Shown: piece after piece, positions 1 through 64,000 of the stretch
Layout of the letters: each line of letters opens with the position of its first letter
Position numbering within the stretch: the stretch's first letter is position 1
Notes under the pieces: model-generated
The model's input: the letters and a program-made list of their open reading frames with translations, nothing else
What the model was told of the DNA's origin: nothing
Databases searched by the model: none
Program-made: the position numbers and the translations under genes
Source: Eutreptiella sp. 'Long Island Sound 2002'
Taxonomy: Eukaryota > Euglenozoa > Euglenophyceae > Eutreptiales > Eutreptiaceae
DNA: 64,000 nt
Assembly (NCBI GenBank): GCA_964036045.1
Contig: OZ038381.1
Span: 103,173,367 to 103,237,366, forward strand
Reading direction: 5' to 3'

Positions 1-420
1 TAACGACCCGGAATGCGGCCACCCCTCGACGGCTCTGGCTGGGGATGGAAGGCATTGGTATGTGGCACAAACAAACACACACGCGCAAACACACAAACAC
101 ACGTACACCACACACACACACACACACAAACGCACATACACTATGAAGTGAAATGAACTGCGCAAACTCATCGGACCGCTCGGTTTAAGGGGTTTTATGC
201 AGTTGGTACGGAGACCAGACCAGACCGGGCGGACCGGACAAGACCGGTCCTCCGTGTTCCCGCACGAACTGCATAAACTGCTCGGTCTGCACAAATTGCA
301 TAAACTGCGTAAACCGGCGTAAAGTAGAAGTTTTGCTAGAATAAACTGCGCGAAACGGGAAGACCAGTCAGACCGGAAGACCGGACTTTATGAAATGCGT
401 ACCTGTAGCCAAAGGAATAT
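1..420. mobile_element. E10: right end of a piggyBac-like element
   Basis: The segment ends in GTAGCCAAAGGA (405-416) followed by ATAT (417-420). The same terminus closes PB1 (44321) and PB2 (61758). Inside it are repeated words of the form CAGACCGGAC and AAACTGCGCAAACTG (about 150-390), apparently this family's own motif, plus a CA-rich tract at 61-140. No coding region is recognisable. The element was inserted into the AT-repeat that precedes the first inverted-repeat unit, because other units there are preceded by the same ATATTACTACAC context. Its left part lies outside the window. Confidence 0.7.
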
Positions 421-422
421 TA

Positions 423-1615
423 CTACACCCCTCTCCCCTTAAATTTAGCTACTAAGCAACAACAACAAGCAACAACAACAAGCAAGCACGTCACCGTTCT
501 GTTTTGGCCATTGCACCTTCCCAACGCCTCGGGCTTGACTCTACCTTGGCTATCCTACAGCCTAGGTGGTGCCCTTGCCAAATCCAAGTTTTGAGCCAGA
601 AACTCACCGGTGGCGGCCCGGGGCGGGGGCGCCAATTGGGAGGTGCCCTCCCAAATCTGTGCAGCTTTGGGCCAAAAACAGCCATTTTTCGCCCAAAATT
701 TTAACAGCCCTAGTAAGAGTTCAAAACAGCCAAACGAAGGCAAACGGCTGCGACATTCCACGTGCGGCTTGACTTTCTTGTGACCAAGGGACCTTTGGTG
801 CCCTCTAACACCACGATATGTCCGAGAAACGGCCCAAAAAGGCGCCAAAAAGCCCCAAAATCTGCGCTATGTGCACCAGCACCCCGAAACCAAGAACGGG
901 CCGTATCTTGGGCTACGTGGCTCAAAAACGAATTCCGAGGGCACCTAGTCCACCCGCAACCCCCCACTTTTTATGGTTTCCAAGCCTCAGAATCGCCCAA
1001 CCAGTTACGTAGACCCCCCTACCAGTGGTCACTTGGTGCAGCCGGAGGGCCGGCCAGCCCACGCACAGTGGGGGGCGGTGGGTCCACCGGGGTCCGCAGG
1101 GCGAAAAAAATCATTTTTTCCAAAGTTGTTCCTAGACCACTTGGGATGCTCAAACAAGTGTTTTTAGGCCGTTTTGAGCCCGTGGTGGCGCGTTTTGGGC
1201 CATGGAAAATCCCAAAATGCCTTGAAAATGGGCCGTTTTGGGACCAACAATGGGTCAAAAATGGGTCAAAATTGCGATTTTCCAAAAATGATCCTGGACC
1301 ATTTATGATGCTCAAACAAGTGGTTTTAGCCCATTTTGAGCCCGTGGCTACGGGTTTTGGCTCATGGAAAATCCCAAAATACCTTGAAAATGGGCCATTT
1401 TGGGACCCAAAATGGGTCAAAAATGGGTCAAAAAGGCGTTTTTCCAAAAGTGATCCCGGACCATTTGGGATGCTCAAACAAGTGTTTTTAGCCCGTTTTG
1501 AGCCCGTTTTGACCGAGTTTAGCCCCTTCCACCACATGTATGCACCACTTTCTGCCCTTCGCACGTACCTTAGAGCAGTGTGGTGCAGCCACCTAGAGTT
1601 GGGAGAGGGGTGTAG
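423..1615. repeat. Inverted-repeat unit 1 (non-autonomous, about 1.2 kb)
   Basis: It is bounded by CTACACCCCTCTCCC (423-437) and its reverse complement (1601-1615). Order inside: a CAA-rich tract (452-486), a GC-rich block (about 505-1060), then about three tandem copies of a 162-bp repeat (about 1100-1510) with the word AAAATGGGTCAAAA. The repeat period is divisible by three, so long open frames (for example 762-2000, running into unit 2) exist on both strands. These are probably by-products, since both strands are open and no domain is seen. It looks like a MITE or other non-autonomous element. Confidence 0.75.
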
Positions 1616-1626
1616 ATTGGAGGATA

Positions 1627-1667
<41 letters not shown>

Positions 1668-1669
1668 TA
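1616..1669. repeat. AT microsatellite between units 1 and 2
   Basis: A nearly pure TA dinucleotide run. It is the apparent insertion target of the flanking inverted-repeat units and of the ATAT-targeting piggyBac-like E10. Confidence 0.9.
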
Positions 1670-2828
1670 CTACACCCCTCTCCCCTTAAATTTAGCTAAC
1701 AACAAGCAACAAGCAACAACACGTCTCCGTGCTGTTTTGGCCATTGCACCTTCCCAACGCCTCGGGCCTGACTCTACCTTAGCCATCCTACAGCCTAGGT
1801 GGTGCCCTTGCCAAATCCAAGTTTCGAGCCAGAAACTCACCGGTGGCGGCCCGGGGCGGGGGCGCCAAGTCGGGAGGTGCCCTGCCAAATCTGCGCAGTT
1901 TTGGGCCAAAAACAGCCATTTTTCGCCCAAAACAGCCCTAGTAAGGGTGCAAAACAGCCAAACGAAGGCAAACGGCTGCTACATCCCACGTGCGGCTTGA
2001 CTTTCTGCTGACCAAGGGACCTTTGGTGCCCTCCAACTCCACGATATGGCCGAGAAACGGCCCAAAAAGGCGCCAAAAAGCCCCAAAATCTGCGCAACGT
2101 GCACGAACACCCCGAAACCAAGCACGGGCCGTATCTTGGGCTACGTGGCTCAAATCCGATTTCAGAGGGCACCTAGTCCACCCGCAACCCCCCACTTTTT
2201 GTGGTTTCCAAGCCTCAGAATCGCCCAACGAGCCACCTAGACCATCATACCAGTGGTCACTTTGTGGAGCCAGAGGGCAGCCCGGCATGCGCACGGTGGG
2301 GGCCAACGGTGGGTCCACCAGGGTCCCCGGGGCGAAAAAAATCATTTTTTCCAAAGTTGTTCCTAGACCACTTGGGATGCTCAAACAAGCGTTTTTAGCA
2401 CGTTTTGAGCCCGTGGTGGCGCATTTTGGGCCACGGAAAATCCCAAAATGCCTTGAAATTGGGCCGTTTTGGGACCAAAAATGGGTCAAAAATGCGTCAA
2501 AAACGCGGTTTTCCAAAAGTGATCCTAGACCATTCGGGATGCTCAAACAAGTGGTTTTAGCTCGTTTTGAGCCCGTGGTGGCGCGTTTTGCCCCATGCAT
2601 AATCCCAAAATGCCTTGAAATTGGGCTGATTTGGGACCAAAAATGGGTCAAAAATGGGTCAAAAACGTGTTTTTCAAAAAGTTATCCTAAACCATTTGGG
2701 AGGCTCAAACAAGTGTTTTGAGCCCACTTTGAGCCGGTTTTGATGCAGTTTAGCCACTTCCACCACGTATGCATCAGGTACCTCAGAGCCGTATGGTGGA
2801 GCCACCTAGACTTGGGAGAGGGGTGTAG
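1670..2828. repeat. Inverted-repeat unit 2
   Basis: Same termini as unit 1 (CTACACCCCTCTCCC at 1670-1684 and its complement at 2814-2828) and the same order: a short CAA-like tract, a GC-rich block, then three roughly 162-bp tandem copies (about 2330-2730). It is clearly homologous to units 1 and 3 over its whole length but diverged by scattered substitutions. The open frame 1990-2721 repeats a 54-residue block about three times; I see no domain and do not call it a gene. Confidence 0.75.
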
Positions 2829-2856
2829 ATTGGAGGATATATATTTATATATATTA

Positions 2857-4070
2857 CTACACCCCTCTCCCCTTCAATTTAGCTAACAAGCAACAACAAC
2901 AACAACAACAACAACAAAAACAACAACAACAACAACAACAACAAGCACTTCTCCGTGCCGTTTTGGCCATTGCCCCGTCCCAACGCCTCGGATCTTTTGC
3001 CCATGTAGCCATCTTGGAGCCTAGGTGGTGGCCTTGCCAAATCCAAGTTTTGAGCCAGAAACTCACCGGTGGCGGCCCGGGGCGGTGGCGCCAAGTCGGG
3101 AGGTGCCCTCCCAAATTTGCGCAGTTTTGGGCCAAAAACAGCCATTTTTCGCCCAAAACAGCCCTAGTAAGGGTTCAAAACAGCCAAACGAAGGCAAACG
3201 GCTGCTACACTCCACGTGCGGCTTGACTTTCTGCTGACCAAGGGACCTTTGGTGCCTTCTAGCTCCACGATATGTCCGAGAAACGGCCCAAAAAGGCGCC
3301 AAAAAGCCCCAAAATCACCGCCATGTGTACCAGCAACCCGAAACCAAGAACGGGCCGTATCTTGGGCTACGTGGCTCAAAAACGAATTCCGAGGGCACCT
3401 AGCCCACCCGCAACCCCCCACTTTTTATGGTTTCGAAGCCTCAGAATCGCCCAACGATCCACGTAGACCCCCGTACCAGTGGTCACTTGGTGCAGCCGGA
3501 GGGCCGGCCAGCCCACGCACAGTGGGGGCCAATGGTGGGTCCACGAGGGTCCCCAGGGCGAAAAAAATTATTTTTTCCAAAGTTGTTCCTAGACCACTTG
3601 AGATGCTCAGACAAGTGTTTTTAGGCCGTTTTGAGCCCGTGGTGGCCCGTTTTGGGCCATGGAAAATCCCAAAACGCCTTGAAAATGGGCCGTTTTGGGA
3701 CCAACAATGCGACAAAAATGGGTGAAAAACGCGTTTTTCCAAAAGTGATCCTGCACCATTTATGATGCTCAAACAAGTGGTTTTAACCCATTTTGAGCCG
3801 TGGCGACAGGTTTGGGCTCATGGAAAATCCCAAAATGCTTTGAAAATGGGCCATTTTGGAACAAAAATGGGTCAAAAATGGGTCAAAAACGCGTTTTTCC
3901 AAAAGTGATCCCAGACCATTTGGGATGCTCAAACAAGTGTTTTTAGCCCGTTTTGAGCCCGTTTTGACCGAGTTTAGCCCCTTTTACCACATGTATGCAC
4001 CACTTTGTGCCCTTCGCCCGTACCTTAGAGATGTGTGGTGGGGCCACCTAGAGTTGGGAGAGGGGTGTAG
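2857..4070. repeat. Inverted-repeat unit 3
   Basis: Third copy with the same 15-bp termini (2857-2871 and 4056-4070). The CAA tract is expanded (about 2889-2945). The 162-bp tandem block lies at about 3560-3960. It is followed by an AT microsatellite (4079-4134) that abuts the retroelement terminal repeat. Confidence 0.75.
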
Positions 4071-4076
4071 ATTAGA

Positions 4077-4078
<2 letters not shown>

Positions 4079-4134
<56 letters not shown>
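4079..4134. repeat. AT microsatellite
   Basis: An uninterrupted AT dinucleotide run of more than 50 bases at the junction between the third inverted-repeat unit and the 5' direct repeat of the base retroelement. Confidence 0.95.
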
Positions 4135-4135
<1 letters not shown>

Positions 4136-4138
<3 letters not shown>

Positions 4139-4373
4139 TTTGTTTTTGCCCCGTCTTTGTGCGAACATCATAAACGGGAAGCCACAAGACACATGCTTGT
4201 GACGATCATGCATAGCTAGTTTTAGCAAACTGTTTGACTTGGGTACAGCTAACGTGTGGCCACTCACGGAGTCGTGGAGCGACCACACCTGATAGCCTTG
4301 TGCCCTTGGTCGTTGGATATTTTGTCAATCGGTGTTGTGCAGGATGAAAGGCCGTATACCGAGACCAATGTAC
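4136..4373 (+). repeat. 5' direct repeat of the retroelement, first half
   Basis: Matches 44844-45075, including the AACATCATAAA, GACACATGCTTGTGACGATC and AAAGGCCGT.TACCGAGACC stretches. E1 interrupts it after GTAC; the repeat resumes at 17319. Confidence 0.85.
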
Positions 4374-4746
4374 CCCTGCGTGCGCGCAATGGTGCATTTT
4401 TTCCATAGTGCGCGCAAATTTTGAAAAATATGACCTTTGTAGCGCGCCTATTGCGCGCGCTCTACCGCGCTATATTGTCCCGTTTTTCAAATTTTTCAAA
4501 ACCGGAAAATGTTTCAAAACCATGCTTTTTCCAGTGTCCTGTGTTTCTCAAAAACCCCTTGCTTTTCAAAAATGTTCCTTGTTGCTCACCCAACCCAAGA
4601 CACATGCAAAAACACTTTCTGAAAGGTCTGCAAAGTGTGCAACAGTACAGGTCCTCATGGGCGCCAACAGTGTAGCGCGCGCAACATATTTACAGCGCGC
4701 GCTATGGACCTTACGGCGCGCGCTATACCAGGTATAGCGCGCGCTG
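4374..4746. promoter_or_regulatory. E1 left terminus with GCGCGC word array
   Basis: Contains the terminal repeat and about ten copies of GCGCGC words (TAGCGCGCGC, GTGCGCGC) in two groups, 4376-4475 and 4674-4746, separated by a low-complexity stretch. The array begins directly after the stop codon of the accessory gene at 4747. Confidence 0.85.
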
Positions 4747-5712
4747 TCATTTAGTGATCTCCTTAATGGTTTGGACCACCACTTCGGCCTCCCACTCCTT
4801 CTCCCATTCGGGTCTGTGGTCTTCTGCCCCAGCGGCAGCTGGGGCTTCGTCCCCTTCTCTTTGTGGGCTTGGGTCGCCTTCTGGGGTTGCTCCTTCTGGT
4901 GCCTCTTCTTCTTTCGGGGCTGCTCCTTCTCCTTCCTGTGGCGCGGCCGCTGGTGCCTCTTCTTCTTGTGGTGGGGCTGGTGCGTCGTCTTCTTGTGTAG
5001 CTGCTGCTCCGGCTGGTGCCTGTTCTTCTTGTGCAGCTACTGCTGGTGCTTCTGCTTGTGCTGCAGCTTCGGCAGGTCCCTCGTCTTCTTGTGGGGGGGC
5101 TGTTGGCTGGGCTATTGGGTCTCTTTGGGGATGCTTCTTCTTTGGGGTTGGTGGCTTAGACGGGGACATCCTCACGCTCTTTGGGTCGGGGCAGAGGTCC
5201 TCAATCTCATCGGTCTCGTACGTCTCCCACCACGACTGCCACTTGTCCAACTCCTCATGCGCTCTGCTTTTGGCGGAGAACACCTGGCAGCTGGGCATGA
5301 ACTCCGACCAGTCGTCCTCTTCCTCCTCCTCCTCCCCTTGTTGGCTGGGGCTCCACTGATCGTTGGGGATGATGACGGCCACGTGGTCCTGAGGGGCCCT
5401 CCTGGCCCCTGCTGGCTTGATTTCGGCTCCCTCCACAATCATCGGCGCGATCGCAGTGGTGCAGTAGATGATCCACCGAGGCTTGTAGCCGTCTTTGTAG
5501 GACCAATCTCGGCGCTGCATGAGCTCATCTCTTGCCTCCTTGTCCGCGTCGGCTCTGCTCTGCTGCTTGGCCTTGGGAGCCGTACTGGGTGGGGTGGAAC
5601 CGCACGGACCTCTTTGTTCTTGTGGCTGGTCTGGGACTGGGACAGGCTGCTTCGGTGCTGGCTTTGATGCGAGCTGCGGCTGGGGTGCCTGCTGCGGTGC
5701 CGTCTTGCTTGC

Positions 5713-5827
5713 CTGGAAAGAGTAGCGCAGAGGCATAGCACAGGCATAGCACGCGCAATACGGGGCATAGCACGCGCGACGAAATGCATAGCACGTGCAA
5801 TGACACCGATAGCGCGCGCTGCATTAC
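5713..5827 (-). promoter_or_regulatory. E1 accessory intron 3, filled with the family word
   Basis: Donor AAAAG|GTAATG and acceptor TTTCCAG|GCAAGC. In 115 bases there are about six TAGCGCG/TAGCACG-type words. Exon frames on both sides are phase 0 and join cleanly. Confidence 0.85.
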
Positions 5828-6457
5828 CTTTTCTGCTCTCTCCTCCTCTGCTTTCTTCCGTTTCTTCTCCTCCTCTTCCTTCTCCTTCTTCTTCCTCCTC
5901 TCTTCCTCTTCCTTCTCCTTCTTCTTCCTCTTTTCCTCCTCTTCCTTCTCCTTCTTCTTCCTCTTTTCCTCCTCTTCCTTCTCCTTCTTCTTCCTCTTTT
6001 CCTCCTCTTCCTTCTTCTTCTTCTTTGCTTCGTCCTCTTTCTTCTTGGCCTGTTCCGCGTGACGTTGGACTCTCTGTGCCGCCTGTGCCATCAGCTGCTG
6101 GTCGGCGGTCTTCTGGGCAAGGACCTTGCCAGGCGGGTGGGGGGGCTTAGCGGTGTGGGAGGCGGAGATGGCTGGTGGTAGGTGGCTGGTGGCTGCTGGC
6201 TCCTCGGTACGCTTCTTCTTCGGCCTTGGGACTGTCACGGATTCCGTCTCCGGCACAGCAAAGGCGTCGGCCCAGTCTACCTCCAGCTCCTCCATCTGCC
6301 GCTTAGCTCGGGCCAGCACCGGGGAGGGGCCTTGCTCCTTCCGTCCATCAAGCCAGTCGGCCGCATGCTTGGACTGCCTGGCAATGTCCGCGGGCACGCT
6401 GATCATCAACGGCCCTCTGCGGGATCCCAGGCACAGGAGCTGCTCGAAGGTGCCAAC

Positions 6458-6582
6458 CTACGTGACAATGGGACAGAAGGTGGGGCCGTTGCGCGCGCAA
6501 ACAATCAAATGTCGCGTGCTACAGCAAATGAAGCGCGCGCAACAATGTTGAAAGCGCGCGCAATGGCAAACATAGCGCGTAC
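6458..6582 (-). promoter_or_regulatory. E1 accessory intron 2 with GCGCGC words
   Basis: Donor CACAG|GTACGCGC and acceptor CACGTAG|GTTGG; 125 bases, phase 0, with about five GCGCGC/TAGCGCG words. The E3 copy (22276-22400) has the same length. Confidence 0.85.
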
Positions 6583-7455
6583 CTGTGCCTGTGCCTGTTG
6601 TTGTTGTTGTTGTTGCTGTTGCTGGGCCATCTGCACCCGCTGCTGCTGCTGGAGCAGCTGCAGTGTTGCCTGCTGCACGGCTGCCTGCTGTTGGAGCTGC
6701 TGCTGCTGCACTTGCTACTGCTGCGGCTGCTCGTGGTCCTTGACCGCCGTGGTTTTGACTTTGGCGCTGGTTGCAAGTGCCCTTGCGGCACTGGCTCCTT
6801 TCTTGGCTGACCCCCGCAGCAAACTGGCACCCGCACTTCTCACCGAGGCACACTCGTTCTTGAAGGCCATTGCCCCCGCGTCGGTCGCGTTGATGAAGCT
6901 CGGTGGGTCCTTGTTGAAGTAGAAGTGGTGGACGGTCTTTGCGGTGGCACCCGGAGGCGTGTGGGTCCGAATGTGACCCCACCTGTAACTTGCCCAGCAC
7001 GAGAACAGCAGCTCGTACTCCTCCACCTTGCAGTGTCCACATGCAGCTTGTCCTTCTTGGGTTGGCACGGAGGGGTTCAACAGGTTCGCCAGACTGCACC
7101 AGTGGCCAGTAATGCTCTCGTCATGCCAGCACGGTTGCACGGCTCCGTCTGGGATTTTGGCAATCGCCGTGGCCCTTTGGCGCCAGAACTTGTAGAAGGC
7201 CACCTCGAAGAGGTAGGCCGGTGTCACGTCCTTCAGCCATGCCCAGTCGGGCCCTTGGGCGCAGATGGTGGGATGCAGTGTTCTAGGGCGTGGTGCGGAA
7301 GCCGCCCAATTTTGGGTGTTGTTAATATGGTTGGAACCCGGAATTTCACATGTTACATGGGTGCACTATGATGCAACAATGTGCCTTCCATGTTTCGTTT
7401 GCTCGATATTGCCCGTTTTGCACTTTTTGCGATTTGATCTTTGTGTGCTCTAACT

Positions 7456-7605
7456 AGTTAGAACGGGGTTAGAACGGGGTTAGAGCACTAGTTATCGCGT
7501 GGGTTATCGCGCGATAACCTAGTTATCGCGGGGGTTATTGCGGGGGTTATCGCGCGATAACTAGTTATCGCGCGAGTTATCGCGTAGGTTATCGCGCTTC
7601 ATTTT
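7456..7605. promoter_or_regulatory. E4 left word array
   Basis: About nine TTATCGCG words, several as the palindrome TTATCGCGCGATAA, mixed with CTAACTAGTTA and TTAGAACGGGG. The accessory gene begins about 50 bases downstream, so promoter overlap is likely. Confidence 0.85.
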
Positions 7606-7653
7606 ATGTTTCCCCTTTTCGCTTTAGCTCTCAAAGCTTTCATATTCTTTGTA

Positions 7654-10600
7654 ATGGCCCTTGCTGCTGCCCACGCTTGATGCGAGCACCATCAAAAGCT
7701 CCTTGGGGTCCTTCGCCTTGGCGGTCCTGAGGGGCTTACGATGGGTGATGCCAATGTGAGGCGCCCTGTGCCGACCCGCTTTGAACATGGTGTGGACTTT
7801 GGACTCCTTGTCCATAAGTCCCCCTTCATGGCGGACAAGCGAGACCCCCTGGTTCTCAGCAACTACATCTTCGAGTTGCTAGAGGTAAATCCAGGGGTTG
7901 CTGCATTTTTGATCCAGCTTCATACCGAGGATGTGGACGCGGTGGTGGAGTCCGTCACCGCTCATGCCGAGAAGGGTGCGGGGACGAAGACGACCCTCTA
8001 TGTGGGTCAGGAGGAGGAGGAGGAGGAAGTGGAGGAGGAGGAGGAGGATGCGGGGGGGGTGGGGGCTGGGGGGAGGAAGGAGAAGCCCCACAACCCCCTC
8101 ATGATTAGTGTCCAGAAGGTAAGGGTGAGACGTGGTAAGGGGAAGGCGAAGTCGGATGGTTGGTTTCCCCAACCCCCCACCCCGAAAACAAGCTCCCCAT
8201 GCACTCCCTTTGCCCCACAAGGGAGTGGTAGCGTGAGTGGTATGGGGTCACCACTCCCAACATTATTTCGGGGCAGGGGGTGATTCTTTTTCCATTTGGG
8301 GCAACCCCCCCCCTTATTGGGGAGGCGGAGGAGGTGGTTGCCGCCGAGCCCTTGGGGGCCTTTAATAGGGACCCCGATGACCTTGTGCTCACGGTGGGGG
8401 GAAAGTTGGTGGTCAACCACCTCCTGGAACACGATTTTTTGAGTGACATTCAGCTGCAAAGTCTTTTGGATGATTTGGATAGGGTGCCTCTCTCACAGAA
8501 GGCACCCATTTTCAATGAAAACCCCCCCATTGTCGGCAGGCCCCAAGATTCTGGGACCCGCCGCACATTGTATGGCAACTATGCGGGTGCCAACCACCAC
8601 AAGCACAACCCCCACAAGTTCCATGATCTGCCAGTCCGCAAAAGGGTGGCAGATCGTGTGCTTGAGACCGCGAAGGAGACTGTGGTGGGGGGGGTCGGAT
8701 GGAGCTGCACCATCCTTGACATGGCCGAAATTTCGAGCTATGACCACACCCCCCAGCGCCCCCCCCTACACCATTCCTGAAGGCACATTGATTGTCAATT
8801 GCCTTATTATGCTAACCCATAATCATGAGGAGGAGGATGGGTCACATTTTCTTTTTGTGCCCTCCAGCAGCTCGGGGTTCCCTGACCCTTGGGTGGAGAG
8901 GGCTGTGCCATTCAAGAGGGGCACTGCCTTTTTTTTTGATGCCCTTGATGTCCACAGGGGGTCGGGGATTCCCAAGGCCTCCCCCATGGGGGTAAGGGAC
9001 CCCCGCCTCATGGCATTTTTTGCCATTGAGCTTACCCAAGGGGGGAATCTTCGATTCCCCAACCTGCACGTGACGCAGTCCATTTAAAGGCCCCAGCTGG
9101 GGGCACCTGGTGGCCGGGTGGCCAGGAAAGTCCAGTGTGATGGGGCGGTTAGGTGTACGGGGAAGGTGGTAGCCAATTGCTACGGATGCAATCGGCTGAT
9201 TTTGTGCACCGCCCACAAAGATGGCCTTTGTGTGCCATGCCAGGAGGGGGAGGAGGTGGAGGGGGGGGAGGAGGAGGTGGTGGTGGTGGACCCCAATGGG
9301 GTCAGCATTGAGCAATCTGCTGAGTGCTTGCTCCCGGTGGGAACAACCACAGGGCATTTTTTGTTGTCGGGGTGGGAGATCCGGAGGGAGGTGATTGCCC
9401 CCCTCACTAATGAGGAGGCGGGGGCGGTCCCAGCCACCCCGAACAGTGCCCGTTGGCCAAGGTGTGCCATGGGGAGGCACTGCCCTGGCCCACCTTGCAA
9501 GGGCATGTTGGGATTAAGGTGCCGGCGGGCACCATTTTGGTGGTGAGGAGGGGGTTGTATGGGGGAGTGGCAAGGGTGTCCCCTAAGGTGCAGGGGGTGG
9601 CCCAGGTGGTGGAGTGGCGGCAGGTGGGGGAGTATGCGGTCATCACGGACTTCGTGTGGCTGCGGAGGCTGGGCCTGGTGCTGGACGACGCCAAGAAGGA
9701 GGGCCAAGGCATGTGTCCATGTCACCAGGTTTGAAAACCTCCCACAACACCCTGCTCTAACCCCTGCTCTAACTAGTTATCGCGCTAGGTTATCGCGTTC
9801 TAACTAGGTGCTCTAACTAGTTATCGCGCTAGGTTATCGCGTTGTAACTAGTCATCGCGGGGTTATCGCGGGGGGTTATCGCGGCGGTTATCGCGCGATA
9901 ACCTAGTTATCGCGGGGGTTATCGCGCGGGTTATCGCGTGTTTTTTTTTGGTTCTTTTGTTTTTTTCAGGCTACCATCTTGCAGCTGCCCCGTATCTTCG
10001 TCAAGGACGACGCCCAGGCAGCCGAGGCAGCAGGCGGAGCAGCAGAAGCAGCAGGGGCACGGCCCGCCAAGCCGGTGGTGGCCCGGTTGGAGCTGGAGGG
10101 GGAGAAGAGGCTGCCGGAGGGGGCGTCGTGGCGGTGGGGGGAGCCTGGGGATGAGGCCTGCAGGATGGGGGGGACGGGATGGTACCGGCAGGTCACCATC
10201 ACCGAGAAGGAGGGGGGGGTGGAGAGGAAGACCAACCTCACCCTCCCCTCCTATGTGTGGGTTGGGGGGGAAACGGCCAAGTGGCCGAATGCCGCAGAGG
10301 GGGAAACGGTTGCGGCTTTTTTGTGTTTGTTTGGGATGAGCGACCCCCCCAAAAGGAAATCTTATCTCCTTTTGAGGGTGTGTTTTTTGTGGGAGGGGGA
10401 GTATACGGGGAGGGAAGTGTGGCAGAAGCTGCACAGGGGGGGGGGCATCCACCTGGTTGGTGGGTATGACCCCCCCCCTTCTGTGGTGGACGCCACTGCC
10501 GATTGGGTTCGGCAGTATGCACCCAAGGGGGGAAGGCCGGGAAAAGGCCAGACGAAGCGGGGACCAGACGTGGTGGTGGTTGAGCCGGATGCCCCCCCCC

Positions 10601-11111
10601 CCTTAGGGGTAAGGGCTAAACCCCCGCCCCCAAGCCCTCCCCCAAGCCATGGAAGGTGGCAAAGGTGGCGGCGGCCCAGCCCCCCCATGAGGCCCTGGAC
10701 GTGGAGGCCTTGGGGGCCAGTGTGGCCACCCACGTGACGGACGCTTGCCAGGTTTTGGTGGAGCAGGCGGCCGCCACGGGGGTCGAGGCCGCACTGGCCA
10801 AGGGTCAGTCGGCCGACCACAAGTCGGCCTTGGCGAAGGCCGAAAAGGCCCAGGGCAACATCCAGCGTGCCCTGGACGAGGCCCTCAACCTGGCCGCCAA
10901 GAGGGGGGAGGAGGTGGAGGCGATGAGGGAGGCCCTGAGGGAGGCCCAGGAGGGGAGGCGGAAGGCGGAGGTGGAGGCGGCCCAGCTTAGGGTGGAGGTG
11001 GAGGGGCAGCGGAGGAGGGGGGATGACCTCCAGCAGCGCTTGGGGGTGGCTGAGGCGCAGGTGCGCAGCCTCACCTCCACCCTCTGTGCCTCACTCGGGT
11101 TGCAGAGTTAG
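7654..11111 (+). pseudogene. E4 accessory gene: 2OG-oxygenase-like, Cys/His cluster, coiled coil
   Basis: Two exons (7654-9728 and 9970-11111). Order: N-terminal region ending in an acidic Glu run (about 8010-8050); an oxygenase-like domain (about 8390-9060) ending with DVHRGSG and a later Arg before a hydrophobic strand; a Cys/His cluster at about 9133-9240 with spacing C-x5-C-x7-C-x2-C-x5-C-x2-H-x4-C-x2-C, likely binding two zinc ions; then, in exon 2, a basic linker, the SIM-like DVVVVEPD and a coiled coil (about 10660-11100). The same order in E6 supports one ancestral gene. Breaks: TGA at about 7678, frameshifts near 8275, 8750, 9440 and 10640, TAA at 9085. The first iron-ligand HxD pair is not obvious, so oxygenase activity is uncertain. 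Confidence 0.55.
9729..9969 (+). promoter_or_regulatory. E4 accessory intron with TTATCGCG array
   Basis: Donor CACCAG|GTTTGA and acceptor TTTTTTCAG|GCTACC, 241 bases. It contains about eleven TTATCGCG words plus CTCTAACTAGTTA copies. It is an intron occupied almost entirely by the element's own word. Confidence 0.8.
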
Positions 11112-11144
11112 GGTAGCGGGAGTAGGAGTGGGAGCCAATGACTA

Positions 11145-11777
11145 GTGGATTTGCTCAAGGGGTTGCCCAAGGGCATTTTCCGTGGGGAGGAGCGATATGG
11201 GGCCCAAGTGGACATGTGCCACTTCGGCCTCGTGGGAAGTGGAAACCCCAACCCCTCTAATTTCAGGGCGACCCACGTGGCCGCTGCTACCCTCAGGCCT
11301 GCCCTCACCCCCTTGGTTGCAGACCTCAATGGGTATTGCACCTCCAATGCTCCACCATGGTTCACATGGTGTAGCATCCAAATTGTTCGCCCCCAAGGGA
11401 CGGACACCATGGGCCTCCACTCCCATTTGCGGGATGGGGCGCCCATGGCGCTTATTGTGTGTGTGGGGTCTTTCACGGGGGGTGAGTTTTGGGTGGAGAG
11501 TGGTGGCCTGCTGAATCCCTCCATGAGGAAAAAAAAGCGGCACACCCGTGTGTGCAAGGGTAGGGCGGTGGAGGGTTGGGCATGCACCGCCACCCCCCAA
11601 GCCCCGGTGTTGTTCAACACCGGGGCACTACACGCTCCATTGCCATGGGAGGGCGAGCGATGGAGCGTGATTTTTTATAGTGCGGGGGGGGTTCTGCACT
11701 GCACGCCTGTGTGGCGGCAGCAGCTGGTGTCCATGGGTTTTAGGGTGCCCAATGCTTCCTCTAACCCCTCCAGCTAG
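11145..11777 (+). CDS. E4 TET/JBP-like 2OG-Fe(II) oxygenase ORF
   Basis: Features of the TET/JBP type of 2-oxoglutarate/Fe(II) dioxygenase: a Trp-rich strand (FTWCSIQ, about 11360), a candidate iron-binding segment LHSHLRDG (about 11416), FTGGEFWVE (about 11475), a distal GALHAPLPW (about 11624) and GERWSVIFY, whose Arg would bind 2-oxoglutarate (about 11650). The same blocks recur at 63513-63973, which supports coding. Such enzymes oxidise 5-methylcytosine or thymine in DNA. The first ligand pair is H-x-x-D rather than the usual H-x-D, so activity is unsure. There is no in-frame ATG before about 11214, so it may be an exon of a larger gene. Confidence 0.55.
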   Translation: MDLLKGLPKGIFRGEERYGAQVDMCHFGLVGSGNPNPSNFRATHVAAATLRPALTPLVADLNGYCTSNAPPWFTWCSIQIVRPQGTDTMGLHSHLRDGAPMALIVCVGSFTGGEFWVESGGLLNPSMRKKKRHTRVCKGRAVEGWACTATPQAPVLFNTGALHAPLPWEGERWSVIFYSAGGVLHCTPVWRQQLVSMGFRVPNASSNPSS

Positions 11778-12261
11778 TGTAATTTGTGATTCGATTATTG
11801 TTCACTATTTGTATTTTTTATGCTTTGGTGGGATGCCCACCATGGTTTGTCATTGTTCACTCTGAGGAGGGGCAACTAGCCCGGAACATGTCCATTTGAC
11901 TGATTTGAATTTGTGATTGTGGCGCCATATACCCCGTGCCTGCACATTGTTGACATCTCCAAGGTTTCCTGGGTGCAAAATCAACGTTTGTGAAGGTTTT
12001 AGGGTGCCCAACGCTTGCTCTAACCCCTCCAGTTAGTGCGCACTAACCCCTGCTCTAACTAGTTATCGCGGGGGTTATCGCGCGATAACTGGGTGCTCTA
12101 ACTAGTTATCGCGGGGGGTTATTGTGCTCTAACTAGTTATCGCGGGGGGTTATCGCGGGGGTTATCGCGCGATAACCTAGTTATCGCGGGGGTTATCGCG
12201 TGGGTTATCGCGTGTGTTCTTTGGGCCCTTGCTTCAAACCCCTCCCTCATTTCGTGTTCAG
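11778..12261. promoter_or_regulatory. E4 intergenic or intronic word array upstream of the transposase
   Basis: About 270 bases without recognisable coding, then eight or more TTATCGCG words at 12058-12215. It ends in TTCGTGTTCAG (12261), a plausible splice acceptor just before the transposase ATG at 12277. Confidence 0.75.
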
Positions 12262-12276
12262 GTCCTCTTATTCTTC

Positions 12277-13938
12277 ATGGATAGTGCTGTCAATGAGGCC
12301 CTGCGGGCTCTCAACACAGCTAACCTCCGGCAGTACACCGATCTGCAGTGCCCCAAGGCCCGGCGGCGGCGTTTGAAGGCGGTTCAGCGGCTGGTGCGAG
12401 TTCTATTGGGTGACCCAAACGTTGTGTGTGGCACCAACACCAAAGGCGAAGTTTGTTTAAGTGGTGGGGCGTGCACTGCCCTGTCTGGCCCACTTGGCGG
12501 CCATCTTGCATTAACAGCTCAGGAGCATGAGGCCGTGAGCATGCTACGCATGGCATGCAGCATGCATCTCTCCCAACGGGCCCTTTTGCGAATGCCCCGC
12601 CGTTGCACACAACGGGACCTAAGGACCGTTCGGCAACGGATCATGCCCTACTTTCCCCAAACAACCATTGTAAAGTCTACCACAGGCCGCAATAGGGCAG
12701 CTGCCCATGTGCCTTTGCAATCAATTGTGCAAAATGCAATATCTATGGCCCAAGTTATCGGGAAACCCCCCCCCTAGTGGCGTTGCCATTGTTGTTATTT
12801 CAGTTCATGCGACTTCCTGGTGGAAGGCATCCTCTACCTGTGCGGATGTATGGGTTAATGTATGGGGGGGGGGGCAAAATATGCTTCGAAGGTGAAGCTA
12901 TGGGCCTCATGGTTTTGCATGGATGGCGGGGATGAACAGGTTTTTTATTTTAGCCTGGACATCTCTGCCAACCTCAACCAAGAGGTGAGGGATGTGGAAG
13001 AGAACGTTGTCCTCTTTCAAAACCAATTTTTGACTTGCACTGTCATTTTGACAGGGGATGGGAAGGGGATGCAAGCAAAGGGGTGGGCTGGGTCTAAGTG
13101 TTGGTTGTGCAAAGACCCCAATGGGATTGTTGAGCAAAGGGGGGTGGAGTCCACCTCAAGATGGGGGGCATTCTTGAGAAGTGTGACCCCTGATAGGCGG
13201 CCGGGGGACTACCAACATGCAGCATGCCGCATCCTAAACGGCATTGCAAAGCGCATTGAGACCACCCTTCAGGCCCTCCCCCCTGGTACCCCTGGTAAGG
13301 CCCAAGCTCCTGCAGCTTTGCAGGCCTTCAAACAAGCCCTCAAGGATGAGGCCTCAGGCATCCCTCTCAGGGAACGCCTCCCTTCGGCCTCGAGGGCCAC
13401 AGAAAAAGATTTCGATCTAACAAGCACCAAAGTTTTCCTAACCTCCCCCCCCTTCCAAAGGCAATTTGTGGATTGCCTCAAAGAGCATGTCCCCACAGTG
13501 AGGACCCCTGGGGGACCTATGTTATGGGTTGTTGTGCATGTCATGGTGAAATGCATTGAGGGTTTGTATGAGCTTTGGAGGGTGAGGGAGTTGTACACTC
13601 TAACCCAAGAGGAACGCCACCGTGCGTTGACCACAAAATTTTCAAAAGCGTGGGGAGACTCAGGTTGGTCCCCCACCAGGTGGATTCATTGGTGCTTGGC
13701 ACTGTCCACCTTTTGTGCCGAGAAATGGAGGAACATTTTTCAGTTTTCCTCCATCCCAACGGAGTATCGGCATGGGCCTTACAAAAGGAGGCTCAAAAAT
13801 TGTTTTAAGGGTTGGTCCTTGGTGAGGCCAAGTGTGTCCCTCCGCCACATGCACCATTGCATGTCCATGAACGCCCTGGAGCAAGGGCTTTTGGGACTGG
13901 AGGCAGCCAAGGCCTCATACATTGATGACTTTGCATGA
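12277..13938 (+). pseudogene. E4 transposase (CACTA-like, D-D-CxxC-E type)
   Basis: The product aligns by motif with the E6 transposase: MDGGDEQ (first Asp region), LTGDGKG (second Asp), GWAGSKCWLC (Trp then CxxC), RRPGDYQHA (His region), then HWCLALSTFCAEKWRNIF and PTEYRHGPYKRRLK with the candidate last Glu. The N-terminal part is basic (ARRRRLKAVQRLVR). Reading frame is lost in two homopolymers, C9 at 12766-12774 and G11 at 12864-12874; otherwise it is open for about 550 codons. It would cut E4 ends during cut-and-paste transposition. The ATG was chosen because it lies 15 bases after a good acceptor. Confidence 0.75.
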
Positions 13939-14319
13939 AAAACGACCACACATGCTTTGTGCCAAGTGTTTTGTGTTGTTTGTCCTAGGGAGGGAGGGGG
14001 GAGCGGTGCGCGATAACTACACGCGATAACTACGCGATAACCGAGTCATCGCGCGATAACTAGCGCGATAACTAGTTAGAGCAAGGTGCTCTAACTGCGT
14101 TCTAACTCTGTTCTAACTGTGCTCTAACTCTTTGACCCCCCCCCAAAAAAACCACCCCTACAATGAGGGTTATGTGGGGAAAGAAAGGGGATGGGGGTTT
14201 TTTGAGGGTGCTGAATCCATTTTTTTAGGTGGTTTGCCCCAAAATTGAGGGTAGGTGGGTGTTCCAGAAATTGCGTTCTAACTAGGGGTTCCGCACCACG
14301 CCCTAGAATGCTGCATCCC
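13939..14319. promoter_or_regulatory. E4 right subterminal region
   Basis: An array of GCGATAAC words (14009-14080) with GTTCTAACT repeats (to 14125), then C/A-rich sequence and the terminal inverted repeat ending at 14319. No gene. Confidence 0.8.
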
Positions 14320-14731
14320 AGGTGCTGTTTTGGTTGGGCCAGATTCGGTTCTTGAAGTTGCTGCTGAAGGCGCAGCCCGTACGTGGCCCGGGTGGGGGAG
14401 ACTGCAAGTGTGCTTGCACTTGGGGTTGCTGCTGTCTTGCTTGGACCTGCTGCTGCTGCTGCTGCTGCTGTTGTGGGCTGCCGACTTGCTGGCCCGCAGC
14501 CTGCACTTGCTGCTGCTGCATTTGCTGCTGCTGCTGCACTGGCAGTGGGCCGAAGAGCACTTGCTGCACTGGGCCCACTGGAAGACTGCCGCGCACTGGG
14601 GAGCCCAAGGTGGGCGACCCACCGGGGAACAGCATGGGAGACAGCTGCTGTGAGGCAGCTCGTAACGGGGACTGCGGCGCGGGCCACAGAGGCTGAGTTG
14701 GGGAGAACTCGGTTAGCGTCTGGGAAAGCGT

Positions 14732-14874
14732 CTGTGGAAAACAAGACAAAGCGCGCGGAAAACAAGACAAAGCACGCGCAACGAGTACTTGCGTAGTGCG
14801 CACAACCAGACAGCTAGCACGCGCAACAAGAGCGTAGCACGCGCAACGGAAACAGTAGTGCGCACGGCAAGTAC
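14732..14874 (-). promoter_or_regulatory. E1 accessory intron 1 with family words
   Basis: Donor CCACAG|GTACTTGCC and acceptor TTTTCCACAG|ACG, 143 bases, with about six TAGCACGCGCAA-type words. The E3 counterpart (23494-23657) is 21 bases longer by one extra word. Confidence 0.85.
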
Positions 14875-15033
14875 CTGTGGCTGCATGCTCCACGCCGTCG
14901 TGGACGGCTACTGCAGTCCCGGTTGTACATCTGCATGTGGCGGTGGTTGCGGTGTCGCACCAGCTGCTGTGGCCCCGGCAGCAGTTGTTGGCGGTGCTGC
15001 AGGAGGCGGATACCCCCAGCCCACGGGCTGCAT

Positions 15034-15329
15034 GGGCAAGAGGGTTACATTAAAGTACCCTTGTTCCAGCAGTAATACAAAAAGGAAAATGCAGTAACAA
15101 AAAATTCGAAAACACCAAAAAAAAGGACAGAAAAGGAACAAATCTCTGTGTCTGTCAATGCATTTCAAATTGGAGGCACATTTGAAGTGCGTAGTCATAG
15201 CACGCTACTTCCAATTATATATCGCGATTTCAAGGGTTTCGTTGCTTGACAGCAGCATAGCGCGCACGATGGTGGACATTGCGCGCACTAGATGGCACAT
15301 AGCGCGCGCTAGAAAACAAATAGCGCGCG
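15034..15329. promoter_or_regulatory. E1 intergenic region between transposase 3' end and accessory 5' end
   Basis: The part next to the accessory gene is A-rich and without words. From about 15199 there are six TAGCGCG words running up to the transposase stop codon. The two genes face the same way, so this stretch must hold the terminator of one and the promoter of the other. Confidence 0.7.
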
Positions 15330-17235
15330 CTACCACAGTTCCTCATCCGCAAAATATGCCCGAACGTCGTCAGCCAATTTTTGTGCATTGCAATGGTTGC
15401 TTCTGGAGGTCCCGTTCCACCTTGGTACTTCAAAGTACACGAACAGACGCTCATTAACCTGCCTGAGCATCTTAATGCGGCGCGACACGAGGCTTCCTGC
15501 CCCCCCACCTCTATCACGAAAGGAGGGCCAACTGTCCTTCAGCACCCTGTTGCTCCCTTCCAAAAGATCCCCCGAAAACATTCCTAGGCCATAGGGCCGT
15601 ATGGCTTGAATAGTGACTGTAGCATCGTGCAACATCCAGTTAATATAAGGTGATCTTATTTCTGGACAAACCCACCTCTGGAAAGCCTGGGCAACCTCCG
15701 GAGCCTGCAATGCTCCCTCTTCAAACATTGTGCCATACATGTCCCCCAGTAGTATGTACATGGCAACCACTGCTGTGTGCATCCTCATGTCACCCCCAAG
15801 GAGGGGGGCCAGGTCCTCCCAAACCTTTAGAAGGCACCAAGTCTCTTCCCCATCTGGCTCTGCCGTCCCTTGTAGTGCTATGTGACAACCAGACCTGTGA
15901 AGAATAGCCTGAACGGAGACCCTAGTACTGGGACGCACAGACTTGGCCAATCTGCGTACCAAGGCAGTGACCTGCCTCCCTACAAAAATCAGAAGTTGCA
16001 GAACACATGGTATAAGGTGACGCCGCCTCAGAGGCAGCTTCAACAACCTGGTCTGCACAACACTAAATATATCCATGGGCCTGCACTTGTCCCCAGGTGC
16101 CATAAGCCCTAGCAACTGCTCATCTCGCTCGGTGGTTCTATCCACATCCTGTTGCAACCATGTTGCAGTGGACTTGCACCACGTCATGTAAGTGAACAGA
16201 CTACCTGCCATCCAATGTGTAGTGACACCCAACAACCGACGCAGCCAAGGGCTATCCCCACCGCAGAAAATCCTGCAGCGTCTGGATGCACCCCGGATGG
16301 GAACCACACCACTGTCAAGGGCACCCTGCAGAAAAGCAAGATTGTTAGCCCAGACCTGGGACAACACAGAGGTGGACTTCTCAGACAAAGGGCGACGTTA
16401 ACAGTCCAGTGGTAGGACAACGTCCTTGCCAAGTGACCATGGTTGGCAAAGGAAATGGACATCTGGCACCACGATTTCCCCCGACAAGGCAACCCATCCC
16501 CCCTCACAATGATCCACAGCTCTCCTTGGCACTCCCTGGGGTATTGGAGGTTAGAAACAATGGAATCAAAGGAAAATATATAGTCAAAAAAGTGCTGCAG
16601 GGGCCACTGCGAAAAGACTGTGACGCCATCTGTGTGCACGGCAACCTGTAAATGCTGCCTACTTGCAAGCTGGTTCCATTCTGTGGCGAAACTAGCATAG
16701 GACAGGAGAGAAAAAAGGTGTGTGGGGACCTTACTTCTCGTCCAAGTAATCAAATCTTTGTACCTGAGGAAAATAGCGCGCGCAACATGAGAACGTAGCG
16801 CGCGCACAAGTCACCGAAGCGCGTGCTATGAGCGGAAGTGCGCGCGATGTCACATGCAAAGCGCGCGCAATAATACCTTCTTCTTGGAATCTTCAGGAGC
16901 AGGACCAAGTCCACCACCGACAGGGGTGTGACGGCGTTGGCAGCCTCGGTCCTGCGACGCTTCTTCTCTGCTTCAGACACGGGGACCCTTTTTTCCAACC
17001 TGGCCCACAAAGACCGTTGGACGGCAGACCCTGAGCAAAAAAACTCAACTAGGTCCGCCAAAAGGTCCTCGTTCTTCCACAAGGACCACCCATAGTGGGG
17101 GCCCAAAATGTTTGCCATCTTTCCTGACATTGACAGCGTCACATGCGGTGCCGGAAGCACCTGAAACTTTAGAAAGATAGGCGTTTTTGCCCTGCTTATT
17201 AGGACATGGGGTTACAAACCAAAGACCCCGAGCCA
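15330..17235 (-). pseudogene. E1 transposase
   Basis: Two exons (17235-16877 and 16763-15330). The start codon lies in a word copy (GCGCGCGCTATG) and the stop TAG begins another (TAGCGCGCGC). Visible blocks: FFDYIFSFD, then VRGDGLPC (Asp candidate, about 16470), GGDSP followed by LLGV (second Asp candidate, about 16250), and LLEGSNRVLKDSW near the C-terminus (Glu candidate, about 15550). It is diverged from the E4/E6/E9 transposases, but the EG-x-[NH]-R-x-LK ending is shared. Breaks relative to E3: a 1-nt shift near 17120 and another near 16385. It would act on the E1/E3 termini. Confidence 0.65.
16764..16876 (-). promoter_or_regulatory. E1 transposase intron with GCGCGC words
   Basis: Donor AGAAG|GTATTATTG and acceptor TTTTCCTCAG|GTACAAAG, 113 bases, with five GCGCGC words. 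Same length in E3 (25289-25401). Confidence 0.85.
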
Positions 17236-17318
17236 TAGCGCGCGCTATGACGCGCGCTATATTTTTGTAGTGCGCACTGAGCCATTGCGCGGCAATACCC
17301 TGTAGCGCGCACGCAGGG
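17219..17318. promoter_or_regulatory. E1 right terminus and transposase 5' region
   Basis: Words at 17235-17275 and the terminal repeat at 17305-17318. Fewer than 85 bases separate the element end from the start codon, so the promoter must be within the word array or outside the element. Confidence 0.8.
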
Positions 17319-17531
17319 ACACTATGCATGCACGGTGCATGTGCACGTTCACTCGGAGTGTGTGTGAGTGTGTATGGGCGTGCCGGGGATGTAGGCAGAA
17401 ACAGAGTGGCACCCCATGAAGGAGAGGTGCCTAAAGGAACCCCGTGGACCTGTGCCTTGTACTGCTTTTGTCTTCGACAGCCTATGACCGGTTACCGAGG
17501 AAGCCTGTTTCTTGTGCCCACTTGCGTGTGA
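17319..17531 (+). repeat. 5' direct repeat of the retroelement, second half
   Basis: Continues the repeat after E1 and matches 45074-45292, including GCATGCACGGTGCATGTGCA, GCAGAAACAG and the CTTGCGTGTGAC end. Confidence 0.85.
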
Positions 17532-17649
17532 CGTCGTCCACACAGTACGCGAACTTAAAGCGTACTGGAAGAGTCAAGACCAACGTCTTCGGTTACGAGT
17601 CGTTGTTTAGTGTATTCCGTGTTTAGCAGCTGCGAGGAGATTTTTGGAA

Positions 17650-17871
17650 ATGCCTAAAAACGACACTAACAAAGATAAGCGGAAGAAGTCCAAGAGTGCT
17701 AGACGCAAGCAAGCGATAGAGATGCTCATGAAGACCTTGCCCGCACTAGCGGACTCCGACTCCGACGATGAGGATGATACAACACCGAAAAATCCAATTC
17801 CGAAAATCCGTGCGCCGAAAGAGAGTGGTCACAAGAAGTCGTCCAGCGCCAAGCCTTCGGGAAGTGAATGA
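17650..17871 (+). CDS. Small charged ORF at the retroelement 5' end
   Basis: A 73-codon frame starting with ATG, rich in Lys/Arg, then with an Asp/Glu cluster (SDSDDEDD) and a Lys/Ser tail. No domain is recognised. It is the first frame after the 5' direct repeat, so it might be the start of the retroelement's first protein. Confidence 0.35.
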   Translation: MPKNDTNKDKRKKSKSARRKQAIEMLMKTLPALADSDSDDEDDTTPKNPIPKIRAPKESGHKKSSSAKPSGSE

Positions 17872-17965
17872 TCTGCTTGGTAACCATGGACGCACACGGG
17901 ACAACAATCGAGTCGGACGAAATGATGCCGACGAATCGTCCATGGAGGAGTGGCGGCGAATGTAA

Positions 17966-18520
17966 CTTCCCGTGAGTGTACCGGTCGAGCATATTGTTCA
18001 CACAGACATCCGTGCACCATTTCCCAAGACTGAAACATTTAGGGATTCCGTTTTTTGCCAAGGCGCAATTATTGCAATAATATGTGGGAGGGCTTGCTAA
18101 ACACACGTGCACGCGTACAATAAATGAGACGGTGAGGTTGCTTTGATGATGTGTTCGGACATGTCCACACGGGGTTGAAACCTGTTCACATGGATGGCGC
18201 GGTGCATATGTTCACACAAGGTTTAGGTATGTTGAGACAGGATCGGACCATGCTCAAACAGGATCGGTACACACGCAAACAGAATCAACTCAAACAGGAT
18301 CAGTATAACTGCCCGTGAGTGTACTGGTTGAACATATCGTTCACTCAGACACTCGGACCATGTTCAGACAGGATTGGAGTATGTTGAGACAGGTGGACGA
18401 TCCTGTGCGAACATACATGTCTAAACAGGCATGTGATCCTGTATTAACATATGCATTTTTGCAAAAAAATTTGCTGAAAATTTAGAGTGGGCACTTACAA
18501 AACAATCCCTGTTTCCTAGA
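17966..18520. repeat. Direct-repeat region with AACAGGATC words
   Basis: A 40-bp segment beginning CCCGTGAGTGTAC is present at 17969 and again at 18313. Between and after them are about eight CAGGATCGG/CAGGATTGG/GATCCTGT words and GTTCACAC/GTTCAGAC words. No coding. It may be an intron or a short non-autonomous insertion with its own word. Confidence 0.5.
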
Positions 18521-18521
18521 C

Positions 18522-19409
18522 ATGCATGTCGGACACGCAGCCAGGGACCATAAGCTATCGCGGCAAGAGTGGCAAGGGCCGCTCAGTGACCGGTGGAATG
18601 CCAATCGGGAGGCATGGAATGCGGTCAGGAACTTGGCGCCATACAAGACCCTAGAGGAAATTGCGGCCTACTTCAACGCCGACATCTCCAAGTGGGGCCC
18701 CCACATCGAATACCGAGTTGCTGATCGATATTGCCGAGTGCATGGGCAACGACACGCGTCTATGGGACGGATCATCCACGAAAGAACCACCACGACCCAA
18801 GCAGCACAAATGGCCCGACGGCGAGAAGCCTATGGTGCGGAAGAAAGGACCAGCCTCCGAGGAAAGCGGTACCCTTCCTGAGAAATCGCAAACTGCGTCC
18901 TGTCCTATGACCTTTGGTGCCTCTCCGAAAAAAGCAAAACTGAAGGACAAGAAGAAGAAGCGCAAGTTTCTGGAATCACCTACGCTGGGACAAAACGCGG
19001 CCGATATGAGAAGATCCTCAGGAGGTGAAAGCGCAGGCCCTGTGGTCCGCTCTGCTGATGCAGGATCTGGCGTACCTGAGTCGGAATGCGTCGAGCGTGC
19101 TCTTTTCCCAGCCTCCCGAGACACAAAGTGAATTCTGGAGAAGCACGAGAAGGACATACATGCGATCCATGATAGCCTCTGGACTGTCCATTCCTGCCAT
19201 AGAAAACCTACAAATGGACTCATGCAAAAACCAAGCGATGACGCGACTCCTACTCGAATCCGTGTCTGTCCCTCAAGAGCTTATTGACCAGCGCCTGGCC
19301 ATAGCTACTGCCCACTCGCAAGAACAGCTCAGATGTAACTACGAAGCCAACCCCAGATACTCTACATTCGCCAACTCCTGGTCAACTCCATGTCGAGAGC
19401 ATTCAACTT
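18522..19409 (+). pseudogene. Retroelement ORF fragment, frameshifted, cut by E2/E3
   Basis: Three overlapping frames (18522-18720, 18690-19030, 19025-19409) read as one decayed protein: a hydrophilic start, a Lys-rich stretch (KLKDKKKKRKF) and a helical C-terminal part. Translation stops at the composite element at 19410. No domain is recognised. Confidence 0.4.
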
Positions 19410-19773
19410 CCCTGTGTGCGCACAATGGTGCATTTTTTCCATAGTGCGCGCAAATTTTGAAAAATATGACCTTTGTAGCGCGCCTATTGCGCGCGCTCCA
19501 CCGCGCTATATTGTCCCGTTTTTCAAAACCTGAAAATGTTTCAAAACCATGCTTTTTCCAGTGTCCTCTGTTTCTCAAAACCCCCTTGCATTTCAAAAAC
19601 ATTCCCTTTTGCTCACCCATCCCAAGACACATGCAAAAACACTTTCTGAAAGGTCTGCAAAGTGTGCAACACTACAGGTCCTCATGGGCAATAACAATGT
19701 AGCGCGCGCAAAATATTTACAGCGCGCGCTATGGATCTTACGGCGCGCGCTATACCAGGTATAGCGCGCACTA

Positions 19774-20296
19774 TCATCTAGTGCTCTCCTTAATTCTTGT
19801 GACCACCACTTCGGACTCCCACTGTTTCTCCCATGCTGGTCTTTGGTCTTCTGCCCCGGCTGCAGCTGGGGCTGTGTCCCCTTCTTCTTGTGCACTTGGG
19901 TCCCCTTCTGGGGTTGCTCCTTCCGGTGCCTCTTCTTCTTTCGGGGCTGCTCCTTCTCCTTCTGTTGTCTCTCCTTCTTGTGGCGCGGCCGCTGGTGCCT
20001 CTTCTTCTTGTGGTGGGGCTGGTGCGTCTTCTTCTTGTGCAGCTGCTGCTGGGGCTGGTGCCTCTTCTTCTTGTGCAGCTGCAGCTGGTGCTTCTGCTTG
20101 TGCTGCAGCTTCGGCGGGTCCCTCGTCTTCTTGTGGGGGGGCTGGTGGCTGGGCTGGTGGGTCTCCTTGGGGCCGCCACTTCTTTGGGGTTGGTGGCTTT
20201 GACGGGGACATCCTCATGGTCTTTGGGTCGGGGTTGAGGTCCACAATTTCATCGGGCTCGTACGTCTCCCACCACGACTGCCACTTGTCCAACCCT
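19774..20296 (-). pseudogene. E2 accessory gene 3' fragment
   Basis: The last exon only: the Pro/Ala/Glu acidic tail ending in TGA at 19774, preceded by a KWQSWWETYEPDE stretch. It breaks off at the second left terminus. It differs from E3 by substitutions and a short insertion, so it is an older diverged copy rather than a recent duplication. Confidence 0.75.
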
Positions 20297-20665
20297 GCGT
20301 GCGCGCAATGGTGCGTTTTTTCCATAGTGCGCGCAAATTTTGAAAAATATGACCTTTGTAGCGCGCCTATTGCGCGTGCTCTACCGCGCTACATTGTCCC
20401 GTTTTTCAAATTTTTCAAAACCGGAAAACGTTTCAAAACCATGCTTTTTCCAGTGTCCTGTGTTTCTCAAAAACCCCTTGCTTTTCAAAAACATTCCCTG
20501 TTGCTCACCCAACCCAAGACACATGCAAAAACACTTTCCGAAAGGTCTCAAAAGTGTGCAACAGTACAGTTCCTCATGGGCGCCAACAGTGTAGCGCGCG
20601 CAACATATTTACAGCGCGCGCTATGGACCTTACGGCGCGCGCTATACGAGGTATAGCGCGCGCTG

Positions 20666-23600
20666 TCATTCAGTGATCTTCTTAATGGTTTGGATCACCA
20701 CTTCGGCCTCCCACTCCTTCTCCCACTCGGGTCTGTGGTCTTCTGCCCCAGCGGCAGCTGGGGCTTCGTCCCCTTCTTTTTGTGGGCTTGGGTCGCCTTC
20801 TGGGGTTGCTCCTTCTGGTGCCTCTTCTTCTTTCGGGGCTGCTTCTTCTCCTTCTTGTGGCGCGGCCGCTGGTGCCTCTTCATCTTGTGGTGGGGCTGGT
20901 GCGTCGTCTTCTTGTGCAGCTGCTGCTGGGGCTGGTGCCTCTTCTTCTTGTGTAGCTATTGCTGGTGCTTCCGCTTGTGCTGCAGCTTCGGCAGGTCCCT
21001 CGTCTTCTTGTGGGGGGGCTGGTGGCTGGGCTGGTGGGTCTCCTTGGGGCTGCTTCTTCTTTGGGGTTGGTGGCTTGGACGGGGACATTCTCATGGTCTT
21101 TGGGTCGGGGCAGAGGTCCTCAATCTCATCGGCCTCGTACGTCTCCCACCACGACTGCCACTTGTCCAACTCCTCATGTGCTTTGCTTTTGGCGGAGAAC
21201 ACCTGGCAGCTGGGCATGAACTCCGACCAGTCGTCCTCTTCCTCCTCCTCCTCCCCTTGTTGGCTGGGGCTCCACTGATCGTTGGGGATGATGACGGCCA
21301 CGTGGTCCTGAGGAGCCCTCTTGGCCCCTGCTGGCTTGATTTCGGCTCCCTCCACAATCATCGGCGCGATCGCAGTGGTGCAGTAGATGATCCACCGAGG
21401 CTTGTGGCCGTCTTTGTAGGACCAATCTGGGCGCTGCATGAGCTCATCTCTTGCCTCCTTGTCCGCGTCGGCTCTGCTCTGCTGCTTGCCTTGGGAGCCG
21501 TACTGGGTGGGGTGGAACCGCACGGACCTCCTTGTTCTTGTGGCTGGTTTGGGACTGGGACAGGCTGCTTCGGTGCTGGCTTTGATGGAGCTGCGGCTGG
21601 GGTGCCTGCTGCGGTGCCGTCTTGCTTGCCTGGAAAGAGTAGCGCAGAGGCATAGCACAGGCATAGCACGCGCAATACGGGGCATAGCACGCGCGACGAA
21701 ATGCATAGCACGTGCAATGACACCGATAGCGCGCGCTGCATTAGCTTTTCTGCTTTCTCCTCCTCTGCTTTCTTCCGTTTCTTCTCCTCCTCTTCCTTCT
21801 CCTTATTCTTCCTCCTCTCTTCCTCTTCCTTCTTCTTCTTCTTTGCTTCGTCCTCTTTCTTCTTGGCCTGTTCCGCGTGACGTTGGACTCTCTGTGCCGC
21901 CTGTGCCATCAGCTGCTGGTCGGCGGTCTTCTGGGCAAGGACCTTGCCAGGCGGGTGGGGGGGCTTAGCGGTGTGGGAGGCGGAGATGGCTGGTGGTAGG
22001 TGGCTGGTGGCTGCTGGCTCCTCGGTACGCTTCTTCTTGGGCCTTGGGACTGTCACGGATTCCGTCTCCGGCACGGCAAAGGCGTCGGCCCAGTCTACCT
22101 CCAGCTCCTCCATCTGCCGCTTAGCCCGGGCCAGCACCGGGGAGGGGCCTTGCTCCTTCCGTCCATCAAGCCAGTCGGCCGCATGCTTGGACTGCCCGGC
22201 AATGTCCGCGGGCACGCTGATCATCAACGGCCCTCTGCGGGATCCCAGGCACAGGAGCTGCTCGAAGGTGCCAACCTACGTGACAATGGGACAGAAGGTG
22301 GGGCCGTAGCGCGCACAAACAATCAAATCGCGCGTGCTACAGCAAACGAAGCGCGCGCAACAATGTCGAAAGCGCGCGCAGTGGCAAACATAGCGCGTAC
22401 TTGTGCCTGTGCCTGTTGTTGTTGTTGTTGTTGCTGTTGCTGGGCCATCTGCACCCGCTGCTGCTGCTGGAGCAACTGCAGTGTTGCCTGCCGCACGGCT
22501 GCCTGCTGTTGGAGCTGCTGCTGCTGCACTTGCTGCTGCTGCGGCTGCTCCTCGTCCTTGACCGCCGTGGTTTTGACTTTGGCGCCGGTTGCAAGTGCCC
22601 TTGCGGCACTGGCTCCTTTCTTGGCTGACCCCCGCAGCAAACTGGCACCCGCACTTCTCACCGAGGCACACTCGTTCTTGAAGGCCATTGCCCCCGCGTC
22701 GGTCGCGTTGATGAAGCTCGGCGGGTCCTTGTTGAAGTAGAAGTGGTGGACGGTCTTTGCGGTGGCACCCGAAGGCGTGTGGGTCCGAACGTGACCCCAC
22801 CCGTAACTTGCCCAGCACGAGAACAGTAACTCGTATTCCTCCACCCTGCAGTGTCCACAGGCAGCTTGTCCTTCTTGGGTTGGCACGGAGGGGTTCAACA
22901 GGTTCGCCAGACTGCACCAGTGGCCAGTAATGCTCTCGTCATGCCAGCACGGTTTCACGGCTCCGTCTGGGATCTTGGCATTCGCCGTGGCCCTTTGGCG
23001 CCACAACTTGTAGAAGGCCACCTCGAAGAGGTAAGCCGGTGTCACGTCCTTCAGCCATGCCCAGTCGGGCCCTTGGGCGCAGATGGTGCTGTTTTGGTTG
23101 GGCCAGATTCGGTTCTTGAAGTCGCTGCTGAAGGCGAAGCCCGTACGTGGCCCGGGTGGGGGAGACTGATAGTGCTTGCACTTGGGGCTGCTGCTGTCTT
23201 GGTTGGACCTGCTGCTGCTGCTGCCGCTGCTGTTGTGGGCTGCCGACTTGCTGGGCCGCAGCCTGCACTTGATGCTGCTGCATTTGCTGCTGCTGCTGCA
23301 CTGGCAATGGGCCGAAGAGCACTCGCTGCACTTGGCCCACTAGAAGACTGCCGCGCACTGGGGAGCCCAAGGTGGGCGACCCACCGGGGAACAGCATGGG
23401 AGACGGCTGCTGTGAGGCAGCTCGTAACGGGGACTGCGGCGCGGGCCACAGAGGCTGAGTTGGGGAGAACTGGGTCAGCGTCTGGGACAGCGTCTGCGGA
23501 AAACAAGACAAAGCGCGCGGAAAACAAGACAAAGCACGCGGAAAACAAGACAAAGCACGCGCAACGAGGACTTGCGTAGTGCGCACAACGAGACAGCTAG

Positions 23601-23816
23601 CACGCACAACAAGAGCGTAGCACGCGCAAGGAAAACAGTAGTGCGCACGGCAAGTACCTGTGGCTGCATGCTCCACGGCGTCGTGGACGGCTGCTGCAGT
23701 CCCGGTTGTACAGCTGCATGTGGCGGTGGTTGCGGTGTCGCACCAGCTGCTGTGGCCCCGGCAGCAGTTGTTGGCGGTGCTGCAGGAGGCGGATACCCCC
23801 AGCCCACGGGCTGCAT
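20666..23816 (-). pseudogene. E3 accessory gene (uninterrupted copy)
   Basis: Exons 23816-23658, 23493-22401, 22275-21745 and 21629-20666, colinear with E1. It shows the gene without E4: Pro/Ala start, Gln tracts, a Cys/His segment (about 22700-23050), a Gln tract, a Lys/Glu coiled coil and an acidic tail. Breaks: a 2-bp deletion near 23170 relative to E1 shifts the frame between the Gln tract and the Cys/His segment, and the donor of intron 3 is CT instead of GT (21744). Role as for E1, inferred only. Confidence 0.7.
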
Positions 23817-24112
23817 GGGCAAGAGGGTTACATTAAAGTACCCCTGTTCCAGCAGCAATACAAAAAGGAAAATGCAGTAACAAAAAAATCGAAAACACCA
23901 AAAAAACGGACAGAAAAGGAACAAATCTCTGTGTCTGTCAATGCATTTCAAATTGGAGGCACATTTGAAGTGCGTAGTCATAGCACGCTACTTCCAATTA
24001 TATATCGCGATTTCAAGGGTTCCAGCGCTTGAAAACAGCATAGCGGGCGCGATGGTGGTCATGGCGCGCACTAGATAGCACGTAGCGCGCGCTAGAAAAC
24101 AAATAGCGCGCG

Positions 24113-25738
24113 CTACCACAGTTCCTCATCCGTAGAATATGCCGGATCGTCGTCAGCCAATTTTTGTGCATTGCACAGGTTGCTTCTGGAGGTCCCGTTC
24201 CACCTTGGTACTTCAAAGTACAGGAACGGACGCTCATTAACCTGCCTGTGCATCTTAATGCGGCGCGACACGAGGCTTCCTGCCCCCCCACCTCTATCAC
24301 AAAAGTAGGACCAAATGTCCTTCAGCACCCTGTTGCCCCCTTCCAAAAGATCCAAAGGCACCAAGTCTCTTCCCCATCTGGCTCTGCCGTCCCCTGTAGG
24401 GCTATGTGACAACCAGACCTGTGAAGAATAGCCTGAACAGAGACCCTAGTACTGGGACGCACAGACTTGGCCAATCTGCGTACCAAGGCAGTGACCTGCC
24501 TCCCTACAAAAATCAGAAGTTGCAGAACACATGGTATAAGGTGACGCCGCCTCAGAGGCAGCTTCAACAACCTGGTCTGCACAACACCAAATATATCCAT
24601 GGGCCTGCACTTGGCCCCAGGTGCAATAAGCCCTAGCAACTGCTCATCTCGCTCGGTGGTTCTATCCACATCCTGTTGCAACCATGTTGCAGTGGACTTG
24701 CACCACGTCATGTAAGTGAACAGACTACCTGCCATCCAATGTGTAGTGACACCCGACAACCGACGCAGCCGAGGGCTATCCCCACCGTAGAAAATCCTGC
24801 AGCGTCTGGATGCACCCCGAACGGGAACTACACCACTGTCAAGGGCACTATGCAGAAAAGCAAGATTGTTAGCCCAGACCTGGGACAACACAGAGGTGGA
24901 CTTCTCACCACAAAGGGCGACGTTAACAGTCCAGTGGTAGGACAACGTCCTTGCCAAGTCACCATGGTTGGCAAAGGAAATGGACATGTGGCACCACGAT
25001 TCCCGCCCACAAGGCAACCCATCCCCCCTCACAATGATCCACAGCTCTCCTTGGCACTCCCTGGGGTATTGGAGGTTAGAAACAATGGAATCAAAGGAAA
25101 ATATATAGTCAAAAAAGTGCTGCAGGGGCCACTGCGAAAAGACTGTGACGCCATCTGTGTGCACGGCAACCTGTAAGTACTGCCTACTTGCAAGCTGGTT
25201 CCATTCTATGGCGAAACTAGCATAGGACAGGAGAGAAAAAAGGTGTGTGGGGACCTTACTTCTCGTCCAAGTAATCAAATCTTTGTACCTGAGGAAAATA
25301 GCGCGCGCAACATGAGAACGTAGCGCGCGCACAAGTCACCGAAGCGCGTGCTATGAGCGGAAGTGCGCGCAATGTCACATGCAAAGCGCGCGCAATAATA
25401 CCTTCTTCTTGGAATCTTCAGGAGCAGGACCAAGTCCACCACCGACAGGGGTGTGACGGCGTTGGCAGCCTCGGTCCTGCGACGCTTCTTCTCTGCTTCA
25501 GACACGGGGACCCTTTTTTCCAACACTGGCCTGAGCAAAAAAACTCAACTAGGTCCGCCAAAAGGTCCTCGTTCTTCCACAAGGACCACCCATAGTGGGG
25601 GCCAAAAATGTTTGCAATATCTTTCGTGACATTGACAACGTCACTTGCGGTGCCGGAAGCATCTGAAACTTTAGAGAAAGAGGCGTTTTTGCCCTGATTA
25701 TTAGGACATGGGGTTACAAACCCAAGACCCCGAGCCAT
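24113..25738 (-). pseudogene. E3 transposase, internally deleted
   Basis: Exons 25738-25402 and 25288-24113. Start and stop codons again overlap GCGCGC words. Compared with E1 it lacks about 460 bases near 24352, removing the stretch before LLEG, and about 20 bases near 25525. It keeps the VRGDGLPC and GGDSP blocks. It is not functional as it stands. Confidence 0.7.
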
Positions 25739-25822
25739 AGCGCGCGCTATGACCCGCGCGATGTCTTTGTAGTGCGCACTGAGCCATCGCGCGGCAATAC
25801 CCTGTAGCGCGCACGCAGGGTT

Positions 25823-25972
25823 GCTTGTACTTGTGCACTGTGTTGTTGCTACGCCTTGTGCATGAAACGTGAGGAACTATCTATATTTTACAGCTTATGG
25901 TTGCGTTGCTTTGTTGATATGTTGCAATATGTGGGTTTTTTGGGTCAAAGCCAACTTTTTGGAAGCCAAGTC
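25823..25972. other. Short unassigned stretch between E3 and E5
   Basis: AT-richer than its surroundings. It could be retroelement sequence or the start of E5, whose left boundary I cannot fix. Confidence 0.4.
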
Positions 25973-25977
25973 AAAGT

Positions 25978-26075
25978 TGGCGCGCCAACTTGGCACTTGG
26001 CGCGCGCCAACTGCAAATTTGGCGCGCCAACTCTTGAGTTGGCGCGCGCCGAGTCCGGTTTCGGCGCGCGCCAAC
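25978..26075. promoter_or_regulatory. E5 left word array
   Basis: Five to six copies of TTGGCGCGC(G)CCAA, each containing GGCGCGCC and separated by variable spacers. The gene starts about 90 bases downstream. Confidence 0.8.
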
Positions 26076-26165
26076 TGCCCCATTCTTCCTGTTCGTTTGC
26101 ACCCCGTGTTCCATTTACACCCTTCCTGCATTCCCTTTGCCATCTAGGCATCTTATCACTTTATT

Positions 26166-27016
26166 ATGCCTGCAAAGCAACCCATAAAGGGCAAGGGGAA
26201 GAAGGTGACAGTTGTCACTGACCCCACGTCTACCCCCGCCAACCCCGAGGTGCACGCGGTGCTCGACGCCCACATCGCCAACGTCGGCTCCGAGCACTTC
26301 CTTGCGGGCTATTTTCCCACCCCCTACACCCTCGGCGAGAGAGGGGAAAGGCCGTGAGGTGGGTGCAATGGTTCTTGGATCCCATTCGGATCCAGGCACG
26401 GACCGCCACTGCTGCGGCGTTGGAAGACGAGAGGAAGGATAAGAAGAAGGTGCCCCCGAAAATCGAGCAGACGGCGGCTGCGGAGTGGGTGAAGACTGAG
26501 GGATGGGACACCATGTGTGACCATCTGGAGGGGGAGGGCCTCCTGCAGCATGTCGTTGACATGGGGGGGGTCCAGGTGTCCTGGACGGACGCCTTCCGGC
26601 AATGGGGAAAATCTGTGTTGGCAACAAGCGATGTCGTTTGGAAATCCGGACCGTTGCAGTTGCCCGACATGAAAATTCTGCGAACAAAATTGAAAAAAAT
26701 GGGGGAGGCCCATAAGGCCTGTGAAATGAACGTCACCCTGTGGGCCCATCTGTGGATCGACCACCTGTTGGGATGGGCCCGCAGGTGGGGGCACATTGCC
26801 ATTTTTGCCGCCTTCAAAGGAGAGGGGCGGCACAAAGCCCTGAAATGTGAAATCTCAAAGCGCAGCTTTCGAGGTGGAAGTAAAGGCGGCCGGGTGTCCA
26901 GACTGCGGGGGGCCAGAGTGCGGGTGAAGGGGGGCAAGGGGGATCGCACGCGGAAGGGGTGGGGGGGAAGTTTGGGATTCGTCGTGGACGAAGCAAAGGG
27001 GGTACATAGAGGATAA
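26166..27016 (+). pseudogene. E5 transposase, N- and C-terminal parts joined
   Basis: A 1-nt frameshift near 26350 splits an otherwise open frame of about 280 codons. The C-terminal part has the family ending: LWAHLWIDHLLGWARRWG and FAAFKGEGRHKALK (candidate Glu). The segments with the Asp residues and CxxC seen in E4, E6 and E9 are absent, so the gene is internally deleted. Closest relative in the window is E9 (shared EGLLQHVV and FAAFK). Confidence 0.65.
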
Positions 27017-27297
27017 GGGGGTCTTCGTCCAGGCCGAACAGGGGTCCCAAGGCATCTGACCTCTATATATGATTGATATGCCTCCACGGCCCCCAATTTT
27101 GAGCTACGCCTCCACAATGTATACTACATCGGGAAGCACATCTCTTGCACATTGTTTTACACATTCTTTTGCACATTCCTCAAAAAAAGATGGAACAACC
27201 CTTTCTTCGTGCCAAGTGTGCAAGGGCAGGTAAGGGACGGAATTTCCAGTGACAGCAATAGTGTGCAAATCGATGGTTGGATCGGTGGGGGGACATT

Positions 27298-27390
27298 TGG
27301 CGCCCGCCAAGTCCGGACTTGGCGCGCCAACTCGGGAGTTGGCGCGCGCCAACTTGCGACTTGGCGCGCCAACTTGTGAATTTGCGCGAG
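27298..27390. promoter_or_regulatory. E5 right word array
   Basis: About four TTGGCGCGC(G)CCAA words downstream of the transposase fragment. Confidence 0.8.
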
Positions 27391-27457
27391 CCCAGGCCCG
27401 GGAAGCCAACTTTGGGACTTTTTTCCCGTGTAGGAGTGTTTCCAGCACGGAAGGGGC

Positions 27458-28104
27458 ATGAAAACCGGGGTTTTTGAGGGTAAAACGTTTCCATTTACAC
27501 CAAAAAGGAGGAAAAAATCCCTAGGTAGCCAGTGTAACAGCATAATAGACACCCGCCATGATTTGGCTGCATTCCGAAGCAAGTTGGCGAATGTCTCTTG
27601 GCTTCGTAGTTACAGAGCAAAGGGGAACCAACTCAAGGTACCCCAGCAGACACCTGCTGCAGCAGTCACAGACGCGGCTGGCGGTGCTGGTTTTAGAGGG
27701 ACACAGACGACCTCATGGACGACGAACAGGATTCACTGGACCCAGAGACCCATGTCCCCGTGTCGAGACTTACCATAGCGGCCCTGCAAAAATTCCTCGT
27801 GGACAATGGTATGGCCGAGGAGGCGGTGAACAGCCTACCGAAGGGGAAGAAGCAATTGCTCTATTCCATATCATGGTCCATTCCGCAGGGACTCCCTATT
27901 GTTGTCAGTGTCTTACAATGGCCAGAGAAGACTAAACACCTGGAGACGAAGATGGCCAAAGTGGTGGGGCTAGTCATCGGAGCCCTCGCGTGGTCGAGCA
28001 ATTGCGGTATGCAGATGGACCCAGCGACGCCCGTTGGTGCCCTACTGAATCCCCAGACCGCAACTCCAGCGATCGGGACTCGAAGATGTCTACCTGCGTA
28101 TTGA
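27458..28104 (+). pseudogene. Retroelement ORF fragment
   Basis: Two overlapping frames; the clearer one (27715-28104) has a VVGLVIGALAWSSN stretch resembling MFGLVVGALLGNTP at 37543. No domain is recognised. Confidence 0.4.
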
Positions 28105-28278
28105 AACCGCGGAGAAGGGAGCTAGCAGGAATATGCAGTCAGCGAAGAAACAAGCACTGACGGATTCGCCGAATGTGACTGAAGTCTTTGCAGGGGGTGC
28201 AGCAACCCCCCCACCATTTTTCACCGCCACAGGGGCCCACTTTACCAGCGGCTCTGTGGATGCGCCCTCATTATAACC

Positions 28279-29238
28279 ATGGTGGTCCTTGGCGATTCTG
28301 AGACGGGGTCGGCGTCTTCGGAAATGGCGGCCCCCTCCCTGAACAATGACGACTTGATTAAGTCCTTCGACGAATGGCTGAACACGGTTGACCCCCGGAT
28401 GAAGGAATGTATACAAGGGCAGCTTAAACAGCTCGAGGAACAAACTAGAGCTATCGAGAACTTCACCGCACTAGCCGATGATCTGTCTACCAAGTTTCAC
28501 GACTTGTGTGAACGGCATGATCACCAGCGAAACGATGAGAACTCCTGCCAGCCCCCCCAATGCCCCCGGGATCAACAGTCCCAGTGTCTCCCCGAACCAA
28601 ACCCCTGCGAATACGAGGAGTCCGCTTTTCATGTGAACCGTTCACTTAGAAGAGTCTGGGAGATGTATACCGAGTCGGTTGGGTATGAACCAACAGCTTT
28701 AGAGCATTTTTCTCCTGATCTACATGTGAAGTTCCAAGAATATAGCGCCTCTACAAGCGCCCGTTCTGACAGGGCGTTGCTGCGCTTTAATGGTGGATGG
28801 GAACACATGCTGAAAACGTTCCTCGGAGTGAATTTTTCTGTATCTGTATCTGTATCTGCTTTTGCCTCCCCCTCGTCACGGTTTTCTGCTTTTTCTCGTG
28901 AGTGCCTGGAGGTCGGCGCTTCCCCCCTGAGCCATGTAGAACTTCTGGCAGAAGGGATTCGAGGTACCCCCACTCGAGTCACCCCGGGGTTCTTAATCCG
29001 GACAGATCTGTTCCCCACTCCACAAGCGAGTTTCTTTGAGGTGGTCCATGATGCGATAATGAGTGACGCCCCTTTTAGGTTAGTTGTTGCGTCATGTTGC
29101 GGTGCATCAGCAGCGTGGGGCTCATGGCTGGATCAGTGGTGCCAGAAGGGCAGAGCACACCTGCTTGCGAGGCTACCAACCCTCAAAATGAGACAATATG
29201 GTGGTATGCGTGAACAATGGGTCTGGGATGAGTTTTAA
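28279..29238 (+). CDS. Retroelement ORF, unknown function
   Basis: A 319-codon open frame from ATG to TAA. N-terminal third acidic and helical (possible coiled coil around KECIQGQLKQLEEQTRAIEN), then a Pro/Cys/Gln-rich linker and a mixed C-terminal part with many Ser/Val in the middle. It lies just upstream of the GIY-YIG frame and may belong to the same polyprotein. No recognised family. Confidence 0.5.
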   Translation: MVVLGDSETGSASSEMAAPSLNNDDLIKSFDEWLNTVDPRMKECIQGQLKQLEEQTRAIENFTALADDLSTKFHDLCERHDHQRNDENSCQPPQCPRDQQSQCLPEPNPCEYEESAFHVNRSLRRVWEMYTESVGYEPTALEHFSPDLHVKFQEYSASTSARSDRALLRFNGGWEHMLKTFLGVNFSVSVSVSAFASPSSRFSAFSRECLEVGASPLSHVELLAEGIRGTPTRVTPGFLIRTDLFPTPQASFFEVVHDAIMSDAPFRLVVASCCGASAAWGSWLDQWCQKGRAHLLARLPTLKMRQYGGMREQWVWDEF

Positions 29239-29326
29239 TGGGAATTTTATGTTATAGAGTCAGGTTCAGCGGCTGTAGGGGCGAGTATAAGCCCCTGCAT
29301 GTGACATTGAACAGTCGGTACCCCTG

Positions 29327-29899
29327 ATGGTGCGTAAGGCCAAGGGCGAATTTTTTCCTTTTCCCCTCCCAATCTCACGGCGCAAGAACGCAGCACGCGG
29401 TAGAGGGTCTCTGCACGATGGCTTTACCCAAACTGAAGTGGATGAGTTTTGGACTAAATGGGACCAGTTGGCGAAGCAACGACAGGACCTTTTTGATAAA
29501 GGGAACGTAGACTGGTTCCAGATAGCTCGCCTGCTGACAGCCTCAAATCTCTTGATGCGGAACGCACCGGACAGAAGATTGCGGCGCATAGCTCGTCTCT
29601 CACGCCTGCCGCCCGATCTGGACCTCATGTGCCCAGACTGTATAATCTACTACATCTGTGGTTCGCACCCGCCATACATCGGACAGTGTGGTACCATAAA
29701 TGAACCACGCCCCCCATTAGAACGTTTTTGCGAGCATTGTAGAAAAGGCCGTTCACTCAAAACTAAGTATGTGGGTAGACAGTGTCGTTCGCATGTGCGC
29801 GCGGTGCGGCTGGGCAGGATCCCGTCTCTCCCACGCCTGATTGCGCGCTACAGAATGGGCTGTATGACTATGTACCATGTCGAAAGGGTAGACCCCTGA
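29327..29899 (+). CDS. GIY-YIG endonuclease-like ORF of the retroelement
   Basis: The C-terminal half carries a GIY-YIG-like core: IIYYIC, a short loop, then PYIGQCG (about 29645-29690), an Arg-containing helix PRPPLERFCEH (about 29710-29745) and a following HVRAVRLGRIPSL. Cys and His residues around it (CPDC, CEHC) could bind zinc. GIY-YIG enzymes nick DNA; in Penelope-like retroelements they prime reverse transcription. Position upstream of the RT-like blocks fits the group with N-terminal endonuclease. The first Tyr motif is IYYI rather than GIY, so this is a motif-level call. Confidence 0.55.
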   Translation: MVRKAKGEFFPFPLPISRRKNAARGRGSLHDGFTQTEVDEFWTKWDQLAKQRQDLFDKGNVDWFQIARLLTASNLLMRNAPDRRLRRIARLSRLPPDLDLMCPDCIIYYICGSHPPYIGQCGTINEPRPPLERFCEHCRKGRSLKTKYVGRQCRSHVRAVRLGRIPSLPRLIARYRMGCMTMYHVERVDP

Positions 29900-29990
29900 G
29901 CAGCAGGTCAGAGAGAACGGTTCCGGGACCGCGTTCATGCCCGCACAGCGAACCAATTAAAAGACTCCCTTCGGAGGAGTAGACAGGCTA

Positions 29991-30619
29991 GTGTGGGAAA
30001 TGATTTCGAATGAGAACACAGATACGAGTGACATGAACACCCTCAAAGCGAAAGCTCTGCATATTTTAAAAAAAGGAGTGAGACATATGGGCGTCCCGAC
30101 TGTGCTGAGGTTTTTGGTGGACGCGTGCGGGCACCTGCAAGCGCCTATCTTCGACAAGCTTTTTGCTGCAGTCAAGGCATCAGTGCAGAGCGAATGGGGT
30201 TTTGCCCTGGCTCGACGCCTGACCTTCCACGTGTTGTCGTATGAACCTGAAATTCAGAGTACCCTGAGGAGATTTGTGTCGAAACGTATTCTAGGGTTCA
30301 AAATCCCATCTGCTTTTCGTGATTGGCTATGTAAATGTATCGTCATTGTCCCGAAGGCTACTCCCTCAGTGGGAGATGTTTTGAAACGTGGCCCTGTTTT
30401 GTCTGTTCCAGCTTTTGTTACGGCAGCATTGAATGAAAAACAATACACCAGCCCGTTCGCCGCGTGGAGACCTTTCTCCCAGAAATACGGCATGTGGGTG
30501 GTACAGAACACGTCCCCCCCGGTGTTGCGTGATGTGTCACTGAAAGTACGCCGTCAGGTGTGCGATTTGCCCTGTGCATGTCACAAATGGTTTACCATGT
30601 GCCCGACGCTACAAAATCG
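29991..30619 (+). CDS. Retroelement ORF fragment, cut by E6
   Basis: A 210-codon frame interrupted by E6 at 30620. It has basic helices (FVSKRILGFKIPSAFRDWLCK) and a Cys-rich end (CDLPCACHKW). It sits between the endonuclease and the RT-like blocks, so it is probably the N-terminal part of the RT region. Confidence 0.45.
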
Positions 30620-30809
30620 TACCCTTCGTGAACCGGCCGTTTGAATCCGAGATTCACGGACCCGTGAATTTCACCCAATTTTGCTGTGTTTTGCTCGTAA
30701 CTTGGTGCTATCGTGTGCTTTTGTCGTGCTACCTTCGCCCAAAGTAAGATGCAACAAATAGGTGCAATTTAGAGGTTTAAAGTCCCCGCATGGTTTAACA
30801 CATTTGGTG

Positions 30810-30960
30810 AGATTCGCGTGAATGTGAAATTCACGCACCTAAATTCACGCAGAAATTCACGCTAGATTCACAGATTCACGAGAATGTGAAATTCGCACGA
30901 ATTTCGTAAGAATTCGTACAAAATTGGTACGAATTTTGTACGAATTTCGCATGAATTTAC
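30810..30960. promoter_or_regulatory. E6 left word array
   Basis: Repeated TGAAATTCACG, AATTCGTAC and GTACGAATT words, ending about 60 bases before the accessory ATG. The same block precedes the E7 gene (48070-48205). Confidence 0.85.
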
Positions 30961-31023
30961 CCTCCTTTCCACTCTTTCGCTTTGTTACAGCCCTCAAAGC
31001 CCTCGCGTTCTTCTTTTTTAACA

Positions 31024-34000
31024 ATGTCCCAGCAGACTATGTCTCAACTCGCAAGCCTGGCCTCACGCCCCGACCCCGCAGCCGACACCCTCGCCCACTA
31101 CCAAGCCCTCCCCGTTGCCCACCATCAATTGCAGGAGGCAACGTACGAGTCGGGGCAACTGGGGGTGGATGACATCGTGGGCTGGGCAGCCTCCCTCGAC
31201 CCCTCCCCCGATGTCATCCACATCGACATGCGCAGCCCCGCCCGCAACAGCTACCTCGGGGGGAGGGGATGGGCCACAACCCTGCGGAGGGAACTGCGCC
31301 GCCAACTCCCCTCCCTCAAATTTCTCCATCTAACCCCTCTCCCCTCCAGTGTTGACCAGCTCCTCAACTCGATGAGGACTAACCCTGTGGGGAAGCCTAA
31401 GGACGCCCACGTCCAGGTGTACCCCACCACTAACCTCGTCCACACAACCCCCACTGCGATATGGTGTGCCTGCAGGATCTCGTTGCAGGTGCACCAGCAG
31501 ACCACTCTTTTTTCCCCTTTTCTTGGCACCTTGCCGACCCCCGGTGGTGGGATGATTTGGGCATCGCCCCTTTCCATCCCACCATCCCCCCCCAGGTGCA
31601 CGTCCCCGACGTCACCCACCCCACCTTCTATAGCACAACTTCTTTGCAATGGTACCGTGGTGCCTCATGCGCCCCCCCCTTCATTTCAAGTGAGCCCCCC
31701 GTCCGCACCGAACCCCTTCCCGACCCCCCTCATGGGGTGATGGGCAGCCCTGACCCCGCCCCCGACAGGGTTGGCCCCTCTCAGCCGCCCCTCAACTTTG
31801 TTGATGGGAACGGCTACATTGTGCTTCGGGGGCTTGTGGAGGCACGGGATTGTGAGGTGGGGTGGAACAAGGTGATGAAGGCGTGGGGCAGCGGCGACGA
31901 AAAAGTCGTCGCAAAGAATTTTGAGCTCCTTTTCAACGCCGCGCGGAGTGAGGAGCAGGCCGAGGATCCTGCGCTCCCCCGCCGTCGGCAAAGCAAGAGC
32001 CCCTTGGGGTCGGGGGTGGGGGGGCCCCTCTTCAAGAAGTTCCACCCCCACCTCACCGAAAGTGTCCCTGGGGTTGGGGACCTCCACCCAATGACGCCGG
32101 GCAGCGTCATTGTGGCCAGTGTGGGGAGTGGGCCGTAGCTCCCCCACACCGTCGTGGCCACCCACCCCGAGGTCCCCCTCCCCCACGACAGGGAGGTGGG
32201 GGACTGCCACCTGAGTAGCTTCCTCTGCTTGTCAGAGGACTACCAGGTGGCCGTGCAGGCGGGGACGGCCCTGGGGGAGGCGGGGGAGGCGCGCTGGGAC
32301 ACCGTTGAGCTGCATCGGGCTGACATGCTGCTGATGGCGGCCACCAGCCGCCATCATGGGTTGCCTGCCCTCCCCAACTCCAAGGATGGGCTGCAGTGGG
32401 CTCTTTTTAACTTGTGGACCCCGGACCCCCGACACAAACACCACCAGCCCAACACCACACACTTGGACGCCACCCCCCCCAAGGAGGCCCTGGACGTTGC
32501 TTGGGATTTGTCCAGCTGGGACTACCCCAGCGTGGACCAGGTGTTGTGGGTGGGGAAGGGGGCGGTTGGGAGGGTGGGGTTGTCGGAGGGGGAGGCTGCC
32601 CAGGCCCTCTTCGCCGACCCCCCCCCAGACGGTCCCGGCAGGCCCCCCCCACCTGCCCCTTCCACCCCACCTTCATCTCCCGGTCGGCCCCGGCCTCCGA
32701 CCTCGCCGTCATCGAGGTCGGCGAGCAGTGCACGCTGTTCTTCATGGGCAGCGTGCACCAGCTGGAGGTGTGCAAGGGGGACAATGTCGATGCGGAGTCG
32801 GAGATCCACTTCGCCATGTCCGGCATTGCCCCCCCGGGTCGGCCGACCACGCCGTGGCACCTGGTGAACACGGTCCTAGCGTGGCGGTCGCCCAAGTGCG
32901 CGAGGACCGGGGCATGGAGCATCACCTGCCCATGCGAGTGCAAGGTGTGCTTGCTTGTGTGTTTGCTTTGTGTATTGGCAAATTGGACGAAATTCACGTG
33001 GAATTCGTACGAAATTCGTACGAATTTCCTACGAATTTCACCTGAAGAAATTTGTGTGAATTTTCTCGAAATATGAAATTCGTACGAATTTCGTACGAAT
33101 TTCGTACGAATTTCTGTGAATTTCGTCCAATTTGCTCCTTTTGCTCTTGCATTGCCTCGTGTCCACTCCCCCTTTCTCAATTTGTGCATGGCACACCTTC
33201 CCACATCTGCATGCAGGCCCCGTTCACCGCTTGGTCGCCGGATATTCGGCACCACACAAAGCGCAAGTACAAGCCCCGGCCCCGATTGCCCGAGGAGCAC
33301 GCCGAGCCCGTCAAGGCCCCGGTGGCGACCAGCCCGCAGGCACCGGCGGTGGACGGGCACCAAACATGGCCGGCAGTGTGCGCAGTGAGGGGTTGCGGCG
33401 CTCTCGACGTTCGGGAGGCAGCGAGGCCAGCACCGCCAGGGGGCATGTGGCGCGCGAGGTGGTGGTGCCCCAGCCGTCCTGCGACGAAGTGGGCGACGCC
33501 CACAACGACCCCCCCCTGGACCGGGTCACCGTGGCCGCCAGCCACCCGAATCCGGCCTGGACCCAGCAGGTGCCGCCCGGGCCCGATGGGCAGCAGCGGC
33601 ATCTCAGTGACGTGTGGGACATGGTGTTGGAGTCGCGGGGGGTGCAGGGCACCCTCCGCATCTCCTTCCCCTGCCCCATTGTGGTCCGGGGGGGGGGCAA
33701 CCTGCTTGCAGGGCAGGAGCTGGTGGGCATGTTTGCCTACCGGCTTGTGAGTGGGCACTGGCGGGTGTAGACGGGGGTGGCGCGGACTGGGGAGGCGGGG
33801 ACGGTGACAACGGCTGGGGTTTTTGGGCTGAATGTGCTCACGGGTTGGGAGCAGCGGAGGCCGGAGTGGGTGCACGTGGCATGGCTTGCCATGCGCGTCC
33901 ATGTGGGGAGGCAGCGGAAGATGGGGGTGGCTGACGTCATTGACGTCGAGGAGGACGAACCCCCCCCCACGCGCAACTTGAAAGGGCGCCCCGAAAGGGG

Positions 34001-34453
34001 ACACGCCCCCCCCCCCCCAAAAGCCCCGCGTACGGCCGGCCCGGCGGAGCGGGCAGTGCGGGCGGAGCAGGCGGAGCCGGTTCGGTGGGGGGGCGGTGGT
34101 AGAGGGGGGTGGTGCAGGAGTCGGTGAACCAACAGCGGGCGGGGGCGTGGGAGGCACGCGCCATCAGCGGGGAGGCCGCCAACCGCGACCTCGAGGCCCG
34201 TCTGTCCCGGGCCAACGCGGACAGGCGGGACTGCGAGTCGCGGTTGGCGGACGTCACCAAGGAGCGTGACCGGCTGGCCACCAAGGTGAAGACTCTTGAG
34301 CGCGACGTGGTGAAGTTGCGCAGGGCAAAGCCAGCGGCACAGCCAGCAGAGGCAGTGGAGAGGGCTGAGGGTGCCGAGGCCCCCGCCCCCCCGGGTGACA
34401 AGGGGGGGGCCAGTGCTGCCGGTGTCCGGTACCTCCTAGCCGGCGCACAGGCC
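31024..34453 (+). pseudogene. E6 accessory gene: 2OG-oxygenase-like plus coiled coil
   Basis: Exons 31024-32944 and 33217-34453. Exon 1 has a long N-terminal region and then an oxygenase-like domain: the first iron-ligand site reads HTV here (about 32141) but HTD in E7, the distal site is ATSRHHGLP (about 32341) and DPRHKH may hold the 2-oxoglutarate Arg (about 32427). Exon 2 holds a mixed domain, the SIM-like VIDVEEDE (about 33940) and a coiled coil (about 34130-34330). Breaks: frameshift at about 31445, TAG at 32136 (CAG in E7), shift near 33340, TAG at 33768. The order matches the E4 accessory gene. Confidence 0.6.
32945..33216 (+). promoter_or_regulatory. E6 accessory intron with GTACGAA words
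   Basis: Donor TGCAAG|GTGTGC and acceptor CATGCAG|GCCCC, 272 bases. The centre (32985-33125) holds about seven GTACGAA/TTCGTAC words. Phase 0. Confidence 0.8.
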
Positions 34454-35283
34454 TAGCATGCCCAGGCCGAGGCATGCGCCGGCCAGATGTCGGCAGTGTC
34501 CACCGGCCTGCGGATGGCCATGATGGCCAGTGGCAAGCAGGTCGATGTGGACAGCGCGGCGCCCGACGCCCCCAAGGTGACTGCCGCAATGGAGGAAGTG
34601 CGCCGGCAGTACCCCCCCCACCGCCTCACGTCGGCGGCCATGGACCCCTCCTTTGTGGAGGCGGTGGCGGAGCAGAGCTCCAAGGGCTCCGCTAGCCGGA
34701 GCTCTGCTCCAGGGGGGGGGGGGGTGCGTAGGTCACCCTTTACCCTCCGGACCACCTGTCCTTTCTAACCACGACGAATGTTATCCTGCCCCCCCCCCCC
34801 AAGCATGGGCAGTTTCACCCATAAGTGGGGTACTCCCCCCCCACTGTGCGAAATTTTCTGCAGCACTGTTTGTACATTAATTGGGGTACGGTATGCCCCC
34901 TGACGTGTTACACTGCTGGCTGAGTGACAGCCGGAATGATAGCCACTGGACTGGGTGTGTGATAACCCATGAGCACCATCCTGAGCTTGCTTTGTGAGGG
35001 TCAACGAGGGCAGAAGGATGAGGCTTCGGCAGAAATTCTGTGACAGTCATGTGAAATTCGCACGAAATTCGTACGAAATTCGTACGAATTTCGTACGAAT
35101 TTCACATTTTCAGAATATTCACATATTTCTATTCACGTGAGATTCGTACGAAATTCGTGCGAATTTACGTGAATTCCTTCAAATTGCATGCGAATCACAT
35201 TAGAAAGAGTTGTCTGCGGGAGGGGGATGGTAGAAACCTTGCGATGACTGACTGCCCATTCAACAGGTACTGTATCTCACACC
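34454..35283. promoter_or_regulatory. E6 gene gap with word array
   Basis: 34454-34770 is still open in frame (possible continuation of the accessory gene after a TAG). 34780-35035 has no recognised gene. 35040-35172 is an array of GTACGAAATTCGTACGAATT words, followed by about 110 bases up to the transposase ATG. Confidence 0.7.
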
Positions 35284-37047
35284 ATGCCACGGCCCAAGGA
35301 GCCATTCCACCTGCCAGCGGATCGTACACGACGGCGGCGCCTACAAGAGCTCCAGGAGGTTGTTACCAAGGAGCTTGCACCACCCTACACCGTCAAGTAC
35401 CTGCCCGACACGGGGCAAATAGTGCTTACCCCCGAAACAAGAATTGTAGCCACCGTCCAGCCCGAGCCCACCCAGGAGGAGAGGTTGATTATGGCCGTCT
35501 GGAGGATCCGGTCATTGCACCTCTCTAGGACGGAGTCCCGGTACCTAGTGGGGAGCATGACGTACGGTGTGGTATGGGACCAGGTGTACGGCATGCTTCG
35601 GCAGCTAGCGTTGCCGGAGTCCCGGGCGTTCGCTGCCTATACGGGTGACGACACGGCCATCAATGGTGCGGCCTGCTACCTACCTGACCGCATCGGCCAC
35701 CTATTCAAGTGTCGACCACCCCCACCCTCGGCCATCATGCAGCCCGGGGACCGACGGCTGCATTGGTTGCCTATTGCGGTGGACGGTACATCGAGGCATG
35801 AGGCCTCGTACGTCCATTGCACGCTTGGTGGCACCACCAGCCCCAACCAACTATCTAGTTGGTGGCTACTAGGGGGCAATGAAAAGTGGGAGACCCTCTA
35901 CGCGGCCTCCCAGGAAATTGATTTTGATGATGAGTTGCGCAAGGCCGCAACCGTAAGTTTTAAGGATACGGCAGGAAACGATAGGCAGTCCCTTTTCTTT
36001 CTGTGTGCAGATGGTAAAGCACAGGTGCTCATGGCGGGCTCCCAAAACTGGAAGGCAGAATCTCGTGGTGCCACTGTGTGTTGGGTCTGCATGCGTAACC
36101 GTGCTCTGTGCCTTGCTACCTTTGGCACAGCAAGTGCGATAGACGGCAACTGGGAACCGGCCGTTGCCATAAATGCTATATATAGGACCATCACGAGTGA
36201 TAGGCGAGTGCCTGATTATGGCCTCCATGGGGTCCTTTGTGTCCCGTTGTGTGCAATCAACGGGACACGGGACCTAGTTGTACAATTGACAAGGAAGGCA
36301 CCGGCCACTGTGGCACGCACCATGCTGCAACCGGTTCTAGATGAGGCACGGCTTGCTGCACGAACTTGCACCCGTGCCTCATTAAATAATGACAAGGCAA
36401 ACAGCAAGGGGAAGGTGAGGATGGAGTGTGCTGCTGCCATCCATTTCATGCGGAATAGGGGTTGGGAGAAGATAATAGATGCTTGCCTAGAGCAGCCTAT
36501 TCTGAGGCAGCATCAAGTAGGGGGAAAAAGTTGGGAGTCGGTGTGCAAAATGTGGTGGGAGAATTTTGCAAGCATGTGTGTATACGCGTGGCGCTCCGCA
36601 TGGTTCTCCGGGGCCGACTTGGGGCGGCTCCGGAACCATAGCATAGCCATGGGCGCTGCCCACAATGAGCTCCAGTGGGGCAAACTTCTGTGGACGCATA
36701 TTTGGATCGACCACATGTATTATTTTGCAAAGAAGTGGAGAATCTTGTCAAAGTTCTCCTGCTTTGCCATGGAGGGAAGTCACCGGAGGCTGAAGCGCAT
36801 GTTGCGCAACAGCGGGGGCCTAAGCCTCCTCCGGGGGAGACTAGGGGTGCAAGTGGTTGTGGACAACCACACCATTGACGATAGCCTTTGGTTGCATGGG
36901 TGGGATGCGACCAAAAAGGCTCAACATGGGCAAGGGCCCATAAGTGTACAAACGTATGCAAGCCGCACAAGAAGACGGCTTCTAACCGACATGCAGCACC
37001 TTCAGACTCTACAGCGGCGGTTCCGGTGCCGCAAGAGACGGACATGA
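35284..37047 (+). CDS. E6 transposase, best-preserved copy in the window
   Basis: 587 codons, no break. Basic N-terminus (RTRRRRLQEL). Candidate catalytic core: VDGT (Asp167), LGG and SSWWLLGG (about 181-198), CADGK (Asp243), then Trp256 and CWVC (Cys266/Cys269), RRVPDYGLHG (His315), and a C-terminal block LLWTHIWIDHMYYFAKKW with FAMEGSHRRLK (Glu497). A CxxC with a following His between the second Asp and the Glu is typical of CACTA-group and KDZ transposases; the 2-bp TA duplication and CCCTTCG ends favour the CACTA/CMC side. It ends in an Arg-rich tail. It probably also mobilises E7. Confidence 0.8.
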   Translation: MPRPKEPFHLPADRTRRRRLQELQEVVTKELAPPYTVKYLPDTGQIVLTPETRIVATVQPEPTQEERLIMAVWRIRSLHLSRTESRYLVGSMTYGVVWDQVYGMLRQLALPESRAFAAYTGDDTAINGAACYLPDRIGHLFKCRPPPPSAIMQPGDRRLHWLPIAVDGTSRHEASYVHCTLGGTTSPNQLSSWWLLGGNEKWETLYAASQEIDFDDELRKAATVSFKDTAGNDRQSLFFLCADGKAQVLMAGSQNWKAESRGATVCWVCMRNRALCLATFGTASAIDGNWEPAVAINAIYRTITSDRRVPDYGLHGVLCVPLCAINGTRDLVVQLTRKAPATVARTMLQPVLDEARLAARTCTRASLNNDKANSKGKVRMECAAAIHFMRNRGWEKIIDACLEQPILRQHQVGGKSWESVCKMWWENFASMCVYAWRSAWFSGADLGRLRNHSIAMGAAHNELQWGKLLWTHIWIDHMYYFAKKWRILSKFSCFAMEGSHRRLKRMLRNSGGLSLLRGRLGVQVVVDNHTIDDSLWLHGWDATKKAQHGQGPISVQTYASRTRRRLLTDMQHLQTLQRRFRCRKRRT

Positions 37048-37492
37048 GATCACCTTACGAACCCAGACCATTGTTGCCTGTGACCGGGGTGCATGCTGGG
37101 GGGGCTTACTAGGGGTGTGAGGATCAGGGGGTGCACACCGGTAACATTTGTGTAAATTCACGTGAATTCACGTGAAATTCGTACGAAATTCGTACGAAAT
37201 TCGTGCGATTTTCGTACGAATTCACGTGAATTCACGGCTGTGAATCGGCTACAGGCTTGCCGGGTTCCGGCACTTCTCGTTTTGGGCACGGTTCGGACAT
37301 GATGGATGCTTTTGGGGCAGGACTTTCATTGGATGATGCGTAGCAAAGCTTGGGGAGGAATTTTGGCCCCTCAAAGCCCTCGGAATGAACCAAGAATATG
37401 GCATTTTCCCCCAAAAACCTCAAAATTTGGGTAAATTCACGTGAAATTCACGCAATTATTCAAACGGCCTCTTAACGGCCGTTCACGAAGGG
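37048..37492. promoter_or_regulatory. E6 right subterminal region
   Basis: Word array at 37145-37235, then about 200 bases of mixed sequence nearly identical to E7 (51960-52160), then TGAATTCACGTGAAATTCACG and the terminal repeat. No gene. Confidence 0.8.
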
Positions 37493-37494
37493 TA

Positions 37495-39381
37495 GAATGT
37501 GACCCAGCATGTCATCCTCAGGGAGCGACGCGACTGGGTCCAGATGTTTGGACTAGTAGTCGGAGCCCTGCTTGGCAACACCCCTAGGAATCGAGTATCG
37601 CCTTCCCCTGAGATGATTTATGAGAGTGTAGCGAAGTTAGAAGAGCGACTACAAACTGCGACGGTGCTTGTTTTCTCCACCCACGATGGAGGATTCACCA
37701 GGGGTTCTCTGGCCCAGGGTACACCGATTGGTGTGCTCACCCAGGATCTCACTAACCAAATGTGGCACGATGTGGTACGCCAGGCTTATGCATGTCCATG
37801 GTTGAGTTATGAGACTGTAGACCACGCGTCAGATTTGATGTATCGGTACTGCATGCGGGGTAGGGGGTGGGATAAAGCGCTGTTCAAACCCAATGGTTCG
37901 TGTCGCACTTTAGCGGAGATACATTGGACGGATTCCATTATCTTCGGAAACCGGTTTGCAGCGTGGGGCTGGTCCGACACTCCTGCTGTGGCACGCGCCC
38001 TGGTTGTAGAGGAAATAGTGCGGCGAGCACGTGCCAAAGGCGTCCTGGCAGATGCGGAGCGCCTAACTAAACTACCTAAGCCCCTGCGCGAAGAGGCCTC
38101 TTTGCACGAGTGGATTGATGAGTTCCTGCAGCAGTCTGAGACAGATGACTGGTGTTCCAACAGTCAGGGCTGCGCACCGACCATTGAACCCAAATACCCC
38201 CCTTTCCCGAAAGCTCCAGGTGGGTTTGAACTTATGAAATGGAAATCAAACGAGTTTGTCGCTTACGGGCTTAAATGGCGAGACATTGTCTCCTTTGCGG
38301 GTCATCCGCTGCAGGCCTGGAGCCGTGTGGTCAGCAGATGCCTCCAGATGTTGGTTAACCACCTCATTGATCGAGGGACAGGGCTGGGGTTCGCGAAAAT
38401 GCAAGGGGTCAGGGATGAGATTCATGCGGCTGTGCGTATGGGACGGAAACCCCAATCCCTTTCTCTCAAAGAAGAAGATATGACGGACATGTTTTGGGAA
38501 ATTCCGTCCACTGAAGTGAAGAGCGCCCTGTCCTGGGCAACAAATCCCTGTCTTTCTCAGTGTCCAAGGAAAGTAAACCACTTGATAGACTAGGAAAAGC
38601 CTCAACCAAAGGTTTTGAGATTGTTAGCCACGATGCTCCGGATCGCTTTGTGAGTTTCGATTTGTTTGATAACGTCCTTTTCACAGCAGGAGCGGTCGTC
38701 CTACAGCAGAACGGGAAGGGAGTACCCATCGGGGGTTTTATCTCGGCTCAAGCGGCCGAGTTGCGGGCCATGTGGAAGGAGGCCCGCTTAACCTCCGAGG
38801 AGTCTCGCAGTGCACGAAACCTCTGAGTGGAATGTAGTGCTCGGGAAACCCCCTAGGGATTGGGCTGAGCTGCAGCCCCCGAAACCCCTGCTGCCTGTCT
38901 CAGCCACACTGATCGGAGCCACTGACTTCACCATGGCCCCCCAGGCGGCTGCCACAATGACGCAGCATGGTGCGCTCATGACACACGCATCCCCCCACCT
39001 TGTTCTCGAGCAGGTATTGCATGAGAGGGGTTTCAGGGGATGGTGGCAGCCAGTGGACCGTCTTCTGGGCACCGTGTCTGTCCTGGGCACGGACGTTTCC
39101 TGGTGGCGACCAATCCCTGGGACAGCTCTACTAAAGGACGCCTGCATACTATTGTTAAACATACACCGCCCAGGAATCGGGGAAAAGTCGGTGAGTTGCT
39201 CAAGTGTTTTGATCCATTACAAGGGGTGGTGGGAGAGGTTCTCTGCCCCCCTGTCCTCAGTAGTGGCGACTCAGGGACTACCTCCCTGCCGTTTGTACTC
39301 TGTAGATTGTTTTTGCTAATTTGCCAGACCATGTGCTGTCACGTGTGCAATTTGCTGTAGCATCCCTCCTGCGACCCATAT
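37495..39381 (+). pseudogene. Retroelement reverse-transcriptase-like region
   Basis: Frames 37499-38593, 38560-38826 and 38810-39319 in sequence. RT-like blocks: KEEDMTDMFWEIP (about 38475, resembling the RT motif with the first catalytic Asp) and LQQNGKGVPIGGFISAQAAEL-type block (about 38700, resembling the QxxGxPxG motif). The Asp-Asp motif is not clear here; in the related piece inside PB2 it reads RFKDN. Several shifts and stops show decay. Removing PB1 rejoins an open frame at 39380/44326. Likely Penelope-like, with moderate uncertainty. Confidence 0.5.
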
Positions 39382-39453
39382 TCCTTTGTCTACCATCTGT
39401 ACGTTTCTCGCCGGAGGCGCGCTTTTGTGGCCCACGGTGTTGCACGTAAGGTT

Positions 39454-39612
39454 TTGAAAACGCGTAGAGCGCGCACAACGCGTACAACACGTACAGACCA
39501 AGTAACACGCACAGAACACGTAGCACGCCGAACACGTGGCTCCAGAGGCACGTGCAAAATTGAAATACCGGAACGCGCAGAACGCGCAGAACGCGCAGCA
39601 CGTCGGTTTGCA
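39454..39612. promoter_or_regulatory. PB1 left subterminal word array
   Basis: About ten ACGCG/CGCAGAACGCG words, one CCAGAGGCA. The same array in reverse lies at 61530-61690 in PB2. Confidence 0.85.
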
Positions 39613-39762
39613 CACGGGCGCACATCGAGGAGGGGCCGCGGCCTCACAGTTGGGTATCCAGCCTACGCGGTTGTCCCCCAGGGTTTGCACTGGTTCCATG
39701 GGTAGGGATAGCAGGGGCTCTGCTTCCATGATCGTCTCGTTCAAGCCCCCCATTCCACCACA

Positions 39763-40524
39763 CTACTCCTCATCCTCCTTGTCCTCCTCATCCTCCTCAT
39801 CCTCCCCGTCCTCCTCATCCTCCTCATCCTCCTCATCCTCCTCATCCTCCTCGTCCTCCTCGTCCTCCTCGTCCTCCTCGTCCTCCTCGTCCTCCTCATG
39901 GTCCTCCTCCCACACCTCCTCGTCCTCCTCGTCTACCTCCATGTCCCGTGCGCCTTGCACACCTCCATAGCCATGTCCCGGTGCAAAGCACAACACGTCG
40001 AACGCCTTTCCACAACCGGTACATTCATAACCGGTTCTTCCCCTCTTGCAAAAGTGGCACACACGCCGCCGTTGTGTCGCCACCGGCACGTGTACCTCTT
40101 GTCGGAGGGGGTGGGCAAAGTACCGCCGCCGCAACAGTTGCCATTGCCACTCCCACATACTAGTGGTCTCCTTGCAAAGTCCCAATTGCCAGCAAGTTGC
40201 GAACGCATTCGCAACCGCGTACCAGAGCACGAACACACGCACTGCGTGGGCCCATGTCCTCTGGCGGCCAACCTGCCTCATTTGCAGGGCCATGTGGTTC
40301 ACACCATTGACACCGCGCGACAGTGTGCGGTACGCCGCCACCACGGGTGCACTTCGCGCCCGCTTCGCCGGTGAGGTGGTCCCCTGCGGGCAAACCACAC
40401 ATTCGTCAACATCAGTGGCAGTTCCAGAGGCAACAGCAGAGGCAGCATGGGCGGAACGTGCAGAACGCGCAGCACACGCAGAACGCGTAACACGACCTCC
40501 AGAGGCAGACACAGAAGGAGACAC
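39763..40524 (-). pseudogene. PB1 piggyBac transposase, C-terminal part
   Basis: From the N side: RGVNGVNHMALQMRQ, a helical block with YAVANAFA, a zinc ribbon (CHFC, CTGCG, LCF; about 39995-40065) and a long Glu/Asp tail (39765-39960). GVDxxD-type sequence plus a C-terminal Cys ribbon is a piggyBac hallmark. Here the Asp of GVD is Asn; PB2 has GVDGVN. The regions with the other two catalytic Asp are missing: the frame runs directly from intron-like sequence into the block at about 40410. A remnant 5' exon lies near 40610-40690. Non-functional alone. Confidence 0.75.
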
Positions 40525-40951
40525 GTAGAGCGCGTATCACACGAAACACACGCAGGACACGGGCTGCGGGGACGTGGGCAAAGGGCCATGGGGATGGGGC
40601 AATGGGGGCGGTAGCAGGGACAATTCAATTGTTGCTTTCTTGAAACATTGTCCGTGCACGCAAAGCAGCGGCCGCAGCCGCCAACATTCATCGGAACGTT
40701 GAAAAAGCATTCACAACGCAATAAACACCGGCGTCGGTGCCCCAATGGAAGCGCCGCCTACCGATGTTACCACTGTGGGGTTGGCTGTGAGTGTGCTTGC
40801 TGGGCCAACGGCAATGGCCTTGAAAACAAAAGGGGTTGTGAGGTTTGTCTGCCGCGGCCCTCATCGGGACGGGGCCACTCATCCCCATCCGAAAACTGTG
40901 TGTTTGCAAATATGCTGCCTGGGCTGCTCCAACTTAGGTCGGACCGATTAA
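40525..40951. other. PB1 region between transposase remnant and accessory gene
   Basis: Contains a residual first transposase exon and intron with ACACGCAG words (40440-40570), then about 250 bases matching 58440-58690 of PB2 (5' region of the transposase). No other gene. Confidence 0.55.
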
Positions 40952-43731
40952 CTAAATCTGCACAATCTCGTCCTTCTCCATCTCCTCTCCCGCCGCTGCG
41001 GCTTCCTCCGGGGGCTGCTCTCCCATCTCCGCATCGCTTTTCGCCGCCCCAGCGCTCCCTTCCTCGGCTGCCTCCGGCTCCTGCGGTGGATCCACTGGCG
41101 CGGTTGACTCCTCCTCCGGCTCCGTTTTGATTGGGTGCTGCAGAACACGAAAAACGCGTGAAACATGCAACCCACCTCCAGAGGCAAACCGAGAGGCACC
41201 AAAACGAACACGTGTGGAACGCGCAGAACGCCGAGAACACGTGGCCCACATCCAGAGGCACACCCGGAGGCTACGTGCAAATCCACTGGAACGCATAGTA
41301 CTAATGTGCAACGCGCACCTGTGCACCTTCCGTTTGCGGGGGTCCCGTCTCCGGCCCCACCTCCGGCCTGCCTTGCTGCTCCCCGGATGGTGGCGGTGGT
41401 GGTGGCTGAGGTCCCCGCGGCAGTGGCGGTGGTGGGAGTAGTGGCGCTGGTGGGATCCCCGGCGGTGGCGGTGGCGGCAGCATTGCTTGCGTCGAAGGAT
41501 ACGTGGGTGGCGGCGGATACGCGGGGGGCTCGTACCCGTACGGGTCGGACCCATACAGGAGGCTCCCGGAGCTCGAAGGCATTTCCGGATCCGTCTTCAT
41601 CGGCTGGTACTCGTACCGCGGCTCATACTCGTATCGCGGCTCATACGGATACCCATGCTGATGCGGCCACTCCTCCTAGCTTGTCTACAGAACATGTAGA
41701 GCGCGCAAACCAGGTAAAACATGGGAAGGCAAATCCAGAGGCAGTCACAGAATCGAACGTGCAGACCGCGTAGAACGCGTAGGACGTGCAAAGCAGACAG
41801 GAGGCAACTCCAGAGGCAAGTGAAAAGACCCGTGCCACGACGCCCAGCACATGAATGCACACCCGCTGCCTCTTTGCATCCTTTGTTCTCACGAGTGTCC
41901 ATGCCCCTGTGTCGGGTAGGTCGACACCTCTGTCCTCCGTTAGGGTGTAGGCCATGAGGCCAGCAATGCGGACCGTGCGCGACAGTTTCTCCTGTACAGA
42001 CCGCGCAAAGCGCGTGCAACACCGGAAGGCACCCCCAGAGGCAAAGAAGAGGCGCAACATCGGGAACACGTAGCACGCGCAGAACGCCGAAAACGCGCTA
42101 CACGCTGGACCGGAGGCGTTAGAGAGGGAACACGCAACACATGCAATACACCTGCAAAGCGTTAGTGGGCATGTCGACAATGTCCTCCGCACCAAACGCA
42201 CTCAGTTGGTCCATGCTGCGCCGTGGTCCGTATGCGGACGACAGGGGCTCCCCCTTCAATTTCGCCAACGGCCGGCCTGCAGCTGCGGGGTCACCAAAGT
42301 CCGTACGCCAGTCCGGGGCTCCCACACAGTTCGTGCACACCGACACCCCCTTGATCAAACCGATTGCGACTTGGCGGGGTGAGGTGCTGCGGTATCGCTC
42401 CTCAAACAGTTCTCTGGCAGCGGCCGTGCTTTGTGCATTTTTCGTGCCACAGCGGAGGACCATCTGCACACTGTACGCCCGCACGTCCGTCACCAGAAGC
42501 AGCGCCATGCCCGATTCGGGGCGCCCTTGTGTTTCCTCGGCCAAACACACTTTGTAGTGTTGGCATACTCGTCCGAGTGACACTTCGTACTTCGACTCCA
42601 GGGTGCGCTGCATGGCCTGCACATGGTTGTCGTAGGCGGCCCCGGCTCGGTACTTCTCCCCTCGGGTTGCACCTGTGGGCATCGTCATGTGCGGTTCGCC
42701 TTCCACTGCGTAACGCACATGCGTGGGCTTCTCCTCCACTTTCTGCTTGCCCTTGCTCTTCTTCTTGGGTGGACTCTTCGCCTTTTCTTTCTTCTTGTTG
42801 GACAGCTCCTCCGGCTCTGGCTTTGCCTCTGGCTTCGCCTTGACAGGGGTTCCCTTTGGTTGTGCGGCCATGCGGGCAACCTCCAGGTGGGTGCTGCGGG
42901 GGGCGCGTTGGGCGATGGAGGGCTCGTCTTCGTCCTTCAAATCAGCAGCATCACTGCCCTCCTCCTCCTTCTCCACCTCCTCCTCTGCCTCCTCTGCCTC
43001 CTCTTCCGACTCCTCTTCCGACTCCTCCGCATCCGAACTCTCCGTGGTTCCCTCATCTTGGATCCACGTCCACAGCCGGTCGCGCGGAATCTGTAGAACA
43101 TGCAGAACATGCAAGACACATGGAGGCAACCCCAGAGGCAACACCAGAGGAAGCGCGCATAGCGCCGCGAACGCGTAAAACACATAGCACACATTGAGAG
43201 GCAGCTCCAGAGGCAACGAAAAAGGGAACAGATAGAGCGCGCAGAACGCACAGAACACCTTTTTGTATTTCAAGAAGCCATCCTTCTTGTTGCGGACGTC
43301 TTGCACCACATGTGGCGCATGTGGCTTGCCCTTCGGGGCCTTCACCTGTAAAAGGGTGCAAGAGGCGGTAGAGGACAACGGGCAGCGCAAAATAGTGCTC
43401 ACATGAACCGCAAACCCGTGAACGTGGTACACCTGATAGTTGTGAGGTTCGTCAACCAAAATTCTTTGTCTTGCTTGTCCTTGGCCCCTTTCCTCTTCCG
43501 ATTGACCCATCCGGCATGCCACCCCGCTGCGACACAAGGGGGTGAGGAGGACAGCGGTGCAAGGCGAGAAGCGAGACGAAAACGGAGACACACACACATA
43601 CTCGTGGCTTGTTTAATTTGAAAGACAACGACCGCGTCGTGCTTCAGTTTCTCCGGATGCCCCCACTCTCCCAGCTTCCCACCCATCTGCAACCATTGAG
43701 AATGTGTGGCCGGGTACAGGGGTGCAGGCAT
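40952..43731 (-). CDS. PB1 accessory gene, multi-exon, unknown function
   Basis: Exons on the minus strand with firm boundaries: 43259 (donor side), 43090-42152, 41991-41830, 41684-41319 and 41137-40952, plus one to two upstream exons at about 43730-43320. Order: Trp/Tyr-rich N-terminal repeats; IPRDRLWTWIQD; an acidic stretch (about 42950-43020); a Lys-rich stretch (about 42730-42830); a mixed domain; a Tyr/Pro-rich exon (YEPRYEYEP, PPPPPP); and a final exon starting HPIKTEPEEE, which includes a sumoylation-type consensus (IKTE). No family recognised. It probably works with the piggyBac transposase or on the word arrays (inference). Confidence 0.6.
41138..41318 (-). promoter_or_regulatory. 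PB1 accessory last intron with both PB words
   Basis: Donor GCACAG|GTGCGC, acceptor GTTCTGCAG|CACCC. Contains four to five GCGTTCTGCGCG-like and four GCCTCTGG words. In PB2 the inversion breakpoint falls in this intron. Confidence 0.85.
41685..41829 (-). promoter_or_regulatory. PB1 accessory intron with PB words
   Basis: Donor GCACGG|GTCTTTT, acceptor TTCTGTAG|ACAAGC. Alternating TTGCCTCTGG and GCGTTCTACGCG words. Confidence 0.8.
41992..42151 (-). promoter_or_regulatory. PB1 accessory intron with PB words
   Basis: Donor TGCAG|GTGTATTGC, acceptor CTGTACAG|GAGAAA; contains TGTTGCGTGTTC, GGCGTTCTGCGCG and TTGCCTCTGG words. Confidence 0.8.
43091..43258 (-). promoter_or_regulatory. PB1 accessory intron, 168 bases, no stop codon in frame
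   Basis: Donor AAAAAG|GTGTTC, acceptor TTCTACAG|ATTCC. Built of GTTCTGCGCG and GTTGCCTCTGG words. Its length is divisible by three and it has no in-frame stop, so retention would insert a hydrophobic 56-residue stretch. Confidence 0.8.
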
Positions 43732-44321
43732 GGCTCCTGCACCATAAAAGCAGAGCGGCCTAGGAATGTTGAGGCAAAAACATGCTGCAGAGCACGTAGC
43801 ACGCGTACAACGGCTCCAGAGGCAACGTCAGAAGCGAAAAATGACAACACACAAAACACCCAACGCACGTGGGCAGCGTAGCACCAAGGCAAAGGCATAG
43901 GCAAAAGGCAATTGTCGTTCGAACACGCTCGTTTGAGTTCCATTGGGAACCAGTGCAGGTGTGTGGCAGAGTACACGGGTGCAAGCATGGCAAAATAAAA
44001 ATCGGGTGTGGTATGATAGGTGTGAAGCAATTAGCCCCTGCAGAACGCGTAGAACGCGTAGGAAGACTTCCAGAGGCAGACTCAAAGGCACCGGACCGAA
44101 ACACGCAGGACGCGCAACACACGCAGCACGCGTAGCACCAAGACAGAGGCAGAGGCAGGAGGCAATTGTGCTTCTCTCCTCAAAACTGGTTGAATTGAGC
44201 TAAACGGATAGTTCCATTGCGTCGGGCACCCTCGAAAACCCCCCGGAAGCACAAAACAATGATAAAAGCAAAAACGCGAGAAAGTTTCGTGCTATGCGTT
44301 CTACGCGTGGTAGCCAAAGGA
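43732..44321. promoter_or_regulatory. PB1 right subterminal region
   Basis: Three blocks of AACGCG words with CCAGAGGCA (43780-43825, 44040-44135) and a repeated GTGTGGCxGGGTACAxGGGTGCA segment (43708-43735, 43963-43985). It ends in the terminal repeat. No convincing gene, although short frames with Tyr/Trp repeats occur. Confidence 0.65.
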
Positions 44322-44325
44322 ATAT

Positions 44326-44745
44326 ACAGTATCCCGCTCAAGTGGGAGCCACATGGGGACGTAGTGACCTGGGGGGGAGTGCTCGATTCGCTGTCCCGCG
44401 CCCCTTGCACTGTTTGGCTCCGACACACTGAGTGTGATGCGCAAAGGGGCACTCCTGTGGCTCGCCGACATTTGGTCAGTTGACCGTATCCGGTGGGTAG
44501 ATAAGTCCTCGCCGAATGCACGGACAGTCTGGCGCTCCTTGGTGCCGGCGATTTTCTGCAAGTCCCTGTGGTATGCGTGGTCAAGGACCGACGTCCTGCT
44601 GAACCTGCGTTCCCTGGTGTGGGGCTTAATGGCTAGGGGGTATCCTTTGGCCTGGTGGAAGCCAGCTTTTCGCCGGTGCTGGGAGAAGTTCAGGCTGTGC
44701 AGAATTTTTCCACTGTCGCAGCTACATGCATGAATAAAACAAGGC
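44326..44745 (+). pseudogene. Retroelement RT region, 3' part
   Basis: Continues the frame broken by PB1: YSIPLKWEPHGDVVTWGG, then after a shift RSLVWGLMARGYPLAWW. A homologous stretch lies inside PB2 (54880-55170, LKWEPHDNV and NVRSLVRG). The RGYP ending is common after RT thumb regions. Confidence 0.5.
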
Positions 44746-44843
44746 ACAACTGGGGCTGTTGGCTCTCGTGTGTGATACGGGTGCCTCTGCAGGTAATTTT
44801 TTTTCCAGAGGCACCAGCCAACAAGCGTATGGGGGTGGGCATT

Positions 44844-45292
44844 GTTTTTGCCTTGTCTTTATGCGAACATCATAAATTGTAAGGTACAAGACACATGCTT
44901 GTGACGATCATGCATAGCTAGTTTTAGCAAACTGTTTGACTTGGGTACAGCTAACGTATGGCCACTCACGGAGTCGTGTCGCGACCACACATGATAGCCT
45001 TGTGCCCCTGGTCGTTTGATATTTTGTCCAGTGGTGTTGTGCAAGATGAAAGGCCGTGTACCGAGACCAATGTACACTATGCATGCACGGTGCATGTGCA
45101 CGTTCACTCGGAGTGTGTGTGAGTGTGCATGGGCGTGCCGGGGATGTAGGCAGAAACAGGGCCGCACCCCATGAAGGAGAGGTGCCTAAAGGAACCCCGT
45201 GGACCTGTGCCTTGTACTGCTTTTGTCTTCGACATCCTATGACCGGTTACTGAGGAGTCCTGTTTCTTATGCCCGCTTGCGTGTGACCAACA
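44844..45292 (+). repeat. 3' direct repeat of the retroelement; unoccupied E1 site
   Basis: Matches the split 5' copy with scattered substitutions and has no insertion at the position (45072-45077) where E1 sits in the 5' copy. It therefore serves as the internal empty-site control. Confidence 0.85.
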
Positions 45293-46395
45293 CTTATCAC
45301 ACATGACCATTGGAACGAAAGGCATCAAATCCTGCAAAATAGGGGAAGTGTTCGTGTTAGTGTACAGAAATGGCGAAGTTTTCGCGTCTCATTCGACCGA
45401 AACGTGGCAAATCATGGGTATGATATCACGTAGTTTCCAAAGAGATGCGAAATTTCGCATCATAGTTGAAATTGGCTAATTTGGGGTGCTGATTCAGGTA
45501 GCTGGGAAAGCTTCATGGGTTTTCGAAGAAAAGTCGTCTTTTAGAACCCAGTCTTTGGCAATGTCTTACCTTGTCTTCTGATTAGGATACGTTTCGCAGC
45601 ACGCAATGTTACTCAAGTAACAGCAGACCTTGACCCCCTACCTCCCCATCTCCTTGTTACTCAAAAGTGGGCGGCAACCATGCAACAATACCTAGCACCG
45701 GGTAAAACATTGTTACTCGACGGAGGGTTGGACCCCCCACGCCCCCAATATTTTACCCGAGTAACAAAAGATGCCGTGAAGAATATTCCCTTAGTACCCG
45801 AAAAATTAAACCCGGTATGAGGCAAAATACGAGCACTTTTGGGTGTCCGGGACGGTGCGCACTTAAGCCCCCCCAAGCCATACGGCATGCATTCGATGCA
45901 TTGATAATAGTACATACCGTACAAGCCCAAAAAAGCTTGACACCCCCAAAGGCCAAGTGTGCATGGTCCCGCAAAAACCCACAACCCGTGCATGAAGATA
46001 ACTACTCTCGAAAAAAAATTCACCCGTGTTGTATCTAACTTTCCGACGTGGGTGCCAAGCGCTTGGCATGTGGGACGGGGATGACAACCCATTAACAAGC
46101 ACGAGCAAACCACCAACTCAACAGTGGGGAATTCCATTGGCTGCAAGAAAACACAGAAATGTGAAGCGGGAAGCACTTCCCTCAAGTTGTTTACCGCAAC
46201 CCGCCATCGGTGGACACGCCACTATTGTGCTTGATACGTCTTTCTACACACAGTGAATCACATTTCAGGTCTCCATAAACCCTTTTTACTTCCTTCAACA
46301 ATTTGTAAAATTTGAACCCAACAAAATTAGTTTCTACACATGCTAAGAGGGCAAGGCGAGCAAACACGCACAAAGCAAGTTATTGAATTTTTACC
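45293..46395. other. No gene recognised; TTACTC words
   Basis: AT-richer than the rest. Words of the form TGTTACTC / GAGTAACA occur at 45610, 45655, 45711 and 45760, suggesting yet another element end. Open frames are short and unconvincing. Confidence 0.4.
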
Positions 46396-46399
46396 CATG

Positions 46400-47541
46400 T
46401 TACCTGGTTTTTGCCTGAGAAACACTTTGGGCCTTTACGTCGTAGTTACATAGGCCCTCCACCGTTGTTTGGTACCGGCCAACCCCTTCTCCAGCGGCTT
46501 GGAGGTCAACAGACTCCATGTCGTCGCAAGGGGGTGTCTGTATTACTGCGCACAGGCGCTCAAACGGGTTCTCCGGGAGCACTTCAAAAATTTGCCGGTA
46601 GCCGGCGGCCTCAAACCCTTCGGCCGACATGATGGGTGGTTGTGGCAGCTCATGGCGTGCCACTGGACACGACCAATGGACACCCACATTTTGGCTACCC
46701 ATGCGGATCACTTGGTGTTCATCAGTTCATAGCACGCAACGATACTTAGTAGAGAACACTGTTGGGGTCGTCACATGCGGGATGTGTTGCCTCCTGGTAT
46801 GGTACGGGCTGCACGTGGCCACTAGGAATAAACCCAGGCAGGGGATTTGGTGCACACGTACTTCACTGGACGATCGGTTGTCTTGGTTCCAACCCTCGGC
46901 AGTTCTTAGTATGCACCGCATCAAACCCAAGGCTAGCGCTGGTCAGCAGGGTCCTCCTCTCCGCGCCGCCGGGGCACCAGCCTATTGATGTACTTCTTTG
47001 GCACAGCACCTCCTGTGCACAAGGCCACCGTTCTGTTCATGGCATGCAGCGTTGACTTTCCTCGCCGGACCACAAGCGCCAAGCTGTTGCGGAAAAGTTG
47101 CCCAAGTGACCGGGCAAAGGCGCTAAACACCGCCTTGGCCAACATCGGCTTACAACCCGTCATGTCCACATGCCACACCAACGTGGCAATGTGTGCCAGG
47201 TCACCAGCTGTGTGACGCACCGCTGCAGCCATACCGCCCGGCACCATTGGGAGATCCTCCGCGTTGGCATCTTTCTGCAGAAACTTGTACTTGACCCAAC
47301 TCAACATGTAGGTCGGTTAGTTGTGGTTTCTTGTTTCAAGGGGGGCTTTTGTACAGATAGTTTCGTGGCACACCATAATGGTCCTGTTCGGGGAATCTTC
47401 CAGCGCAGTCCTCGACTGTTCCTCCAACGTCTCCTGCACCATCGGAAATGGTTTAACTGCTGAGATCTGTTCACATGGACGCGTATGTGGTGAAATCTTA
47501 ACTCGTACACGTTGGTTTTCTCTTTGTTGAAAATTTATCAT
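46400..47541 (-). pseudogene. E8 candidate gene, broken
   Basis: Three minus-strand frames in sequence: 47541-47317, 47307-46933 and 46711-46400. The middle one has HTAGDLAHIATLVWHVDMTG and a helical basic stretch; the last contains MSAEGFEAAGYRQIFEV. No family is recognised. It lies next to the AACGCGTACG array, so it is probably the main gene or transposase of E8. Confidence 0.4.
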
Positions 47542-47699
47542 TTTTCATGGAAAATTCATGTGTTGGGTATCACCTTACCCAACCCAACCCCTTTTTGCAC
47601 TTCCCCTGTACCACTGGGTGCCACCAGAGACATTGCCGACCGTAGGTCGCCTTCTCCCTCCGCAGAGTGTCCCGAAAACCATACTGAATTTTGCAAAAA

Positions 47700-47888
47700 C
47701 TTGCTTTCAGACTGTCCTGTGACACGTACGTGTTGGCAGTGCAACGTGTACGCGTTGGGTGCGCGGCGCGTACGTGTTGGTGTTTCGACGCGTACGCGTT
47801 AGTAACTTAACACGTACGCGTCAGCTCACCAACGCGTACGTGTTAGATTACCGACGCGTACGTGTTGATCTGCTGGTGCGTACGCATG
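47700..47888. promoter_or_regulatory. E8 word array (ACGCGTACGTGTT), interrupted by E7
   Basis: About eight CGTACGCGTT/CGTACGTGTTGG words. The array resumes after E7 at 52216-52245 (TTCGTACGCACC, CCTACGTGTTACG). Confidence 0.8.
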
Positions 47889-48272
47889 TACCCTTCGTGA
47901 ACCGGCCGTTTGAATCTGAGATTCACGGTACCGTGAATTTCACCCAATTTTGCTGCGTTTTGCTCGTAACTTGGTGCTATCGTGTGCTTTTCTCGGGCTA
48001 CCTTCGTCCAAAGTAAGATCCAACGAATATGTGCAATTTAGAGGTTTGAAGTCCCCGCATGGTTCAACACATTTGGTGAAATTCGCGTGAATTTGAAATT
48101 CACGCACCCAGATTCAAGCAAAAATTCACGGTAGATTCACATGTTCACGACAATATGAAATTCGCACGATTTTGGTACGAATGTCGTACGAATTTCGCAC
48201 GAATTTACCCTCATTTCCACTGTTTGCCTTTCTCACAACTCTCAAAGCCTTTCTTCGCATTCTCTTTTGACA

Positions 48273-50180
48273 ATGACCCAGCAAACTATGTCGCGGCTCG
48301 CCAGCCTGGCCTCTCGCCCCGACCCCGCAGCCGACACCCTCGCCCATTACCAAGCCCTCCCCGTCGCCCACCATCAATTGGAGGAGGCGACGTACCAGCC
48401 GGGGGAACTGGGGGTGGATCATGTTGTCGGTTGCGCAGCATCCCTCGACCCCTCCCCCGATGTCATCCACATCGACATGCGCAGCCCCACCCGCAACTCC
48501 TACCTTGGGGGGAGGGAATGGGCCACAACCTTGTGGAGGGAACTGCGCCGCCAACTCCCCTCCCTTAAGTTTCTGCATCTAATCCCTCTCCCCTCCAGTG
48601 TTGACCAGCTCCTCAATTCCATGCGCACTAACCCTGTGGGGAAGCCTAAGGACGCCCACGTCCAGGTGTACCCCACCACCAACCTCGTCCATACCCCCGC
48701 CCACTGCGATATGGTGTGCCTACAAGATCTTGCTGCAAGTGCACCGGCAGACCATTCTTTTTGCCCCTTTTCTTGGCACCTTGCCGACCCCCGGTGGCGG
48801 GATGATTTGGGCATTGCCCCTTTCCATCCCACAATCCCCCCCCAGGTGCACATCCCCGACGTCACCCACCCCACCTTCTACAGCACAACTTCTTTGCAAT
48901 GGTACCGTGGTGCCTCATGCGCCCCCCCCTTCATTTCAAGTGAACCCCCCCTCCGCACCGAACCCCTTCCCGACCCCCCTCATGGGGTGATGGGCAGCCT
49001 TGACCCCGCCCCCGACAGGGTTGGCCCCTCCCAGCTGCCCCTCAACTTTGTTGATGGGAACGGCTACATTGTGCTTCGGGGGCTTGTGGAAGCACGGGAT
49101 TGTGAGGTGGGGTGGAACAAGGTGATGAAGGCGTGGGGGAGCTGCGACAAAAAAGTCATCGCAAAAAATTTTGAGCTCCTTTTGAACGCTGCGCGTAGTG
49201 AGGATGAGGCGAAGCATCGGGAGCCCCGGCGTTGGCAAAGCAAGAGCAACTTGGGGTCGGGGGTGGGGGGGCCTCTCTTCAAGAAGTTCCAGCCCCACCT
49301 CACTGAAAGTGTCCCTGGGGTTGGGGACCTCCACCCAATGACGCCAGGCAGCGTCATTGTGGCGAGTGTGGGGAGTGGGCCGCAGCTCTCCCACACCGAC
49401 GTCGCCACCCACCCCGAGGTGCTCCCCCCCAACAGCAGGGACATCTCGGGGTGCCACCGGAGTAGCTCCCTCTGCTTGTGAGAGGACTACCAGGTGGCGG
49501 TGCAGGCGGGGACGGCCCTGGGGGAGGCGGGGGAGGCGCGCTGGGACACCGTTGAGCTGCATTCGGGGGACATGCTGCTGATGGTGGCCACCAGCCGCCA
49601 CCATGGGTTGCCCGCCCTCCCCGACTCCAAGGATGGGCTGCACTGGGCTCTTTTTCACTTGTGGACCCCCGACCCCCGACACAAACACCAACAGCCCAAC
49701 ACCACACACCTGGACGCCACCCCCCCCAAGGAGGCCCTGGACTTTGCTGGGGATTTGTCCAGCTGGAACTTCCCCAGCGTGTTGTGGGTGGGGAAGGGGG
49801 CGGTTGGGAGGGTGGGGTTGTGGGAGGGGGATGCTGCCCACGCCCTCTTCGCCGACCCCCCCGAGTCGGTCCCGGCAGGCCCCCCCACCTGCCCCTTCCA
49901 CCCCACCTTCCTCTCCCGGTCGGCCCCGGCCTCCGACCTCGCCGTCATCGAGGTCGGCGAGCAGTGCACGCTGTTCTTCGTGGGCAGCGTGCACCAGCTG
50001 GAGGTATGCGAGGGGGACAATGTCGATGCGGAGTCGGAGATCCACTTCGCCATGACCGGCATTGCCCCCCCCGAGCGGCCGACCACGCCGTGGCATCTGG
50101 TGAACACGGTCCCAACGTGGCGGTTGCCCAAGTGCGCGAAGACGGGGGCATGGAGCATCACATGCCCACGTGAGTGCAAG
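48273..50180 (+). pseudogene. E7 accessory gene exon 1 (2OG-oxygenase-like)
   Basis: Cleaner than the E6 copy: open from ATG 48273 to a TGA at 49479 (Ser codon in E6), then open again to 50180. Candidate iron ligands HTD (49392-49400) and His in ATSRHHG (about 49590); candidate Arg in DPRHKH (about 49675). Before these lie FVDGNGYIVLRGLVEARDCE and PHLTESVPG, consistent with the N-terminal strands of a 2OG-Fe(II) dioxygenase. Substrate unknown; DNA is suggested only by the TE context. Exon 2 is deleted. Confidence 0.6.
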
Positions 50181-50274
50181 GTGTGCTTGCTTGTGTGTTT
50201 GCTTTGTTTATTGGCAAATGGGACGAAATTCACGTGAAATTCGTACGAAATTCGTACCTAGTGGGTTCGGTACC

Positions 50275-51776
50275 TAGTGGGGAGCATGACGTACGGTGTG
50301 GTATGGGACTAGGTTTACAACATGCTTCGGCAGCTAGCGTTGCCGGAGTCCCGGGCGTTCACTGCCTATACGGGTGACGACACGGCCATCAATGGTGCGG
50401 CCTGCTACCTACCTGACCGCATCGGCCACCTATTCAAGTGTCGACCACCCCCACCCTCGGACATCATGCAGCCCGGGGACCGACGGCTGCATTGGTTGCC
50501 TATTGCGGTGGACGGTACATCGAGGCATGAGGCCTCGTAAGTCCATTGCACGCTTGGTGGCACCACCAGCCCCAACCAACTATCTAGTTGGTGGCTACTA
50601 GGGGGCAGTGAAAAGTGGGAGACCCTCTACGCGGCCTCCCAAGAAATTCATTTTGATGATGAGTTGCGCAAGGCCGCAACCGTAAGTTTTGAGGATACGG
50701 GAGGGAACGATAGGCAGTCCCTTTTTTTTCTGTGTGCAGATGGTAAAGCACAGGTGCTCATGGCGGGCTGCCAAAACTGGAAGGCAGAATCCCCTGGTGC
50801 CACTGTGTGTTGGGTCTGCATGCGTAACCGTGCTCTGTGCCTTGCTACCTTTGGCACAGCAAGTGCGATAGACGGCAACTGGGAACCGGCCGTTGCCATA
50901 AATGCTATATATAGGACCATCACGAGTGATAGGCGAGTGCCTGATTATGGCCTCCATGGGGTCCTTCGTGTCCTGTTGTATGCAATCAACGGGACACGGG
51001 ACCTAGTTGTACAATTGACAGGGAAGGCACCGGCCAATGTGGCACGCACCATGCTGCAACCGGTTCTAGATGAGGCACGGCTTGCTGCACGAACTTGCAC
51101 CCGTGCCTCATTAAATAATGACAAGGCAAACAGCAAGGGGAAGGTGAGGATGGAGTGTGCTGCTGCCATCCATTTCATGCGGAATAGGGGTTGGGAGAAG
51201 ATAATAGATGCTTGCCTAGAGCAGCCTAGTGTGAGGCAGCATCAAGTAGGGGGAAAAAGTTGGGAGTCGGTGTGCAAAACGTGGTGGGATATATTTGCAG
51301 GCATGTGTGTATACGCGTGGCATTCCGCATGGTTCTCCAGGGCCGACTTGAGGCGGCTCCGGAACCATAGCATAGCCATGGGCGCTGCCCACAATGAGCT
51401 CCAGTGGGGCAAACTTCTGTGGACGCATCTTTGGAGCGACCACATGTATTATTTTGCAAAGAAGTGGAGAATCTTGTCAAAGTTCTCCTGCTTTGCCATG
51501 GAGGGAAGTCACCGGAGGCTGAAGCGCATGTTGCGCAACAGCGGGGGCCTAAGCCTCCTGCGGGGGAGACTAGGGGTGCAAGTGGTTGTGGACAACCACA
51601 CCATTGACCATAGCCTTTGGTTGCATGGGTGGGATGCGACCAAAAAGGCTCAACATGGGCAAGGGCCCATAAGTGTACAAACGTATGCAAGCCGCACAAG
51701 AAGACGGCTTCTAACCGACATGCAGCACCTTCAGACTCTACAGCGGCGGTTCCGGTGCCGCAAGAGACGGACATGA
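50275..51776 (+). pseudogene. E7 transposase, N-terminally truncated
   Basis: About 95 percent identical by eye to E6 from its codon 86 onward. TAA at 50538 interrupts it; from 50542 to 51776 it is open and keeps CADGK, CWVC, DYGLHG and FAMEGSHRRLK. In the WxDH motif the residue before Asp is Ser (LWSDH). It could only be mobilised in trans by E6-type transposase. Confidence 0.8.
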
Positions 51777-52213
51777 GATCACCTTACAAACCCAGACCAT
51801 TGTTGCGTGTCACCGGGGTGCATGCTGGGGGGCCTACTAGGGGTGTGAGGACAAATCAGGGGGTGCAAACCGGTATCATTTGTGTAAATTCACGTCAATT
51901 CACGTGAAATTCGTACGAAATTCGTTTGAATTTCGTACAAATTCACGTGAATTCACGGCTCCGAATCAGCTACAGGCTTGCCGGGTTTCGGCACCTCTGG
52001 TTTTGGGCACGGTTCGGACACAATGGATGCTTTTGGGGCGGGACTTTCATTGGATGATGCTTGACAAAGCTGGGGGAGGAATTTTGGCCCCTCAAAGCCC
52101 TCGGAATGAACCAAGAATATGGCATTTCCCCCCGAAAACCTCAAAATTTGGGTAAATTCACGTGAAATTCACGCAATTATTCAAACGGCCACTTAACGGC
52201 CGTTCACGAAGGG
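51777..52213. promoter_or_regulatory. E7 right subterminal region
   Basis: Word array (GTACGAAATTCG, 51890-51960) and terminal repeat, as in E6. No gene. Confidence 0.8.
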
Positions 52214-52239
52214 TACACAGTTCGTACGCACCGCCTACG

Positions 52240-52335
52240 TGTTACGTGGTATGGCAGCTGGTTGGTCTAGAGGTATGTGCATGTTCCCTACGTTTCGAAA
52301 CCTTGGGTTCAAACCCTTGCATACACACTGTGTCT
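52240..52335 (+). repeat. tRNA-derived SINE-like sequence
   Basis: Shows RNA polymerase III box A-like TGGTCTAGAGG (52263-52273) and box B-like GGTTCAAACCC (52306-52316), spaced as in tRNA genes. No full cloverleaf can be drawn with a paired acceptor stem, so it is more likely SINE-like than a working tRNA. Confidence 0.45.
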
Positions 52336-52554
52336 GCATCGCAGGAAGGAACCGCAAGACCAGGGGCCCACAACGGAAGAGGAGGCCTTACCCCATGGGG
52401 CACAACCCACAAATACAGGCGCTGAAGATAGGCAATCAAATGTGATCACCAGCTGCCCTTTGTTTTTTTAGCAATAAGGCCTACCGAGGGCTGGTTTGTT
52501 GTGGCTGTCGCAGCGTGGCAGCGTTGGAGCCACCATCCCTGTGCTGCCGGTTGT

Positions 52555-52645
52555 TCGGCAACGAGTTGGCTGGTGCTGGGCTGGAGCTATTGTTGGAGTT
52601 GGCCGGGCCAGGGTTCGAACCAAGGAGCCCTGCCGCCGGAGTCTA
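52555..52645 (+). repeat. Second tRNA-like pol III box pair
   Basis: Box B-like GGTTCGAACCA near 52613 and a weak box A about 45 bases upstream. Possibly part of another SINE. Low certainty. Confidence 0.3.
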
Positions 52646-53042
52646 CGCCCATAAACACTCATCCACAGACGAACGTTGCTCAGTTTGGTTGCCGTAACCT
52701 GAACCACCCCTCCCTTGCAAAGAGCATCACTGCACCAAAACAGCATGTTGAATGCAAATTGCATTGAAGACGAAGTATACTTGCCCAAAGCAATTCTATG
52801 GAATCCCAAATCAAATATCATACACAACAGCTGAAACACCCTACAGACTGCTAAGGAGCATTGGCCTTCCAATACGTTTTGTGTTCCTTCACGTGTGGTT
52901 GTTGTGTCCATGCACGCACCCATACATCCCACCCCCTCTTTAACAAACCCCAATCCAGATTATCATTTTTTACAACTTCCCTCCACCCCTTCACGAAAAC
53001 TCGCCTCACCAGTCTACCTCTCCGTCTCCGTACCCCCCCTTT
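52646..53042. other. No gene recognised
   Basis: Mixed sequence with a C-rich end (52960-53060). It is presumably the 3' flank of E9; its terminus is not identifiable. Confidence 0.4.
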
Positions 53043-53440
53043 TACTTTCCTTGCCCCCCCCTTGAAGCTCCTACACCGAATCTCCGTTTTCAGAGTCTTG
53101 TACCTTTCTTTTGCCTTGAAGGCAGCAAAGGCACCAAGGGCATGCCATGCTTAGCAAACCCAAGCATGTCGTCAACCCAAAGGTGCACCCACAGGGTTTG
53201 CACCAATTGGCACCTTTTGTGATGCAGTAGCACATTCTTTAGGGTGTCAATTTCTTGGGCTCCTAAGAGACCCTCCTTTTTGGCAATGGTTGCACTTTTG
53301 TGCAAATTGTCCCACCACCAATCAAAATTTTGCGCCCATGTGTGTCCCCCTTCCACGACATGTTGCAAGAGACCTTCATTGTTCGGGTCTACAATGAGGG
53401 GACCCCAGGCCTTTGTTGAAACAAATAGAATTGCTGCGCT
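53043..53440 (-). pseudogene. E9 transposase, last exon
   Basis: Begins after acceptor GTTGTGAACAG (53441). Carries EGLLQHVVEGG, TLWVHLWVDDMLGFAK and, after a 1-nt frameshift near 53145, FAAFKAKERYKTLK, aligned with the E5 and E6 C-terminal blocks. The frameshift separates it from the candidate Glu. Confidence 0.65.
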
Positions 53441-53829
53441 CTGTTCACAACGGAGTGATGTTTTTTCACCCCCTTGCCCTGCGATGTCTTGGGAGAATAG
53501 GCAGGGGGGGAGGGGGGGATACTTTTCACGTCCGTGCTCGGCCCGTGTTAACACAACACATGAGGGGGTGGGGGGGTACTTTTCACCGCTTGTGTTGGGG
53601 CCGTTTTAACACCTCCAATAGGTGGTGTGTTGTGTTATGTGTTGTTGGGTTGTTTTTCGGTGTGTTGTGTTGTGTTGTGTTTTGTTGTGTTGTGTTGTGT
53701 TGTGTTGTGTTGTGTTGTGTTGTGTTGTGTTGTGTTGTGTTGTGTTGTGTTGTGTTGTCATGTTGTGCGGACAATCTGTAGGTTTGTAGATTCCTGTGTT
53801 ATGTTGCATGAGCACTCTCGGGGTGCTAC
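53441..53829 (-). promoter_or_regulatory. E9 intron, 3' part, with GTGTTAACACAACAC words and TTGTG run
   Basis: CGTGTTAACACAACACA at about 53546 and a TTGTG-pentamer run (53619-53757). The intron continues on the other side of PB2 (61763-62150). Confidence 0.75.
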
Positions 53830-54442
53830 ATATTCCTTTGGCTACCACGCGTGGAATGCATATCAGGAAATTTTCTCGCGTTTTTTCCTTTTATCATTGT
53901 TTTGTGCTTCCGGGGGGTTTTCGAGGGTGCCCGACGCAATGGAACTATCCGTTTAGCTCAGTTCAACCACTTTTGAGGAGAGAAGCTCAATTGCCTCCTG
54001 CCTTTGCCTTTGTCTTGGTGCTACGCATGCTGCGTGTGTTGCGCGTCCTGCGCGTTTCGGTCCGGTGCCTCTGAGTCTGCCTCTGGAAGTCTTCCTACGC
54101 GTTCTACGCGTTTTGCAGGGGCTAATTGCTTCACACCTATCATTCAGCACCTGATTTTTGTTTTTTGGTGTTTTTTTGCCATGCTTGCACCCGTGTACTC
54201 TGCCACGCACTTGCACTGGTTCCCAATAGAACTGAAACGTGCGTATTCAAATAACCATTGCCTCCCGCCTATGCCTTTGCCTTGGTGCTACACTGCCCAC
54301 GTGTGTTGGGTGTTTTGTGTGTTGTCATTTTTCGCTTCTGACGTTGCCTCTGGAGCCGTTGCACGCGTGCTACGTGCTCTGCAGCATGTTTTTGCCACAC
54401 CATTGTTAGGCCGCTCTGCTTTTGTGGTGCACGAGCCATGCC

Positions 54443-55180
54443 TCGTCAGGTTTGAAGGGATGTGGGCACATTGGGACAGTGCGTTTGCCCCGGACAAAGC
54501 AAAAGAACACGTCAACACGTGTCCGGCGGCAGGGTTCTGGGCGCCAGGTGAACAGCCAACTGCGTGGGTATCCGTTGCAGGGCTCGAAGTGCCTATACTA
54601 TATACCACAGCATGGGACGGAGCAGCGCTGGGCAGGCCCCAGTCCATTTTGCGTTTCTCTCCCAAGCGAGACAAGAGGCTACTCAGGGATTTTTTCAGCC
54701 AGTTTACGCTGGCAGATTTTGTGATCCATGAAGTCTTCTCTCCACCCCGTCACACAACCTGCCCCATCCCATGTGTCCTTGTAGCCCGCTTCAAAGACAA
54801 CGTGCCCATGGCGTTTGTACATGTGCAGCACGTATGTTTGAAAATCTGAAAACTGTTCTTTCTACATTCTTGCACTCACTGTACAATGTAAAGTTGAAGT
54901 GGGAACCGCATGACAACGTGGCCTAGCTATGTGAGTGCGAGTTTGACAGCTCAGGGCCTTATTTCCTGCTGCGAAAAGGCGTAGTACGCAGCCTGCAGTC
55001 AGCACTGAGGCCTGATTTTGAGTGGCAGCCTTGGCTGCCTGTGACCTCACCAAATGCCAGAGAGGTGCTGCGGTCGACCTTCCCCTCCCTCCTACACAAG
55101 AGTCTTCTGTACTGTTGTAGCAGCCAAGGCCTGATTGCAAATGTTAGATCCCTGGTCCGGGGTGCGGGATGGCACTGCTA
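54443..55180 (+). pseudogene. Reverse-transcriptase fragment inside PB2
   Basis: An open frame to 54849 with LRFSPKRDKRLLRDFF and VARFKDNVPMAFVHV; RFKDN may stand for the RT motif with the catalytic Asp pair. It continues as LKWEPHDNV and LIANVRSLVRG after a stop, homologous to the base retroelement at 44330-44740. It lies exactly at one inversion junction of PB2. Confidence 0.5.
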
Positions 55181-55184
55181 CCAT

Positions 55185-57735
55185 GCAACTCACCTTCAGA
55201 GGCAAGCCGAGAGGCAGCAAAACGAACACGTGTGGAATGCGCAGAACGCGGAGAACACGGGGCCTACATCCAGAGGCACAACCGGAGGCTACGTGCTAAT
55301 CCCCTGGAACGCATAGTACTAATGTGCAACGCGCACCTGTGCACCCTCCGTGTGCGGGGGTCCCATCTCCGGCCCCATCTCCGGCCTGCCTTGCTGCTCC
55401 CCGGACTCTGACGGTGGTGGTGGTGGTGGCTGAGGTCCCCGCGGTAGTGGCGCTGGTGGGAGTAGTGGCGGTGGCGGTGGCGGCAGCGTGGGTTGCGGTG
55501 GAGGATAGGTGGGTGGCGGCGGGTACGCGGGGGGCTGGTACTTGTACGGGTCAGACCCATACGGGAGGCTCCCGGAGCTCGAAGGCATTTCGGGATCCGT
55601 CTTCATCGGCTGGTACTCGTACCGCAGCTCATACTCGTACCGCGGCTCATACCGATACCTATACTGCTGCGGCCACTCCTCCCAGCTTGTCTGCAGAACA
55701 TGTAGAGCGCGCAAAACAGGTAAAACATGGGAAGGCAAATGCAGAGGCAGTCACACAATCAAACGTGCAGACCGCGTAGAACGGGTAGGACGCGCAAAGC
55801 AAACAGGAGGCAACTCTAGAGGCAAGTGGAAAGACTCGTGCCACACCGCCCAGCACAGGAATGCACACCCGCTGCCTCTTTGCATTCTTCGTCGTCACGA
55901 GTGTCCATGCCCCTGTGTCGGGCAGGTCGACACCTCTGTCCTCCGTTAGGGTGTAGGCCATGAGGCGAGCCATGCGGACCGTGCGCGACAGTTTCTCCTG
56001 TACAGACCACGCAAAGCGCGTGCAACACCGCAAGGCACCCCCAGAGGCAACGAAGAGGCGCAACATCGGGAACACGTAGCACGCGCAGAACGCGAAAAAC
56101 GCGCTACACGCTGGACCGGAGGCGTTAGAGAGGGAACACGCAACACATGCAGTACACCTGCAAAGCGTCAGTGGGCATGTCGACAATGTCCTCCGCACCG
56201 AACGCACTGGGTTGGTCCATGCTGCGCCGTGGTTGGTATCCTGACGAAAGGGGCTCCCCCTTCAATTTTGCCAACGGCCGGCCTGCAGCTGCGGGGTCAC
56301 CAAAGTCCGTAGGCCAGTCCAGTGGCTCCGACATAGTTCGTCCACACGGACACCCCCTTGATTAACCCAGTTGCGACTTGGCGGGGTGAGCTGCTGTGGT
56401 ATCGCTCCTCAATCAGTTCTCTGGCAACGGCCGTGCTTTGTGCATTTTTCGTGCCATGTCGGAGGACCATCTGCACACTGTACGCCCGCACGTCAATCAC
56501 CAGAAGCAGCGCCAGGCCCAATTTGCGGCGGGCTTGTGTTTCCTCGGCCAAACACACTTTGTAGTGTTGGCATACTCGTCCGAGTGACACTTCGTACTCC
56601 GATTCCAGGGTGCGCTGCATGGCCTGCACATCGTTGTCGTAGGCGGCCCCGGCTTGGTACTTCTCCCCTCGGCTTGCACCTGTGGGCATCTTCCTGCGCG
56701 GTTCGCCTTCCACTGTGTAATGCACATGCTTGGGCTTCTCCTCCACTTTCCCCTTGCCCTTGCTCTTCTTCTTGGGTGGACTCTTTGCCTTTTCTTTCTT
56801 CTTCTTGGACAGCTCCTGCGGCTCTAGCTTTGCCTCTGGCTTCGCCTTGACAGGGGTCCCCTATGGTTGTGCTTGTGCGGCCATGCGGGCAACCTCCAGG
56901 TGGGTGCTGCGGGGGGCGCGTTGGGCGAGGGAGGGCTCGTCCTCGTCCTTCACACTGGCATCATCACTGCCCTCTTCGTCCTCCTCGTCCTCCTCCTCCT
57001 CAGCTGCCTCCTCTTCCGACTCCTCTTCCGACTCGTCCTCATCCGAACTCTCCGTGGTTGCGTCATCTTGGATCCACGTCCACAGCCGGTCGCGCGGAAA
57101 CTGTAGAACATGCAGAACAGGTAAGACACATTGAGGCAACCCCAGAGGCAACAACGGAGGCAACTGTCTGAAACGCGCAAAACGCCCGGAAAGCGCAAAA
57201 CGCGTAGCACACAACCAGAGGCAGCTCCAGAGGCAACGAAAAAGGGAACGAATAAAACGCGGGGAACGCACAGGACACCTTTCTGTATTTCAAGAAGCCA
57301 ACTTTCTTGTTCCGGACGTCTTGCACCACATGTGGCGCATGTGGCTTGCCCTTCGGGGCCTTCACCTGTAAAAGGGTGCAAGGGTAATTTGTAGAGGACA
57401 AAAGGCAGCGCGAAATAGTGCTCACAAGAAATAACTAACCGCAAACCCGTGAACGTGGTACACCTGATACGTTGTGAGGTTTGTCAACCAAAATTCTTTG
57501 TCCTGCCGGTCCTTGGCCCCTTTCTTCTTCCGATTGACCCATCCGGCATGCCACCCCGCTGCGACACAACGGCCTGAGGAGGACAACGGTGCAAGGCGAG
57601 AAGCGAGATGAAAACGAAGACACACACACATACTCGTGGTTTTTTTAATTTGAAAGACAACGAAGGCGTCGTGCTTCAGTTTCTCTGGATGCTTCCACTC
57701 CCCTAGCTTCCCACCCTTCTGCAACCATTGAGAAT
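55185..57735 (-). pseudogene. PB2 accessory gene, inverted and separated from its last exon
   Basis: Same exons as PB1 (acidic, Lys-rich, mixed domain, Tyr/Pro-rich exon 55690-55338) with the same word-filled introns (55700-55830, 55990-56155, 57100-57270). Small changes: a frameshift near 56320 and TAG at about 56862. The last exon is not downstream but lies at 58234-58419 on the other strand, so the gene cannot be made whole. Confidence 0.7.
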
Positions 57736-57744
57736 GTGTGGCGG

Positions 57745-58225
57745 GGTACAGGGAACTACTTCAGCAAAGCACAACAGGCACCAACTCCTCAGCCAAAAAT
57801 CAATTGAACATGGTAGGGTCTGAAATAGGGTGCATGTGTGTGCAGAAATTTGTCATGACATGCTCTGGTGTACACAAGCAGCAAATTTTTGGTGCTCCAC
57901 TCCTCTTATTTCTACCCATCCCTTTCGCGGTGCTGTCACAAAAGCCTGCTTATATCATTTGTACTTAGGTGCATGCCATGGTGTTTGTGTGTTTCTGTAA
58001 ACGGGCTTCGGGAGCTTAAAAAGTTACCCCGCAGGGTATGGTCACTGCCTGTCACCCTATCCCTCCCACTGGCCCCCACACTTTTTCTCCCGCAGAAGGT
58101 GGGGCTGTTGGGTCCTGCCTGCCTGTCGCCGGTCACGCCACACGCCACGTGCATGTCCTATGACACGACACGACCCAACACATCATGTATCCTCTGCAAC
58201 TCTGGTTTTGAATTCTTTCCCCGTG
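57745..58225. other. Unassigned insert at the second PB2 inversion junction
   Basis: AT-richer sequence absent from PB1. No domain is recognised in its short frames. It ends where the accessory-gene intron resumes (GTGTTCTGCAG). Confidence 0.45.
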
Positions 58226-58233
58226 TTCTGCAG

Positions 58234-58419
58234 CACCCAATCAAAACAGAGCCGGAGGAGGAGTCAACTCCACCAGTGGATCCACCGCAGGAGCCGGAGG
58301 CAGCCGAGAAAGAGAGCGCTGGGGCGGCGAAGAGCGATGCGGAGATGGGAGAGCAGCCCCCAGAGGAAGCCGCAGCGGCGGGAGAGAAGATGGAAAAGGA
58401 CGAGATAGTGCAGATTTAG
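58234..58419 (+). pseudogene. PB2 accessory gene last exon, orphaned
   Basis: Starts HPIKTEPEEE after the GTTCTGCAG acceptor and ends in TAG, matching PB1 41137-40952. The IKTE sumoylation-type consensus is kept. Confidence 0.8.
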
Positions 58420-58727
58420 TAAATCGGTCCGACCTAAGTTGCAGCAGCCCAGACAGCATATTTTCAAACACACAGTTTTCGGATGGGGATGGGCTTGGGG
58501 ATGCGCATGGGGATGAGTGGCCTGACCCCGATGAGGTACGCGGCAGACAAACCTCACAACCCCTCTTCTTTTCAAGGCCATTGCCGTTGGCCCAGCAAGC
58601 ACACTTACAGCCAATCCCACAGTGGTGGCATCGGCAGCCGGCGCTTCCATTGGGGCACCGCTGAACACGGTTTTTTTTGGACGCCTTTATTTATTGTGTT
58701 GTGAATACTTTTTCGACCTTCGGATGA

Positions 58728-61376
58728 ATGGTGGCGGCTGCGACCGCTGCCTTGCGTAGACCATGCAGGGTGCACGGACACCGTTTCAAAAAAGCAACAA
58801 TCGAATTGTTCGTGCTGCCGCCCCCATTGACTCATCCCCACGGCCCTTTGCCCAGCCCATGTTCCCGCAACGTGTCCTGTGTGTGTTTCGTGTCGTACGC
58901 GCTCTACGTGTCCACTTCTGCTTTTGCCTCTAGAGGTCGTGTTGCGCGTTCTGCGTGTGCTGCGCGTTCTGCGCGTTCCGCCCATGCTGCCTCTGCAGTT
59001 GCCTCTGGAAGTGCCACTGGTGTGTTGCGTGTTCTACCGAGTCCCATTTCTCAACAATCTTATTTTGTGATACCACCAAAATTTCAGCCACCGCTGTACG
59101 ACCATAGGCTCCCACGGGAGGACCCTGCGGCCCATATCCAGTACGGTATCTGGCCAGGGGAGTCCTGGCTCATCGGCTGTACTGAGGATGAGGTCCGGGA
59201 CCATATCATGGCCCCCATAGAGAATCTACAATGCCAAGCCCTACGGGACGACGGAAGGCAAGACCTGATACCTCTAGTACCTAGGTAGAATGCATTTCTA
59301 ATTCTATTGGGGATGGTGCGACCCATGAGGGTGCCATTCCCGCGTCCCCCCCGCGCCCCCCCACGCGTCCCCCCTGCGTCCCGTTGTACCGGTTTTGAGG
59401 CATTTTGCCAAAACGTCGAGATATGTAGAAGAGAGTAGTAGAATGTGCACTTGTTCTAACAGGTTTTGGTGGTTCTTGCTGTCATTTCTACATGCAGCTC
59501 AAAATGCTCTGGAAATTGTTGCTATTTCTTTTTCTGCTGCTCCCCTTGTGGGGAGAAGCTTCAAATGTTACCAACACTTCTTTCGGTTGGAAGTCTCCTT
59601 CGGAGCCTTCCGTTGTGTTTCGTGGCTATTTTGGTGGACCCGGGGGAGGAGGTGGCCCCGGTGCTCCAAGTGTGGATGTGTTCATCTCGGTCCGTGTGGA
59701 ACTCCCTAGTAATTTGGTGGATACTTCAAGTGTGCAAGCTCTTGTCGCTGCGGTATCTCATGAGGTTGAAGAACAAACGGGGTTGCATTTCATTGATGTG
59801 GGTTCTACATTGGTACCACAAGCGCCACACACAATCATTGTCACCGGTGCGCTTTTTGGAGGAGCATTGCAGTGCCCATTCTATCATGAGAAGCAAATTG
59901 CTTCTCAATGTGGATTGCACGTAGTGAACATGCTATTGGGCCGGCGGCAATACACTAGAGACTCGTTTATGGACTCGGTGAATGAGCTGCGTACTGAGTA
60001 CTGTGTACTGCGTACTCTCCCGCGTCCCCCCCGCGTCCTATCCCCGCGTCCCCCCCGCGTCCATGGCACCCTCCATGCAGGTGGACGGGGTTTGGGACCG
60101 CAAGGGCCTCTTATACAATCCCTATATGGCAAACATGCTGACGCGTCGCCAATATTAATTGCTGCAAGGGTTGCTACGTACCGATGTGGTCTCACTACTA
60201 GAAGACTGCAATGGCCAATGGGCGGGAGTGTGGTGCATTGGCGGTGGGGCCTGCGGGATGAGTCGGTGGTGCTCCACAAGGGGATGCTAGCGGGCCCCTT
60301 GAAAATGTTTTTTGCCCGGAAACCGCACCCAACCGGGATAAAGTTGTACTGCCTGGCGGACACAACATTGGGGTATGTGGTGGACATGTATTTGTACACC
60401 GCTGCACGGGGCACGCTACGCCGCTACGGCACCGCGGCGGGAAATTTTGATGCCAAAAACATCATGAAGTTCTGGGCATCATTGCTACGCGAGGGGACGG
60501 CGCTATGTGCCGACTCCTTTTTCGGGTCCCACGGCCTCGCAAAGGAACTGGCCGCCAACGAGCGGGCATTGCTCATGATGACGAAGAGGTCCACGTACGG
60601 CGTGACATGGGCCGGGGAGCACGTGCAGGAGGGGTAGATGGCGGTGTGCACTGTTGCGGATTTGAAGTACAGTTTGTGCGTGTACAAGAATCCGAAGGTC
60701 GGGCACAAACGCCCCGCGTTGTGCCGATGTTGACGAATGTGTGGTTTGCCCGCAGGGGACCACCTCACCGGCGAAGTGGGCGCGAAGTGCACCCCGTCGT
60801 GGCGGCGTACCGCACACTGTCGCGCGGTGTCGATGGTGTGAACCAAATGGCCCTGCAGATGAGGCAGGTTGGCCGCCAGATGACATGGGCCCACGCGGTG
60901 CGTGCGTTCGTGCTCTGGTACGCGGTTGTGAATGCGTTCGCAACTTGCCGGCAATTGGGACTCTGCAAGGAGACCATTAGTATGTGGGAGTGGCAATGGC
61001 AACTGTTGTGGCGGCGGTAGTTTGCCCACCCCCTCCGACAAGAGGTGCACGTGCCGGTGGCGACACAACGGCGGCGTGTGTGCCACTTTTGCAAGAGGGG
61101 AAGAACCGGTTATGAATGTACCGGTTGTGGAAAGGCGTTCGACGTGTTGTGCTTTGCACCGGGACATGGCTATGGAGGTGTGCAAGGCGCACGGGACATG
61201 GAGGTAGACGAGGAGGACGAGGAGGTGTGGGAGGAGTACCATGAGGAGGACGAAGAGGATTGGGAGGACGAGGAGGACGAGGAGGGTGAGGAGGATGAGG
61301 AGGATGAGGAGGACAAGGAGGATGAGGAGGATGAGGAGGATGAGGAGGATGAGGAGGATGAGGAAGATGAGGAGTA
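58728..61376 (+). pseudogene. PB2 piggyBac transposase
   Basis: First exon 58728-58871, then an intron with PB words (58872-59040). The core resumes after a foreign segment at about 60070: RDESVVLHKG (first Asp, about 60260), FARKPHPTGIKLYCLADTTLGYV, CADSFFGSHGLAKEL (second Asp, about 60515), then RGVDGVNQM (third Asp, about 60830), YAVVNAFA, a zinc ribbon (CHFC, CTGCG, LCF; about 61080-61155) and a Glu/Asp tail to 61376. These match the piggyBac DDE_Tnp_1_7 family in order. Breaks: shift near 60200, TAG at 60636, shift near 60740, TAG at 61018. It cuts at the ATAT-flanked ends (inferred). Confidence 0.8.
59336..60065 (+). mobile_element. Short segment with CGCGTCCCCC words and a Josephin-like protease fragment
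   Basis: CGCGTCCCCC repeats at 59350-59390 and 60018-60062 enclose an AT-richer open frame (59492 to about 60010). It starts with a hydrophobic signal-like stretch and contains PFYHEKQIASQCGLHVVNMLL (shortened here: HEKQ, CGLH, N), the pattern around the catalytic Cys of Josephin (ataxin-3 type) deubiquitinases. The downstream catalytic His region is absent. It is likely a captured host-gene fragment moved by a small element. The family call rests on one motif. Confidence 0.45.
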
Positions 61377-61529
61377 GTGTGGTGGAATGGGGAGCTTGAA
61401 CGAGACGGTCATGGAGGCGGAGCCTCTGCTATCCCTACCCATGGGACCACTGCGAACCCTGGGGGACAACCGCGTAGGCTGGATACCCACCTGTGAGGCC
61501 GCGGCCCCTCCTCGATGTGCGCCTGTGTG

Positions 61530-61758
61530 CAAACCGACGTGCTGCGCGTTTTGCGCATTCTGCGCGTTCCGGTATTTCAATTCTGCACGTGCCTCTGGAG
61601 GTGTGTGTTCGGCGTGCTACGCGTTCTGTGCGTGTTACTTGGTCTGTGCGTGTTGTACGCGTTGTGCGCACTCTACGCGTTTTCAAAACCTTACGTGCAA
61701 CACCGTTGGCCACAAAAGCGCGCCTCCGGCCAGAAACGTACAGATGGTAGACAAAGGA
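61530..61758. promoter_or_regulatory. PB2 right subterminal word array
   Basis: GCGCGTTCTGCGC, TTGCGCATTCTGCGCGTTC and GCCTCTGG words, then the terminal repeat. Reverse of PB1 39382-39612. Confidence 0.85.
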
Positions 61759-61762
61759 ATAT

Positions 61763-62150
61763 AATTGAACCCGCTGTCTTTGGGTACAATATGTCATAAG
61801 TGCATAAGTGGTCCAGCAATTGTTGCACTACCTTTGCACGTCTCCATTGCTTATATCCACAACACAACACAACACAACACAACACAACACAACACAACAC
61901 AACACAACACAACACAACACAACACAACACAACACAACACAACACAACACAACACAACACAGCACAACACAACACAACACAACACAAAATCTTCGGCTTC
62001 TTGTGTTGCCATGGGGTGGACAAAGGGGGGGGGGTACTTTTCACGTCCGTGTTGGGCCTGTGTCAACACAACACAGGAGGGGGTGGGGGGGTACTTTCCA
62101 CCTCCGTGTTGGCCGGCCGTGTTAACACGCCGAATCCCTTTGAGGTGCAA
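61763..62150 (-). promoter_or_regulatory. E9 intron, 5' part, with AACAC run and GTGTTAACAC words
   Basis: A run of more than 20 AACAC pentamers (61858-61985), then two CGTCCGTGTTGG/GTCAACACAACACAGG blocks (62040-62130). Continues at 53441-53829 beyond PB2. Confidence 0.75.
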
Positions 62151-63123
62151 GACTGTGTGAGGCAACCCTGCAAGGAGTTACATGGGTGTGCACCCATGCA
62201 ACAGCGCGCCTCTTCGTGAAGCCATGGTGTTGTACAAGAGCCCTCCAACAACCATCAAGGCCACTGTGAGTAACACGTGTCACCCCATGCAATGCATAGT
62301 CAGGAGGCCTGTACTTGGGCAAAACTCTACGTAGCACCTGCCCGTACCAGGTCCAGTGTGACACAATGGGTGAAAGTCCCTTCCCAAAGTCGCGATCGCA
62401 ACGTGCCCGGCATTTTCCACATACCCAACACACCGGGTCTACACTGGTGCAGTTCCATCTTTTGATGCCTGCCATTGCCTGTTGTGCCACGACATCTGCA
62501 ACCAGGAAGATATTGGGTTTTTCCATGTAACCCCCTTGTGCTTCATACTTTGTGTTTAGGGCCTCTTGCACCTGCTCATCCATTTTGCTAACCCTTCTGA
62601 GTGATCGTAGCACAGCACGTTTTTCAGAGCCGTGTAAAATGCACCAGCTACCAAGCGGGTTACCCAATCCAAGCACTCCAAGCATAAAATGCTCGAAGTG
62701 CCGCTTGTGTAGTTGTGTACCATCCACGCAAAGGCGTACCTAGAGGTCCGGGTACAAATTTCCTTTACGGGCGGCCATCATGAGTCCCAGTTTCTCCCTC
62801 AAATTTGTACCGTCCCCCAGCAATTTGTGGTCCCCGTCCATTGCATTGTAGTCAACTACTGGAGGTGCACTAAGTTGGTCCTTCACTCTTTTGACTTCGT
62901 CCAGGGGGCATTTAATCCGGGACGTGGGGATGGAGTGCTGTAGGGCCCGCCAGCTTTTGCCCTCCGTGCGGCGATCCCACAGGAGCACCTCTGCATGCCA
63001 CATCTGGTTTTGAGGCATGGGCCCATCCGTCGTTTTCAAAATGAGGGTGCTCACGTTTTCGTCGGTTTGCACTTGCCAGGCCAGACCAAGAATTTCCGTG
63101 ACTGCCGTTTGCAGTTCGGCCAT
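62151..63123 (-). pseudogene. E9 transposase, first exon
   Basis: ATG at 63123; TAG at 62740, then the same frame continues with RLCVDGTQLHKR (first Asp), VLGLGNPLGSWC, MAGIKRWN and VCWVCGKCRARC (CxxC), RPPDYALHGV (His). The order equals the E6 transposase. The donor to the PB2-split intron lies near 62180; the last exon is at 53440-53043. One nonsense codon and one frameshift make it inactive. Confidence 0.65.
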
Positions 63124-63249
63124 CCGTTCCCATCTCTTAGTCCTTCGCAGCTGTTCTTACTCCTTGATGGGGGCATGCTCCTTGAGTGGGGGGGGGGGGA
63201 CCCTAGGGAAAGACAACAAGGGGGGGGTGCATGGACACAACAAGGTTCG

Positions 63250-63510
63250 CACGTATAGGCACCAGTGCAACACTCAACACGTACGTGTGCGCGTACGAGT
63301 CGGCACAGCAACGCGTATGCGTTTCATTTTTAATGCGTACGTTCCACACCAGCGAATCGTACCTTTCATGAACCTAACGCGTACGCGCCAGAACAGCGAA
63401 TCGTACTTGTCATGAACCCAGCGCGTACGCGCCAGCACAGCAACGCGTAGGATGCAACACCGTACCGCCTACGCACTCCGCACTCAAACGCGTACGCGCC
63501 CCTTCCACAA
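63250..63510. promoter_or_regulatory. E8-type word array (ACGCGTACGCG)
   Basis: About ten words such as ACACGTACGTG, CGCGTACGAG and ACGCGTACGCGCC. The same word family flanks E7 at 47700-47888 and 52216-52245, so these may be two parts of one element split by E7 and E9. Confidence 0.75.
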
Positions 63511-63512
63511 CG

Positions 63513-63973
63513 GGTGCGTGTTGACGGATACTGCACCCATGGCACATGCTACCCGGCACACAGCCTGAACCCGGGACTCTGCAGCAGCAGCAGGTCCTCC
63601 CACGACACCTTGCCGAGGCCGACCTGGGTAAAAAACACCAGTGCATAGCGTTCACCACGCCACGGGGCTGGCAGGTGCAAAGCACCACTGCAAAAAAACG
63701 ACCCCTTTTCCGGGCATCCAATGCCACCCCATCCTCATCCACCCTGTCATGCCCCTCTGGCCCTGCAACACATGCCATTGTGTAGGGGCGGGTTCCCCTT
63801 GTTGGGAACAAGAGCCCCGCCTCCTCCACGCAAAACTCCCAACCTAAAAAATCACCAGCAGTCACAATGGCACTCAAGGGCAGGTGGTCGTGGTGCTTAT
63901 GCCCTGGCATTGTGGCTGAAGGGGAAACAGCATGGTTCACTTGGATGGCAGTCCAAGTGAACCACGATGGCAA
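63513..63973 (-). pseudogene. TET/JBP-like 2OG-Fe(II) oxygenase fragment
   Basis: Homologous to the E4 ORF at 11145: WFTWTAIQVN, GHKHHDHLPLS (a candidate H-x-D pair), GDFLGWEFCVEEAGLL and, after a 1-nt shift in a T/A homopolymer near 63690, SGALHLPAPW and GERYALVFFT with the candidate 2-oxoglutarate Arg. The open frame continues beyond the window at its 5' side. It lies beside the E8-type word array, so it is probably E8 cargo. Enzymes of this family oxidise modified bases in DNA; activity is not shown. Confidence 0.55.
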
Positions 63974-64000
63974 CCTTGCGCGCCCGTAGGCATTGATGGC

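Follow-up and report, generated by a model that had tools for sequence, protein, structure and literature searches.

The short words that recur within the transposon families of the window, the 64,000-nucleotide stretch of Eutreptiella sp. DNA that was analysed, are probably operator arrays, each for a DNA-binding protein that the family makes itself and that would bind cooperatively, at dimeric sites in most families. The words were observed to be private to their families, symmetric in most of them, set at fixed steps with differing spacers (E1 and E8), placed in noncoding DNA and replaced by another word in a sister family. The strongest argument for a protein that reads the words comes from the fixed steps and from the differing words of the sister families; we infer this reader and its dimeric, cooperative binding from the sequence patterns. 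Coordinates are given in Table 1.

Table 1. Elements, word arrays and genes in the window.
Feature	Position	Strand	Remarks
E1 element	4374..17318	- (genes on minus strand)	TIR CCCTGCGTGCGCGC, 2 bp TSD AC; interrupted by E4; empty-site paralogue 44842-45287
E1 word array (AGCGCGCGCT)	4674..4745	.	Steps 20, 21, 21
E1 word array, likely intron	5748..5820	.	Steps 21, 42
E1 likely intron filled with words	6458..6582	-	125 nt
E1 word array, likely intron	14750..14845	.	Steps 21, 45, 20
E1 word array	15259..15331	.	Steps 21, 21, 21
E1 likely intron, five words	16764..16876	-	113 nt
E2/E3, more E1-family copies	19410..25820	-	Carry E1 words
E4 element	7269..14320	+	TSD GG; nested in E1; empty paralogue in E3 near 23088
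E4 word array, 5′ subterminal	7487..7597	.	
E4 2OG-dioxygenase-like gene part	8443..9084	+	Weak matches in copy L044
E4 word array, inside likely intron	9754..9948	.	
E4 accessory gene, candidate word reader	9970..11110	+	Heptad-rich end (coiled coil); putative role
E4 word array, upstream of transposase gene	12040..12222	.	
E4 word array, 3′ subterminal	14005..14075	.	
E5 element	25940..27440	+	Words TTGGCGCGCCAA in two pairs 42 bp apart; ends approximate
E6 element	30619..37497	+	TSD TA; 11 bp unit GAAATTCGTAC
E6 array	33000..33125	.	
E6 array, between gene 2 and transposase	35053..35177	.	
E6 transposase	35284..37047	+	D, D, C(2)C, H(4)H, E, by eye from alignment
E6 array, 3′ of transposase	37155..37240	.	
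E7, second E6-family copy, internally deleted	47888..52215	+	Sits in an E8 array
PB1 piggyBac-like element	39378..44326	-	TSD ATAT; four pairs of CCAGAGGCA 74-75 bp apart
PB2 piggyBac-like element	53830..61766	+	DDE_Tnp_1_7, E 9e-12; same words as PB1
E8 array	47722..47887	.	Eight ACGCGTACGCGT-like words, seven steps exactly 22 bp, spacers differ
E8 array, other side	63277..63521	.	Steps 12, 22, 66, 44, 67, 22
E9 words GTGTTAACAC	53545..53612	.	Weak case
E9 words GTGTTAACAC, other side	62060..62128	.	Weak case

Family territories within the window were drawn from a self-BLAST and exact word copies were counted there on both strands (GCGCGCGCTA, 29; TTATCGCGCGATAAC, 10; TTGGCGCGCGCC, 6; GTACGAAATTCGTAC, 7; AACGCGTACG, 4; GTGTTAACACAACAC, 1; GTTCTGCGCG, 7; TTGCCTCTGG, 14). 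All 78 copies of the eight words lay inside the named family, as the sequence-only reading had claimed, the single copy of the E9 15-mer (at 53545) being assigned by position; the second-order Markov expectation was 0.0000–0.30 per word. Genome-wide, TTATCGCGCGATAAC gave 5177 + 5176 matches versus 0 for its reversed control and was clustered (49 of 51 sites among the matches listed had a neighbour within 8 kb, compared with a random spacing of ∼440 kb), and three families had candidate matches in the thousands. Privacy held up in unrelated DNA, where the cores were not frequent: in 60 kb of random genome (six 10 kb stretches) five of ten cores were absent (GCGCGCGCTA, GTTATCGCG, ATTCGTACGAA, GTGTTAACAC and TTGCCTCTGG), four occurred once or twice (ACGCGTACG, 1; GAATTTCG, 1; CAGAACGCG, 2; TTGGCGCG, 2) and GCGCGC occurred 17 times. 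Host factors (repressors or origin proteins) with sites that differ between families by chance are very unlikely to explain the words; words would presumably be private under such factors too, but they are rare outside the families, and one factor per family, tracking the transposase lineage, would be less economical. Two further families with private palindromes were met by chance. E9 is a thin case: its 15-mer, given before as a family word, is present once and adjoins an (AACAC)n microsatellite.

The words stand at both ends of elements, between genes and in likely introns (predicted from sequence), and do so in unrelated superfamilies, all of which agrees with the earlier proposal; the extents of E1 and E4 in Table 1 correct those given with it. 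Word-filled spaces in E1 have candidate GT..AG introns whose splicing would leave an open frame (for example 16876–16764 and 6582–6458); many other candidates fit as well. The four E4 clusters (in both subterminal regions, in the intron and upstream of the transposase) occupy places common to the copies L043 and L044 (36, 40 and 35 half-sites), and the recurrence of intron words in other copies, on which the proposal depended, was found for the E4 intron array in both of these further copies. The words may instead serve the transposition machinery only, with a transposase or TnpA-like helper pairing the ends and the internal and intron copies arising as side products or acting in autoregulation; this is quite possible, although we lean against it. 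It would fit the subterminal clusters at both ends of E1, E4 and E6, the palindrome that a 3.4 kb element in L049 keeps on both sides, the TGCGCGCA contained in the E1 TIR and the half-sites resembling the own word within the TIRs of E6 (GTTCACGAAGGGTA) and its sister family (AATTCGCAAAGGGTA). The E4 word, however, is absent from the E4 TIR, and both E4 and E1 carry dense internal arrays, in likely introns and intergenic DNA well away from the ends.

Neither the fixed steps nor the word change between sister families had been noticed in the earlier reading. E1 words follow one another at ∼21 bp (21–22), and none of 2000 random placements was equally regular; genome-wide, pairs numbered 855 + 842 versus 4 + 3 for the control (13–41 bp allowed), and 94 of 100 listed places had a step of 21 or 22 bp, the places being non-independent copies of few positions. 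The raw pair count for E8 was rejected as evidence (800 + 757 versus 311 + 1223 for the reversed control) and the genome evidence for this family is its step distribution only, with 94 of 100 listed places, again non-independent copies of few positions, at 22 bp (14–42 allowed) and 19 different spacers among the matches listed. Inner spacer identity in the E8 array was 0.28 and word identity 0.82; E8 spacer identity was 0.38 versus 0.25 when shuffled, a slight likeness that arises because the bases adjoining the word are shared. E1 spacers are also slightly alike (identity 0.29, with the 95% limit at 0.28). For the piggyBac-like family 376 + 906 pairs were found versus 80 + 99 for the control, and 83 of 100 listed steps, from non-independent copies of few positions, were 63–64 or 74–75 bp (59–89 allowed), the 63 bp steps being due in part to a second word that lies 12 bp away from the first. 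E4 steps (12, 13, 18, 31, 43 and others) form no clean lattice.

Short steps in E6 are 11 bp in 21 of 24 cases. Its transposase has 8540 candidates genome-wide, of which 74 were scored, and a sister family with a transposase 58% identical to that of E6 carries arrays at matching places built from a different 11 bp unit (GAACTTCGCGC). The flanks of 30 E6 copies held 303 exact E6 units and no sister unit, and four sister copies held 13 sister units and no E6 unit. From TTCGCGCGAA, both TTCGTACGAA and TTCACGTGAA are reachable by CpG-type transitions alone. Spacers within E1 and E8 show little or no resemblance to each other, and recent tandem copying therefore fails to account for the ladders of these families. 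That the arrays are passive tandem repeats expanding by slippage or recombination is highly improbable: the E6 unit number differs between copies through tandem growth and shrinkage (five of 30 copies are without any TTCGTACGAA in the 3′ array) and VANC targets too grow by tandem repeats (PMC5735166, available part), but word and step stay in E1 and E8 while the spacers differ, the sister arrays use another word at matched places and the L049 palindromes are widely separated.

The description of the words as near-palindromic and CpG-containing is right for E1, E4, E5, E6 and E8 and wrong for the piggyBac-like words, which are non-palindromic and include one, TTGCCTCTGG, without CpG; the E9 word is a palindrome without CpG. 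The observed/expected CpG ratio was 1.8–3.6 in five arrays versus 0.28–0.86 in two transposase genes and one flank, and word mismatches were of CpG-transition type in 13 of 15 cases in E1 and 14 of 26 in E8. Sequence-specific anti-silencing, in which the bound protein would remove or block CpG methylation, possibly by recruiting the 2OG-dioxygenase-like protein of the element, could account for these CpG-dense arrays beside CpG-poorer genes and for such word changes; it has parallels in the available parts of PMC5735166, PMC10398659 and PMC12730594, and E4 gives weak 2OG matches (copy L044: PhyH, E = 0.039; 2OG-FeII_Oxy_3, E = 0.083) and has a relative in E8 (44% over 71 amino acids). We nevertheless consider it somewhat unlikely, as both matches are below the Pfam cut-offs, CpG transitions make up just eight of 81 one-mismatch words in E6 and the CpGs of the E6 arrays are not spared. 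Sparing, considered as a sign of hypomethylation, was discarded after CpG transitions in these arrays proved not rarer than in the gene (8 among 1288 CpG positions, including shared transitions, compared with 15 singleton transitions in 190 sites × 28 copies of the transposase gene); array CpGs decay at least as fast as gene CpGs, and this indirect test was against anti-silencing or neutral. A still wider scheme, a private, phased, CpG-rich operator code in several superfamilies whose fast-changing dimeric reader brings a transposon 2OG dioxygenase and demethylates its own element, with word turnover driven by CpG deamination, would amount to addressable anti-silencing by an enzyme and seems to us a long shot.

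Under the preferred reading of the words as operators, a sequence-specific protein encoded by the family, probably the coiled-coil accessory protein and possibly the transposase, would bind the family's own words, its copies side by side at the fixed step, and strong binding would be limited to same-family DNA with many words in phase. Less surely, the bound protein may keep the family DNA accessible against CpG methylation, in a VANC/TnpA-like manner, and may drive the genes and movement of the family, by analogy with VANC in VANDALs and TnpA in Spm. In the heptad test, the E4 accessory protein was matched by 0 of 2000 shuffles and that of E6 by 59 of 2000; Pfam matches were all below cut-off for the E4 protein, several being coiled-coil families, and taken together the matches below cut-off for the E4 and E6 proteins were mainly of this kind. 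No DNA-binding domain was recognised by Pfam in the subset of accessory ORFs scanned, with nothing above cut-off, nor was DUF1985 or a related VANC domain present in the subset of ORFs scanned. Neither the two E4 proteins nor the profile of the E6 transposase had a match in PDB sequence searches, and AlphaFold models of the 212-amino-acid E4 protein (pLDDT 39.1) and the E6 transposase (pLDDT 48.8) were too poor for use. A code with TAA/TAG as Gln, considered from in-frame TAA and TAG in E4 and E6, was rejected because L043/L044 have AAG, E7 has CAG and a host CCT1 gene terminates with TAG; the genetic code is standard, with nonsense changes in the window copies of E4 and E6.

piggyBac elements duplicate a TTAA target; PB1 and PB2 are both flanked by ATAT instead, and the DDE_Tnp_1_7 transposase match (E = 9e-12) lies at 59492–60634 in PB2. 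CACTA-type termini with a 3 bp TSD were not found in E1, E4 or E6, whose termini read by eye as CCCTGCG.. (TSD AC), TGGGATGC.. (TSD GG) and CCCTTCG.. (TSD TA), all with 2 bp TSDs. The E6 transposase alignment has AVDGT, CADGK, CWVC, HIWIDH and MEGSH, by eye the CMCT motif set D, D, C(2)C, H(3–4)H, E. According to the available part of PMC12730594, the CMCT clade (Plavaka/ESTA/EnSpm-like) has transposases with C(2)C and H(3–4)H and 2 bp TSDs, TA in ESTA; E6 is alike in these features, with the TA of ESTA. The elements of that paper are fungal, whereas these are algal with a weak dioxygenase-like match, and the term 'subterminal' is absent from its text.

The VANC21 motif of Arabidopsis VANDALs is dense in noncoding parts including introns, rare in other families and gained by tandem repeats (PMC5735166, in the part available), a layout matched here by private arrays in noncoding parts and likely introns, and the parallel drawn earlier stands. 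Both systems have short family-private motifs that differ between related families, and repeat growth. According to the same paper, however, the VANC21 motif YAGTATTAY is non-palindromic with arrays in one orientation, whereas most families here are symmetric; VANDALs are Mutator-like and the present elements CMCT-type and piggyBac-like, and the fixed step with differing spacers of E1 and E8 is a further difference. CACTA/EnSpm elements (Spm, Tgmt) have subterminal motifs specific to the family, to which a DNA-binding protein of the element presumably binds, and in soybean motifs and transposases differ between two subfamilies (PMC2613891, available part); E6 shares related catalytic motifs with them, but here words also lie between genes and in likely introns, and are symmetric with 11, 21 or 22 bp steps.

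Among the titles and abstract openings of the open-licence papers listed, none described phased private palindromes in transposons of algae or of other organisms. The findings suggest that family-private address words, previously described for VANDAL and Spm elements, represent a general device with origins in unrelated transposon superfamilies. To this the analysis adds a physical rule, with symmetric words spaced about one or two helical turns apart and with spacers free in E1 and E8, through which the putative reader can be tested. The sister families, with 58% identical transposases and different words, form a natural experiment on joint changes in DNA-binding specificity and target.

The window (C4:103173367-103237366 in the 2.28-Gb assembly) contains a nest of DNA transposons. 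Privacy of the short words to their transposon family, as proposed by the sequence-only reading, was upheld in the window: 78 of 78 exact copies of the eight reported words lay inside the named family, against a Markov expectation of at most 0.30 per word. Genome-wide, the E4 word was found 5177 + 5176 times and its reversed control 0 times; 49 of the 51 sites listed had another within 8 kb, with spacings as in the window (the 43-bp step 12 times). Nor were the words frequent in random genomic DNA, as five of ten cores were absent from six random 10-kb stretches and four occurred once or twice, the exception being the GCGCGC core (17 occurrences). Two other copies of E4 carried arrays at the same four places. 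Privacy and layout of the words are therefore real. The case for a private E9 word is weak; its 15-mer occurs exactly just once, accompanied by four near-palindromes and a microsatellite.

Coordinates of the elements, arrays and neighbouring features (window positions unless a stretch is named)
Feature	Position	Orientation	Remarks
Tandem repeat	417-4122		Three copies of ~1.2 kb, shorter repeats inside; 87-92% identity (self-comparison)
E1	4374-17318		Borders from self-comparison of the window
Empty site of E1	44842-45287		Preserved
E4	7269-14320		Borders from self-comparison of the window; empty paralogue within E3 (E1 family)
Host element of E6	28279-39319		Many open frames
Open frames around E6	37499-38590, 29327-29896, 28279-29235, 29991-30641		No Pfam match above cut-off
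E6 segment missing from E7	33021-35539		Deletion begins within word array
E7 junction	50257-50268
E8 ladder around E7	47876-47890, 52214-52235		E7 has a TA target
L049 element	L049:5062-8490		Inverted ends
CTGGCCGAAATTTCGGCCAG array	L054:3474-3766	minus	20-bp palindrome; 69-71 bp steps; flank of one sister copy

Steps were measured between neighbouring symmetric word cores. They were 11 bp in 21 of 24 short steps of E6, mostly 21 bp in E1 and exactly 22 bp in all seven steps between eight successive words of E8; the regularity of E1 and E8 was matched by 0 of 2000 random placements. Within the E8 ladder, inner spacers do not resemble one another (identity 0.28 versus 0.82 for the words), and the value for all spacer columns (0.38 versus 0.25 shuffled) is higher because the bases adjoining the word are shared. 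E1 spacers are nearly unlike (0.29 versus 0.25, 95% limit 0.28). The whole genome was then searched using word-pair patterns with a free gap, where the places listed are copies of few sites and thus mutually non-independent. For E1 pairs (855 + 842 versus 4 + 3 for the control), the step was 21 or 22 bp at 94 of the 100 places listed. E8 pairs had a 22-bp step in 94 of 100, with at least 19 different spacers among the matches listed; since their control (311 + 1223) is comparable to the count (800 + 757), only the step distribution counts here. Pairs of the piggyBac-like word (376 + 906 versus 80 + 99) were 63-64 or 74-75 bp apart in 83 of 100 places listed and 85 bp apart in four more. E4 is an exception to a fixed step (12, 13, 18, 31, 43 bp and others).

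E7 is inserted within the E8 ladder, whose words have TA at their centre, and PB2 is similarly flanked by E9 words; insertion into arrays of other families is possible. The element enclosing E6 is perhaps a retroelement.

Searching proteins with the transposase of E6 as query identified a sister family (P0024, 58% identical; 6477 candidates in the genome, of which 93 were scored). Its arrays are placed as in E6, some separating gene 2 from the transposase and others following the latter, and are built of GAACTTCGCGC where E6 has GAAATTCGTAC. The flanks of 30 E6 copies held 303 exact E6 units and 0 sister units, and four sister copies held 13 sister units and 0 E6 units; the E6 flanks also contained nine E1 words, perhaps from neighbouring elements. 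In a further set of ten copies, more distant at 65-83% identity to P0024, exact sister units were present in four, exact GATTTTCGCGC in two, GATTTTCGCGC only with one mismatch in three and no such unit in one; the E6 unit occurred at one mismatch in two and exactly in none. The TIRs of both families differ in the same half-site. CpG-type transitions alone lead from the sister word TTCGCGCGAA to both E6 palindromes, TTCGTACGAA and TTCACGTGAA, and the words may have diverged by this route.

The layout extends beyond the window. In one random stretch (L049) an element has the 22-bp palindrome TTTGGGCACTGCAGTGCCCAAA at either side; the genome contains 373 exact sites of this palindrome, versus 0 for the control. 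The CTGGCCGAAATTTCGGCCAG array, with an open frame beginning after it, is another family (2461 core pairs genome-wide versus 0; steps of 68-72 bp in 48 of 50 listed). GCGGTAC words in L052 form three steps of 33 bp.

Five arrays measured contained 103-150 CpG per kb (observed/expected 1.8-3.6), compared with 19 (0.28) in the E4 transposase gene and 56 (0.71) in the E6 gene. CpG C-to-T or G-to-A changes made up 13 of 15 word mismatches in E1 and 14 of 26 in E8. They made up just 8 of 81 one-mismatch words in E6, where 58 had the form TTCGCACGAA or TTCGTGCGAA and lay mostly at the edges of arrays, and 10 were CpG transversions; CpG decay in E6 was no slower in arrays than in the gene. No result from CpG counts and decay in the arrays, which are sequence measures, pointed to hypomethylation. 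Selection may maintain the high CpG density for as long as an element is active.

PB2 encodes a piggyBac transposase, its target duplication being ATAT, not TTAA. The E6 transposase has the CMCT motif set (described in PMC12730594). One E4 protein gave weak matches to two 2OG-dioxygenase families and a second has a partial relative in E8. In both E4 and E6 the transposase gene is preceded by one for a heptad-rich protein (0 of 2000 and 59 of 2000 shuffles, respectively), with sub-cut-off matches mainly to coiled-coil families; judged from sequence, these proteins are candidate dimeric word readers.

Elsewhere in the assembly, plastid-type rbcL was found on contig C2205, its best-scoring rubisco entries being presumably from Chlamydomonas; on this basis the host was taken as probably a chlorophyte. 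Full-length copies also lie on the chromosome-size contigs C7 and C2, reflecting either nuclear copies of plastid DNA or an assembly error. Three high-numbered contigs (C52, C907 and C1441) carry chaperonin genes within long open frames and are perhaps bacterial companions.

The word system is thus real and more ordered than the sequence-only reading had recognized. The best explanation is that the words would be family-specific arrays bound cooperatively by a protein. VANC targets and CACTA subterminal repeats are their known kin; the fixed stepping of symmetric words whose spacers are free, together with the spread of word arrays over superfamilies and the clear change of word between sister families, is new relative to these. 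A putative role of the words in anti-silencing is a fair hypothesis.
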